NCBI GenBank assembly: GCA_023078555.1
Contig: CM041197.1
Location: forward strand, 7,472,842-7,536,841
Length of the DNA stretch: 64,000 nt
DNA from: Ulva prolifera
Taxonomy: Eukaryota > Chlorophyta > Ulvophyceae > Ulvales > Ulvaceae
Direction of reading: 5' to 3'
This document shows positions 1 to 64,000 of the stretch, piece after piece (position 1 is the stretch's first letter; every line of letters begins with the position of its first letter). A program made the position numbers and the translations under genes. The notes below the pieces were generated by a model. The model made no database searches, had not been told where the DNA came from, and saw nothing but the letters and a program-made list of their open reading frames with translations.

Positions 1-1
1 A

Positions 2-3674
<3,673 letters not shown>

Positions 3675-3900
3675 AGCCTGTTGGTTCCGTCTCAAACCTT
3701 TCAAAACGATCTAGCCAGAGGTGGAACTCGAGATAGTCAAGTCTTCATGACTTGTTCAAAGTTATCAGGAAAGTAATAACCACAGTTTGTAATTTAGAGT
3801 TTCTATTGGATCTGATGTCAGCTGCCTGGGCCAATGCTTCCTGTCCCACATGGTGTACTATGCTTCTGCACATGTGCATTCGAACACGTGCCGGTCCCGG

Positions 3901-4303
3901 CAGTGGGTGGATGGATCCTCGATCTGTATGTTGCAAGAAAGAGTCACGGTGAAATGTGCATAGGAATTGGGCTTGCCTGTGTGCAGTGCACCATGGTGGC
4001 CCCGCAGTTTGGAGCGGCCTGCCAGTCATCCGAGCTGAGAGCCACAGGCCAGCTATAACTGTGACATGAGCTTTCAGCTGCGCCCCATCTGACCTCCATT
4101 CCCACACTATTATTGAGTTGGTATCAAGCTGGGATGGGCCTGAGGACCGGCTGGCACCCGTGCGCGCCACTGCACACTGTGAAAGTCTCGACTTGGGCTG
4201 GAATTGCCACAAAATGCACGTAGCTGTCAGAGTTTATATCTGAGCAGTGGGTGGATGGATCCTCGATCTGTCTTTAGCAAAAAAGAGTCACGGTGAAGCG
4301 TGC
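3901..4303. repeat. Pair of ~60-bp direct repeats
   Basis: A segment beginning CAGTGGGTGGATGGATCCTC occurs at 3901-3960 and again, diverged, at 4245-4303, an offset of 344 bp. Both copies continue through GATCTGT and GAGTCACGGTGAA. They fill the spacer between the TNP2 transposase and the next gene. No gene is supported in 3675-4540 apart from these repeats. Confidence 0.8.
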
Positions 4304-4540
4304 AGGGTCCCGTCTGATACGGTGGGCCTGCCTTTATGCAAGTATCGCGGGGATGACACATGCATATGGATAGCTTAGCATGCGAATTCGCATGCATGCT
4401 GCCACATGAATGCACCTCAACAACGAGCTCCGGAGCTGCTCAATTCAAATGCACAGACCTCAATACAGCCAAACTGATACGCGCTCGCCTCTCTGTGTCC
4501 GAGTATTGTCATATTGTAACCTTACCTATCACAACATACC

Positions 4541-7500
4541 ATGAGCTGCCTACCTAAAGAAATGAGCCAAGGCACCGATGCCAGCGAGGAAGGGGGTCTG
4601 ATAACCGTACTATGGGTTGACCGAGGTGAAATGTCCTTTCAGATAGGCCACGATTACTCGCATGAGGAGCAGACGCTGATGTTTGAAGCTGCATGCTCGC
4701 TTGGGCACGCCTCCCCCGACGACGACGACAACACGGAACTGTTGGGTAAGAAAGCAGCGTACGTCCGGGTCGGCAAGGAGTATCGACTGAAGAAACTCTG
4801 GCGGATGTTCGAGGACATCAAAGCGCTTCTGAAAGAGGAGGCAAGGGACATTTTGCGTGACGGGAAGATCCTAGTCGTGAGAGAGAAGGAAGGGGCACAA
4901 CCCATCGCGGCGAGGAAGACTCGCAAGCCGGGGACAGCCATGCAGAAAGTACGCCCTATATGCAGGTGTTGTGAGATACTGCGGCAGCGAGATCGGCGGT
5001 GGCCGTTGTAGTGTCGATTCGATACTGTTGTGCTTGATGTTACCTCGAACCAGCCAGTCCGCAAGCATGCCGGCAGATGGTCAGCGACAGGGAGACGCCC
5101 GTGAGATCCTTATGATCTGTGACCTCTGCATGAACTGATGAGGTACTATATCTGGGGGGCTCCCATGGCGTCTGACATCGAGGCCATCGCGAAATCCGTC
5201 AACAAGGCCGCCCTCACCGCCGAAGGAAAAGCTGCCATGGACAAGGTTCTCGATATGTTCTCACAAGAGCAGTATTGCTTGGCAACTCGCGAACTCGGTG
5301 GCAACATTCTCACCCGACTGGTACGCCCGACCTGCGGTGATGATAAACGATGCATCATGATAACCTTCGTATCGTGTACGTCAAGAGTACGAACACACGG
5401 CGTCATTGCAAAAACGATATTTACTCTGCATATATAATATAGCTTCGTGTCGAACCCATGGATCAGTGCTGGGGCCGAATGTTTGTGTGTGCTTGAAGGC
5501 CCGAGGAGTATTCGTAGCACGATTATGAATAGTAGCAGAGGCTCACCTGAGCGAAACATGAATGATGACTGCATCGACACATGCCTACATCCGACAAACC
5601 TGAGACCAGAGGCGTGCGGCGGACTGCGAGGGCCGTTGAGGCATTCTACGCCAAGCGAGGCGGGCGGCCTCCCCGCGGATGTCTTCAAAATGGCGATGAA
5701 GCAGGTGAATAACACAAACTCACTCGTGCGCACGCTCATACGCAAGAACGAGATTTCCATGATCCGATATGCAAAGACGAACTGTGACTCCGCCAGAGGC
5801 ATCATCAAGGCTCGACTTGTAGAATTATCCCAGGTACGGATCGACACCGTTTGATTTTGGTCCAGAAGTAATTTCAACCGACCGATCGATCGAGATCTCT
5901 GTATGGGGTGTATGAATCAACTGCGCGGGTGTAGAAGGTCATGACTACGTCTGATGGGAGGCGTGCGCCTAGCATCATGGACTCTCCCGTGGAGGAGCGC
6001 GAGGCTACACTCGCGTCACTCCGCAAGGAGGGATACTTGACCATGAAAGAGTGGCTGCGACAGGGGCTGGTGCCGGTGCTACCTTTTCAGCTGCCCCCGG
6101 ACGAATCCATGGCAGACCAGCGATTACCGGTACGACACCCCCTTGCTACAATGCGTCATGCCAGTCCGCGGCCGTAGCGATACGATTGCATGGTTTCGTG
6201 ACAGTGGCGATCGCTACCATCATGAACATGTCCGTCTGCCAACCGATGTCGCTTCCACTTGTCACATTGAATTACTGATCCCTTGCACAGCAACGCTCAT
6301 TGTGACCAGCGGATGGCAAGCCCAGTTAGCTCGTCGCAGTGACGGAGCCATGACTATTTAGATAAGACCTCCAGAAATGGCATCACGAATGACTACTTTG
6401 CGCCTTGCAGCCAAGCAACTGCAGCAGTCGAGGCACCACAGCCGCTCACCGCAAATCAGGGAAGCGGAAGTCCAGACAGATGGGCAGCCTGCCCAGTCTT
6501 AGTAAGGACGAGGCTGATGACCATCAAGCAGTGAGCGAAGATGAAGACGGCATTGGGACAGATCGTGACGGCGAGGTACGATGCCACGATGGGCATACGT
6601 GCACTGATTCACATTCGATGGCTCACACCCTCGCAGCGCACACACAGTCACTTGCTTGCTTTTGACGCCCGAGTGTATGTCCAACAGCCGTGTTTTCAAG
6701 CCCCTCACGCAGGCTAGGCGAGGCAGGAGGTTGCTGCTCAAACACAATCATGTGATTGGATTGCCACAAACACTTGATGTGTAGGATGATGATGTCCTGG
6801 TCGGATTGAGGATGAAGGAAGTCGTAGCAATTAAGAGACATCACGACCAGAACACAACTCGTAGAGCTGAAGGTGCAGGATCACAGCAAGATGACGAACC
6901 GGCCGGGGATGAGAATGTACCTATCAACATGCAGAATGTGGAGCCCCCGGGTGAGCCCGGTGTTAGTGACCAGCATTCGGATCCTGGTCAAGCGATAGAC
7001 GCCCGGCAGCAAGCATTGGCCAGGTTGGGGGTTGATGTGGTGCCTTCAAAGCCTTATCCTATAACATGCAATGATGACCTGCCCGACGTTGACAAACCCG
7101 TCCGGGAAAGCCGTCGCAACAAGTCCCAAAAGCCCCACACAACAATGCCACACAAGCAGGCCAAGACAGCTTCAAATCAGGATGTGGGGTCAGCTGACGG
7201 CGAATCCTCGCAACCGAAGTCGGTAACTGTTACAGATATCTTAACAGGTTCTCTCCACGAAGACTCAATCAAGATGGCTGGTGCGTATCCGTAGCCTGTG
7301 TACTTGATAACTCTTGGCTGACCCTCAAAGAATAGTTGGTGTGCATTACCATTTGTTGTGGACGAGATCGCCCTCTCCACATTGAATAGAAGTGAGGCTG
7401 TGTTCCCCGCTCCATCTGCTGGTATACCACGTAGTTGACATGATGTGAATTGCCAATGTAGGTGTGACTCTTGATGATCGGGTTGTCTCGGGCATAGACG

Positions 7501-7960
7501 ATGCAGCTTTTGTCAAGGAAATGACCATCAAGGCTGGAACGATGAGCGGCAAAAAGCATCAACCTTTGCGAGTTGGAAAGGCTCAACAGTCACTGACCGA
7601 GATGAAGGTGACCCACCCCCGTGCGTTAGGGCCAACATGGCAATTTGTGTCCAATAGCAGCGGGCAATTGAGTGCATACGTTCCATGCCTGGTCTAACAG
7701 CATTTCCAGATGACCTAGGTCATATGATTGTGTCTATCTGTAGGCCTATCACTAGATCCGCTCAATACGTATGCCAGGATTTCACATGACAACGCGGTGG
7801 ACGTGTGCAGAATCTACTCATTGAGTACATTGATGATCAAGCACTCCTGGCAAGGCTCAAGGCCGCAGATCCACGTGATGATGATGCGATTGCACGGAAG
7901 GAAGGCGCTCTGAAGCGGCTGCTCTCCGCCATTGCCAACTTCTGTGACATTCCGGTGTGA
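4541..7960 (+). CDS. Unrecognised spliced gene downstream of TNP2 transposase (possible accessory gene of the element)
   Basis: A chain of exon-like open blocks ends in good donors: 4541-4948 (then GTACGC), 5165-5320 (then GTACGC), about 5540-5833 (then GTACGG), 5941-6129, 6405-6575 (then GTACGA), about 6800-7280 (then GTGCGT), 7462-7607 and the terminal exon 7811-7960 ending in TGA. The last two join in phase 0. The start at 4541 (MSCLPKEMSQGTD) is the first ATG of the first block. The predicted protein is acidic and polar, with a basic Lys/Arg patch at the end of exon 1, a disordered Gln/Asp/Pro-rich middle (6800-7280) and a helical C-terminus (LARLKAADP, then ALKRLLSAIANF). I do not recognise a family. 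Its position, same strand and about 0.9 kb after a TNP2 transposase, suggests the second gene of a CACTA-like element; a host gene is possible. Exon borders other than those quoted are uncertain. Confidence 0.5.
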
Positions 7961-8212
7961 GAGCTAGCTTTCACGTTTTTTGGCTTGATTGTCAAGTTTG
8001 AAGATCTATAGAATGTTGTTTATCGAAGGATCATTCTGTTTGTCTTCCTCTCATCTAGGGTGATTTTATAGTTAGCCTCCAAACAGCTGCACTGCAGTGG
8101 TATGTAGACCACGGCAGCTACCTAGCTATAGCTCAACTATGAGTATGTATGTAGTTACAAAGGACAGAGGCCGGGCAGCGAGCCATCGCTAGGAATTCAC
8201 ACGCATATCCAC

Positions 8213-8700
8213 TCACGCAGTCATGGCACTAGGCCGGGCACGAGCACGTACCACAGCCCTACCGGTGATGCCAGCCAAAGATTGAAGCCCTGCACGGAGC
8301 ACAAGAGCATTCCCCTTGAACAACGCCACACTCAACCGGCGCAGAGCATTCGTCACAAACAAAGCACGGTTCACCTTACCACACCGAGACGCAACCTCCG
8401 CCAGCCGATTCAAGTGATTCATGGCAGGCCGCCCCAAGCGACCATGCGTCTCATGCGACAACGGCACGAAACTATACGCATCAGGGTCGTACAAACGATA
8501 AGCAGTGCGTTTCTGCACGTCCCGCGTCTCCGCAGCACCCCCGTCCTCGCGGGCCGCACGGCCGCAATAGGAACCAGCACAGGGGTTCACAACCGACACA
8601 CCTCCTATGCACAAAGGGTCGCCCGGCGGCATAAACATGATGTCCCCCAGTTTCTCCTGGGCCACTGCCCTGAACACCTGATCCAGCGCCCGTTGCCTGC
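8213..8700 (-). pseudogene. C-terminal endonuclease part of the LINE, separated by a frameshift
   Basis: In another minus frame the region from about 8700 to the stop at 8213 reads as the usual C-terminus of restriction-like-endonuclease LINEs. It has KLGDIMFMPPGDP, GVSVVNPCAGSYCGRAA, RDVQKRTAYRLYDPDAYSFV, PLSHETHGRLG and ANALRRLSVALFKGNA-like blocks (here TNALRRLSVALFKGNA). The VVNP and FVPLS strands fit the PD-(D/E)XK-type fold of this family. The open frame extends upstream to 9145 but is low-complexity there; the switch from the main ORF is near 8690. A single frameshift therefore disables this copy. Confidence 0.85.
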
Positions 8701-11700
8701 GCGGCAGCGGCCTGCACCCCAGGCCCCGCCGGATCCTGACCACCCGGCGCCGCCGCCCCCGCCAGGGCCGCAGCCTGCGCTGCGTCTGGCGCGTGGCGCC
8801 CCATCTGGGCGCTGTGTCCAGCATCGGCGTCGGCGGCCGGAGCAGGCGTAGGTGCCGGCGCCTCGTCCGCGCGCGCGGTTGGCGGCGGCGGCGGGGCTGC
8901 AGGCATCGGCGCCGCGGGCAAGGCCGCCCCACGCGAAGGGCCCGCGACCTGGGAGGCGGGCTGGGGCGGAGCAGGGGGGGGCGGGCCCAACGGGCCAGCA
9001 TGGATCTGCCTGGATGTGGCCGCGAGCCGCGCGCGGACGAACGGCGCTGTGCGCGGGATGCGCGTGGATGCCACACACGCGTGGGACCCGATCTCGCGCC
9101 ATTGTTTTTCAACGATATTGTGGCGCGAAGTCCAGGTCCCCGCATTGTGTGTGCAATTCATCGCGTGGTCGAGATCATGCGGCTGTATGAGAGTGCCACA
9201 TTCGCAGCGCGAGCCGACCGCATTGGGAGGGGCTGGGGACATGCCCAGGAGATACCTGATGCACAGCATGAACTCAATGTCAGTCATGCGCAGCGCCTGG
9301 GAGAGCGGCAGGGTGCTCAACCAAAGGGTGGCTGCACGGCAAGCACAGCTGCGAAGCCGTGCCAAGTTGCATGCACCCTCGAGCGTGGCGACGTCGTGGC
9401 TGGCAAGCAGAGCTGCCCGGCGGCGCAGGGCAACCAACTTTGTGATACGCTGCTGCATACCAGGTAACACCTTGGCGATGGTGTCGCCGCTCGCCGGCCC
9501 GGGCAGCTCCGGATGGAGCTGCTGAGCGACGTTGAGGGCCTGCCAGGTTTCCTGCAACTGTTGCCCGTGCGGCCCCCGGTACGGCTGCATGCACTCGGGG
9601 CCTCCTGCGAACGCCTTTTGGCTCACCGCCGCCGCAGCGAGGTACGCTCCGTCCGCGACCTCCTGCGGCGTGGACGTGACGCCCAGGCCTCCGAGGCGCG
9701 CTGGAAGGACGGCTTGTGCGGCCGCACGAGTGTCGTCCCGCGGGACGCGCATGATTTCATTCACCGCAGCCAGGACGGACGCCTCCGTCCGGCGCATGTG
9801 ATCGGAAATGTGCGCCCACGGCACCGCCCTGGCGTAGTGCAGCATACGGCGTTGGCAGGACATCGTGAGCAGCAAGAACTGGTCTTGCGCTTTCAGGGGC
9901 AAGCGCATCATCTTCTTGATGGTGGCGCACACCTTGTCGGCCGTCGCTTCCGCGTGCGCCGACTCGAACGCCGGGGTGCCGATGGGCGTGCCGGTGATGA
10001 CGGTGCCCTCCGTGGCATGCGTTATGCCGAGCGCGGCCGCGACGGATCCCGCATGCTGGGGGTCGCGCGAGTAGGCCGTGCACTTGTGCAGCTGGGGCTC
10101 CAGCCCGAGGGGCTCTGCTGCCGAGACCAGCGCACGGAATGCGGCGGCGGCGTCCACGCGCTGCCCGGCGATGGTGCAGTCGTCATGATACGCCATGAGG
10201 GCGGCCGTGACCTCCCTCCCGGGTGGCTGGTGCTGGGCCTGCACTGCCTGGAGGGGGCCCTGGAGGGCCAGGGCGAAGAGCAGCGGGCTGATGGGGTCGC
10301 CTTGACGCACGCCGCGCTGCGACGTGATTGCAGCGGTGCCGGGCGGTGCGCCTTCGATGTAGAGATTTGCGGGGAACCTGTAAAGCATGGTGGCGAAGGG
10401 CAGCAGCGCAGGCTTGTGAGACGCAACGGCCTCCAAGATGGCTGCACGGGACATCATGTTGAATGCATTCTTCCAGTCCAGCTGCACAAGCACGACATCG
10501 TCCCACGCTTGCAGCACGGCGCGCGCAGCATGGCCCAGGTTCTGCGCGCCCCCTGGCACCCCGACCCCCACCTGCAGCGGCGCGAGGGAGGCACCTAGGC
10601 CACTGCACAGGGTCATGGCGCACAGGCTTACCAGGCGCTGCCACGTCTCTGCAATGGCGATAGGGCGGACGCCTCCCTGTGGCTTCTCCTGCGGGAGGAG
10701 GCGGCAGTCCAGCAAGCGCGGGAGGTGTGGCAGCCGGCCGGCGAGGGCCGCATTCACGAAGCGGTGAATCTCCGTGAGCGCGGCCGTGGAGGCCGTGCCG
10801 GCAGCCCGGATGTGCTCATACGTCCACCCCGACAGGCCTGGGCCGCTGCCCTTCGGCAGCTTGTCGAGCAGGGCGAGGAGCGTCACCTCGTCGATTTGCA
10901 GCGGGGGCGCGGGCGCGGCGGGCTGGGTGTCGGGGGGAAGCGCTTCTGCGGGATGCAGGTGCCGCAGCTCCTCATGCACTTCCGGGGTGTACCTGGCGAT
11001 GGGCGGCGCCTCCACTTTCTCCGCGCCTTTGCGGACATTACCGTCGCTCAGTGACCTGTGGACGGAGCCCGCCAGGCGGCGATCCTGGTTCTGATTCATT
11101 CTGCGCTTCTGGCTCGGAGTGGGCTCCGCCAGCCTGGGCTCCTCGCCGTCCATGAACAGCGTGATGCATGTACGAGCGCGGCGCGCCGTGCCGTCCCCTC
11201 CCTTCAGCGACAGAACCTTACCAGGGAAGTCGAGGACGCGGCCCAGGGCCAGTCGTGCTCCGTCGATGTTTGACGCGTCGCTGGCATCGTTGAAATCTCT
11301 GAGGAGCTCGGCCGTTGCGTCGCCGAACTCCGGATGGACGGTGTCCGGGACCTTCGGGGAGGGCCTGGGCTGGGCGGTGTAGTGGGCGGCGGCGGGGGCT
11401 TCGGTGAAGTGACGGGGTGGCTGATGGGGGTGCGGCTGGGCAGGCTGGGCAGGCTGCGGCTGGGCGGGCTGCGGCTGGGCGGGCTGGGCTGGGGCGGGCT
11501 GGGCAGGGATGGGCTGGGCTGGGGCGGGTTGGGCTGGGGCGGGCTGTCGGGCCGGATGTGTGGCGGGCAGCACGCAGTGACCTGACCTCAAGCTCCTGTT
11601 CTGACCTCCCACACATTTATGCGCCTTAGGGGTCTTGGTGGAGCCGAATATGCCACAGTGAGAGCAGTACGCGGCATTGAGTTCGTGCAGCTTCGCAGTA

Positions 11701-11804
11701 GGCAGCCTCGGCCCGTCGCGATGGATTCCTCGGATGTGGGTGAACAGACTTGAATGGGAGGAGAGACTAGCGCTGCATCCGTCATATGGACAGTTAAAGC
11801 TCAT
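8481..11804 (-). CDS. LINE ORF: N-terminal zinc finger plus reverse transcriptase
   Basis: A 1107-codon ORF starts at 11804. Residues 5-30 form a C2H2 finger (CPYDGC, then HIRGIH). About residues 45-65 form a Cys/His motif (YCSHCG, then HKC). About 90-150 is a Pro/Ala/Gln low-complexity linker. The reverse transcriptase domain follows in roughly the middle third: GSGPGLSGWTYEHIR, LDWKNAFNMMSR, GVRQGDPISPLLFALALQ and a YHDD catalytic box (AYHDDCTIAG). Near residue 870 comes the Cys-His knuckle CECGTLIQPHDLDHAMNC with TSRHN. The conserved reading then leaves this frame around 8690: the last ~70 codons (HHVYAAGRPFVHRR and on) are the out-of-frame shadow of the endonuclease listed separately. The strand and family are certain; the exact clade is not. 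Confidence 0.95.
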   Translation of the reverse strand: MSFNCPYDGCSASLSSHSSLFTHIRGIHRDGPRLPTAKLHELNAAYCSHCGIFGSTKTPKAHKCVGGQNRSLRSGHCVLPATHPARQPAPAQPAPAQPIPAQPAPAQPAQPQPAQPQPAQPAQPHPHQPPRHFTEAPAAAHYTAQPRPSPKVPDTVHPEFGDATAELLRDFNDASDASNIDGARLALGRVLDFPGKVLSLKGGDGTARRARTCITLFMDGEEPRLAEPTPSQKRRMNQNQDRRLAGSVHRSLSDGNVRKGAEKVEAPPIARYTPEVHEELRHLHPAEALPPDTQPAAPAPPLQIDEVTLLALLDKLPKGSGPGLSGWTYEHIRAAGTASTAALTEIHRFVNAALAGRLPHLPRLLDCRLLPQEKPQGGVRPIAIAETWQRLVSLCAMTLCSGLGASLAPLQVGVGVPGGAQNLGHAARAVLQAWDDVVLVQLDWKNAFNMMSRAAILEAVASHKPALLPFATMLYRFPANLYIEGAPPGTAAITSQRGVRQGDPISPLLFALALQGPLQAVQAQHQPPGREVTAALMAYHDDCTIAGQRVDAAAAFRALVSAAEPLGLEPQLHKCTAYSRDPQHAGSVAAALGITHATEGTVITGTPIGTPAFESAHAEATADKVCATIKKMMRLPLKAQDQFLLLTMSCQRRMLHYARAVPWAHISDHMRRTEASVLAAVNEIMRVPRDDTRAAAQAVLPARLGGLGVTSTPQEVADGAYLAAAAVSQKAFAGGPECMQPYRGPHGQQLQETWQALNVAQQLHPELPGPASGDTIAKVLPGMQQRITKLVALRRRAALLASHDVATLEGACNLARLRSCACRAATLWLSTLPLSQALRMTDIEFMLCIRYLLGMSPAPPNAVGSRCECGTLIQPHDLDHAMNCTHNAGTWTSRHNIVEKQWREIGSHACVASTRIPRTAPFVRARLAATSRQIHAGPLGPPPPAPPQPASQVAGPSRGAALPAAPMPAAPPPPPTARADEAPAPTPAPAADADAGHSAQMGRHAPDAAQAAALAGAAAPGGQDPAGPGVQAAAAQATGAGSGVQGSGPGETGGHHVYAAGRPFVHRRCVGCEPLCWFLLRPCGPRGRGCCGDAGRAETHCLSFVRP

Positions 11805-12343
11805 ACGCAGGGACTCGTTCCGCTGAAAGCGGACACACTAACGGTGCAGTCTAACGGGCCATTGAACCGGCCAGACGGCACAAAACTAAAACAACAAACA
11901 CACAACACTTTTAACGAATCAAATCTGCAGATCACCCGCGGCTAGTCCGCAGGATTGCCAGTGGGACTGCCGGACAACGGCACGCGGGCAGCCAGCGGCC
12001 CGCGCCGACATGACGGCTGCACAGCCAAGCGGGTCACCAGGAAGGCCAGGCGAAACATAGAACAGACATCTAGGTGTTCCAAATGGGCAAGGCTGCAGGC
12101 CACTGGCGGTTAGTCCGCTGGCATTCTAGTGGGGCTGCAGAACGACGGAACACTGGCAGCTGGCGCGCGTATTCGTTGCAGCTGCACGACAACGGACGAC
12201 AGAACACAACTAAGGGCCTATTCGTTTTCTTTTTGCTGCCTCCCGCAGCCGGGTTCTTTTGGCATGCGTCTACATCGGGACCACGACACAGCACAGACGA
12301 CAGACGTACGACAAAGATGTCTCATGTATGTATGTATGCATGA

Positions 12344-13408
12344 TTACATAGCCGTATCCATTTGGACATTGACAACTCCGAAATCCGGGACCGAAAGAGG
12401 CATCCAAGCAACATGCTGACGCAAACTCTGACTTGCGCCACAGAATGCAACAACACGAGCCAATTCACCGAGAGGGGACGGGCGATTTGCAACACCCGAC
12501 ACCCCAGCATCACCACCAACACCATCAACACCGACAATAAGAACAACCGCTACATCAGACCACGAAACACCAGAGGCACTGTCATAAGGACCTGGCCGTG
12601 CGAGCAACTGCCGCACCAAAACCGCAACGGCGGAGACATGCCGATCACGATGTGCCACTGGGACAGGTGGCAGAACTGCCCCGATGGGTGCACGTGCGAT
12701 GTAGGATGTGAAGACATCAGCAGCACGTGAATATTCCAAATGCTTTTCACTACGGTGCCTACACAAGAAAGGAGACAGACCAGAACGAGCAGACATTAGC
12801 ACACGCACAAGACCGGGCTCAACGGAGTCCATAAACGGGGCTAGTGACCCTAGTTCGTGTGTTATCACACCACGCAACCACTCTCCAGTAACCTTATTGT
12901 CGCGACCACGCTTCTCAAATCGTTGTTCAAGGTATGCCAACCACATGACAGCCACGACCTTCTCACGGGTAAGATTTGAGTACGTGATTGTGAGAGGGCT
13001 TTGTTTGGACGGCTGATCATGCATGCCGAGACGTTTGGACACCCTGGGTGGCCCACGTCGGCGGCGATGCTCAGGCTCGGGTGGAGCCTGTAAGGCAAGT
13101 CTGATGTGTGCATATCGTTTCAGTTCTGCCGCAATGGCCGTGATGCGGGAATGAAAGTCCCCGCCCCCCCCCCGCCCCCGTTGAGAGTGACCCCGAATCG
13201 CGGTGGATTCCACCGCAACCGGGAATCGCTCCGCCCCCATGTGTGTCAGCTTTGCGTACCAGCAAAGTTTAGCTGCCTTGATCATTGAGCTCACAGGCAG
13301 GAGGCCCGTGTCGGAAAAAAGAATCTCCTCCTCCCCTCCCAAAGAATCTCCTCCCAAGAATCTCCTCCCAATCTCAAGATGAGTAGTGCATCTAGACCAA
13401 TGGACCAT
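12344..13408 (-). CDS. Unrecognised 354-codon ORF in a repeated sequence
   Basis: A minus ORF begins MVHWSRCTTHLE at 13408 and stops at 12344. It has a basic Arg/Pro stretch (PEPEHRRRRGPPRVSKR) and a helical, charged block around YSNLTREKVVAVMWLAYLEQ and RFEKRGRDNKVTGEWLRG. The Ala/Val-rich C-terminal half (VSWSDVAVVLIVGVDGVGG) may be antisense artefact. The last ~145 codons recur almost identically at 54535-55026. The stop is followed at once by a (CATA)n run on the minus strand, resembling the microsatellite tail of a retroposon, so the ORF probably belongs to a mobile element of unknown type. The plus-strand frame 12362-12730 is also open in both copies, so the coding strand is not secure. 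Confidence 0.35.
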   Translation of the reverse strand: MVHWSRCTTHLEIGRRFLGGDSLGGEEEILFSDTGLLPVSSMIKAAKLCWYAKLTHMGAERFPVAVESTAIRGHSQRGRGGGGDFHSRITAIAAELKRYAHIRLALQAPPEPEHRRRRGPPRVSKRLGMHDQPSKQSPLTITYSNLTREKVVAVMWLAYLEQRFEKRGRDNKVTGEWLRGVITHELGSLAPFMDSVEPGLVRVLMSARSGLSPFLCRHRSEKHLEYSRAADVFTSYIARAPIGAVLPPVPVAHRDRHVSAVAVLVRQLLARPGPYDSASGVSWSDVAVVLIVGVDGVGGDAGVSGVANRPSPLGELARVVAFCGASQSLRQHVAWMPLSVPDFGVVNVQMDTAM

Positions 13409-13539
13409 GGGTAACGATGAATGATTGCAATTCCAATTGTAGTACTACTGTATCCACACAATCAGGGCACTAGATCTGCCTAATGACTGCTCTCAATATG
13501 GGCTCAATCGTGGCACAGCCGTGTGGCCAGGAAAAGGCT

Positions 13540-13835
13540 GTCTCCACCATGTCCCAAATTGGGCCTTACGAAATCTCCTGCTCAGCAGTATACTGTCCCT
13601 ATGGTGTCCCGCCGTTTGTCCTAACGTTTCATTCCCTTTTGGGAACATATTAGGTTAGGATGTCCTTACCATAAGGAAGAATCCTTTTTGTTTTATAGTG
13701 TCCTTATGATGTCCTTGAGTAAGGACGGTGCGGCTGCCCCAAATCCTCATTCGGGCCTTATTCTCGCCTTATATTGTCCCTACGCCCCATATAAGGACAG
13801 TATAATGCCGCAATAAGGCCGGGGTAAGGACAACT
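13540..13835. mobile_element. Putative MITE-like block rich in TAAGGAC/GTCCTTA motifs
   Basis: This gene-free stretch contains at least seven variants of GTCC(C/T)TA or its reverse complement TAAGGAC in both orientations. The ends are loosely inverted: GTCCC with GGCCTTA near 13548 and, reversed, AATAAGGCC with TAAGGAC near 13820. Subterminal motif clusters of this kind are typical of small non-autonomous DNA transposons. I could not find a convincing target duplication. Confidence 0.35.
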
Positions 13836-13909
13836 CAGTGCTGGTAGTGACCCACTGACGGATCACATTGACGGCATCCTGTTAGTGCATGCAGCAGGCA
13901 AGGCCCTTT

Positions 13910-15008
13910 ACCAGTGTTGAGTCGTCACGCTATTAAACTGAGTGTAATCAGGTCTGATGTGTGAACAGCAGCCCTGGCAATGCTGCAAGTCAAACCAACA
14001 CTGTCCTAGAATCCCATGCAAAGAACAATGCAGCGAGGCGCTGTCTGAAACCTGCGAGGCGCTGTCTGAAACCAGCCTGCAGATGGCCGCATGGTGCTTG
14101 CTTTCATACTGTGGGAACTCGTGAGATGTGGGAACTCGTGAGAGCACCCAATCAGGAGTTGTGTTGAAGTTCGGAGCCATGTGCACCAGTGGTGACGAGG
14201 GACACAGCTCCCAGAATGTGCACAGATGTGGCCATGCAAGGGCAGCGTCTGCAGCCACATGCCAGGGCCCGGCACACCTTGATGCATGCAACCGCAACTG
14301 TGCACACTGCACACGCCTTGGCGGCCTGGCCCAGAATCGTGCGCAGTGAGCATGCCTTGGCACTAGACCCGACTTTGCCCAACAGCATCGCGCCGTATCC
14401 CAGCCGCAGCTCCGATGTCGAGTCAACGTTGTCTGGAGCAGCCTCCTGCATGCGCCGTTTTTTTAAGAGACCTATAGGTGGGGTGGTTCCACCGGTGTGC
14501 TGCATAAGCTGTGGCGCCAGCATTATCAGCGCCGGGACAACGGGCGTCGTGGAAGGCCGCCTGTGCCCCGGTACACAGCAGTTGGGCAAAATGCAGCCAC
14601 CAGCTGGGCGCCGAGCGACCTTTGAGGGGTTCAGTGGCATGGAGCAGCATACATCAGGAAACCATGCACCTGGACGGCAAGTGACAACTGTGCCTGCGTG
14701 GCCAGGCTCGCCGCCGACTGCCTGTTTCAGCAGCAACAATCACCACATACATGCATGCACATTCACAACGCTCGTAACACGGACGACCCCGAAGCCACCG
14801 AACGGACGAGTTGACCGGCATGGCAAATTTGCCGTACTCAGAAGTGAGGCAAGCAACTGATTATCGTAGAATATGCGCATTCAGAGCCAAGGCGCCAGAC
14901 AAACGGCAGGTCGAAAGATTAGGGACGTGCCATCTTGCCTGTCCTAGCCTTCGCCTCTTGATGCACCGGCCCGAGCGCCTCGGCAACCCGTGCCACTGAC
15001 GCCGGCAC
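13910..15008. other. Gene-free stretch, nothing supported
   Basis: Several open frames overlap here on both strands (for example 14189-14860 plus and 14152-14739 minus). None shows a domain, a signal peptide or clear splice-site support. A short direct duplication, GCGAGGCGCTGTCTGAAACC, lies at 14034-14072. I see no gene I can defend. Confidence 0.5.
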
Positions 15009-15287
15009 TGTTCGAATGCAAGCACGAGTGGAAGCGTCATACCGTAAGTTCAGTTGGGCGAAATATTAAGTATGTTTGCGGAGTACTTAGCACATGACGC
15101 CTGAGATCTGGGATCACACCTGCATGGTCAGTATTTGAGTCAGATACTTGAGCCATGACCTTGTTCAACCTATACAGAGAGCTGGAATGTGTCTTCTCAT
15201 TCTCGGGCTGGTGACTGCCACGTGTCACCCCGTGTGTGCATTCGCATGTGCACCTGCCTTGTGCGCTACGAAGCACTTTCACAACAG
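15009..15287 (-). repeat. Dispersed repeat, inverted copy of 46053-46330
   Basis: Read on the minus strand this matches 46053-46330 on the plus strand over nearly its whole length, from TGTTGTGAAAGTGC to TGCATTCGAACA, with scattered substitutions. The 30-bp end (GACGCTTCCACTCG and on) is also found inside the N-terminal coding block of the TNP2 gene at 45831-45860. It may therefore be a non-autonomous derivative or terminal part of that transposon family. Confidence 0.8.
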
Positions 15288-15981
15288 GCACACCCTCCCC
15301 TACCCTGCATACTGCCCTAGCATTCTAAACAGGAAATTTCAACACTGCACATCATCACCGTGACACGCACATTGCGACCACACCGCTGATCGCCACGCAC
15401 CCCCGTGCACTGGCAGGCATGCGCACCGCCCCAGAGCACGGGGTGAACGTTGCCCAGATACCAGAGCAGCATCACATCTGGTGTCACACAGGAACGTGCC
15501 GCACCTGAAGCAATTGGCTGCGCGGCCGAGAGAGAATAGGCCTGCCCCAGAGTTCACGCCTCGAGCTGGCTGGGCACGCGGCCCTCTGCCGCGTCCCTCA
15601 TGAGCCTGCCCGGCCACATCCTGGATGAAGCAGTCATGCGCAGACTTCACAGAGTCCCGCCCGTGCTGCAGTTCGGCAAAGCACACGCACAGCAGCAACT
15701 GAGCGTCTGCATTGGGAGCCGTGGAGTTGTTGCCGAAAGCACATCTGCTGCTGCCAGCTGCCTGCTGAGTGACCCTCTGCGGCACAGTGCTGCTGTACCA
15801 ACGGCCACACACGACGCTCTTGACAAAGTCACTGCACAGGCTGCTTTGATCGGGATCGTGGGGCATGCCCAGCTGCTCATCTGCTGGCCAGTCACTGGCC
15901 GATGGCGGGGGGGCATGCGCAAAGCTGCTGAACTCGAAAGTGCCTCCTGCAGGGACTGGCATGGACGTAGATCCTGCGTCC

Positions 15982-16083
15982 TTGTGATAGTCCAGTGATA
16001 AGACCGCTCTACCACTGGACCCTTGCAAGTCGCGACGTGCAAGGGTCCAGTGGTAGAGCGGTCTTATCACTGGACTATCACAA
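15982..16083. repeat. 102-bp near-perfect palindrome with tRNA A-box-like arms
   Basis: The two ~50-nt arms begin TTGTGATAGTCCAGTG and end CACTGGACTATCACAA, around a centre GTCGCGAC. Each arm contains TGGTAGAGCGG, which fits the RNA polymerase III A-box consensus. Downstream (16085-16265) is sequence with a B-box-like motif on the minus strand (GGTTCGTTCC, near 16230). It is a diverged relative of the three palindromes at 59.5-60.2 kb, sharing AAAAGCTGGGTCCTCTGAGAT after the right arm in all but one base. It looks like a tRNA-derived SINE arrangement. Confidence 0.75.
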
Positions 16084-16452
16084 AAGCTGGGTCCTCTGAG
16101 ATTGAGGCAGGTCAATCCGCAACTTCTTTGGCCCGTTATATCACCAATCCAACCAGACTCTCACTGGTTCCTGAGGTGACCTCATAACGTGACTTGAGTA
16201 GCCGTGACACCATGTGCAAGGCAGGGAACGAACCGCCGATCTCGGGCTCTGTACCTCCACTCAGCACCTCACTATGTCACTAGACTATCACAGTCCTCCA
16301 CTTCATGCGCAGCTGAAACTGACCGCGCCCGTGGGAGAGCTTGATCTGGAAGCGAAGGATGGATTCCAGGTTGGCGGTTACGCCAGCATTGCTACTCGGG
16401 CTCTGGGAGCTGCAGCGCCTGCACACATTGGGGCCGGCACCATGAGCTCCGC

Positions 16453-17144
16453 ATGTCAGCCTTCTCGGCCCGGAAGGCCTTGTGGCGCAGATGCTTACGC
16501 ATAAATCCCTCCTTGCCGAATGTTGATGGGCTAGACAATCCCGGAGAACTTTCACGTCAACGCGCGCGTTCGATTCACCAACTGACAACAGGAGCAGGTG
16601 AGTGTTTGTTGTTGTTGATTCGGATGAGATTCGGTTTTAGTGTTTGTTTTCTCCCGTTCACTCTTCTGTAACCTACAGGAGCAGGTTGCCCAGCCGATCC
16701 AGACCGCATCGCCGCCTTGTCCACCACGGCCTATGGTGAGATAATTGCGAGACATTACACCACTGGACTGAATTCGTGGAAGACGGCTGCGGCGAAGCAG
16801 TGACAGCAGCGATAGAAAAAAAAACTCGCACCTGTGCGCTGCGGGTGCAAGGCTCGAGTTTGGAGCAGCGCATGCGCAGAAAAGCAACACCTGATAGAAT
16901 ACGGTCGGGCTGGTGCGTACGGCAACATCTGAAACAGTACACGTCATGGCCTGGCGGCGCGCGCTACCGACGTATACACTCCCGTTTCACGACCGACCTC
17001 CTTATCGAGATCCCCAGCGGATGCGTCACAGTCATGCTTCGTACTTGGCGAACCGCGCATGACGGTGTCTCTCAGCGCGCAGGCAACAACCCGCTGGGGC
17101 CCCATGGGGGCGCCTTTGCCATGGCTGCAATCACACGCAAATAG
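16453..17144 (+). CDS. Weak candidate gene fragment interrupted by a retroposon
   Basis: An open block from 16453 reads into the retroposon at 16598. If that insert and one target copy are set aside, the frame runs on through CPADPDRIAALSTTAY to a donor-like GGTGAG near 16735. A further open block lies at 16776-17144 (Arg-rich, with CALRVQGSSLEQRMRRK). I recognise no family, and antisense frames of similar length exist. It is kept only because reading-frame continuity around the insertion suggests the target was coding. Confidence 0.22.
16598..16674 (+). mobile_element. Short TGTAA-ending retroposon, 12-bp target duplication
   Basis: A 77-bp insert is flanked by ACAGGAGCAGGT at 16586-16597 and 16675-16686. 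Its core (GATTCGGATGAGATTCGG, then CTCCCGTTCACTC) is shared with the inserts at 17292-17426 and 55817-55939. It is the most 5'-truncated of the three and ends CTGTAACCT. The sequence from 16596 to 16678 begins GTGAGTG and ends CTGTAACCTACAG, giving an 83-nt unit with donor, branch-like and acceptor sequences. Confidence 0.85.
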
Positions 17145-17291
17145 TACGTTGCTCATAGCGGATGTGACGTTGCATAGTTGACTAGATGAAGGCTGTGTTG
17201 CCGTGCTATTTGCAGCGGCATGTGCTTTCTCGTCTTCCAGGCTACGTATGCTCTTCAACAAAGCTGTGAGATACTCTAGACACACTCAAGT

Positions 17292-17426
17292 TTTACAAAC
17301 GAGTGAACGGGAGAAAACAAACACTGAAACCGAATCTCATCCGAATCAACTGCAACATACACTCACACACACACGAACACCACAACCGCACTCACAATTC
17401 AGTCCGGCAGGATCGCGTCCTCCAGG
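17292..17426 (-). mobile_element. Short TGTAA-ending retroposon, 11-bp target duplication
   Basis: A 135-bp insert in minus orientation is flanked by CACACTCAAGT at 17281-17291 and 17427-17437. On the minus strand it begins CCTGGAGGACGCGATCCTGC and ends CACTCGTTTGTAAA. It is the longest of three related copies, reaching 14 nt further 5' than the copy at 55817. Variable 5' ends with a constant 3' end are the mark of target-primed reverse transcription. Confidence 0.88.
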
Positions 17427-17437
17427 CACACTCAAGT

Positions 17438-18600
17438 ATGATTGAATTATCGTCGGCCCGATGTTTAGCGAATAGCTGCGTACGAGCGGCAGTATCTAGA
17501 GATAGTTGCGCTAGTGCTAACAGCAACGGTTGCCTTTCCTCAAGCCGGACAGCATCGGTAGATATACGACATCGAATTAAGCCCTCATACATGTTGTCGT
17601 TGCTGCATCGCACGGAGCTTGTAGTATACCGATTGCCGCAGCCTGCGAGATACTCCAGCCGCGAGATTGTACTTCATGTAACATGAGACCACATATGTAT
17701 GGCCTCTGAAAGATCATGAACTTTGCTCTAATAACTGCTCTTTTAGTCGTTGATATCATTGGTGATGTCCGCTGGTGACCATGTCTCGTTCGAGGTACTT
17801 GCACGTTGGGCAACAATGGCTCATGCCAACTATTCGCTGCAATGGCCGATGAGACTATGAAGTTGGCAAGCAATCAATCTTTGTCTTGCAGCCCACGCCG
17901 ACCAGAAACTGCAACACAAGCATAGACGTATTGCTGCATGCCGCTTGGTTCAATGCCTCCAAAAATGAATCAAGCGCAACATTAGCAAGCAATAGTCTTG
18001 TGACGATTAGTTCAATGGATGGTAAGCATCGACTTTGACTACGCATGGCTGCGGGGCTGCAATGTACATGTGCGACGGTCCCTGAAAATCCCAAGAACTT
18101 GCAACGCTGAAAATCATGCAGGGACGATTAGCTGTCGAAATTGCCCCGAACTGGTTACGGGATGTCATTGTGTTTGAGTGCTGGCCGTTCCAGGCTGCAG
18201 GCTCCGGCGCTGCGGGCTCGGGGTTGCATTTGCTCGACGAATGCAGTCGCGCGGCGCTGATGACATCCGCATAGCAGCACGGATCGTTTACGTTGCGTTT
18301 GACTTCAAGTATTTCTATCGCGCACAGCCACGGCGCCAGGGCCACCGCGACGGCAAGTCGAAACTGCGCGCGAGGCCCTGCCGTCATGCTCGGTTCGCGA
18401 AGTACGCAGCATGACGCCGTGACCCACCCGTGGGGGTCCCGATTGTTGGCGTGAAGATGACGAACATGCATAGCAAGGCATCATGCATGATGACATCAAG
18501 AGGAAGACGAGTGATATGATGACAGCCTCTAGCCACGTAGGCAATCTCATGAGAACTGTTGAACTGCACTGTTAGGCAACTGACGGCGCATAGGCCAAAG
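17438..18600. other. No gene supported
   Basis: This is intergenic-looking sequence between the retroposon and the upstream region of gene A. Overlapping open frames occur on both strands (for example 18007-18471 minus), but none has recognisable domains or consistent splice signals. Confidence 0.5.
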
Positions 18601-18612
18601 ACTATATAAGGC
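18601..18612 (+). promoter_or_regulatory. Possible TATA box for gene A
   Basis: ACTATATAAGGC is a good TATA-box match about 450 bp upstream of the first coding ATG of gene A. An acceptor-like TTTCTTATCAG at 19014-19024 would allow a 5' non-coding exon spliced to the coding exon. This is positional inference only. Confidence 0.25.
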
Positions 18613-19058
18613 TTGGACTTGCCCTTTGTCCTTTGCCACTTTCAGTGTAAAGAAGTATTCAAGTGCTGTTACTTTGAACCCGGGAGTGCTGTTACTGTTT
18701 GTCACCTTGCCTGATAGCGTGTGCCCCAAAGGAACAGCTCTGACCTTGACACCGATAAGGAGGTCGTTTCACGACAGGCACTCGTGCAATGCACCGCGTG
18801 TACACGGCCGTGCACGGCAACGCGGTCGCGACATGTACTGATGGGCCACCTGCCAGAATGTGGTGCAAAATAGGTCGACAATGTTTACACGTTCAGCCCT
18901 GAGACCGTAAAATGCATTCAGACAGTACACTCCGGGTGGGCCACCATCGTTGTATCGGGCCCCAAGTGGCACCTTGACAGTGTGTGTGGCTGTGCATACT
19001 GCACAAATAGTGATTTCTTATCAGCACACATATGATACAAGGCTTTCACAGCGTCTAC

Positions 19059-22000
19059 ATGAGCTGTGCGATCGTGAAAATGCTACGCCTTGCGAGCCTT
19101 GTCGGCTTCGTACAGATTCTCCTTCAAGCGGGCACGACCGTGGCTGATTCAGAGACTCAGACTTCAGTGTTCTGCGAACCACCACTCGCACGGACATCGG
19201 TGTGGTGCTGATCGGTTTTTTCTGGTTTGTCTCTCGCAGGTGCCTGGCTGCTTTCAGCGTCGAAGGCCATGCGTGTCTGTAAGCTTGATCTACGGTAGCG
19301 ATTGGCAACAGCTGCAGCGGCAAGTGAAGATCAGCACAAAACATTGAGCAGATCTGAGCATGCCAACGATTCCGAACTTTCCAACAGCTTGCTTACTCAG
19401 TTCAACTGTGCACCATGTGCACACACATGATCTTCGCTGCGAGCATTCCTCCCACTCGTCGGGCTGGAGTCGGCTTGCCACCAAGTTGCGTATGGCTGCT
19501 TTGACAGCACCGCTGTCTCGAGATACGTTCAGATGCTATCTCGGCGCTGAGTGTGCCACTGCTCCGTTGCTGCGCGAGTCCTGCCTCGGCTTCTGCAGCG
19601 CAGCTTGTAAACACAGGCGCACAGGCCGCAAGCGCAGGCTTGATGTGCTGCCGGAAATATTGCCCGCATCTGGTCTGCAAGTTCCAGTGTAGTTGTGGAC
19701 ACATGTGCTTGCGATCGATATTGCTGCTTGCATCAAACGAGGAGTGCATTCAGGTGTCAGACTTACGGAGCCTACTGCTTTCCGATCAACCTTCGATGAG
19801 GGCCAAGTTAGTCTTTAAACCATTCTGCCGTATATCGTTCTTGGTATATCCTTCAAGCTGCGGGTTGACCTGTCACCGACACCAGCGCGGTGGACGCAGG
19901 ACGCACGGGCACCTCATGTCGAGTTTTGCAAATTCGCATCCCCGAGATGATTCATGTTTCGACTCATGTCCTCACAGTTCGTTTATTCGCAGAACGTCGG
20001 GCTCCAGCGTGTCCTGCTCTTGATGCCGCGGGGTCCCTGCGCAGACGGCAGTGCCTCACGGCACTCTGGATCTGTCAGCAGAACCGCAGGACGAGTAAAC
20101 CTGATCACCACTACAAGCTATAATACGAGTGAGTGAGTCTGCAGCTTTTATATTCACGTTTCGAATGCCACAATTCGGGTTTCAGTGGTGTGCATCAGTG
20201 TCTTATGACGTGTACGTGCAACAAGGGTGCCCGGTACAGGCGGCGAACGAGCAGCTTGACAGCGATACCAATGTAACTACTTTCTGTGGGCAATTGAAGA
20301 CAAGTTGCTGTGCAGGCCTGTTCGTGGACCGGAGATTGCCCAGTCGGCGGTTGCAAAGACAAGTGCACGGTGAACCACTTCGTCACTAATAGCTTTGATG
20401 TGCTGTTGGACAGAAATATGGGAGAAGACTCCTACGGAGCCTGCCCCCTCCTGGCCCACTGGGTCAACTTCATACTTGACAGCAGCAGTGGCCGGCGTCG
20501 CAGCCTGTTATCACAGAGTGTATGCCCCTGCTTCCACCCCATGCCTGCATCAAGTCCACGCTGTTGGCTGGTGGATTCTTTATGGTGGACGAGCCTGCAT
20601 TCCTGTTGGCTTCAGCAGCTGGAAGCTTGTCAGGTCTTCGTTCTGTACGCAAGGCATGGATTCGAGCAGGCATGGTAGCCTGGCAAAAAAACAGTTGCTC
20701 CGCGAAGTGTGTGTCTGCTGCAGTAGTGGATGCCATGAGTGCTGTTTTCAGAGACATGGCGGCAGTGTGGCATACCCATGCTACCATGCTGCAGCTTGCG
20801 GAAGCTCGTGCTCTCTTGACATTGTTAGAGAAATACATCATGACATATAGCATGGGGAATAGGGATGATGTACCTGTGAAAGGCCAAGTGCATTCTGGGT
20901 GCCACACCCTCTCGTCCTGCTGAGGGTACCACCGGCAGGTGGCGGCTTCAGCTTGCACATCCTCACGTTTATGACATGCCACAGCGTGCAGGATGTGTGG
21001 GAGTCTGCCCGCGAAAGCAGCATCCCGCCGCATGAGCTGTCAGAGCTGATACGACGTGCGACCGCTGCTGTGAGCAGCAGTGTTGATGACCCTCTGGAGG
21101 TGCAGCACCGCCAGATTCTTGACCTCGCAGCCGAGGCTCCCGGCCCCGCTGGTGAAGAGATGCAGCTACCAAGCAATGTGCGGCCATCTTGCAGCCACGG
21201 CATGCCTGGTTGCAGCCACGCCTGCTGCACCACACTTCTGTCGGCCTGCCACCGTCGACTCGTGCCCGGGAGTGAGCATGCAATCGCTGCCAGTGGCCCT
21301 CAGCAGCTCTGGCCAGCTGCGGCTGTGCCACACGCTGTGAAGAGGCGAGCAGCTGCATTCAGGACAAGCCAACATTGTATGCTGCAGGCAGGTCAAATTA
21401 CCGTGGCACCTAGGTGCAGCTGTGGCACAGGCCTTGACTGTATGCCGGTGTCAACACGAGCGCCTCTGCAGGATCGGTGCTGTGGTTCTACGTCGCAAAG
21501 TGCACTGCATGGCAGTGAGTGTAAGTGCACTGCATGGCAATGAGTGCACTGCATGGCACGAGTGTAAGTGCACTGCATGGCATGAGTGCATGAGTGTGCG
21601 TGCAGAGATGCCCGACCGCAGACGACATTGAATCTGTTCAAGCTATCATGCGTGATTTGGGCGCAGACTGGCGGCTTGTGTTTGAGATCAATGCAAGAGG
21701 TGCGCTTCGCAGCCCTCCGCAATGTTCAGCTGCTGCATGTACGCCTCAGCGGTCATGCACCTGCAGTGGACGGTGCACCGCGCATGAGCGGCCGTGTCAC
21801 TTCAGGTCATGACACTCAGCAGACTGCTGTAGCCGTTCTGGCCCTGAGCTGGGGTGTAGCATGTGTACGTGTTGGCTGCACTGAGACGCTGGCGCAGTGC
21901 GTGCGTACCAGACGCCGCCTCCCTGACACCCGGCACATACAGCGTCGGCAGCTGCTCAGTGTGAGCTGCCACAGCCGCTGCATGTTTGCTCCACCGCGTC

Positions 22001-23807
22001 GCACTTAGCAATGTTGCCCTGCACTCAGACGTGTCTCGACGTCTAGACCTAGAGACACACTGCAGCTGCAGTGTGTCGGCCGGGTGACAACTTTTGAAAG
22101 ACTCCTGATAACGCTTGCACATGAGTTTGCGTCATTGCAGGCATTTGTGCCACGGCAGACGTCATGCAGAATGGCCCTTTGCTGCAGCAATGCCAGTGGC
22201 TGCAGTTACACCGATGTCATGAAGTGCATAGATCGGGGCCCTGGGGTCGCCACGGCCACATCACACCCCGCCTACGCTGCTGCCCGCCGCGCTGCCTTTA
22301 CCTTTGTACCACTCTGCCAGTACGCTGACACGCTCCTCGGGCGGACTTTGTGCAGGGGAGGAGATTCCGGCGGACCTCGATGTCGCTGCGGACTTGGTAC
22401 TACCAAAACCCAACACATACCAGTTCCTACTGCAGATGCTGGAGGACCCCGACGGCGTGGTGGAGTACATGTCTTCACGGTGTGTGGACAGGGTGGTGAA
22501 AGGAGTCGCGGTCGTCTTCTTCTTTGAGTACCTCCTCCTAGACCAGGCCCGCCTGCTGTTGAACGTAGAGGGTGATGTCAGGCTGATGCAGTGCACTGAC
22601 AACTTTGGCGCCTTGGACGACCTGCTCGGGTGCGTTGTCTTGGCCGGTTCAGCTTGCACCGTGCGCCATGAATCGGCTTTGGTGGCACTGGATTGGATGG
22701 CATGAAGGTGCTGCTGATGGGAGGGCTCTTCTTCTTGTTCTTTGTCAAACCTGTGCAAAAAGGCGCTGTAGAAACTACAGCGTAGAGTCTACAGTGTAGA
22801 TGCTGCCGCCTCGCCGTGCCACACATGCATCAGCTGCCACCGATCGAATGGCACTCTCATGCCATACACCAACGCTGCGGCATGAAGCGCAGCATGAGCT
22901 GCTGTCGCTTGAGAAGTGGAGGAATGCATGTGAGGTTATGCGGTCCCATGTGTAGGAAGTTTGGCGCCATGCTGGTAGCTTGCAACCCGCCGTTCGACCA
23001 GACGCCCGACTGCCACAGCCCTGAGTCCCTCAAGATCATCTCATCCCCCGCTTGTGCAGATGCATATGGCCAGATGTTCAACGTCTCTGCTGCAACCCTT
23101 GTGAACATCTCCAGCAATACCCAAGCTATCAACACCGCCTGCAACGACATCACAGTGGAGGTGTGACCTGCAGCCGTGTGCCTGTGTAAGCCATCGGCGC
23201 CAACACCTCGAGGCGTGCCCTTCGTGTGGGTGCACCAGTACGCCCCGCGCGCAGTGAGCGGCTCTGCACGATTCTGTGTGTGGCAATACACTGCTCATCA
23301 TGTATGTATGCCAAGTCAACAGAAAATATTACCAGCGAGTTCAAGTAACACATGACACGAGCATGCTCTCATCAGCGCGCGGGGTGTTGAAAGTGTAGGC
23401 GTCAAGGTGTCGATGCATGCCTGCAGGCGGAATGCACATCGGCCCAGACCCCAGCACTTGGAGAAATCGTCGAGCTCCATGACACCATCCCTATTCGCAA
23501 TGCCATTGACGTTCCTACAGTATCAGTTGCACCGGGGCAAGCAGAGCCTCCAGAGATCGTCGTGTGCTTCACGGAGCCTTGCGAGCCGCCGAGCGGGGCT
23601 GGTGGGCCCAGCGGGGACGATTACGTGGTTCTGGCACAGGCCCCCAGATCAGCTGTGCCAGGTCCGCCCGCAGGAAGCGTCCCTGATACATCGCCGGATA
23701 CCGGGGATCCAGCTGAAGACGAAACCCCCTCTGCTGTTACCTTTGTGGTGAAACATGTCGTCGCAGCGATCGCCACTGCAGGTGCATTTATTGTGTTGCT
23801 CGGATGA
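19059..23807 (+). CDS. Gene A: cysteine-rich receptor-like protein, ends at hydrophobic C-terminus, no kinase
   Basis: This is a multi-exon secreted or membrane protein, paralogous to gene B. Exon 1 (ATG 19059 or 19080, to 19199) encodes a signal peptide (MLRLASLVGFVQILLQAG) then ETQTSVFCEPP. Later exons with clear splice sites and matches in B are: near 20150-20210 (SNATIRVSVVC), 20316 to about 20517 (ACSWTGDC, VLLDRNMGEDSYGACP), 20992-21177, 22356-22629 (YQFLLQMLEDPDGV, CTDNFGALDD), 22956-23160 (ACNPPFDQTPDC) and 23427-23807. A possible exon with CRMALCCSNASGC lies near 22141-22240. Intron phases match B exactly at the resolved junctions. The last exon is Pro/Asp-rich, then VVKHVVAAIATAGAFIVLLG and stop: a hydrophobic tail with no cytoplasmic part, as in GPI-anchored or tail-anchored proteins, or a truncated receptor. 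No kinase exon is seen before 25.5 kb. Exons between 19200 and 20150 and around 20520-20990 and 21200-22140 are unresolved. Confidence 0.7.
21497..21592. repeat. Short tandem array of AGTGCACTGCATGGCA
   Basis: Four copies of AGTGCACTGCATGGCA, separated by variable GAGTG(TA) linkers, lie in an apparent intron of gene A. Copy spacing alternates, suggesting slippage. Nothing indicates coding. Confidence 0.85.
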
Positions 23808-24477
23808 TCTGGGGTGCAATAGTCACTGACTGGAGGTGTTGTCACTGCCCGTCCCGCTGCGGGTGTCAGTGGTTTAGCAGTGTTTCGCTTCCAACGGCTG
23901 ATGTGTGCTTCATACTTTGGGTCCCTGCATGCTACGACCTGGAGCTCTGCAGGACAGTGCCAGTGTGCAGACCACGAGCCCTGCAGGCACGCCGATTCTG
24001 TTGATGTGTACATGCCCAACCTTCCGCCCAATTACTTCCCCACATTGAAGCGCATTCGAAACAGACAATATGCATAGTATGTTGTGTTGTCTCCACCGCC
24101 GATATTGTAAGGTAAATTGTAAAGAGTGGCGGAGGGGTGGACTGAGGGTCTGTTGCAGCACTGTGTCACCCCGCACGTGCATTGTTCCGCTATAGCAGCC
24201 TGCGCCAAAGCCTTCGTCTAGTATGCCATGGTCTGCAGCAGCTTTACATCGCTAGACCCTATCATCCCCCCGACCGTCAATGTACATCCGGCTGCCTGCA
24301 CTCAGTTGTCTTCTCCATGTGTCAGTTTTCATCGCGTTGACACTCACGTCATGAGACTGACGACAATGGCATGACTACCTGCCCTGCAGGCTTGACTGTC
24401 AACTCAGCTTACTTAAATCCACACCAAGATCACTGTAGTCTTTCAAAATCACAGCCGAACTTCTGCGGACGCTTGCT

Positions 24478-24479
<2 letters not shown>
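23808..24479. other. No gene supported downstream of gene A
   Basis: I searched here for a kinase-like continuation of gene A (glycine loop, AIK, HRD or DFG motifs) and saw none. Short open frames exist without domains. Confidence 0.5.
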
Positions 24480-25486
<1,007 letters not shown>

Positions 25487-27374
25487 AGGGGGTCATGCAC
25501 TCCCGCTAAAGGGTGGGGCCAGTAAGGGCGCGCAAAAGCAACGGCGATTTTGACTGATTAAGCAAGCTTTTGACTATTGTTTACGCCCAATGCACAATCT
25601 GGGAGGTCTAACTCGTTCGATTGGGGAAATCGGCCCGTATTCGCCGATCAGGCTTCATGGGTTGGGGAGAATCGCCATTTGGGGAACGCGGCTCCCCAAT
25701 CCTCTCCGATCCTTCCCAATCGCGCAGCCGCTTGCCCAATCCTTCCCAAACCATATCTGTGTAGGCTATAATTGCATTTAGGAGCCCCTGGGGGGTCACG
25801 CCTGTTTCTATGGCCCCGCCAGGTGCTCTTGTGGTGACGTTTTAGTCTGAAGTCTGACCATCATGCCACTACGTCCCGGAACTCAATGTGTACACACCTG
25901 TGTGATACGTATTTAAGGCATGAAACATGTACCTCAGTTCAGCATACATTCTCTCCCGTTGGAGCACGTATCAGCTGACAGACAGCTGTGCATGATTTGT
26001 TGTCATTCACCATCGCAACACTCTGCTCATCCAGGTCAGAGCTCTTCAATCAATTTCATTCACTTGTATTTAGAGCTATGAGCTACAAATCTGCGGACCG
26101 TATGATCGCAATGTAGCATCACTATCACTGCCAATGAGCAGCCTCAATGGCAACCATATACCATATCCGGCTGCATTAAGATATGATGCTGCCAATCGAC
26201 ATTGTCTTATATAAAAAGAAGAGTCATCCGCGCCATATGCACGTGTTGGGTGCTTGTAATCGAAGGTGTCACATCCGTTGAGCTGATGCCTGTTTCATAA
26301 GGCAGCTGCAATGCACTGTAGCCCAGTGTGGATGTGCGCTGGTGTGCATTCTTGGCTGACTGAAGCGGGTTAGCAGATTATCCAACCAGCTGTCTCCTCG
26401 GTGTCTTGTGGACATCGATTGAAAAGAAAAGACTGTGGTTGCAATGTGAAGGCCTCCGTGCAGTTGCAGAGCTGGAAATAGTTCGCAGATCGTGCAGCTC
26501 ATGAATCAATGCTTACTCCACTAGTGGAGTACTGAATTGCTGGACTGCCCTGTGTAGTCTCATCGTTGTATAGTGGGAAGTGGTGAGTAGGCTTGGCGAG
26601 TCTCTTGCAACATGTGCATTTTCAGTACATGCACCATGTGTGTCCGGTCTTTCGCAAGGAGGCTACATGAATGAAGCATATTTCAGCTGATAAGTCGCCG
26701 GCGTATCCGTGGAATGTTTTTATGTGTCGCAGTTGTGTCGCGTTGCGAATGATCACCGCATTCTGCTCTCACCGATGCGCAATTAATCAACCCAGTTTGC
26801 CAGCAGGCGCGACTGTCTGGCAAAACTGCAATATGTTACCGCATGGTCCTATCGCAGATTAATCTGGCATTACCATTGCTGGTGCATATGCGCGCAGGGC
26901 CTTGGCATCTCACGGGATCACGTTGGTCACCTTTGTATGCCATACGCACATACATTCAGTACACTATAATTTAACGATTGTCGGCCAGATAACCGCTAGC
27001 CGGCGATGGTCAGACAGGTTCACGGCAGCCCAATGTCGTTACACATGGTGAGGTCACCCACACACACACAACGAAAATGCACCGAGCACCAACAGAAGCA
27101 ACAAAATCGTGTGCTGTATGTCATTTTTGATGCTCTCCGTGCACTGGACACGATGCCGCGCGATTGGGGACCAAATAAGCGCGATTGGGGAGAATCGCCC
27201 GTTCTCGCTGAAATGGGTCATCGCGTTGGGGAGGCTCCCCAACGCTGGGATCGACCTCGCAGAATGCCCAAACAACATAGACAATACTCAAATGCTTCCC
27301 CAATTTGGCAAATTCGCTGTCGAATTTGCGCGCCCTTACTGGCCCCACCCTTTAGCGGGAGTGCATGACCCCCT
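25487..27374. mobile_element. DNA transposon with ~50-bp inverted ends and 8-bp target duplication
   Basis: The left end AGGGGGTCATGCACTCCCGC and the right end are inverted copies continuing through CTAAAGGGTGGGGCCAGTAA to GGGCGCGCAAA, about 50 bp. They are flanked by ACACGGAC at 25479-25486 and 27375-27382. The element is 1888 bp. Inside each end are clusters of GATTGGGGA and TCCCCAA motifs (25619-25755 and 27165-27260), like subterminal transposase-binding repeats. No transposase ORF is visible, so it is non-autonomous. The 8-bp duplication points to hAT-like or another 8-bp-duplicating superfamily. Confidence 0.88.
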
Positions 27375-27382
27375 ACACGGAC

Positions 27383-28380
27383 CAGGAACACGCCTTGTGG
27401 ATGGCGGGTCGGACACAAAGACCATCCTAAAAGGGATACCTGATACGAAAACGTGGTTTGGGATAGGATCGCGTGCACGTACTATGCCCGCCACCCACAT
27501 CGATCCTGGCAGGCCTGCCCGTCGTCCCAGTCGGAGGACCACCGCATCATGCTTCTTTCAAGCACAATCCCCATTTGACACCGCTGAAACCGTCCGATAA
27601 CGTACCAACGACTTCACGAGACACGATTGGCGCCATTGCCAGCGTCCGATGGTGCCGTGGCGACCCTAGTGCACAAGTCTAAACTGGCACGCACAGATCA
27701 CCCAAGACGCCCAAACAAGACCCGCCCGTAATTGCGTGGACACGCAGAGACACGACAGATCACGTAAATTGTAAATGAAAGGATATGAGTGCGTCTACTG
27801 TACCCATCAAGCTGTGCGGCGACTACATCACCAGGTATCCGTCCTGAGCACGCACGATACAGAGCCATCGACGACAACATCACAGCGACTTGAGACAGCC
27901 GTCCAACCCGCATACAGCCTCAGGCGTATAAGTTTCGCTATTCTCGACCGACCACCGTGGAAACATATGACTATAGACAAGCTACCATTGCGACATGCGC
28001 ACATGTACGCAGAGCATGCAAGAGACAACACGCCGAAACATGGACGAGATCACGAGACCTCAAAACGCGAAACCGATTGTACATTGATGATTGATCCAAC
28101 TGCGGACACGGATTTGCGATCGTGGCTATTGACGACAGTTGGCGACAAATTACGTCGTGTCTACGAGTCCCACGGAAACGCAGATAGTTGGACGGCAACA
28201 CATCTCTAAGTCTCCGGATAAGTTCCATCGCATCCAATATCACTTTATCTTGATAACAAGCCCACAAACAGGCGAAATCAGGCACTCTGTCCATTCTTTC
28301 AGATCCCATATCCCCGGCTCACCCCAGGTGGCGCACCCATGGTGAGCGTGCCCATGGTGGTGCCTGTGCGAGGGTGTGTG
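27383..28380. other. Open frames without support
   Basis: Plus 27775-28209 (starts MKGYECVYCTHQAV) and an overlapping minus frame 27971-28309 are both open, so neither can be favoured. The plus frame has no recognised domain. Confidence 0.3.
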
Positions 28381-28437
28381 GCATCAAGCAGTATACAATT
28401 TCATGAACATGACTAGCCACGCGGTACGCACCGACCT

Positions 28438-31400
28438 GTGGGTCACACGGGCGATCAAGTTTTTACATGTTCATGTAGACGGAAAAAACCCGGGACAGCC
28501 GAATGTGACACTAGTCGTCCCTTGCCTGTTCTGCCGGACCGTCGTGAGCATGCTGAGGAAGTCATAGGGGGCCTCCTCAGAGATGTCGGCAAGGCTGCAA
28601 CAAAGGAGTACAGTGTGGAAGGGAGTACGGATATGCGTCAGGTAAGTCTTCGCAAAATCATAGAGCGGGTGTGCGCGCTTAAGCTGGAAGCTGCGGAGGA
28701 CGTCCACGCCGATTTGAAGGAAGTCATTGCAATTGGACGCACCATTTCTGCCACCGAGTACAAGCTGCGACTGACCACGAAGAAGAATGGCCTTGGCAAA
28801 ATCAAGCCCAAGACAGTGGCGCAAAAAGCGAAAACAGATGTGGGCTCTTCTTTATTGTAGCTGTTGCCATGCACATGTGTGGCATGCACTGCTTTGCGAA
28901 GCTTTGTGCTCTCTGGCTTCCACTATCATGCCCTGGGATATGCTGGCATTCACTATCAGTATGATGTCCACTATGAAGCCATGACGAGACTGTCATCTGA
29001 TGCAATTGTATACAGGATCCGGCAATGTTTATGGCGGGACTGGCATCGGAGTGCTTCGTGCCAGCAAAACTTTCCAAACTATTCATGCACGCAGCAGTGG
29101 ATGAGAAATTTTATGAGATATAGAACACGCAAGTCGCGAAGAAGACATTGGATAAGAACAAGCTAGGTACGTAGGACGTCCAGAAACCGCAAACACCTTT
29201 ACCTAAGGCAGCAGTCTACTGAGCCCTGACGAACGAGCGTGCTTGGTCAGTTGGTCGCAAAGAGGAAGTTGCGTGACAAACTACCTTCAGGCAGGTTCAT
29301 GAAGGTAAATTCCATTCCCGACCTGGTTTGGTCTCAAGTTACCATGAAAATTCTCGGTGGATAAATATCCGGTTTGGACTCCGTAGTTTGTGAGTGGCTT
29401 TGTAGCTTTGTCCGTTTGAGACGTTGTACAAAGCAGGACCTCAGCAAGAGGGATATCAGAATCTTAAACACTTTACTCGAGCTTGCATGCTATGGCGAGA
29501 CACAGAGGCTTGCACGCGGCAGAGAGGTAGCGGGTGTCACGACAATGGCATCCGCGCGACAAAATGAGCTCTCTAGGTAATGATTGCCTCAGTGTTGCTG
29601 CTACACATACAGTGCTTCTTTGTGTGTGCATAAGTATCGGTGACAACGCTGTCTGTAGGTTCACATCTGAGCTCAGGGGACGTGGAAGGGCAGCCTTGAT
29701 GACACACTTTTTTTATTATCGTTTGTATCACAGAAGCGTCCGGACACAATCCGGTCACGGATGCACTTGTTAACAACGAGGGAGATGCAATCGGTAGCAG
29801 TGCACAGCCTGCAGCAGAAAGCAATATTTACAACGACGAGCCCTCCTTGCCACTGCCCGGGTGCTTCCAAGAGCAGGTTCAGATTGTCCGCAACGGTTGC
29901 AACAACGGAATTCTTAAGCATCAACAGCGGCGACCAGCTAGCACGAAAGCTGTACGCATTTATCAAGGCAGTTTCCATACGGGCACCGAAGGTAGTATGC
30001 AACATCCAAGCTTACATGACCCCTTGTTGCTAGGTATGTTGCTCTATTCGCTGTGCCCGCAGGCAAAGCCGCACCGACACTCTGGCCAGCCATAAGCCAC
30101 AGTGCACATTTGCACTCCCAACTATGACATGTTATCACCCAGCCTCGAGAGTACTGCAGGCCATGCTGAAGCTGACTGATGATTGGATAGAAATATTCGC
30201 AGAGCAGATGAAGACCAGCACAAGTGATCATTTCCGCGGCTGGGTGTCCCCCAACAGCATGCTCACCGCACCACCGGCTGTCAAGAAAATTGTACCTGAC
30301 TCCACCAGCAGGCACGACTTTGAATGGACGCTGACTCCATCAGCAATCATGTCGTGGACGACGTCGCTGCCAAGATTTGACTTGTTGTTCCATGGAGATG
30401 CTGCGTACACCATGAGCATGTTTACCGAATATTTGTGGACCGTGACAACACCCCTCCAGATGTGCAAGGCTTCAGAGCGCATGTTGGCACGACTGCAGTG
30501 CAGCAATGATGACAAGAGGAAGCTCGGCGCCGAATGCCAACTGCACGAGGCAGAGTCCGAGCCAGATGTCAGTGCAGATGAATGGCAGTATGACCATGAT
30601 GCATTCCAGACGGCACGTGAGAACACAACATCAAAGCCTAAAGCAACCCAGTCGGTGCCACTGTGTCCCGCTATGGCCTTGTATTATGACAACAGCATTG
30701 ATTTGTGGCTAGGAGTTGAGGAGGCCAAGGCAGTGGCTGAAGAGCCCCGCGCCCAGGTGCAACTTGTGCTGGTAGCCATGCTTGCCATCACTCGTGAATG
30801 CAGTCGTGTCTATCACATCCATGCCCTGGTAACATGCATGTGCATCGTTACATAGTCTTTGTGCAGGCAGATCAGCCTATGGAGCAGGGTACCAATGGCG
30901 CCAACCCGGGTGCAACGTACCAACAGGCGTACTTTCCAGATGGCACGATGCCAATCAGCTTCGAGCAGTACTCGTTAAACGTTCTCTGCTCCTTTGCCCG
31001 CTGCTGCGTAACATGCGTCTCATACTGTCTGTGACAGTGACGGCGACTTGCCGGCGGGTTTTGACCTACCTGGGGTAGGTGTTAGCGACGAGGACTTTGT
31101 TCAAAATGCGGTCCGGACTTACATGGATGCCGTCACAGAAGACGATACCAGACAATTGTTCCTCCCCACCCAGGAGAAGTATCTACCCATAGAGAACTCA
31201 ATTAATGCAGCGGCAAGGGTAATTATAACAAGCTTTGACGTCCGGATGGCTTTCCCCACCTTGGCTGTAGAAGCGGAGCTGTCCCCTTCAGCCGGTTTTG
31301 ACGCCTCTACAGGGTGTAGCCTTGGCTCTGGCTTGACTACTGCAGATCAACACGGTGTGCCACCATACATACCCCCATACGCCGTTGTCTGCAGTCCAAC

Positions 31401-32759
31401 CGTATGCTGCACATGATCATGAGCTCTCTCACGACCACTCGGAAGGCCATCAGGCGTCAGTGCCCGTAGCCCAAACTCACAACACGTCATTACATATGGC
31501 AGCAATGGAGGCAATAGCAAAGATGCTTCCCACTGCCCTCCCCGGATTCGATGTGAATGCAATGGCAGCCATGTTCACAGCGACACTTGCAACTATGCAC
31601 GCGGGAGCAGTCCCTGGCAATCAGGTGCCGGGATCGATCCATGCATGTCAACCTTGTGAAGGCCGTTGGAGTCGCTGTGCCGGTGGTGCCGATGGCGGCT
31701 CAGCGCAACATCATCCGGGCACAGCTAGCAGTATTGCCGATGCCGCCCCCACCGCTCTTCCCGCAGAGCCCTCGCTACCCAATGTAGCGCCGCTCGAGTC
31801 GGTGTGCCCCCAGCGCATCCTACAGCACAGCGGACCGCTAATCCGGCTCAGCGTCGCGTGCGTGCGGGACAGGCCAAAAACAAGCGAACTGCAGCGGCTA
31901 CGTCTGATGGTAAGCCAGGGAGCGCGGATGTTGAGGTGCGACCAGAATCTGGTCTAGAAGTGCTGGAAACTGCAATTGGATTATGCCCACGGGCATCTAG
32001 GGAATTTGTAGGTTTTGATATTCACATACGACATGTCGCATGCTGTGCCCATGCACGATTGTTACCGGTTAATTCCGCAGTCCCCATTGGCATCGACCGC
32101 GCCAAGCTGTGTAACGCGCCACATTTGCACGTGCAGAGAAAAACTTCCAGAGGCAGGGAGAACATCGAGCCAATTGCAGCTCCGAGCAGATTCGTGCAGG
32201 CCAAGGCAACTGGGGCACTCAAGCGTGCCGCTGCAGCCTTGCCTGCTAAGCTCACCCGGGGTGCAGCAACTGGCGCAGCAACACGTGCGGATCCACGGCA
32301 ATTTAGCAGTTCCAACACACCCTCTCGCAGGTACGTAAATCCTCATCACACTGTCGGCCAGTGGTGTATTTACTGTGAGGGCTCGTGATGCACTTGTTGA
32401 TGCAGGCTCTACTATCACTGACCGTACGTGAATGTGTGTGGTGTGACATATATAGTGTGTCACGGCAGCTACTATTTACAGCTGACTTCGCCGACTTCTT
32501 CTTTGGTACCCGCTTCAGCAATGCACAGACACAACTTGACATGCAGGTCAGCCACATGCAGCGAAGGTGGTTACAGACACTGATGTCGACCTTCCATGTG
32601 CAGAGGTATATATGCTCCACATTCGTGCAGTGTAGTGCAGTTAGAGTCCATTAATTGTCATTTCAGCCATGAGACATAACCCAGGCAAAGAATGAGCTCT
32701 TTGAGTCTGCAGAGATTGAGAACATCTACACGGCTGCAGCGCAAGAAGTAAGATGTGTT
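28438..32759 (+). CDS. Unrecognised spliced gene or genes
   Basis: A series of plus-strand blocks looks coding by length and splice signals. About 28438-28860 has EEVIGGLLRDVGKAATKEY and a Lys-rich end; a perfect donor CAG|GTAAGT lies at 28640. About 30124-30835 is the largest block, Ser/Thr/Asp-rich, with DDWIEIFAEQMKTSTSDHF. About 31040-31220 has FVQNAVRTYMDAVTEDDTRQ. About 31430-31620 has MAAMEAIAKMLPTALPGFD. Others are about 31700-31950, 32080-32330 (Lys/Arg/Ala-rich) and 32690-32744 ending in donor GAA|GTAAGA. The product is hydrophilic with no signal peptide or membrane segment. I recognise no family, and it may be more than one gene. It could be a transposon accessory protein like those at 4541-7960 and 36990-39588. 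Confidence 0.35.
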
Positions 32760-33030
32760 ACAAGGACAAAGGCAGCAAGTCGGGCAGCACCGCGAAAGGA
32801 GCAAGCAGACGAAGCAAACACCAAGACACCCACGAACATCTCACCCATCACCGGCGCAGCAAGCGACACAGATCCGCAGACCGCCAAGCACACACCCACA
32901 CACCAGCACACACACGCACAGACCCACACACCCACAAACCCAAACCCCCACACGCGCACGCACAAACCCCACGGCCGACACAATACATCACAACCACCAG
33001 CACCACAACGCCCGCCGCCGTACGACAGAA
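32757..33030 (-). mobile_element. TGTAA-ending retroposon, 16-bp target duplication
   Basis: A 274-bp strand-asymmetric insert (CACACCC-rich on plus, GT-rich on minus) is flanked by GCAAGAAGTAAGATGT at 32741-32756 and 33031-33046. On the minus strand its 3' end is TTTGTCCTTGTAAC, like the LINE end TCCTTTGTAAC at 8154. Its body differs from the three short copies elsewhere. The duplicated target contains the donor-like GAA|GTAAGA. Confidence 0.85.
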
Positions 33031-33862
33031 GCAAGAAGTAAGATGTTTCATAGGGTCCATCGCTCTTCTCATGATTTTTCATGTAGGTCGTTCTTCTCTT
33101 TTTCTTTATGGTAGCCTTTATCTGCCTTGTGCAGGTCCTACCAATGTACGGTCTTGATGAGAAGGCCAGCTCAGGCCGGCTTAGTACAGTGTAAATTGAA
33201 GCTTGAATTCAACGTGATGCTCTGATGATCATGTCTGTACAGCCGTGCTGTAGCAGGCCATGCCATAATGTAGTGCTTGCTGGTCCTCACCATTGCAGTG
33301 CATTCTTTTCTGCCCCAATTAGTATTATGGGATGCTTCTGCCCCATCTTCGGGATATGTGCCCCATATTCGAGCAAAAGTGTCAGTATGCCATGTGCTAT
33401 TGCATCCCACAATTCATTAAGGACACAATCATGCTCCTCTTGGTCCTCATTCACACATGGCTGCCACAACCTTTGCAAGCCTGTAGAAAGCTCATGTACG
33501 CAGTACAATTGCAAACACATGCATGTGTTGTCCAGTTATGATGTGACAGTACCACAACTTATTGGGCAAGATTCTAGCCGTTGTCGCAGTCCAGAGATAT
33601 GGCATCGTTGCATGTATGTGGTGAAACCAAGAGTTTTCAGGAGAATCATAAGCATGGCTCAATAGGAGACTGCTGTGAGGGAGCTAGAAGCTAGCATATC
33701 AAGAGGTGGTTGTACGCATGGTTGCTGTACACGTGTTCGGCGTGATCCATGAGGTGAAGGGACTCAGAAAACGGGAGCGTTTGTTGTTTTGCACATAGGT
33801 AGACATTATGTGTCTGTGTGCTTGTTTGCATATAAGCCTTGTGTTGACTCTAGTAGGACATT

Positions 33863-34167
33863 TTGTCTATTGGAGTTAAGCACAGGTATGGTGTCCTCTA
33901 GCTGACATGCATGGATATGTGGTTGGTTTGTGCTTGTGGACACATAGTCTACTGAGTTGGTATAACTCTTCATGTTGAATGCAGGCTGCATGAATCTGTG
34001 AGTACTCTAGAGGTAGATACACTCACAGCAGCTGTGTTCTTTCACAGGTATACTTCTACTTAGTGTATACCTCTGTAATCTTGTCTATTGGAGTTAAACA
34101 CAGGCTGCATGAATCTGTGAGTCCTCCAGAGGGAGATACACTCACAGCAGCTGTGTTCTTTCACAAT
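33863..34167. repeat. Interleaved local direct repeats
   Basis: TTGTCTATTGGAGTTAA occurs near 33863 and 34081. A ~66-bp block beginning CAGGCTGCATGAATCTGTGA occurs at 33982-34047 and again at 34101-34167 with a few changes. Both copies end GCTGTGTTCTTTCACA. This looks like a local segmental duplication with partial loss. Confidence 0.85.
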
Positions 34168-36320
34168 GTACCAGCCGCAAGCAACCGATGCAGCTCTCGG
34201 CATGATCAGAAGATGCGAGACAATGCTGCGTACAAAGCCTGGTTGTGTGCATACACTTTGCAAGCATCTGTATATATACCTTGCGTCGAAACCAGGTCGC
34301 AATCGTCCTCTTGCCACAAGTGCTGTTCGCCCAAACATGCTTGGGGCTGTTCGTCACGCAGCGCCCAATGCGCCGAGCCAGTGCGTTTCACGCACTTTGT
34401 CCTGCTACAAGAAAGACAGTATGTTTATTAGTTGAATGGCGTTTGTGTTACTGAAGTCTATCCCGTATTGGGCTGGATCGCGCAGTTGATCGCATCTGCC
34501 CCATGCCAGCAGCAGCCCAAGGGCGCTAGCATTAGTCAGATATGTACCATACGTCCGAGATCAGCACCAAGCGCCCAGCCAACATCTGCCCCAACTGCAC
34601 GCACAGGGCTGTCGTGATTCTTGTAGTGCAAATAACACGGTATTTTGGATAGGATTGAGCACTTCAGGCTGTAAATGCGACGCACATATGCGTCGACGAT
34701 TCGCCGTACATGCTGCTGCAACTCTGGATTACGTGGGTCAAGTATGGACCTCGTTCGGAATTTGCGTATGGCCTGCTAATGGTCGGTGTGGCACCGTCCA
34801 TTCCGCTCTGGGGCGAGGCCCGTGTGCCCAGTCAGCACCGTCGTAGAATGGTCGGTGCCTCACCAATCATTCTGTATGCGAGCAATGCATGCGCCCGGCT
34901 ACACAGGGGCTATGCCTTTTGGGAGCACCTGCAGGTGAGTCGCTCGGGTGATCCACATGTGCTGGACTCTATGTGATCCGAATCAGCGCTAAATCGGGCC
35001 TGGATGCTTGCAATTAATAAATAGATATACAAATATAATTGTAGCTAGGATTGATCCGGGCGCGATTGGTGCGGTATCGCGGGTGCTGTAGGTGCGTGTG
35101 TGAGCGCCATACCTGGAGCGGGACTTGATTGCGACGACTACATGAACTACGCAGGCGCACACAAAAGGCTCTACAATACTCAAATTGGTCGATGCCATGA
35201 TGCCTCCAATGAGATGGCTTCATCTATTGATCTCTCTTCTCGATACCACCGGTACATGGGCAGATGCTTGCAGACATCGTATCCCGTTCTTTGCAGCTCG
35301 CCGTCACTGGTGGCCATGTATCGCGCGCCAACAGCTAATGTTTATATATCTGGTCGTCTGTGTGACGGTTTGTGAAGGATGCTCGCGTACATGAAGGTGT
35401 GTTGCCAGTGGGCGACATCGGGCGCCTGCGAGTTAAGGTAGTGCGATTCGTCAAGGCGTCCTGCCTACGTGCGCCTGACTTAACGAGTCATTCCCATGTT
35501 ATACGGAGTTGTCGATGTGGCCGCTTGGGATCGTGTTTGGGTAGAATTGGAACGATCTTGGTGGTGGAAGCAGTTGTCATGGATGTCCTTGCCATCTCCA
35601 TACGTTTGCCATTGATAGGCGCCCGGCGAGATCAAGGTCAATAAATGATATTACGTACAGTACCTGCGATATGACGTCCGAGATATGGTGCTACGGGGGT
35701 GGTTGGTTGATGCCGAGTGCTATGCGCCCGGTATCGGGAGGTAAGGTTGTGCGCATTGTTTGTCTATGGTACGTCGTGTGTCCGGCACCCCGTGTGAGCA
35801 TGCATTATTTTCAACGTCATGTGACTATGTAGCATGTGTCGGAGCCGTGTATGGATTGGAGACTGAATCCGCAGCGTCGGTGCGGGGTCCAGATGCCCTG
35901 GTCCGTGACTGTGTCGTCACCAAACTGCACTCTACCTTTTAGATACACATGACTAAATAATACAGATCATATTGCCGTGTTGGTTAGGCGTCAACGAGTT
36001 GTGTATGGCTGTCTTGTCTCGGACCCACCTTTGGGTGTCTCACCCTAGGCAGTTGACCTTCCCCACTAGGGCTAGCCCACCCTGGAGGCGCAGGTGGAAA
36101 AGTGTGCCATTGCCCTCGCGTGCGCCTGAAGGGTGAGTCGAATAGGCGAATAGCATACAAATGACCTACCGATTCGGAAACGCTGCTTATTGTATTGATT
36201 CATGTATGGTATGCTTTGTTGCCTCCCTGGTTTCGATTTACAGTCCGGGGTCCTGCCACCGCTGCTCCCCTGTAGTCATCTCCTAGCACACCATCACAAC
36301 AACTAACCCACGAGCACAAT
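34168..36320. other. No gene supported
   Basis: About 2.1 kb with only short, mutually overlapping open frames on both strands. No motif, tRNA or inverted-repeat element was recognised. Confidence 0.45.
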
Positions 36321-36989
36321 CACATGTATGGAAGAAGAACTTATTCAATACCAGCAAAGGGGGACATGGTCCGAACGGTCTCTGACAGTACTTGGTCATT
36401 TGGTGCCACGCCTGCTGGACCGTCTCTTGGGAAGATTCTTGGGGATCGACTCCGTCACTGCAGTACTTACCTCAGTTGGTGTTTCATCAGGCTGCATCTG
36501 TTCATCTGCAATCCAGTTTTGTGATTCATGCATTCGGACTGGAAGGTGAGGGCTTTCGCAACCACCGGCATTATGGCAGCACTCCTTTCTTTCTGTAGAC
36601 ATGATTATGCAGTCAAGATGATTCACAAGTGCATAAGCCGTCTAGCACCGTGGTGTATTCGACTTGTCTATACATGTAACCCATGATGGACTCACCGGTG
36701 TCGCAGTACCAGTTGATGGTACTAGCCAGGATTCGGTGTCTGGAGACTCGGACTTTTGCTTCTTCAATCACTTCATGTCTTGGCTCTTTGTCCGTGTGGA
36801 CATATGTCCACTGCCACGAGGTTGCTTTTGGGCTGCCACTTTGTCGTTGGCCAGCTGCCCAGTCTTGCGCGTCACCTGCATACACCACTGCTGCCTGACA
36901 TTATGCATTCCCTCAAGTTCAAACATGAGTTACTTGCACATGTACATCATGTAGAGCATGTGACAGTGTGTATGTCAACGGCCGGCGCA

Positions 36990-39588
36990 GTCGAATCGAG
37001 GCCTCGAGTCAGCTTTACTTCAAGAAAGCAGTCACATGTGGGTAGACACTGATGTATGCCATGCTCACCTCTGTGCACAGTTGAGTCGTCGCCGCCAGAG
37101 GTGAAACTCCAGGGATGTCCTGTGCTTCAGATTCAGGCTGACGCGTACACGTGCCTGCTCTTGTGCGTTTCACGGCGCCTGCACTTGTGCTGCCTGCACC
37201 TGTACCGCCTTTCTTAACGGTACCGAGGCCTCTACGCACCCGCCTCTCGTTCCTTGCTGTTCCCTTTGACGTGGCAGCCATGCTGCGGGACGCTTCGGGT
37301 ATGTCTTCCTCTTCATCACTGGTGAATTCATCATCTGACCCCACAATTGGCCTGTTGTCATCTGCAGCTTGTTGGACCTCTGAGCCTGGTGCCTGTGGGA
37401 TGACTACCAGCACCGTCTCGGTGAAAACGGTTAACGCATGTGGTGGAGGTAGGTGATGTGCCTTGAAGAGCTCCTCCTGTAGATTCCGTGAAACATATAC
37501 CTGTCACTGTCACCAGGCTGCAGGGACCATGGTCCACGGCACACAAGTTCCATTAAATAGAAGACAGTGCGCACCACATACTCAGTCAGGTGCCGCAATA
37601 CAAGGACTCCGTGGACGTGCAGATATCCGCTAGAAGGGGCCTGGATTTGGATCACTTCTCACCCTCCACCTGTGGATGTTCCCTCACCTGCTTCTGGCCA
37701 TGGATCTTCGCTCTTGTGGAAGAAGTCGGCCAGGTCAGCCCCGCGTGAACTCGAGTCCTCTTCGTCGTCAACTTGTGAAGGAACGGGCGCTCTCCATCTG
37801 TGCAACGGATATGTGTTGCGAAAAGACTCGATGGCTGCAGGTGCATTTCTCCCCGAGGCTGTGAGCAGGTGATGCATTGGAGTGGCTGAGATTCCTGTAT
37901 GTAATCCTCTGTCCATCTGATTGGCACAACCTGGGATCACTCTTGTATGGTGCAGAAATGCATATGGCGAGGACTCTGCGTTGTCTCCCGGAGGTCCCCA
38001 ATCGATGTTCCAGTCGGGGAGACTGGACAGGTTTGTATCTGGTGGGAGGTGTGCGAATGATGGTACACCATTCGACGGGATGTCGCTGAGAGAGGTGTCA
38101 ATCCGCAAAGTCTCCCCGAAAATAATCTGCAGAGCTCTGATTCCCTGCACATCAATGCGGGCCATCCATGTCTGGAGTTGGTAAGTTGTGTTGCAGCCAT
38201 GTACCAGTTCTATCAAGGCATTGGAACACTGCGTCATCGGATCAATTTCATACAGTATGTAATAGTGGCTGAAAGCGTACCGTTGCACACTTCTCTGAAG
38301 CCACCAGACGGACCATGTCTTTATGCAGCGCATCTCTAAAGTCCTTAGCATTCAGGCCGTCTACGACTTCCTTCCGCGCCTCGAATATCCCGTCAAGTCC
38401 TTTCAGCGTGTCCTCGATTACATCAGCTGGGAAATTCCATGGCTGGTTCGAAAGCAAAGCCTTGATGCCGCCCTCAACTGGAGGTCTTTTGCCTTCCCCA
38501 GGCTTCAAGTTGAGCAGCCATGAGAGGAAGAGCAGGTCGAAGGAGGCCCTTACCTTGCGAGCGTTGTTTGTATTGTGTGATTTCGTGAACTGCTTAAACG
38601 CAGCTTTGGCATGTCTTGCCGCCAGTGGCCTTTTGTGATACGCGCAGAATAGCTTGACATAAGACAACACCATCCGCATCATATCTGTCCGCTCTCTGCG
38701 ACAAGCGAAAGCGACACGCAGGTGGGCAAGGCCTAGTGGAAACTGTAAATACACAGTATGTCGACATAAATGATCATGGATACGGCGACAAACGATATAC
38801 GATATATGTCGAATGAAGCTCCACAACTCTGGGCAGATCGGACCTCGGTGGGCGCACCAATGAGGGGCTGTCTAGTGCCCAGCCTTGTAGAGCTCTAAGA
38901 TGTGTACGGATGTTTGCAGACACCGCAGCGCCCGGAAAAAGGGACTCGCCCTTCGTGTGAATGGCAGCGCCGATATGGGTGCTGATGTGAAGGAACGCTT
39001 CTGGTGATACGCGGCATTAACAGTTCGAGGTCGTCAAATAGTTTCTGTTCCGCCTGTAAGCAGGTCGTCGTCCAGAAATGCACAACTCAGATGCGAAAGC
39101 CGTGCAAGTAACAACGAGTGCGCAATGCAGCAGCGCGACGTGCAGGTGACCTATCCATTTAAGTGGAAGGTCGTACTTTTGGAGCGGCTCTGCTTTCTCT
39201 TGTGGTCCGTTTTGAAGTCGTCTTGGATGATCGCGCCTGAGGCTGTCCCGTCGTCGGTGCAACCATACGGAAGATGCCAATGTCGCCATGTTTGCCAGTC
39301 ACGGGCAAAGTCCAGACCTGACCTTTTTGATAGGGGACGTACACCACATGGGTGAATACATCCTCGGCAGTGCCGTCCTGCACTGCTCGCACTCCAGGCA
39401 CGCAGTAGAATCGACCGGTGCCCCGAGCCTCCATTTTGCGAACGATTTTTTGCTGCCGGTCATCCAGGAAGCTGTCGACGTCCTCATTTTCCTCTTTTTG
39501 CGAGGCTAATAGCGATTTCTACATCATCAACCAGTACAGATATGGATTGTAATGCACGGATTGCAATGCTTTGCGTTTCGTCTTCCAT
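36990..39588 (-). CDS. Unrecognised spliced gene downstream of second TNP2 transposase
   Basis: Minus-strand gene. A short first exon from ATG 39588 (MEDETQSIAIRALQSISVLV) is followed by a block to 39163 (ARGTGRFYCVPGVRAV, VVYVPYQKGQVWTLP; donor AAG|GTACGA). About 38780-38300 is a helical block (LAHLRVAFACRRERTDMM, SFDLLFLSWLLNLKPGEG). About 38310-37680 follows (MARIDVQGIRALQIIFGE, Ser/Asp-rich end). An acidic then Lys/Arg/Thr-rich block at about 37413-37060 has EFTSDEEEDIPEAS then VRRGLGTVKKGG, resembling an acidic region plus a nuclear-localisation stretch. No family is recognised. It sits on the same strand, 1.3 kb after a TNP2 transposase, as 4541-7960 does in the first cassette, although I see no convincing residue similarity between the two. 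It is probably the transposon's second gene. Confidence 0.5.
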
Positions 39589-40879
39589 GACTGCTGGCTA
39601 CTATACTTGCAAAGATTCGAGACACGCCAGTGTCGTCGTCAACGCCACATACTGATATTGCTACGATGCTGTCCCGGTCTGTCTATTTGAAAGAAGTGCC
39701 GACATGTCGGGCGACGCGCCACTTTCAGCCACTCGCGACGCCCTCATAGCCACATGTCGCGTAGTGTGCGGCTGGTGCCCATGGCGTTGAAATTTCCAGA
39801 GAATGTATCACTGTCCGGGTATTCGATAATGCAAAGACGCATTTTCGTATAAGATAGTATCTATGTGATCTCGGACCGATTAATTTCACTGTTCGTGTTC
39901 GTACGCTTCAGAGTGCCTGTTGGTTGACTCTGTGATGCAAGTGTGCACTCACTATCCGGCTCCGGAGGCGATGTAGCTGCTTCATAGCAAAGAGAACCAA
40001 TGTGCATGCCAGGCGAGAATCCAATAAGTCATGTACTGCTGTTGATGGCGTCATCGGACGCAATCCAGGCCTGGCTTCACACATGTGTGTGCACCGTCGC
40101 CAAGACACGCAGCCACATGCCCAGATTACAGGATTTGTAAAAGACAAAGAGACATTCATTCGCACATACAACAACAGGTGTGACAGTCCGCCTGCTTGGT
40201 CATCAATGTGACTGTGGGCTGTTCTTCTTGAGGCGATCAGTCTGTCTGCATGGAGACGCTAATATGTTGGTATTCATCGACATCAATTTGCGACGTGGTG
40301 TTGTCCAGGTGGTGGCACATGGCGGAGAGAACAGCTATGATTTCAGAGGCCGTGGATGCGTCACTCATTGGCGGTTGCCAGTGATGGGGGTAATACAAGA
40401 AGCATTGCCCTTAGCCCGTGACTGTGAGCAGCAGTCTGACGATTCGAAGACATAACAATATTTGTAGTAGCGACAACCCTGCCGGGCTTGCAATGGCATC
40501 CTCATGGGTGTATGCCAGCCGGCATTAGGCACCAGACCTTCCCACCTACTACAGTGCGGATGCTTTTACAGGAGGCCCCCCGGTGCAACAATCATGTAAT
40601 CACACCTTGTGAACTTCTAAAGTCGGCATCGGACTGGTGTCCAGTATCGCATGCACAGAAAGGTGTAGGTGCAAGGTTCACTCTTGCGGTGAAAACATCC
40701 CCCACATAATCACAAGCGTTTCCATCCAGCGTGTTTTGAGTCGTTCCCTTTGTAAGAACAATTAGAAACCGACTGGGTAGCGGACGTAAGTGACACCGCC
40801 CCAAGAGGGCCTCGTCGGCAACATATTCATACGAGAAACTGGTAATGACCACTCCATAAACGTCCTACGAGCTCTGGAT

Positions 40880-42916
40880 TATTGCATCTTAAATTCGGTA
40901 CTGTACAAGAAGATTGTCAAGAACCTTGTCTTACATGGGCACATCAGTATCACCTCCCGCATCATCCTCCTCGTTAGACTGTCCACACGCTGCTTCATAC
41001 AACAGGTCTCTGCGACCATTAAACCCCATTTTACTAATAGTAATGAAGTAATCTCCTTTGACCTCATCTGGAATGAAAACACAGGGGCAGTGAATCTGCC
41101 TCAAATGCACGGCATGGCTATACCCCAGTCTGCGTCTCCGAGGCGACAACCACAAGGCTCGTGGGACACAACATGCACCAGCAGTGGGGTTATCGTTGAA
41201 ACGATCTTCCAGACCAGCACCACTATGGATGCTGAGGTGATCCCACAGTTTGCCTACAGCCAACCTTGCCTCCCCATTAATAAATATTTGGCCACCCCAT
41301 GTCCGACCTGCGGACTGGCACTATCTGCTTGATCTCTAAGACACATGCGTTGTGACGGTTGCCTGCCATGAAAGGTACATAGGCGTACTGGTCGGTTTTT
41401 GTGCGTCCCTTTGCTGAAGTGCCTGTGACCGTCCTGACGTTGAAAGCTCCCCATTGAATAGTGGCAGATTCTGAACACAACACTGTTGCTGAGATGCCTC
41501 GCTTGGGCTCGTAGCAGCCAATGCCCATGTTGAAGGTGCCTCGTAATTCCGCTTCGCCTAGTACACCTGCCAGTGCTAGGTCTCCCTCCAATCGGTGAGA
41601 TCGCGATGCCTTGGCAGCCATCTCCTCCAGCACAGATATCAACTAGGACATCTGCAGTTTAAATGGGTATTGTAAGAGAGACTGAGCCCACAGTATCGAT
41701 GTTGCATCCCATTCACACAGTCAGTCGCACCTCATCCCCATCATCTCCGGTTCCTGCAGGCTTGAGGTAGTGCAGCGCCGTCCCGAATGCATCACCCTGA
41801 TCAATAGACCGAGTAGAGGGCAACGGCCTGATCCGCAGTAGAGGCAAGGCTACGTCTTCATACGTTTGCTGACAGATGCGCAGCCCCATCTCAACGAGGC
41901 AAACGCCTGCAGAAGCCTGGGCAGCATCCTTCGTATGGTGACCAGTGATGCGGCCTTTGGTGTGACGGACCATCCGTTCCCCCCAGTCATCCCTCAGATA
42001 CGCCCCTGGCAAGGTGGCCATGGCTTGATAGGGGATATGGGCGAAGCACCTATGGACCGGAATCGTCAGCGTCTTGCAGTGCAAATGCGTTTCGGCGTAC
42101 TCTCCGTACTGGAACAGTTCCTTCTGAGCGGCCAGGACCTGCTCGGTAGTGTGTTGTCCACGTAGAACATCATGGCGCCGGTCACTTCCAGGAATGTATT
42201 AACCTCCTCAAATAGCCATTTGCTGACTGCGGTACCCCTGTAAGTCAGTGTGTACACACTATCGGTACATGTACACTACAGGCATGCAGCCAATCTATGT
42301 ACTTGAAGAACGGGAGTAGGTAGGAGCACCTGTTCAACTTGTGTGGCTGAATGTTGTGCGCAGATGGCCACTTTATTTTGTCACTGAAAGCATCCAATCT
42401 GTTTTGAAGATCCGTTGACAGACTGAATTTCTTGCCATCGACCTCCAGTCCATTCCCAGTATGACAGATAAGCTCAACAAAATTACGCACCAAGTTGTAC
42501 AGAATGGAGTGAGAAAGTGGCTCCACGAAGGTATGCTGCCACCTGCAATTCGTGTTGCCCACGTATGCAATGGCCCACGCCACCGACGTCATCCAGGTGG
42601 ATTGTACTATCGAGGGGCTTACCTGTAACTACGGAGGCCACTGGATTGGAAGGGATTAACTCCACGGCAACCGATGTCCGTATGCTTCTTGTTGACAGCT
42701 TCGTATCTCTTCTCCCACACAGCTTCACACTCTATTCCACATGTACACATGCGTCAGGAATACACTCAGCATGTGACATTAGCATCGGCACAACAGATCG
42801 ATCATGCGCGGTGCAACAACCGGGCAGACATAAACAAACAGATGTAAGCAGGAATGGAGCGAGTACCTCTTGTGAGTTTGTGTTGCGCAATGGAGTTCGG
42901 ATCGGCAGTGAGACAG

Positions 42917-42953
<37 letters not shown>

Positions 42954-45898
42954 CAGCGAGGGCCGGCAAGGTGTGCGCAGCTGCAGCTTTCAGCGAGATA
43001 GTGACTGCATCTTGGCTGCGCACTCCATGCCCTTCCTCTGAACTACACATCTGCGAGATTGCTGCCTGATCCGGCTGCCCTTTCTTCCCAAACTGGATGG
43101 ACATGGTGATCCAATCCTGCATATCGGTTGTTTGACAAGCAGAACAATGTGACATCCTCAACACATCATTCATGCGGCACCTGATCTTTTAAGATTCCAG
43201 ATGCCAACAGGGGTCACGAAGCTACCCACTGGGTCATTGTCAGCCTTCTTGTCCTTGTTCAATATCATCGCCTCACACGGGCTGCAGAAACCGGCCCATG
43301 CAGACCACCCAAGCTTGAAGCCATCAGGCAGCAGCCGCAGACCTCGCAACCCACATTTGTCACAACCTCGGTTACCAGTGTGACCGGCAGAGTTGCATTA
43401 ATACGCGTATCTTTCGATTCCGGTACGTTTAATACGCGTATTTTTTCCAAACGTACTTTACCAGCGTATAGTACGCGCGTACGTTTCGGACTTGCGCGTT
43501 TTGAGAGCCTACAGCTCTGCACTGTGGTGCACCTCTAGCCACAAGGCCAAAGGAGGTTTTTAACATCCCTTGCATTGCATGATAAACCTGAGTAGCCTGA
43601 TAATCTAATTGACTGTTAATATATTGTACTGTTATCTGCAATAGTGTGCCTGAGCACAGATAACAGTGACCGTGGCACTACCAAGTCTGCCCTTCACCGG
43701 CTTGGCGCCTTAGGCGCCAAGCAAGTGATGTAGCCTATACAGCGTACTTTTCAATCCCCCAAGATCGAAGCCAACGTACCATACGCGTATTTTTGCTCAA
43801 CGTATTTTATCACGAAACGTACTAATGCAACTCTGGTGACCGGTCGTGAGAGCCCACATGCGCCTAGCGGGGGTGTCTGCTAACGCGAATAAAAAAATCG
43901 GGCACACTTGTCGCCATTTTTTCTTGTGACTGTCCCACACACGTATTGGGTTACCAGAGAAGGTACGATTACCTGCAAGGTGTCCAAGAGTAGGTGTTAC
44001 CACCCACGTCCCACGGCGTTCACGTGCAGTGTAAAGGGCAGGCACACTCACCGTCACTGTCCTCCGTCATTACCGGCTCCCGGCACTTGAACTGCTGGAG
44101 AATAATTGCCATGATCTCAGACATGTCGCTGGGTTCCTTAGGACCGCTGATGAATGCAAATGAATAACAGGCCAAGTCTGTGTTACACAGGAACCCAGGC
44201 AAGTCAAGGCATTTCAAGACGATGACAGTGGTGGTGGACCTGCCATGCCCATGCAGCTGGACACCATCGACGAACAGGGCGAAGAACAGAGTCAACGTGT
44301 CACCCGCACCGGTCATCACCTCATCTGAAGGATCGCTGTCCACGTGCCCGAAGTCAGGTACATCGCAAGGCTCTGCAGGAGCCTGATGGCAATCGAGGGG
44401 ATGGTGTAATGTCTGTGGCTGATCTGAAGCAGGCACGGTGGAGCGACTGTCCAGAGCAGAGATGGAACCGCCATGGGCCTCATCCAGCTGCCTGTAAAAA
44501 TCAGATTGTATCATAGCTTGAGTCCTTGTGCCAGCGAAGCGTGCAAACGTGTCTGCTCTGAATAAATGCTTCACAATGTCCTCCAGATTCAACACGTATG
44601 CACTGCAGGCACAAGGCATCCGTCATATAGCCAGGCAGCAACATTGCAGATGCAAGATGAGAACAAGCCGCTTCCAACTACAGATGCACTGTTGGATTGA
44701 GCCACCAGTGCAAGGTACAATAAATCGTGTCTATATGGAACGGCGCACCTCCTCACAGGTTGGACCTGCTTATTCCTTTTGTGGAACTGTGGATTGCCAC
44801 AGCGGGTACACCGCTGGCCTTGAATCTGGTGCCGTTTTACGAGCGGGAGTCGCCGACCAAAGACCGTGGGACACTGCCCATTGTTGCACATATCCCAGGC
44901 GTAGTCATCGGGCTTTTGCAGACACAACAAACCATTTATGAAATGCTCGGACCTGCACGAATACATCGATTGTCACAGAACGCATATGGAATGGTTATAG
45001 TATGTCCGATGAGGGAGAAAATCCAGGAATGTATCGAAAGGAGCACATGCACACCTGGGCATAACGTTGTCCTCATCGGGACAGAAGCCTCCCATTGAGA
45101 GTAGCCTGCAGATACTATCTAGGGAACTACAAGTCATACCGCCTCGCAGTTTCAAAGCTGCCAGCACGCCTGCCTAATTGTAACTGAGGTGCCTGCAGCC
45201 ACAGGCATGTCAGCGTTCTTCTGATACCACCGTATGGTCCGAGCATGGGGCGCGCCGAGGCTTGTGGCTAGCTGCTGGGACTCTTGAGAGCTCATACGCC
45301 ATGATAACTCATCGGCCAATACCTCCAAGGACAGGTTCGGCACTGGCTGCAGGCCAGCTGCGGCGGCGTCCCGCAATAAATCAGTGACTCCACCCCCTCC
45401 CTGAGCACGCCAGTCGGCGTTGGCAAATCTGAGGAGATCACAAACGTCCTACAGTCAAAGGGGCAGCATGTCACAGGCTGGGCATACGGTTACAATTTCC
45501 CTGTCGAAGACGGCTCAGTTTAGCCTCACCCCAGCATTCAAGGTGGGGAATGTCTCAAAGCAATGCTCGGACCAGATTTGCACATGGGAGTCAGAGTCGC
45601 ACAGCTTGGTCAAACCCATTTTGCTCTTGTTCCGTGTCATATTCCTGGTTGTCTACGCCATTGCCGTCGTCATCTACCTCCCAATGCAAGCATCTCTCTG
45701 GCTCCACCTCCTCTGCCCCCCAGTCGGGACGCCATTCCACCAAGTCTGCCAACTTTGGAGCTTCATCGTCTTCACTAAGAGGCAGCTGATCAGCAAGATC
45801 AGGGATAGAGTCAGCACTAGGGCTCTCTTTGACGCTTCCACTCGCGCTTGCATTCGAACAGGTATCGATGAGTAACCACGATCACATGGGCCCATCAT
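40880..45898 (-). CDS. Second TNP2-type (CACTA-like) transposase gene, interrupted by a MITE
   Basis: Minus-strand exon-like blocks: about 45860-45610 (acidic: SEDDEAPKLADLVEWRPDWG); 45450-45190 (DVCDLLRFANADWRAQGGGG, SWRMSSQESQQLATSLG); about 45100-44760 with CTRCGNPQFHKRN; 44600-44045 holding the tnp2 core (LFVDGVQLHGHGRSTTTVIV, CLDLPGFLCNTDLACYSFAF, ISGPKEPSDMSEIMAIILQQ; donor ACG|GTGAGT); 43980-43840 (PIRVWDSHKKKWRQVCP, FLFALADTPARRMWALTTGH). After the MITE, the same exon resumes with GNRGCDKCGLRG. Further blocks are about 43185-42960 (MSHCSACQTTDMQDWITMS), 42590-42290 (FVEPLSHSILYNLVRNFVEL), 42080-41720 (VHRCFAHIPYQAMATLPGA) and 41640-41290 (YAYVPFMAGNRHNACVLEIK), ending near 40880. The paired Cys motifs, GPKEPS and the CDKC exon are typical of the family. 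The MITE in an exon means this copy is not functional. Confidence 0.82.
42917..42951. repeat. Poly-C tract
   Basis: About 34 uninterrupted C on the plus strand, inside or beside an exon-like block of the second TNP2 gene. The exact length may be affected by sequencing or assembly. Confidence 0.95.
43388..43835. mobile_element. MITE with CAGAGTTGCATTA ends and 8-bp target duplication
   Basis: A 448-bp element with terminal inverted repeats CAGAGTTGCATTA(A/G)TACG is flanked by GTGACCGG at 43380-43387 and 43836-43843. Subterminal TACGCGTAT and CGTAC motifs occur at both ends. Near the centre is a strong hairpin GCTTGGCGCCTTAGGCGCCAAGC. It interrupts the TNP2 coding block between ALTTGH and GNRGCDKCG. 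It is non-autonomous, with no ORF. It shares its ends with the MITE at 62024-62516. Confidence 0.92.
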
Positions 45899-46330
45899 AA
45901 CGTAAGCACCACATGACGCCTGTGATCACTCTAACATGACCTCTCGTGTGCACAACTTCCCACAGGACATTCCAAACACTCGACGCGCTCCGAGAGAACT
46001 TCCACATGTGCCTCATGAGCTCGCACACGCTCGCTCCCGTGAAGGGGGGAGGTGTTGTGAAAGTGCCTCGTAGCGCACAAGGCAGGTGCACATGCGAATG
46101 CACGCACGGGGTGACACGTGGCAGTCACCAGCCCGCGAATGAGAAGACGCATTCCAGCTCTCTGTATAGGTCGAACAAGGTCATGGCTCAAGTATCTGAC
46201 TCAGATACTGACCAAGCAGGTGTGATCCCAGATCTCAGGCGTCATGTGCTAAGTACTCCGCACACATACTTAACATTTCGCCCAACTAAACTTACGGTAT
46301 GACGCTTCCACTCGCGCTTGCATTCGAACA
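45831..46330. repeat. 30-bp perfect direct repeats bracketing a dispersed repeat
   Basis: The 30-bp sequence starting GACGCTTCCACTCGCGCTTG occurs at 45831-45860, within the N-terminal coding block of the minus-strand TNP2 gene, and identically at 46301-46330. The second copy is the right end of the dispersed repeat 46053-46330, whose inverted copy is at 15009-15287. The arrangement could be a partial tandem duplication of the transposon 5' region or template switching. Confidence 0.85.
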
Positions 46331-47007
46331 ATCACTGGCAGAGTGGGGCCACCTAAACACAGAACAACTCCGACAGACTTCCTAAGACACCCGCAACGAT
46401 CCTGATCAACCCAGACACACCTGAAACGTTACACGGCACGTTTTTGGCGTGATCGGAGGCCTGATCGAGACATGCTCATATGGAGCACCCTCGAATGGAA
46501 CACCGGTTTGGCGACACACCCAGGTGAGGCGAAAGTGCCATAGCCCCTGTGTACTCTAGTGTCGACATGATGCCCACAAGCACTGCGTATCGCCTTTGAT
46601 GAACTCTGGAGTGAGCGTGGTACCTACCAACTATCCAAGGGCGCTGTGAGTCGCTTCATACGAGGCATGGTTGCTGTCGCGTGACCGCTGTCTCCTAGGC
46701 CCCGACCTGAGGCCTCACGGCATTGATATAGACTCAGAGCTGTGGGTATATCTCTGGTATCGTCCTGGCGTCTATTGAGGCTAGCTGAGTGTTGGCTGCG
46801 TCCCGAAAAAAACTTGAAAGAAGTTCGGGTAGTGTTAGATTACATGTCTGGCGTGCATGGTGAGGGAGATGTAGCCTGTTGCCCAGGCGAGGTTCAGCCT
46901 GACACTAGCGTAGCAGTCACAAGACCACCCGTCTGTCCGCGGCGTTGTCACCCGCGATTGGAACGCTGATATCTCAGTCAGACAATTTTACAGACCTGGG
47001 ACGCGTC
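46331..47007. other. No gene supported; left flank of the Copia element
   Basis: Short open frames only (for example 46742-46969 plus). The stretch at 46812 shares CTTGAAAGAAGTTCG with the 3' coding end of the Copia element, which may be chance or a remnant of an older related copy. Confidence 0.4.
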
Positions 47008-47362
47008 TGTCACAATGCATGAGCCTGCGGGCAGCAGTGTGGTGACAGGTGCACCCATGCACGAACGATCCGCGGATCCAGTGTAGGGGTAAGCCGCCAG
47101 CTAGGATCGTCTCGATGTAGTGAGAGAGATCGTGCGAGGGTTTCCCGCCGTAACCTTGAGTGTTGAGTGTTCAGTGTGCATATAAGCATGTGCACACTGA
47201 GATCTGTAACCATTCTCATTACTGTCTTACGGTATTAGCACTCTCCTCGCAGCATCTCTCGGTTCTACCTCTGTGCGCAGCAGGTACGAGATGCTGGCTG
47301 CCCTGACCTGACTTGAACGAGGACTGCGCGTCCGCCCTGCACATATGATAGCTTTTCTGACA
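47008..47362 (+). repeat. 5' LTR of the Copia element
   Basis: 355 bp, TG...CA ended, with a TATA-like CATATAAG near 47179, consistent with a promoter in the LTR. It is identical by eye to 53244-53598. Confidence 0.96.
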
Positions 47363-47667
47363 TGGTATCGATGAAGTTAGCGCTATGTCTGTTTATGGTC
47401 TTGTTCAGGAAGCCGTCGGCCAATGTCTGCGCGCAGACACGGCGGGCATTCCACTGTTCTGCCGGCGCTCAGACTGCGGTCAAAAGCGCAGGCATCATTT
47501 AGCTCTCTCGTAGCATATTGTTGTTAGACACAATTCGAGAAGCTTGTTTTAATGATCAGCGCTGAGAAAAGCGAACGCGTTCGCTTGTTCTCTCAACCTG
47601 TTTGCTTGCGAGCAATCCCACTGGTTAGTTGCTGCGCGCGACAAACAACCATCTGTCCTGATGCAGG

Positions 47668-50600
47668 ATGTCTCTCTCGAACTCCAACGCCAACGCCAAC
47701 TCTCCTCGCGAGGAGAGGCGTGACGATGCTGAACAGCAGCCTCTCGTCGACAGGGACGCTGACCAGCAGCTCCCTGACGGAGAACAGCCTGCGGGTATGT
47801 TGCTCCGGGGCGGACGGATTGTCCGGCCACGACCCTCTTCCCACACTGGGCAGAGTAGCCAGCAGGTGCCTATTTCCTCTCATGTTGTGAACGATCCTGG
47901 TCACACTGAGTCACTCATATCACTCGAGACGTTAACCGAGGCGCTGCGCGCATCTCGGGGGCGTAGCGAACCTGATTTGACTAAAGGGAAATTGCCTGAT
48001 TGGAATTACAAGACTGAAAGTTTCGTTGCGTACGAACAGAAAGTCTTTTTGTGGTTAGGTCAATTCGAGTTAGACCATTTGTTGCAGCACGCACCGTCTG
48101 CGGACGAACAGCGTGTTCATGCTAGGGCGAGGACACAGGTCCTAATGTCTTTGCCTGACGCGGATAGGACGACTGTCTATCGCATGTCACACTTGTGTGA
48201 AGCATGGTCTTACTTGACTGCCAAGTATAGACCTAGCACTGAAGCCGAGATCCACAGACTGTGGAGTCGGTTCAATTCTTTGTCACAACACAATAAAGAT
48301 GTCGCGACATATTGTGGTGAGGTGATGAGTGTTTACACTCAACTGGAGGCACTAGGTGCCGATGTGGGCCAGCGATGGCTTCGATTGAAACTGTTAGAGG
48401 TGGGGGAAGAGTTCAACGCTGTGCGCGGCGAAGTTCAACACTCCTCCCCTCATGTGATAATAGCCCGTTTGACTGAGCATGCTGATTTGCTCAAACAACA
48501 GCGGTCGCTGCAGGCTAGGTCTGGGACGCCCGCGGGCAAACCAGGCCATGGCTGGCGCAAGCAGCACCGTGGTGACGGCCCTGTGGTCGCTGCTCTCGCA
48601 GCTGGCCAGGCTCCTCGCGAGGAGACCAGGACCTGTTTCTTCTGCAAGAAGAAGGGACATTTGCGTGCGAACTGCCCCCAACGCAAACAAGCTGCGGCCA
48701 GAGATGTTTGCACTATTGAAATGCCTGCCAAGTACCCACAGCCGGACGCGTCCATGCCGTGGAACATCATTGTTGATAGTGGGTCGGACATGCATATAGT
48801 AGGAAATCGGGAAATGTTCACTGAGTACGGCCCGTGTCAGAAAGTTGCCAATCTCGCGGGACCAGGGCAGCTTTCTATCATGGGTAGGGGAACCATTCAG
48901 GTGAACCTGGGTGCTTATGTGGACAAGCATGGGAACACGCACCCACTGGATGTGGAAATCCCGGGTGTTTACTATGCTCCTGAATGTCCGTACAACCTGC
49001 TCAGCACGATGGGTCTTAGATCAGAGCAGATGTTCCTAGACACGCGTAGGAATGTGTTATATGTCCCTGGTCTGGGTGATATGGCTACCGGCGTAGAGGA
49101 TAACGTCAAATTTCAGGAACTAGATGTAGACGGTCATCCTGTTTTTGCTTTTAAAATGGCGGTAGATACGAAACCCATTCTCGTCGGTGCGCCTGTCAAT
49201 AGGGGGGTAGTCTGGTCTAACCAGAGCAGTCCGACCTCAGTTGTTGAGGATCAACAGCAGTGGCATCATGTGGCGGTTGCGGCCATTGACCTGAAGCGAC
49301 CCAATGCAGGGGGAGCTGAGGTCCCATATGATGCATACTTGCTGGAACCTGCTTTTATAGCACATTTGTCTTTCCACCAATCAAATTGGGTCCTCAAGCG
49401 CATGCAATCTAACAGTGACTTTTATGGTCATTTGAATTTGGATGTCGATTCCGAGCCACTAGGGAATCGATGTCACGGCTGCAGAATTGGCAAAGTGCCT
49501 GCGGGCAAGTTTTCTGCCAATGATCGTGAGCTCATGGGCCAGGCCAAGTGGCCTGGTGAGCAACTGCACGCCGACTTAGCTGGTCCTGTCTCTCCGGTAG
49601 GAATTGGTGGTGTGAAATATGTTTTGTTTGTGATGTGTGCCTTTACCCGTTATACTTTCGTGGTAGGTCTGCGCAAAAAGAGTGAGGCTGCGGCCATGAT
49701 CTCTTATATTATCGAACGCATTCGGGTGAATGTGGTGAAGCCAGGTGAACCGGGTTTGCGCATCCTACACACCGACAAAGGGGGAGAGTTTATGGTCGCG
49801 GCCTTAAAGCTCTACCTCCAGCGTCGTGGCATAACTCACCGCTTGACCCCCACAGCCGCTCATCGCTGTAATGGCATGATCGAGAGGAGGATCGGAGTGG
49901 CCTTTGAGTCACTCCGTGCTGTGCTGCTCGCGAGCGGCCTGCCTCTGTTCCTGTGGATAGAATGCCTCGCCAGCGTTGTCCATGGCCACAATCTCACGCC
50001 ATCATCGGCATTGTACCATGACAAACTGGCGAGTATCCTCAAGGGCCTGAAAGCTCAGCATGCTGTCAATGCGTCTGCGGACGTTGACGAAGCTGAAAAG
50101 AGCCTGGGGAAGGGTAAGCGTATGAAAAAGGCCGAGCGCGATAAGTTGAGGGATGAGGAGAAACGCAAGTACAAGTTGCTTGCGACAACAGAATTAGATG
50201 AGTTTTTAGTGCGGTCTTGTGATAAGGATGTCATTCCTTATATGGCCTTTTTCCGAGACACCTCCGTTGAGGTGTTCCAAGATCTGCTGCGGCAGCAGCG
50301 TCCATGGGGGGTTGAAGTGTATGCATACCCTAGGGATGACAAGCTGCGGAAGTTGTCCCCGCGGGGTGTGCCTGCATACTGGGTCGGGGCTGGGTTAGGC
50401 CCCAGCATGCAGCGTGTGTACGCCCAGGACGTTCCTGGGGGTAGGGTTTTTGTTATGCGTCAGGTGATGTGCACCGCGGATCAGATGATCCGGCACGTAC
50501 GCAAGTACGATGCGTCCGCCGTTGTGGACAAGAGGGAACCTGAGGAGTTTGCGAACTCCTATACGGTTGCTTTCGAGGGGGACGATGAGGGTGAGCGTGT

Positions 50601-53226
50601 GACTGACGCAGATGTCCCTCCTTTCGCGGCGGAGCACACGTATGATGGGGGAGTGTTGCGCCGTCTGCGTGACCAGCTTCACACCCCCCCTGGTCATGGT
50701 AGGGTTCCTGTCATGGAAATGACATTCCGGCAGGACAACCCTGACCCTGATCCTACTGCGTACTCTCCACGATTTGGAGCTGGCTCCTCTGCGGAGGTTA
50801 TCCGACGTGACCCTGCTAGGGCAACGCCGGAAATAGCCAGAACAGCTTTGCATCGCACGCGTGCAATGTCCAGAGCTGCTGCTCAACCTGCCGTCCCTGC
50901 TCCCCCTCGTGTTCCCGGCGAAGTGTATCATCCTGTCGCCACGCCCTCTCGCACCGCGCGGTATGTTGTTACGCGCAATGCTGTGTTGCACGACCCTGGT
51001 GTAGAAGTTGCGCTCCCCATTCGAATGTCTGTCAGTGCGTCTGATGACGACATGGAGGATCCGTCCGATGATGACAGTCCTGGCATCTATGACGACGATG
51101 ACGAACAGCGCATGGACTACACCGTCTCAGATGATGAAAGAGCTGCGGCTCATCAGCATCTGGAGGCTCAGCGGGTCCGCTCTGGGAGTAATTCGGCAGC
51201 GGCCTCAGCATCTGGCGCGGGGGCAGTTGCTCAGCCCTTGCGAGGAGCTGAGGCGCCGAGGCCCTTCTGGGAGGATGAGCCAGATGAGGTGGAGACCGGG
51301 TCCGAATTAGGGGGAGAGGATCCGGACCCCTCAGCCGCGGTTGGGGTTGATTTGCCCGACGAGGTGAGGGCCATTCCAGCTGCCTTACCCCGTATTAAAA
51401 TCAATCCTCTTGTACGCAGACGCCTTGTTCCATTGGCTGCGGATGTAGCAGCTGTACAAATGCATGAGCCTGCGGGCTCTGACATTGCTAGTAGTAAGAC
51501 AGTTGAAGTTGCTATTGATGTTTCAGCTTGCGATCAGGACACATCAGCCGCGGCTGACTGTGGAGTGTCCTGTGCAGGCCTGAAGCCTCAGCATGTGGGG
51601 TCTGGCGAGCAGCAGAATGCTCAGCGTCATGGGTCGCGCAGAGCAGCTGCCGCCAGGAAGCAGAAGCCTTCCGACCCTGATCTGCCTTCTATGAAGGAAG
51701 GACTCGCGGGTCCAGACAGGGATGCGTGGCTGCGTGCCATGCAAGAGGAGGTAGATGCACTGGGTGAGCACGGAACCTTCGGGTTGTGCTATCTGCCTGC
51801 GGGCAAACGGGCTATCTCGGGCAAATGGGTGCTCAAGATCAAGCGTGGGCCTGCTGGTGAGATTCAGCGGTACAAGGCACGATATGTAGCTCGTGGTTTT
51901 TCTCAGGTAGAAGGAGTAGATTTCTTTGAGACATGGTCCCCTGTCGGTAGTTATGCGACGCTGCGGTTGTTGCTGTCAATAGCTGCTCAGGAGGATATGG
52001 AGATTAGGCATATAGATATACAGTGTGCTTTTCTGAACGGTGACCTGGAGGAAGAGGTTTTCGTTGAACAGCCCCCGTATTTTTCAGACGGGACAGCACG
52101 TGTATGGAAATTGCATAAGACTCTGTATGGCCTGAAGCAAGCCGCTCGCGAGTGGCATAAAGCTTTAGTCAAGGTCTTGGCTGAACTGGGATTTGTGTGC
52201 GCACAGAGTGATCCCGGACTGTATGTCAGTAAAACCAATCGGTGCTTTATTTTTCTGTGGGTGGATGACTTATTTATTTTCAGTTGCTCTGCGGGGCTGC
52301 AGGAAATAATCACTGTTATTCTCACAAAATTTGAAGGCAGAGATTTAGGTGACCTGTCTTGGGCACTTGGCACTGAGATCACGCGTGATCGAAAAGCCAA
52401 AACAATCACAATGACACAACGTAACAAGATCCAGAACTTGCTGGAAAAGTACAGCATGTCTGACTGTCGTAAATCTCCCACTCCATTAGTGCCGCGGCAA
52501 CAACTAAGGAGTGTGAAAGAGCATCCTGACCTGGAGAAAGCCAGTGCTGCTGAGCATTCCAGGTTCATGAGTGCTGTAGGAAGCATCCAGTACATTGCAG
52601 GAGTGACACGACCTGACCTGAGCTACGTGGCACATGCCCTGGCCCGGCACATGTCTAGTAGTCTGAAGGAACACTGGTCTGCCGTGCAACACGTTCTGAG
52701 ATACCTACAGTCCACGAAAAATCTAGGAATAAAATTTGTAGGCTCTGAGGGACATGGGTGTTTGCTAGAAGCTTTTTCAGATGCAGATTTTGCGAACTCT
52801 GCTGATCTGAAAAGCGTGTCTGGTATGATTATTCGAGTGTATGGGAACTCTGTTCTCTGGCGTTCGAAGAAGCAGAGTATAGTGGCTGGGGATACAACAG
52901 AGGCTGAACTCATCGCGATGAGTGCAACAGCCAACGAGTTGATGTGGGTGAAGCAGTTGCTTCTCGATTTGAAACTCGTCCCACATAAGCCGACTCTGTG
53001 GGGTGACAATAAGAGTGCCAATATCTTGGCTGTGAATGCTGTGTCCACTGACAGATCCAAGCACATTCGTGTGCGGCACTTGCGAGCGCGGGAATATGTC
53101 CAGATGGATGAACTTAAGGTAGCATGGGTCGGCACTGTCGATCAGGTAGCAGATGTGTTTACTAAAGTGCTGCCCGGACCTGCCTTGAAAGAAGTTCGTA
53201 ATAAACTCCAGCTAGTGGAGACTTAG
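47668..53226 (+). CDS. Copia gag-pol polyprotein
   Basis: One 1852-codon frame. From N to C: an acidic/Gln-rich leader; a Copia-type Gag region (about residues 100-290) ending in a CCHC zinc knuckle (CFFCKKKGHLRANC); a retropepsin-type protease region (IIVDSGSDMHIVG); the integrase zinc-binding and core domains (about 560-800; HTDKGGEFMVAALK); a long acidic, low-complexity linker (about 960-1330); the Copia reverse transcriptase (about 1350-1600; the block with LHKTLYGLKQAAREWHKAL); and RNase H to the end (VAGDTTEAELIAMSATANEL). The length is at the upper end for Copia because of the linker. The ATG at 47668 is the first of the frame, 306 bp after the 5' LTR. The frame is open throughout. Confidence 0.96.
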   Translation: MSLSNSNANANSPREERRDDAEQQPLVDRDADQQLPDGEQPAGMLLRGGRIVRPRPSSHTGQSSQQVPISSHVVNDPGHTESLISLETLTEALRASRGRSEPDLTKGKLPDWNYKTESFVAYEQKVFLWLGQFELDHLLQHAPSADEQRVHARARTQVLMSLPDADRTTVYRMSHLCEAWSYLTAKYRPSTEAEIHRLWSRFNSLSQHNKDVATYCGEVMSVYTQLEALGADVGQRWLRLKLLEVGEEFNAVRGEVQHSSPHVIIARLTEHADLLKQQRSLQARSGTPAGKPGHGWRKQHRGDGPVVAALAAGQAPREETRTCFFCKKKGHLRANCPQRKQAAARDVCTIEMPAKYPQPDASMPWNIIVDSGSDMHIVGNREMFTEYGPCQKVANLAGPGQLSIMGRGTIQVNLGAYVDKHGNTHPLDVEIPGVYYAPECPYNLLSTMGLRSEQMFLDTRRNVLYVPGLGDMATGVEDNVKFQELDVDGHPVFAFKMAVDTKPILVGAPVNRGVVWSNQSSPTSVVEDQQQWHHVAVAAIDLKRPNAGGAEVPYDAYLLEPAFIAHLSFHQSNWVLKRMQSNSDFYGHLNLDVDSEPLGNRCHGCRIGKVPAGKFSANDRELMGQAKWPGEQLHADLAGPVSPVGIGGVKYVLFVMCAFTRYTFVVGLRKKSEAAAMISYIIERIRVNVVKPGEPGLRILHTDKGGEFMVAALKLYLQRRGITHRLTPTAAHRCNGMIERRIGVAFESLRAVLLASGLPLFLWIECLASVVHGHNLTPSSALYHDKLASILKGLKAQHAVNASADVDEAEKSLGKGKRMKKAERDKLRDEEKRKYKLLATTELDEFLVRSCDKDVIPYMAFFRDTSVEVFQDLLRQQRPWGVEVYAYPRDDKLRKLSPRGVPAYWVGAGLGPSMQRVYAQDVPGGRVFVMRQVMCTADQMIRHVRKYDASAVVDKREPEEFANSYTVAFEGDDEGERVTDADVPPFAAEHTYDGGVLRRLRDQLHTPPGHGRVPVMEMTFRQDNPDPDPTAYSPRFGAGSSAEVIRRDPARATPEIARTALHRTRAMSRAAAQPAVPAPPRVPGEVYHPVATPSRTARYVVTRNAVLHDPGVEVALPIRMSVSASDDDMEDPSDDDSPGIYDDDDEQRMDYTVSDDERAAAHQHLEAQRVRSGSNSAAASASGAGAVAQPLRGAEAPRPFWEDEPDEVETGSELGGEDPDPSAAVGVDLPDEVRAIPAALPRIKINPLVRRRLVPLAADVAAVQMHEPAGSDIASSKTVEVAIDVSACDQDTSAAADCGVSCAGLKPQHVGSGEQQNAQRHGSRRAAAARKQKPSDPDLPSMKEGLAGPDRDAWLRAMQEEVDALGEHGTFGLCYLPAGKRAISGKWVLKIKRGPAGEIQRYKARYVARGFSQVEGVDFFETWSPVGSYATLRLLLSIAAQEDMEIRHIDIQCAFLNGDLEEEVFVEQPPYFSDGTARVWKLHKTLYGLKQAAREWHKALVKVLAELGFVCAQSDPGLYVSKTNRCFIFLWVDDLFIFSCSAGLQEIITVILTKFEGRDLGDLSWALGTEITRDRKAKTITMTQRNKIQNLLEKYSMSDCRKSPTPLVPRQQLRSVKEHPDLEKASAAEHSRFMSAVGSIQYIAGVTRPDLSYVAHALARHMSSSLKEHWSAVQHVLRYLQSTKNLGIKFVGSEGHGCLLEAFSDADFANSADLKSVSGMIIRVYGNSVLWRSKKQSIVAGDTTEAELIAMSATANELMWVKQLLLDLKLVPHKPTLWGDNKSANILAVNAVSTDRSKHIRVRHLRAREYVQMDELKVAWVGTVDQVADVFTKVLPGPALKEVRNKLQLVET

Positions 53227-53243
53227 CAGGGTTTATGGGGGAG

Positions 53244-53598
53244 TGTCACAATGCATGAGCCTGCGGGCAGCAGTGTGGTGACAGGTGCACCCATGCACGA
53301 ACGATCCGCGGATCCAGTGTAGGGGTAAGCCGCCAGCTAGGATCGTCTCGATGTAGTGAGAGAGATCGTGCGAGGGTTTCCCGCCGTAACCTTGAGTGTT
53401 GAGTGTTCAGTGTGCATATAAGCATGTGCACACTGAGATCTGTAACCATTCTCATTACTGTCTTACGGTATTAGCACTCTCCTCGCAGCATCTCTCGGTT
53501 CTACCTCTGTGCGCAGCAGGTACGAGATGCTGGCTGCCCTGACCTGACTTGAACGAGGACTGCGCGTCCGCCCTGCACATATGATAGCTTTTCTGACA
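53244..53598 (+). repeat. 3' LTR of the Copia element
   Basis: 355 bp, identical by eye to the 5' LTR, directly after the purine tract TTTATGGGGGAG that follows the polyprotein stop. Confidence 0.96.
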
Positions 53599-53667
53599 GA
53601 TTGAACTTTCCCTTCCCCTCTGCGCGCCACTGCGCTGTGTCCTGAGGACGTGCCTCATCCCACACTT

Positions 53668-55121
53668 TCATCGTGTGCGGCCCCAAGGGGAAGCCGCATC
53701 ACCGACTAGAAACGGCTGAAGACTCTCGGCGTGACCATCTGCAGTCAGCTCCTGGGTTGCCCCATGGAAGAGGCCCTGCTCAATGAGCTGGCACAGGTCC
53801 GAGCGGGACCAGAGGCCTGCATCACCCATTGTCCCTGGTGCGCCTGCGTTCATACACAAAAACCGACCATGTGCGTCACAAATAGCCAGTAGGAGGCTTG
53901 CCGGGCTACCCTTATAGCTCCAGAACGCATCCGAATCCCCCTAATCCCCCTGCGCCTTCTCTCTAGACGGCTTGCGTTGGGGGATGAGGCTCCCATCAAC
54001 TGCACCCACGGCTGGCAGCTTCCACTTACTTTTGAACTCTCGCACAGCCCGCCTCAGTTCTGCAGCTGCTCGAGGGAACCGAATCTGCTTTGTTTCTTGA
54101 ACCGCTAGCAGAGCATGCTCACGAGCGGCTAGCACTGGTTTCACACAGACCTCTGAGACACTGTTGTGAGGTATACAAAACAGCCGACTCATGCACCGCA
54201 ATGTAGGTACATGGGCCAGAAAGTAAAGTGTGACTAGTAGTTTAATTCTTTTGGAGTACTGTCTATGGGTTGGGATCACAGGCCTGGTATAGGGATGTAC
54301 ACGTGAAAGACCACCATGCCATACGGTGCATCGAAAGCAGTGGGTGTCATAAGGCACAAATCCATCCACCGGCGGTTCCTTTCGTTAGCAGGCAGATTAT
54401 CCCAATTCTTACCGACTATGGGGTGTTCTCCTTCAATGCACTGCAACAGATTGCCGCTGTACATCCAAGTAAGTACTCTGCGCCCAAGACGTACTTGACG
54501 CAGCTCGAGAATGTATGTATGTATGTATGCATGATTACATAGCCGTATCCATTTGGACATTGACAACTCCGAAATCCGGGACCGAAAGAGGCATCCAAGC
54601 AACATGCTGCCGCAAACTCTGACTTGCGCCACAGAATGCAACAACACGAGCCAATTCACCGAGAGGGGACGGGCGATTTGCAACACCCGACACCCCAGCA
54701 TCACCACCAACACCATCAACACCGACAATAAGCACAACCGCTACATCAGACCACGAAACACCAGAGGCACTGTCATAAGGACCTGGCCGTGCGAGCAACT
54801 GCCGCACCAAAACCGCAACGGCGGAGACATGCCGATCACGATGTGCCACTGGGACAGGTGGCAGAACTGCCCCGATGGGTGCACGTGCGATGTAGGATGT
54901 GAAGACATCAGCAGCACGTGAATATTCCAAATGCTTTTCACTACGGTGCCTACACAAGAAAGGAGACAGACCAGAAGGCAATTTAGAATGTAATCTAAAT
55001 CTACTTCTTCGAGATCGTCCAGCCATGTATTATCAGCTAACATGTACTCATGGAGCAATAGATCTTCCTCGCTATCAGACCAGAAGGCAACATGCTTCCA
55101 CGCTATCAGACCAGAAGGCAA
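53668..55121 (-). pseudogene. PIF/Harbinger transposase (DDE_Tnp_4), broken
   Basis: The minus-strand start at 55121 gives MPSGLIAWKHVAFWSDSEED and LLLHEYMLADNTWLDDLEEV, the acidic N-terminus of Harbinger transposases. The frame is then split by a ~470-bp insertion (54515-54984). It resumes with LELRQVRLGRRVLTWMYSG and the block NLPANERNRRWMDLCLMTPT. Near 54300 the coding frame changes. The helix-turn-helix part and first catalytic Asp follow (TLRCMSRLFCIPHNSVSEV, KLPAVGAVDGSLIPQRKP). A small duplication near 53945 (GGGGATTAGGGGGATT) creates a stop. The next catalytic block is GDSDAFWSYKGSPASLLLA, then APGTMGDAGLWSRSDLCQLI and VGDAASPWGRTR. The usual C-terminal block is missing, the sequence ending about 70 bp before the Copia LTR. 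At least three breaks, so a pseudogene. Confidence 0.88.
54515..54984 (-). repeat. Truncated copy of the 12.3-kb repeat inserted in the Harbinger transposase
   Basis: This matches 12324-12783 with very few differences (two amino-acid changes in the 122-codon plus frame). On the minus strand it ends in a (CATA)n run. The flanks carry AGAATGT at 54508-54514 and 54985-54991, a possible 7-bp target duplication. A truncated far end and microsatellite-like tail suggest retroposition, and the low divergence a recent event. Confidence 0.8.
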
Positions 55122-55259
55122 TTTAGGTTTACTTTACTTTACATGCCACCGCGGGCCTTCCGCATCGGCATCTGAGGAAGAACTCATCTCTCACACCACA
55201 GGAAATCATACAAGGTCTACAGTTATCACACAGAGCTCAGACGTGCAGTTTGGAAGTGT

Positions 55260-55730
55260 TTAGACGGCTCGTTGCATTCGCGGGGCTGTGCGTCCCGAAT
55301 CGGGCTCCCGATGGCACTCTTCGCCACTGAACACGGAGCCCGGTCGAACAGTCCGAGTCCGCTCTGAGCGCCCACCTCCACTGACCATGGCCCGCAGCTC
55401 TCACGGCGGCGCGCGCGCGTTGATTAGCATGCCATAGCATCACTGCGATGCACCTTCATGCGTACGACGTCGTGTGGGCCACCTGACGCGTCATGACGAT
55501 TCTACGTGCGCTCCGCCCTGGGCAACTGCCGTGATCATGACAGGCAGCGTGCACCCAAGCTTGGCCAACTTGCTTGCGACTCTGAGATCAGCTTGTCATC
55601 TTGTTCGCTGGTGGCACGCACGGTTCGGGAATTGTCAATGTGGCAGACCTAGGAGCTCGAAGTCTCAATGCCGACACTGCCTTCAGATGACTAGCATAGA
55701 GCCCTTCCGGATTTAACATGTTCTGATCCT
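55260..55730. other. No gene supported
   Basis: Spacer between the Harbinger remnant and the upstream region of gene B, with no domain-bearing frame. From 55733 a plus frame opens (CEECGPVFFHKPQHCFDG) that reads, apart from the retroposon, into the signal-peptide exon of gene B. Confidence 0.45.
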
Positions 55731-55816
55731 GAGCCTGTGAAGAGTGTGGTCCTGTGTTTTTCCACAAGCCTCAGCACTGCTTCGACGGCAACCTGCCGAT
55801 CGTCAAGGCCAATCTT

Positions 55817-55939
55817 CCTGCCGGACTGAGTTGTGAGTGCGGTTGTAGTGTTCGTGTGTGTGTGAGTGTATGTTGCAGTTGATTCGGATGAGATTCGGTT
55901 TCAGTATTTGTTTTCTCCCGTTCACTCTTTTGTAATATA
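55817..55939 (+). mobile_element. Short TGTAA-ending retroposon, 14-bp target duplication
   Basis: A 123-bp insert is flanked by TCAAGGCCAATCTT at 55803-55816 and 55940-55953. It begins CCTGCCGGACTGAGTTGTGA and ends CACTCTTTTGTAATATA. It is homologous to the inserts at 17292-17426 (opposite strand) and 16598-16674. The frame on either side is continuous (LPIVKANL before, GVAESRKDI after), so it seems to have entered a coding exon just upstream of the gene B signal peptide. Confidence 0.9.
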
Positions 55940-56010
55940 TCAAGGCCAATCTTGGTGTCGCCGAGTCCAGGAAAGACATCCTTGTGTACAGTGAGCACGT
56001 CGCGTCGGCC

Positions 56011-59000
56011 ATGCGTCGGCTTTCGGGTAACGTCATAGCATGCTTCATCGCGTACTTTCTGCTCCAAGCGTACATGTACAGGCCTGCTGCCGACTCAGCA
56101 GTCCAGACTCAAAGCGCTTTCTGCCAGCCAGTGCCTTCAGAAACATCGGTGCGGGCCTGAGTACCATCGGCAGCAGCCGTAGAGTGCAGCAAACGCTGGC
56201 GTGAGCATTGACTGTGCTCTGCTCTCGCCTTGCATTCGTTGCATGTGAGCCGCTTGCAGTGAATCTGCTATGCTGCACGGATCATATCGACATGATCGCC
56301 TGTATCAACATCCAGTGCCTAGGCTCTCGAATTACTATGTGTGCGTATGTTTGGGATAAGTACACCCTGCATGTACGTTGTGGTCGTTGAGCTTCAAGTG
56401 TAAATGAATCTGCACGCCAAGCCGTGGCCGCTTCACTAGGGTCGATGATCCCAGCCTGTTGAGCATCGACTTAATCCAACATTTTTCTTGGCTGTTCCAG
56501 CTTCGATGTTTCATTCTTGGTTCTTCGTGACCTGCTGCACAGGCGACGCTCAGGTTCTCACAACATGAGCTGCACAGCGTGTGTCAACAACCAGGCCGCG
56601 CGCCTCTGACTGCGCGAAGCTGCTAAATGTGAACGCATCTTTCTATTACAGCTAGCGCTGGCTGCATCGACGGTGGGTACGTTGGTCTCCGGCACAACCC
56701 CGCGCAGTGAGTTGCGGCATGCATATGCGGGCGGATTCGCATGCTGTAGGAAACATCACGCTGGAAGTCGCAGTATTCTGCTTGAAATATCCTGTGAAAT
56801 GCCGTCCATTTGTGAGTGCGGCTTGTCAGCCGTGTTGTGCATGCAGTGGATGTCTCCATCTTCTTGGTCGCCCCCAGTCGCTCCCGCTTCCAACTCACCA
56901 ACATGGTGCTGCTTAGCTCGATTTATCTTACTCATAGGAGGCCTTTTGCAGGCTTGCTCGTGGACGGATGCTTGCAAGGTTGCTGGGTGTGCAGGCAAGT
57001 GTGTAGCAAATGAAGGCCTGACTTCCAGCTGGGATGTGCTGCTGGACAGAGCCGCAGGAGAGGACTCATATGATGCGTGTCCCATGTTTGCTTTCTGGAT
57101 CAACCAGTGGTACACAACATACGAGGGCACTGGCCGTCGCCTCCAGTCTGCAAAAGTACGCCCTGGCATGCTACAGCTGTCTGCTAAATGATACAGCAAG
57201 AATGTACAAGTGCACAGTGCATGTATTTCACAGCTCCCAGGTGGCCCGGGAGCATGCCAAGGTGACAGTGCTCTTCTGGAGCAAGCTGTGTGCTCACCAT
57301 GCTGACCGTCAACGTTGGTACCTGCCATATCATCTCTCCTGTGTAGCACATGTTCAGTGGGATTGGAGGCATGGTCTTTTGACATCATCCTGTCACTGAA
57401 CATGGATGGATGAGGCTACAATCATAGGCATGCCATGAGACTGTACGAGCTCGCTCCAGTCATGAGGCCTGCAGACTGCTGCAGACGTTGCATCGTCACA
57501 ATCAATGCACATGCGCTGCTGTGGTTTAGCAATCGGAATTCGCACCTACTCTCCCAAGCCTCCAACCGGAGTTGTCTACGAGGCTGGAAGCGCCTGCTTC
57601 CAGCTGCGTACGCTGCAGGCACTGCATTGCGCTCCCCTCTTCTATTTGTCTGAAGCGGGGCAATACTGCCAATTTCAGTCTCCCCTGCACCTAGATGTGA
57701 GTGGCCTGTGCGCCTGCTGCATACAGTGACGAGCTGTGCAGGAGCCTGCAGAGTTCCTCAGAAATGAAACACTGTCAGCCCCAAGGCACGCGGGGCTTCG
57801 CGGCCAGCACCGCCGCATGCAAGAGCTCACGGCCGAAGGCCCATCACCTGTCGACGATGACCTCCCAACAAATGTGAGGCCCTGCACCGTCTGCATGCCG
57901 TGTTGCACGCTGACCTGGACTACTGTAGCTCCGCCCTGCAGCCGGTGTGCCTGCATATCAACAAGCATTGGGTTCAGATCATGCTTCGTTGTGCCTCCTG
58001 GCGCCGTCCTGTTGTGGTGAACCCGGCACGGTAAGCCACGCTTCCATCTATGGATTGTGTGAGGGACGCCCCTCCGGCACCTGCGCTGCGGTAGCGCGCC
58101 CAGGCGCTGTGTCTCCAACTGCCACTCAATTCCGCTGTGATATTTGCTGTGAATGTAGGTTGTGGTGCATAGCTCCGTGTTGTATTGTGCATATGTATAT
58201 GCTTCTGTAGAGAGAGCAGCCTGACTCCATTTCGGGCAGTCGAGGTCTGCCCGTGAGAGCATGCGCTGCGACATTCGCGGAACTCAATGTCTCACCATGT
58301 GGAGGACTAATGCTGACTTCCATCGCTGAGGATGTTGTTCAATCATTCTTTCATGGTGGCTTGCCATGGTCCTGCAAATGTGGGCCGTGATCGATGCGGT
58401 GCCCATTTAATGAACGTCAGACAGGAGGCCTGTGCAGCGCTGCCCAACAAGAGAAGAAGGCGAGATCACCCAGTTCACATTCGGCCTTGCAGCAACCCAC
58501 GGGCGGCACGTGTTCGAGGGTGATGCTCGCGGTGCGGTGTTGGGCCAAGTGTTTTATTCGGTGATTTCAGAAGTGCATGCTCGTCTGGACTTGCAGCATC
58601 ATTGACCCCTGCACGATGGCTGCAGCAGCGGTAGGCTGAAGACCCCGCTTCTAGCCATGTAGTTGTTGGCGTGGGGGTCTGCATGTTGTCTGGCTTCCGA
58701 ACGTTGGTGGACCGCTGCTATCTGTCATTGACACTGCTGTTGGGCACATCGCCAGCTTTGCGGCGGTGCATGTGGCCCTGTGGCGTAGAGAACTCATCTG
58801 TGCGCTGTGTCAGTCTTTGCAAGCACTCTAAGATGCAAAAGGTTGTCGCGTTGCGTGTACTTGGCGAGGTCGTGGAGCATTTTCAAAGGTGTACATCAAA
58901 TCTGTCGCATGTTTCTCGTGTTTGGGCTTGCGGGCAGGCCTTTGCACATGCTTCGCGGGCAGGGCGTCCAGGATGCGTAAACGTCAGTGGGCCTCAAATT

Positions 59001-62000
59001 GACGGGGCGTTGCATGCTGCAGGCGAGACGATTTCTGCTGAATTCGATACATCAACCCGGTTCCTAGAGCAACCCAACCGATACCAATTCTTCATCTCCA
59101 TGCTTGAGGACCCCAAAAGGCTTCTGGACTATATGGCGGCAAACTGTTCAACTTCTCTGGTGCAGGGGGATGACAGCCAGTTATTTCTACAGTATCTGGA
59201 GCCCGAGCAGCTCAGCAAGATCGACTTTGCCTCGGGCGGAAGGATGATCCAGTGTGTGGACAATTTCGGTGCCTTGGAAAGGGTCTCCAGGTAACGCAGC
59301 CTCACCTCCCACTGACCTCTCACCCCGCACGCGCTGGCCTTGGCCAACTACTGCTACCTGATTGAGATCAGTGAGTTCGCCGGCATGGTGACTCATGTGT
59401 TGACAGCATACCTGCCCCTTTCGTTCGCGAGAGCGGCCTGCTAGGAGCTAAAGCACACCTTAGCCGTGTACTGTCATACGGTGGCATGTAGCACAGAGCT
59501 CTGTGGCAATCCAGTGATATGGCCGCTATACCACTGGATCCTTGCACGTCGCGACGTGCAAGGATCCAGTGGTATAGCGGCCATATCACTGGATTGCCAC
59601 AAAAGCTGGGTCCTCTGAGATCTGAGGCTGGCCAGTCCTCCAGCTCCCCCGGTCCGTTTCAGCATCGATCCGACCACTGCCTCTCTGGACTTACGCTGGT
59701 CCCGTGATCCTATGCCCCACTTAACGCGACACGAGTGGCCGCGACCTGACTGTGCAAGGCGGGTGTCGAACTACCGACCTCACGAACCCAACTTTTGTGG
59801 CAATCCAGTGATATGGCCGCTATACCACTGGATCCTTGCACGTCGCGACGTGCAAGGATCCAGTGGTATAGCGGCCATATCACTGGATTGCCACAAAAGC
59901 TGGATCCTCTGAGATCTGAGGCTGGCCAGTCCTCCAGCTCCCCCGGTCCGTTTCAGCATCGATCCGACCACTGCCTCTCTGGACTGACGCTGGTCCCGTG
60001 ATCCTATGCCCCACTTAACGCGACACGAGTGGCAGCGACCTGACTGTGCAAGGCGGGTGTCGAACTACCGACCTCACGAACCAAACTTTTGTGGCAATCC
60101 AGTGATATGGCCGCTATACCACTGGATCCTTGCACGTCGCGACGTGCAAGGATCCAGTGGTATAGCGGCCATATCACTGGATTGCTACAAGCTCCCCAGG
60201 TACGTACAGAGCGCGGCAGGCCATGATGTTCCCATGAGCAGGGCAGCCCCCTGCCTGTGGCATGCCTTGGCACATGGCAAATATCACAACGAACATGTCT
60301 GGACTCATCATCTAGACAGGGCGCTGGGTTACCGGCGTGCACAGGGCCATCCGACCGTTCGTTTGCGCACGTTCACTGCCGCCATGGCCCCACCAGTTCC
60401 CTGGAAGATCGGAGCTGTTTCCCTGAATGTCAAAGGCAGCGTGCTGTCGACAGGGCCCACTCAACCCGTGGCCTGCTGGGCTTCTGACGTGCCTTGTGTG
60501 TGCACGGCTGGGCCGATGACGGCCCACTGGTGCTGTGCAGCGGTAGGGAGCAAGTGACCGAGGCGTGTGTCCCACCGTTCGGGGAGACACCCAACTGCTT
60601 CTCCTCCTCAAGCCACACGATGGTGTCCACTGCAAACTGCGTGGCAGCGTACGATGCCATGTTTGACGTCTCAGACCTCGCAACCCTTGGCAGCATCGCC
60701 GACAATGCCGGCGCGGTGCATGCGGCCTGCTCCCAGGCGGCGTCGCAGGTGTGCACTGCTGCATGCCGAGCCCACACACCTGCACCTCCGCTCTTGTCAC
60801 TTCCCCTGGACAGCACTAGCGGCCTGTCGTCGTCAACGTCTTCCTCGGCAGTGCTGTCTGCTTGTCGGGGAGGCCCTCTTGTTCTGCAGCTTTTGGCTCG
60901 TCATCATATAGCGACTCGCCGTCTCTGAGGCTAAGTCCTGTATCGCCGTGTTGTTCCGTCTCACACTTCAAGAAGTACAGCAATGTGAAACCAACATGTA
61001 GTCAAACTTGACTGGCCCGTACTGGCATCAGGATGTCGTGCCCATGACATGAACCCCAGCTGGAAAGGCGGCATGCAGTCGATGTTGGCTTAGGCTTCCA
61101 GTGAGCAAGAAGTGCTGCGTGCAGGCGGAATGTGGGGCGATCAGGACGCCAGCTCTTGCAGCTATTGCAACTGTCCATGACAGCATCCCGGTGCGCTACG
61201 CGCTCGAACTACGGCAACCATCCGCGGCATTAAACGCCACCGGCGGGCCAGCCCCGGACGTCTGCTTCAATCCTCCATGCGAGGCGCCTGCCCCTGCCCC
61301 AGGCCCCCTGCCGGAAGAAACCCCAGGCCCGGGGCCAACACAAAAAGAGCCTGAGCCAGGCACCGACAGCGTGGGGGAGGATGCTGTCGTGTCAGGCGCT
61401 CGGTTGATTGCAAACCCGCCGCTGGAGGTGCCTCCCCCTGAGTCAACCGATGGAGGGGTCAATGTCGCTGCAGCTGCTGGCGCTTCCGCAGCCGTGGTGC
61501 TGGGTCTGTTGTTAGCGGCCGTTGTTGCCTACCGCATGAAGCAGAAGAAGGACAGAACAGAGGTGCGCGCCCTTCTGATGCCATGTGTGGCTGTTGCACT
61601 CAGGGCCAAAGACGTCTGATGTGGCCTGAGCTCGGGAGGCTCGAGTCTGCTGCTCGCTGCGTGCGCTCACACGTGGCTGCCGGGACACATCATCACATTG
61701 CGCTGTTTGTTGAGGGATTCCGCCCTACATCGGAAGCGAGGTTGCTGAGCAGGGGGCACATGCATGGCCATGAGGCGTAAATCGCTGCAGTTTACGGAGC
61801 ACCATGAGCATCATCTGAGCATGAACACAGAGTGATTCAATGGCACATCGCCGTTGCCGCAGGTTGGACACAAATTGCCCTTCCAGGGGGCGTGCAGCCG
61901 GCAGTAGCTCACTCGGCAAGTTGTCCGTACGCCATCATGCATTGCAACGATGTACACAAGATTCTTCACTCGGGCCTTGACTTCCGACAGCTTCAGCATC

Positions 62001-64000
62001 CATGTGCCAATGTTGATCATCAGCAGAGTTGCATTGAAACGTTTTGACATATGAAATATTAATGTAAAAAACGCGTTTGAAACGTTTCTATCAAAATTCT
62101 TGCACAATAAGAAACGTTGTGTGGGTATAAAAGCACCTGGGCGCCGGAGGCGCCCAGCCTCGTTTCTCCCAGTAGAAGGGAACAGCGTCCTGTGCAATCC
62201 AAGGGATGCCACACACCATACAATATTTTATTACACTTGCAGCGAGTGTTCACTGTGCAATGATGATATGACATGTGCTGGACTGTTCCTCACAGCACAG
62301 GCCTGCAGGCCTAGCGCTAGGGGTGCATCAGGATCCCGGTACGCATGGAGCCATTGGCGCGTGGCTACGGGTGCCGCGTAGTGCGAATCTGTTTGGACCT
62401 CCTGAAAACGATCAGTCCCGGCGTGCCAGCGTTTCATACGTTGATAAGAAACGTTAATATAAGAAACGCGATTGAAACGTTTCTTGTCGAATGAAACGCG
62501 TTTCAATGCAACTCTGATCATCGGAATCCTTCTCGTTTGTAGGCTGACTTCGGCAAAGGAGGAGGTGCAAGAGGGACAGATGTTGGGCCTGGGCCAGCAC
62601 AAGGAGGCGGATCTGCCGGCACCAAGCGCGCGGCCGACTGGGGAGCTCCGGACGGCAAGATCGCGGCCTCACATGAAAGTCCATATCGCCAGTTCCCCCC
62701 AGGACCGCCACACTTTGGCCCGCCCGGAACTCTCGCCCCCGGCCCACAACAGCAGGGTGCATACGGCCAGCAGGGGTATGGGGCTGTGCAGCCATGGGCG
62801 GCCAGGCGGTCAAGCGGATACAACGCCGCTGAGCTGCGCACGGAACCCACAGTCTCAGTCACCATTGGCTGCAACTGGACCGAGTTTGGGAAGTGCGCTC
62901 CCATCCGCACACTAGGCATGCGTGTGTTGCGTGGCATTTTCTCGTAGGGCGTGGACATAGTTCGGATGTGGCCGCAATGGAGCCTGCAGGCCTCCGTTGT
63001 CCTGCATGCGGCACTGCGATCATGCCCTTTGATCTGCAAGCTTCAGCAGTGCATGGCATTTCTGTGCATGATCCATACGTTTGCATTTCTGCAGGGCATC
63101 GAGTGAGGCTGAGACGGCACTGGACAAGCTCGAGGTGGCGCTGGACGGGATGTGCTGCATGGCGGCCCCTTTCTACGGCCAGTACCAGCTACACTCTGCC
63201 GTGCAGAGGCGGGTCGGCGGCCAGGGCATTGTCCAGTTTGCCGCGATCATGAACACACAGGACAAGGTGCGTGCTGCTTGGCTGCCAGTGAAGCACCTGC
63301 ATGCGGCACTGCGCGCTGACAGCAGCGGCCCATTGCCTCCCATACAGCCATGGGCTTTGTACCGATGCCCGCTGCCATGCAGTATTGCTGCTCCCGGATT
63401 GCTGGACCGGTTGTAGATCCCGACTCAAAGCCTCGTCCTCTGTGCATTGATGGCAAAGCGCTAGCCTGTAGATGTGTGTTGCAGCATGGCCTCCCGCCAA
63501 ATCCCCAACAGACCACTGCAATGTTCAAGAATGGGCTGTCTGTCCGCACTCTTTCAAGGAGCCTCGCACGGTGGCCGTTGGTGCAGGCAGCCATCAAGTT
63601 CTACATGGACAAGGCAGCCTTCCAGAGCGAGAGGGACCTGTACGAGGAGCCCGCGCTCAAATCAATGATGCCCGCCACCCTCGCCATCGAGGACAACGCC
63701 TCCGGGGAGCACGCCACGCCCTACGGCTACGCCTTCCCCCCGTTTGTCATCATCGAGTGCGGCCAGAGCCTCGACGAGTGGGCCCGAGACAACGCCAACA
63801 CTGACTTCATCACCATCTTCCAGGTCACCTTCCCTCCGATTGTAGCCTTTGCTTTGTTCTTGGAGCACAGATTGTCACTGCAAGATGGCCGCACCAGCAC
63901 CATAACTGCGGCAGCACCATGTTTGGTTCGGACAAGCACCTTGATGCACCATGACCGCATCTGCCTGCTTGGACACACCTGTGGCTCGACACAACAATCA
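56011..64000 (+). CDS. Gene B: receptor-like protein kinase, cysteine-rich ectodomain, 3' end outside window
   Basis: The signal-peptide exon 56011-56148 (MRRLSGNVIACFIAYFLLQA) has its donor at the same site as gene A. Ectodomain exons: one ending near 56817 (GNITLEVAVFCLK), 56952-57155 (ACSWTDACKVAGC), one ending 57699 (YEAGSACFQLRTLQALHC), 57742-57873, 59023-59290 (YQFFISMLEDPKRLLDYM), 60541-60748 (ACVPPFGETPNC). Exon 61125-61562 carries a Pro-rich stalk, one membrane helix (AAVVLGLLLAAVVAYRMKQ) and the stop-transfer KQKKDR. Exon 62543-62892 is a Gly/Pro/Gln-rich juxtamembrane tail (GPQQQGAYGQQGYGAVQPW). Exons 63095-63266 and 63587-63823 start a protein kinase: GQYQLHSAV, glycine loop GGQGIVQFA, then AIKFYMDKAAFQSERDLYEE (beta-3 Lys and helix-C Glu) and the hinge FVIIECGQSLDEWA. 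Phases of the last five junctions agree. Role inferred: cell-surface sensing. The open frame upstream (55733-56010) could add N-terminal residues; some middle exons (57900-59000) are unresolved. Confidence 0.75.
59502..60189. repeat. Three ~100-bp palindromes in a 294-bp tandem array (tRNA-like SINE arrangement)
   Basis: Near-perfect palindromes lie at 59502-59601, 59796-59895 and 60090-60189, centred on CACGTCGCGACGTG, with arms ending TGTGGCAATCCAGTG and CACTGGATTGCCACA. The period is exactly 294 bp and the 194-bp spacers are almost identical. Each arm also holds an internal inverted repeat (CCAGTG...CACTGG) around TGGTATAGCGG, an exact A-box match. The array sits in the gene B intron between 59290 and 60541. 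The high identity between units suggests recent tandem amplification. Confidence 0.92.
59750..59830 (-). repeat. tRNA-like head of a SINE-type repeat
   Basis: On the minus strand this reads an A box (TGGTATAGCGG) and, about 45 nt on, a B box (GTTCGACAC, within GGTAGTTCGACACCCGCC). Both match the polymerase III consensus with tRNA-like spacing. A second copy lies 294 bp downstream (about 60044-60124). The acceptor and anticodon stems are not convincing, so it is called tRNA-derived rather than a working tRNA gene. Confidence 0.6.
62024..62516. mobile_element. MITE with CAGAGTTGCATTG ends and 8-bp target duplication
   Basis: A 493-bp element with inverted ends CAGAGTTGCATTGAAACG is flanked by ATCATCAG at 62016-62023 and ATCATCGG at 62517-62524. 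It contains repeated GAAACGTTT and AAACGCGTTT motifs near both ends and a central hairpin CTGGGCGCCGGAGGCGCCCAG. It has no ORF. It lies in the gene B intron between the membrane exon and the juxtamembrane exon, ending 26 bp before the acceptor. Same terminal sequence as the MITE at 43388-43835. Confidence 0.9.

What the first reader, a model, noticed from the sequence alone, without database searches (positions are those of the whole stretch)
19059..64000. Same-strand receptor kinase and kinase-less paralogue with a shared cysteine-rich ectodomain
Genes A (19.06-23.81 kb) and B (56.01 kb onward) share a signal-peptide exon with the donor at the same codon and at least six ectodomain exons. Intron phases match: the MLEDP exon is phase 1 in and 2 out in both, the next exon begins in phase 2 in both, and the membrane exons both begin GCGGAATG in phase 0. 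Only B goes on to a kinase. This has the shape of a receptor-kinase and receptor-like-protein pair, known in plants but little described in algae.
Basis: partly seen in the sequence, partly recalled or inferred. Interest (0 to 1): 0.82.

Follow-up and report, generated by a model that had tools for sequence, protein, structure and literature searches.

The report
Algal receptor kinase and anchored twin
In a green-plant genome, probably an alga's, a cluster of cell-surface proteins shares one unfamiliar cysteine-rich outer part; most members look lipid-anchored, while three carry a kinase like that of differently built neighbouring receptors, which suggests modular receptor building outside the usual plant receptor-kinase family.

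Summary
Gene A (19080-23807, 7 exons, 487 aa) and gene B (56011 to 65167, 12 exons, 939 aa, ending 1.2 kb past the window) lie on the same strand. They share seven exons with identical intron phases, and only B has a kinase. Close copies upstream (A', B') keep both reading frames and splice sites.

The pair samples a larger family: 14 genes with this ectodomain were found on 0.6 Mb of contig C2. Eleven lack a kinase and end in a hydrophobic tail and stop, like a GPI-anchor signal; two of these look broken. Three (B, B', F) continue into a transmembrane helix and kinase.

The same juxtamembrane-kinase half also sits, in the same cluster, behind an unrelated repetitive ectodomain (tentatively beta-helix). 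B-type genes are best read as chimeras: the family's ectodomain on a neighbouring receptor kinase's inner half. Whether kinase gain or loss came first is not settled.

The ectodomain has no Pfam or PDB relative. The kinase keeps its catalytic motifs, but no named RLK/Pelle kinase is among its best PDB matches. It resembles plant LysM-RLK plus GPI-anchored LYM in shape; by descent it appears independent.

The parts
19080..19199 (+). Gene A exon 1: signal peptide, ends after Thr-Ser codons, phase 0 out
20316..20519 (+). Gene A exon 2: ACSWT Cys-rich exon, phase 0/0
20992..21177 (+). Gene A exon 3, phase 0/0
21606..21699 (+). Gene A exon 4 (RCPT...), phase 0/1
22356..22629 (+). Gene A exon 5 (MLEDP exon), phase 1/2
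22956..23160 (+). Gene A exon 6 (CNPPF exon), phase 2/0
23427..23807 (+). Gene A exon 7: AEC exon, Pro-rich linker, hydrophobic C-terminal tail (GPI-like) and stop
56011..56148 (+). Gene B exon 1: signal peptide
56952..57155 (+). Gene B exon 2: ACSWT exon
57742..57873 (+). Gene B exon 3
58438..58531 (+). Gene B exon 4 (RCPT), phase 0/1
59023..59290 (+). Gene B exon 5 (MLEDP), phase 1/2
60547..60748 (+). Gene B exon 6 (CVPPF), phase 2/0
61125..61562 (+). Gene B exon 7: AEC exon, Pro-rich linker, transmembrane helix, basic stop-transfer (RMKQKKDR)
62543..62892 (+). Gene B exon 8: cytoplasmic Gly/Pro-rich juxtamembrane exon; its end is also found in the receptors E1, E2 and F
63095..63266 (+). 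Gene B exon 9: kinase N-lobe, Gly-rich loop GGQGIVQFA
63587..63823 (+). Gene B exon 10: kinase AAIK lysine exon
63824..64000 (+). Start of gene B intron 10; window ends here. Exon 11 (HRD, DFG; 64195-64336 in extended window numbering) and exon 12 (APE to stop; 64725-65167) lie in L009

Best explanation
A and B belong to a tandem cluster of surface proteins built on one secreted Cys-rich ectodomain. A-type genes (A, A' and nine others, two of the eleven apparently broken) end in a GPI-type signal and would sit on the outer leaflet with no cytoplasmic part. B-type genes (B, B', F) put the same ectodomain on a transmembrane helix and a probable Ser/Thr kinase with its catalytic motifs. That inner half is the one used, in the same cluster, by receptors with an unrelated ectodomain (E1, E2). 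B-type genes therefore most likely arose by recombination within the cluster, joining the front of a GPI-type gene to the back of a neighbouring receptor-kinase gene. Proposed working: the ectodomain binds an extracellular ligand or matrix component; B signals through its kinase; A-type proteins bind the same or related ligands as co-receptors or decoys. Shown: gene structures, tails, catalytic motifs, shared halves, purifying selection on the copies. Inferred: GPI anchoring, direction of fusion, receptor and co-receptor roles.
For: Spliced A and B models with conserved copies: A/A' 0 gap columns in exons against 115 in introns; B/B' 15 gap columns in exons (exon length differences of 6, 3 and 6) against 1210 in introns. 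dN/dS 0.52 for A/A' (487 codons; Fisher p 0.003) and 0.28 for B/B' (935 codons; p 1e-13). Tails: 11 of 14 C2 genes have a 16-residue hydrophobic stretch (KD 2.17-2.77) ending 0-6 residues before the stop, with one K/R after it in one gene and none in ten; B, B' and F have 6-7 K/R right after the helix. The genome encodes the GPI-transamidase subunit Gpi16/PIG-T (E 4e-35). Gly-rich loop, AIK, HRD, DFG, APE (PPE in E1 and F) and DIWAIGV are in B, B', E1 and F. The E1/E2 inner halves match B (E1 81% over a 97-aa K2 segment; juxtamembrane exon), while the E2 region showed no match to gene C's Cys-rich ectodomain. Of 33 matches to the second ectodomain, 19 have this kinase type within 10 kb downstream on the same strand.
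Against: No RNA, protein or localisation data. GPI anchoring rests on tail shape; C7437 ends in Arg, and no GPI predictor was available. Direction of change is not settled: F and B/B' do not group in the ectodomain tree (F sits with the kinase-less C group, 76% support) and B/B' branch deepest, though B+B'+F monophyly is not rejected (AU p 0.065). The kinase tree separates B, B' and F from the rest with 88% (DNA) but only 52% (protein) support. For ectodomain exons 1-5 alone, B/B' constraint is not significant (p 0.059). Of the 106 kinase hits, 86 have neither ectodomain detected upstream, so the kinase's usual partner is only partly mapped; 14 of the 33 second-ectodomain matches have no such kinase downstream.
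Confidence: 0.6

Rival explanations
1. The kinase-bearing form is ancestral; A-type genes are truncated receptor kinases that lost the kinase and evolved a GPI-like tail.
For: B/B' branch deepest in the outgroup-rooted ectodomain tree, with 86% support for the remaining 12; truncated LRR-only paralogues of RLKs are described in plants (PMC7318236, passages).
Against: Kinase-less is the majority (11 of 14), and L036, a distant relative on another contig, also shows a tail-and-stop frame after its CC exon, though its last exon was not modelled. No K1 or K2 match downstream of A before B. The kinase family has another ectodomain in E1/E2 and many more loci. The outgroup is very distant.
Confidence: 0.25
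2. A-type proteins are ordinary single-pass membrane or secreted proteins, not GPI-anchored; the hydrophobic tail is a plain membrane anchor without a cytoplasmic domain.
For: No GPI predictor was run; C7437 ends in Arg, and basic residues lie just upstream of several tails.
Against: The 11 tails share a 16-residue hydrophobic stretch at or near the stop with almost no stop-transfer charge; GPI-transamidase subunit present.
Confidence: 0.2
3. A (or A') is a decaying gene and the cluster is mostly turnover debris from tandem duplication.
For: D is broken and the gene at 7409570 has a frameshift in its last exon; A/A' dN/dS is fairly high, 0.52.
Against: A and A' keep 487 codons, six introns and all splice sites, with no exon gap against 115 gap columns in introns; Fisher p 0.003 for constraint.
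Confidence: 0.1

Closest known systems
Plant LysM-RLK (LYK) and GPI-anchored LysM-RLP (LYM/CEBiP)
   Same: One ectodomain type used both on a kinase receptor and on GPI-anchored proteins; a review suggests independent combination of that ectodomain with an active kinase, a dead kinase or a GPI site (PMC6207691, passages).
   Different: Ectodomain here matches no Pfam family convincingly; best PDB kinase matches are not named as RLK/Pelle; genes lie in one tandem cluster.
Brassica S-locus SLG/SRK (recalled, not read)
   Same: Linked genes: kinase receptor and kinase-less protein with a shared ectodomain.
   Different: S-domain ectodomain and RLK/Pelle kinase there; SLG is secreted, and no self-incompatibility role is known here.
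Plant RLK/RLP systems (LRR-RLK, LRR-RLP, truncated paralogues; PMC7318236)
   Same: Full receptors and kinase-less relatives, with fusion, truncation and conversion as sources of variety (passages).
   Different: Different ectodomain and, as far as tested, a different kinase type; kinase-less form is the majority here.
Chlorophyte RLKs (about 4 in Chlamydomonas, 1 in Ulva mutabilis; PMC10868138)
   Same: Kinases in green algae counted as receptors.
   Different: I take those counts to concern RLK/Pelle (my reading of the passages); this genome has 106 K2-exon matches of what looks like another kinase type.
Brown-algal receptor kinases
   Same: Reported as an independent origin of receptor kinases in an algal lineage (PMC8307928, passages).
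   Different: LRR ectodomains, and a different lineage.

Membership tests
Plant RLK/Pelle receptor-like kinase | Signal peptide, ectodomain, single TM helix, cytoplasmic kinase | tested here: met
   Gene B model; Pkinase E 2.6e-24; TM with basic stop-transfer. Signal peptide judged by eye.
Plant RLK/Pelle receptor-like kinase | Kinase domain of the RLK/Pelle lineage | tested here: inconclusive
   PDB: 60 of 1373 matches shown for the single sequence (DMPK, MELK, GSK3, CHK2, PknA and others), 60 of 61 for the profile (GSK3, DMPK, MRCK, MELK and others); none is named as a plant RLK or IRAK, one entry is named only as a Ser/Thr kinase. Pkinase 90.3 bits against PK_Tyr_Ser-Thr 37.5. Evidence against membership, but no kinase tree with RLK/Pelle references was built.
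Receptor-like protein (kinase-less paralogue of a receptor kinase) | Shares the ectodomain and lacks the kinase | tested here: met
   Seven shared exons; no K1/K2 match between A and B.
GPI-anchored protein | C-terminal hydrophobic signal ending at or near the stop, no cytoplasmic tail | tested here: met
   11 of 14 C2 genes plus L036; by hydropathy only.
GPI-anchored protein | Actual GPI attachment | not testable with these tools
   Gpi16/PIG-T gene present; no biochemistry.
LysM-RLK / LYM | LysM domains in the ectodomain | tested here: not met
   Five ectodomains scanned against Pfam: six families at E up to 1, best E 0.037, none of them LysM.
Active protein kinase | Gly-loop, VAIK Lys, HRD Asp, DFG Asp, APE | tested here: met
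   All in B and B'; E1 and F have them too, with PPE in place of APE. Activity not tested.
Right-handed beta-helix (for the neighbours E1/E2) | Pfam Beta_helix match | tested here: inconclusive
   PF13229 E 0.028, 14.5 bits against a cut-off of 25.9, on one concatenated E1 sequence.

The most novel reading that the evidence does not exclude
A green-plant lineage outside the land plants, probably an alga, built its own modular receptor system from parts other than RLK/Pelle: one kinase half is swapped among unrelated ectodomains inside a tandem cluster, while GPI-anchored copies of the same ectodomain serve as co-receptors or decoys, as in immune or self-recognition loci.
Probability: 0.3. Interest if true: 0.78.

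Novelty: new variant of a known kind. Interest (0 to 1): 0.55.

Why it matters
RLK counts in green algae report a handful per genome (PMC10868138, passages). A receptor-kinase set built on another kinase type would be missed by counts that look for RLK/Pelle. The cluster also catches receptor assembly in progress: the GPI form (C, A'), a kinase-donor type (E1) and the chimera (B') lie within about 40 kb, and A/A' and B/B' are young copies (dS about 0.11-0.12), so the order of events could be tested with a few related genomes.

Tried and rejected
Pfam and PDB searches with the ectodomain, single and as a profile: nothing convincing. Plastid PsaA/PsaB search to place the organism: none in the assembly. 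Pherophorin search: no hit, but no control rang either, so uninformative. LHC (38 matches) and SBP (9 matches at E 0.001) fit a photosynthetic green plant; that SBP is confined to green plants is recalled. I considered that the kinase 8-10 kb downstream of gene C belongs to C; rejected, because C ends in a tail and stop and that kinase has its own ectodomain exons and helix. I considered B and F as separate fusions; open. Patchy DNA identity between the B and E1 kinase exons (75, 93, 88, 79% for K1-K4) may reflect gene conversion; not tested.
Full report
1. Check of the observation. The window is C2:7472842-7536841 of an 88.9 Mb genome in 44 contigs. That genome has 38 LHC matches and 9 SBP-domain matches, so it is a photosynthetic green plant, most likely an alga; the species is unknown. 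Gene A assembles from 7 exons into a 487-aa frame and gene B from 12 exons into a 939-aa frame, all introns GT-AG. The HRD/DFG exons of B lie beyond the window end.

2. Conserved copies. A' (-22482 to -17714 in window numbering) and B' (-9860 to -1301) repeat both genes: a 5.6 kb block at 90.7% DNA identity for A, and four long blocks at 88.7-92.8% plus a short upstream one at 83% for B. The copies give intact frames, the same phases and GT-AG splice sites at the same places. A/A' has no gap in exons and 115 gap columns in introns; B/B' has 15 exon gap columns (length differences of 6, 3 and 6) and 1210 in introns, which include a repeat insertion in B. dN/dS is 0.52 for A/A' and 0.28 for B/B', both below 1 (Fisher p 0.003 and 1e-13); ectodomain exons 1-5 of B/B' alone give p 0.059. 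The two duplications are of similar age (dS 0.109 and 0.120), but between A and B no long sequence shared with the A'-B' interval was found, so one clean block duplication is not shown.

3. A family, not a pair. A genome search with B's MLEDP exon gave 17 matches at E up to 1, 13 of them at E 1.1e-12 or better, all on C2 between 7.35 and 7.95 Mb. The ACSWT exon gave 26 matches with the same core, and A's AEC exon 14. With D (seen by its AEC exon) there are 14 C2 genes. Three weaker MLEDP relatives lie on C3 and C4 (E 3e-4). Reading the last exon of each of the 14: eleven end in a hydrophobic tail and stop; three (B, B', F) continue to a helix and kinase exons. Among the eleven, D is broken and lacks a detectable MLEDP exon, and the gene at 7409570 has a frameshift in its last exon. 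Of the kinase-less genes only A and A' were modelled from end to end; the others were read exon by exon. F (7840392) is placed by its AEC exon, a separate helix exon, juxtamembrane exon and kinase exons in order; its splicing was not modelled in full. The relative L036 also has a tail and stop frame; L037 and L038 were not read to their tails.

4. Tails. In the eleven kinase-less genes the best 16-residue hydrophobic stretch (KD 2.17-2.77) ends 0-6 residues before the stop, with one K/R after it in one case and none in ten; in B, B' and F 6-7 K/R follow the helix. That is the form of a GPI signal against a stop-transfer helix. The GPI-transamidase subunit gene is present.

5. The kinase half. 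Pfam Pkinase matches B at 2.6e-24. Gly-loop, Lys, HRD, DFG and APE motifs are in place. The PDB matches shown (60 of 1373 for the single sequence, 60 of 61 for a 5-member profile) are DMPK, MELK, GSK3, CHK2, MRCK, PknA and the like; none is named as a plant RLK or IRAK, and one is named only as a Ser/Thr kinase. This argues against RLK/Pelle membership but is not a tree.

6. The same kinase on another ectodomain. The kinases at -25.8 to -24.0 kb (E1) and 7419152 (E2) have their own ectodomain exons, conserved between them (55-71% identity in three exons), and E1 a different helix; they share the juxtamembrane and kinase exons with B. Gene C, upstream of E1, ends in tail and stop. The E2 region shows no match to C's ectodomain. 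The E-type ectodomain has only a sub-threshold Beta_helix match (E 0.028). Genome-wide, the K2 kinase exon has 106 matches (24 at 67% identity or more) and one E-type ectodomain exon 33; 17 of the 106 have that exon within 10 kb upstream on the same strand, and 19 of the 33 have the kinase downstream, three of these sharing one kinase. Of the other 89 kinase matches, three (B, B', F) have only the Cys-rich ectodomain and 86 have neither detected. One further kinase locus (L057) shows several hydrophobic open-frame segments upstream instead; it was not modelled.

7. Trees. Ectodomain: A, A' and D group (100%), the C group 98%, F with the C group 76%, B with B' 96% and deepest; forcing B, B' and F together costs 10.6 log units and is not rejected (AU p 0.065). 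The outgroup is very distant. Kinase: B, B' and F are separated from E1, E2 and the others with 88% (DNA) and 52% (protein) support. B and F helices look alike by eye. One fusion ancestral to B and F is plausible, not proven.

8. How it most likely works. The ectodomain has 15 cysteines invariant in five aligned members and follows a signal peptide (by eye); no convincing Pfam or PDB relative was found. By analogy with LYM/LYK (PMC6207691, passages), A-type proteins would bind ligand at the outer leaflet and B-type would transduce. This is inference.

9. Literature. In searches no listed title or abstract start described such a cluster in algae; of these I saw listings only, and only open-licence PMC papers are held. 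One review, seen in passages, states that more than half of analysed chlorophytes have RLKs, in small numbers (PMC10868138).

Noticed in passing
window 47008-53598: Copia-type LTR retroelement with a long open frame (RVT_2 E 1e-56) and 355-bp terminal repeats that are 100% identical, so probably a very recent insertion between A and B.
   Followed up: partly
window 8484-11837 (-): 1118-aa open frame with a reverse-transcriptase domain (RVT_1 E 8e-11), perhaps LINE-like, in the GC-rich part of the window.
   Followed up: no
window 59502-60190: Repeated palindromic elements in a B intron, absent at that spot from B'.
   Followed up: no
window 13850-16916 and 80792-83108: Duplicated block (86-94% DNA identity) of unknown content, one copy upstream of A and one downstream of B.
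   Followed up: no
L009, minus strand, about 67700-69353 in window numbering: Another kinase of the same broad type on the opposite strand just after B (41% over K2; 46% over the last kinase exon).
   Followed up: no
C4:6.34-6.72 Mb and C7:0.56-0.73 Mb: Further clusters of this kinase type, ectodomains mostly unknown.
   Followed up: partly
window about 24480-24755: Long simple repeats, (CAGG)n/(CGGG)n then (CA)n, just after gene A.
   Followed up: no
B exons at 63095-63266 and 63587-63823 and the two beyond the window, against E1: DNA identity to the E1 kinase varies sharply by exon (75, 93, 88, 79%), as gene conversion would give.
   Followed up: partly
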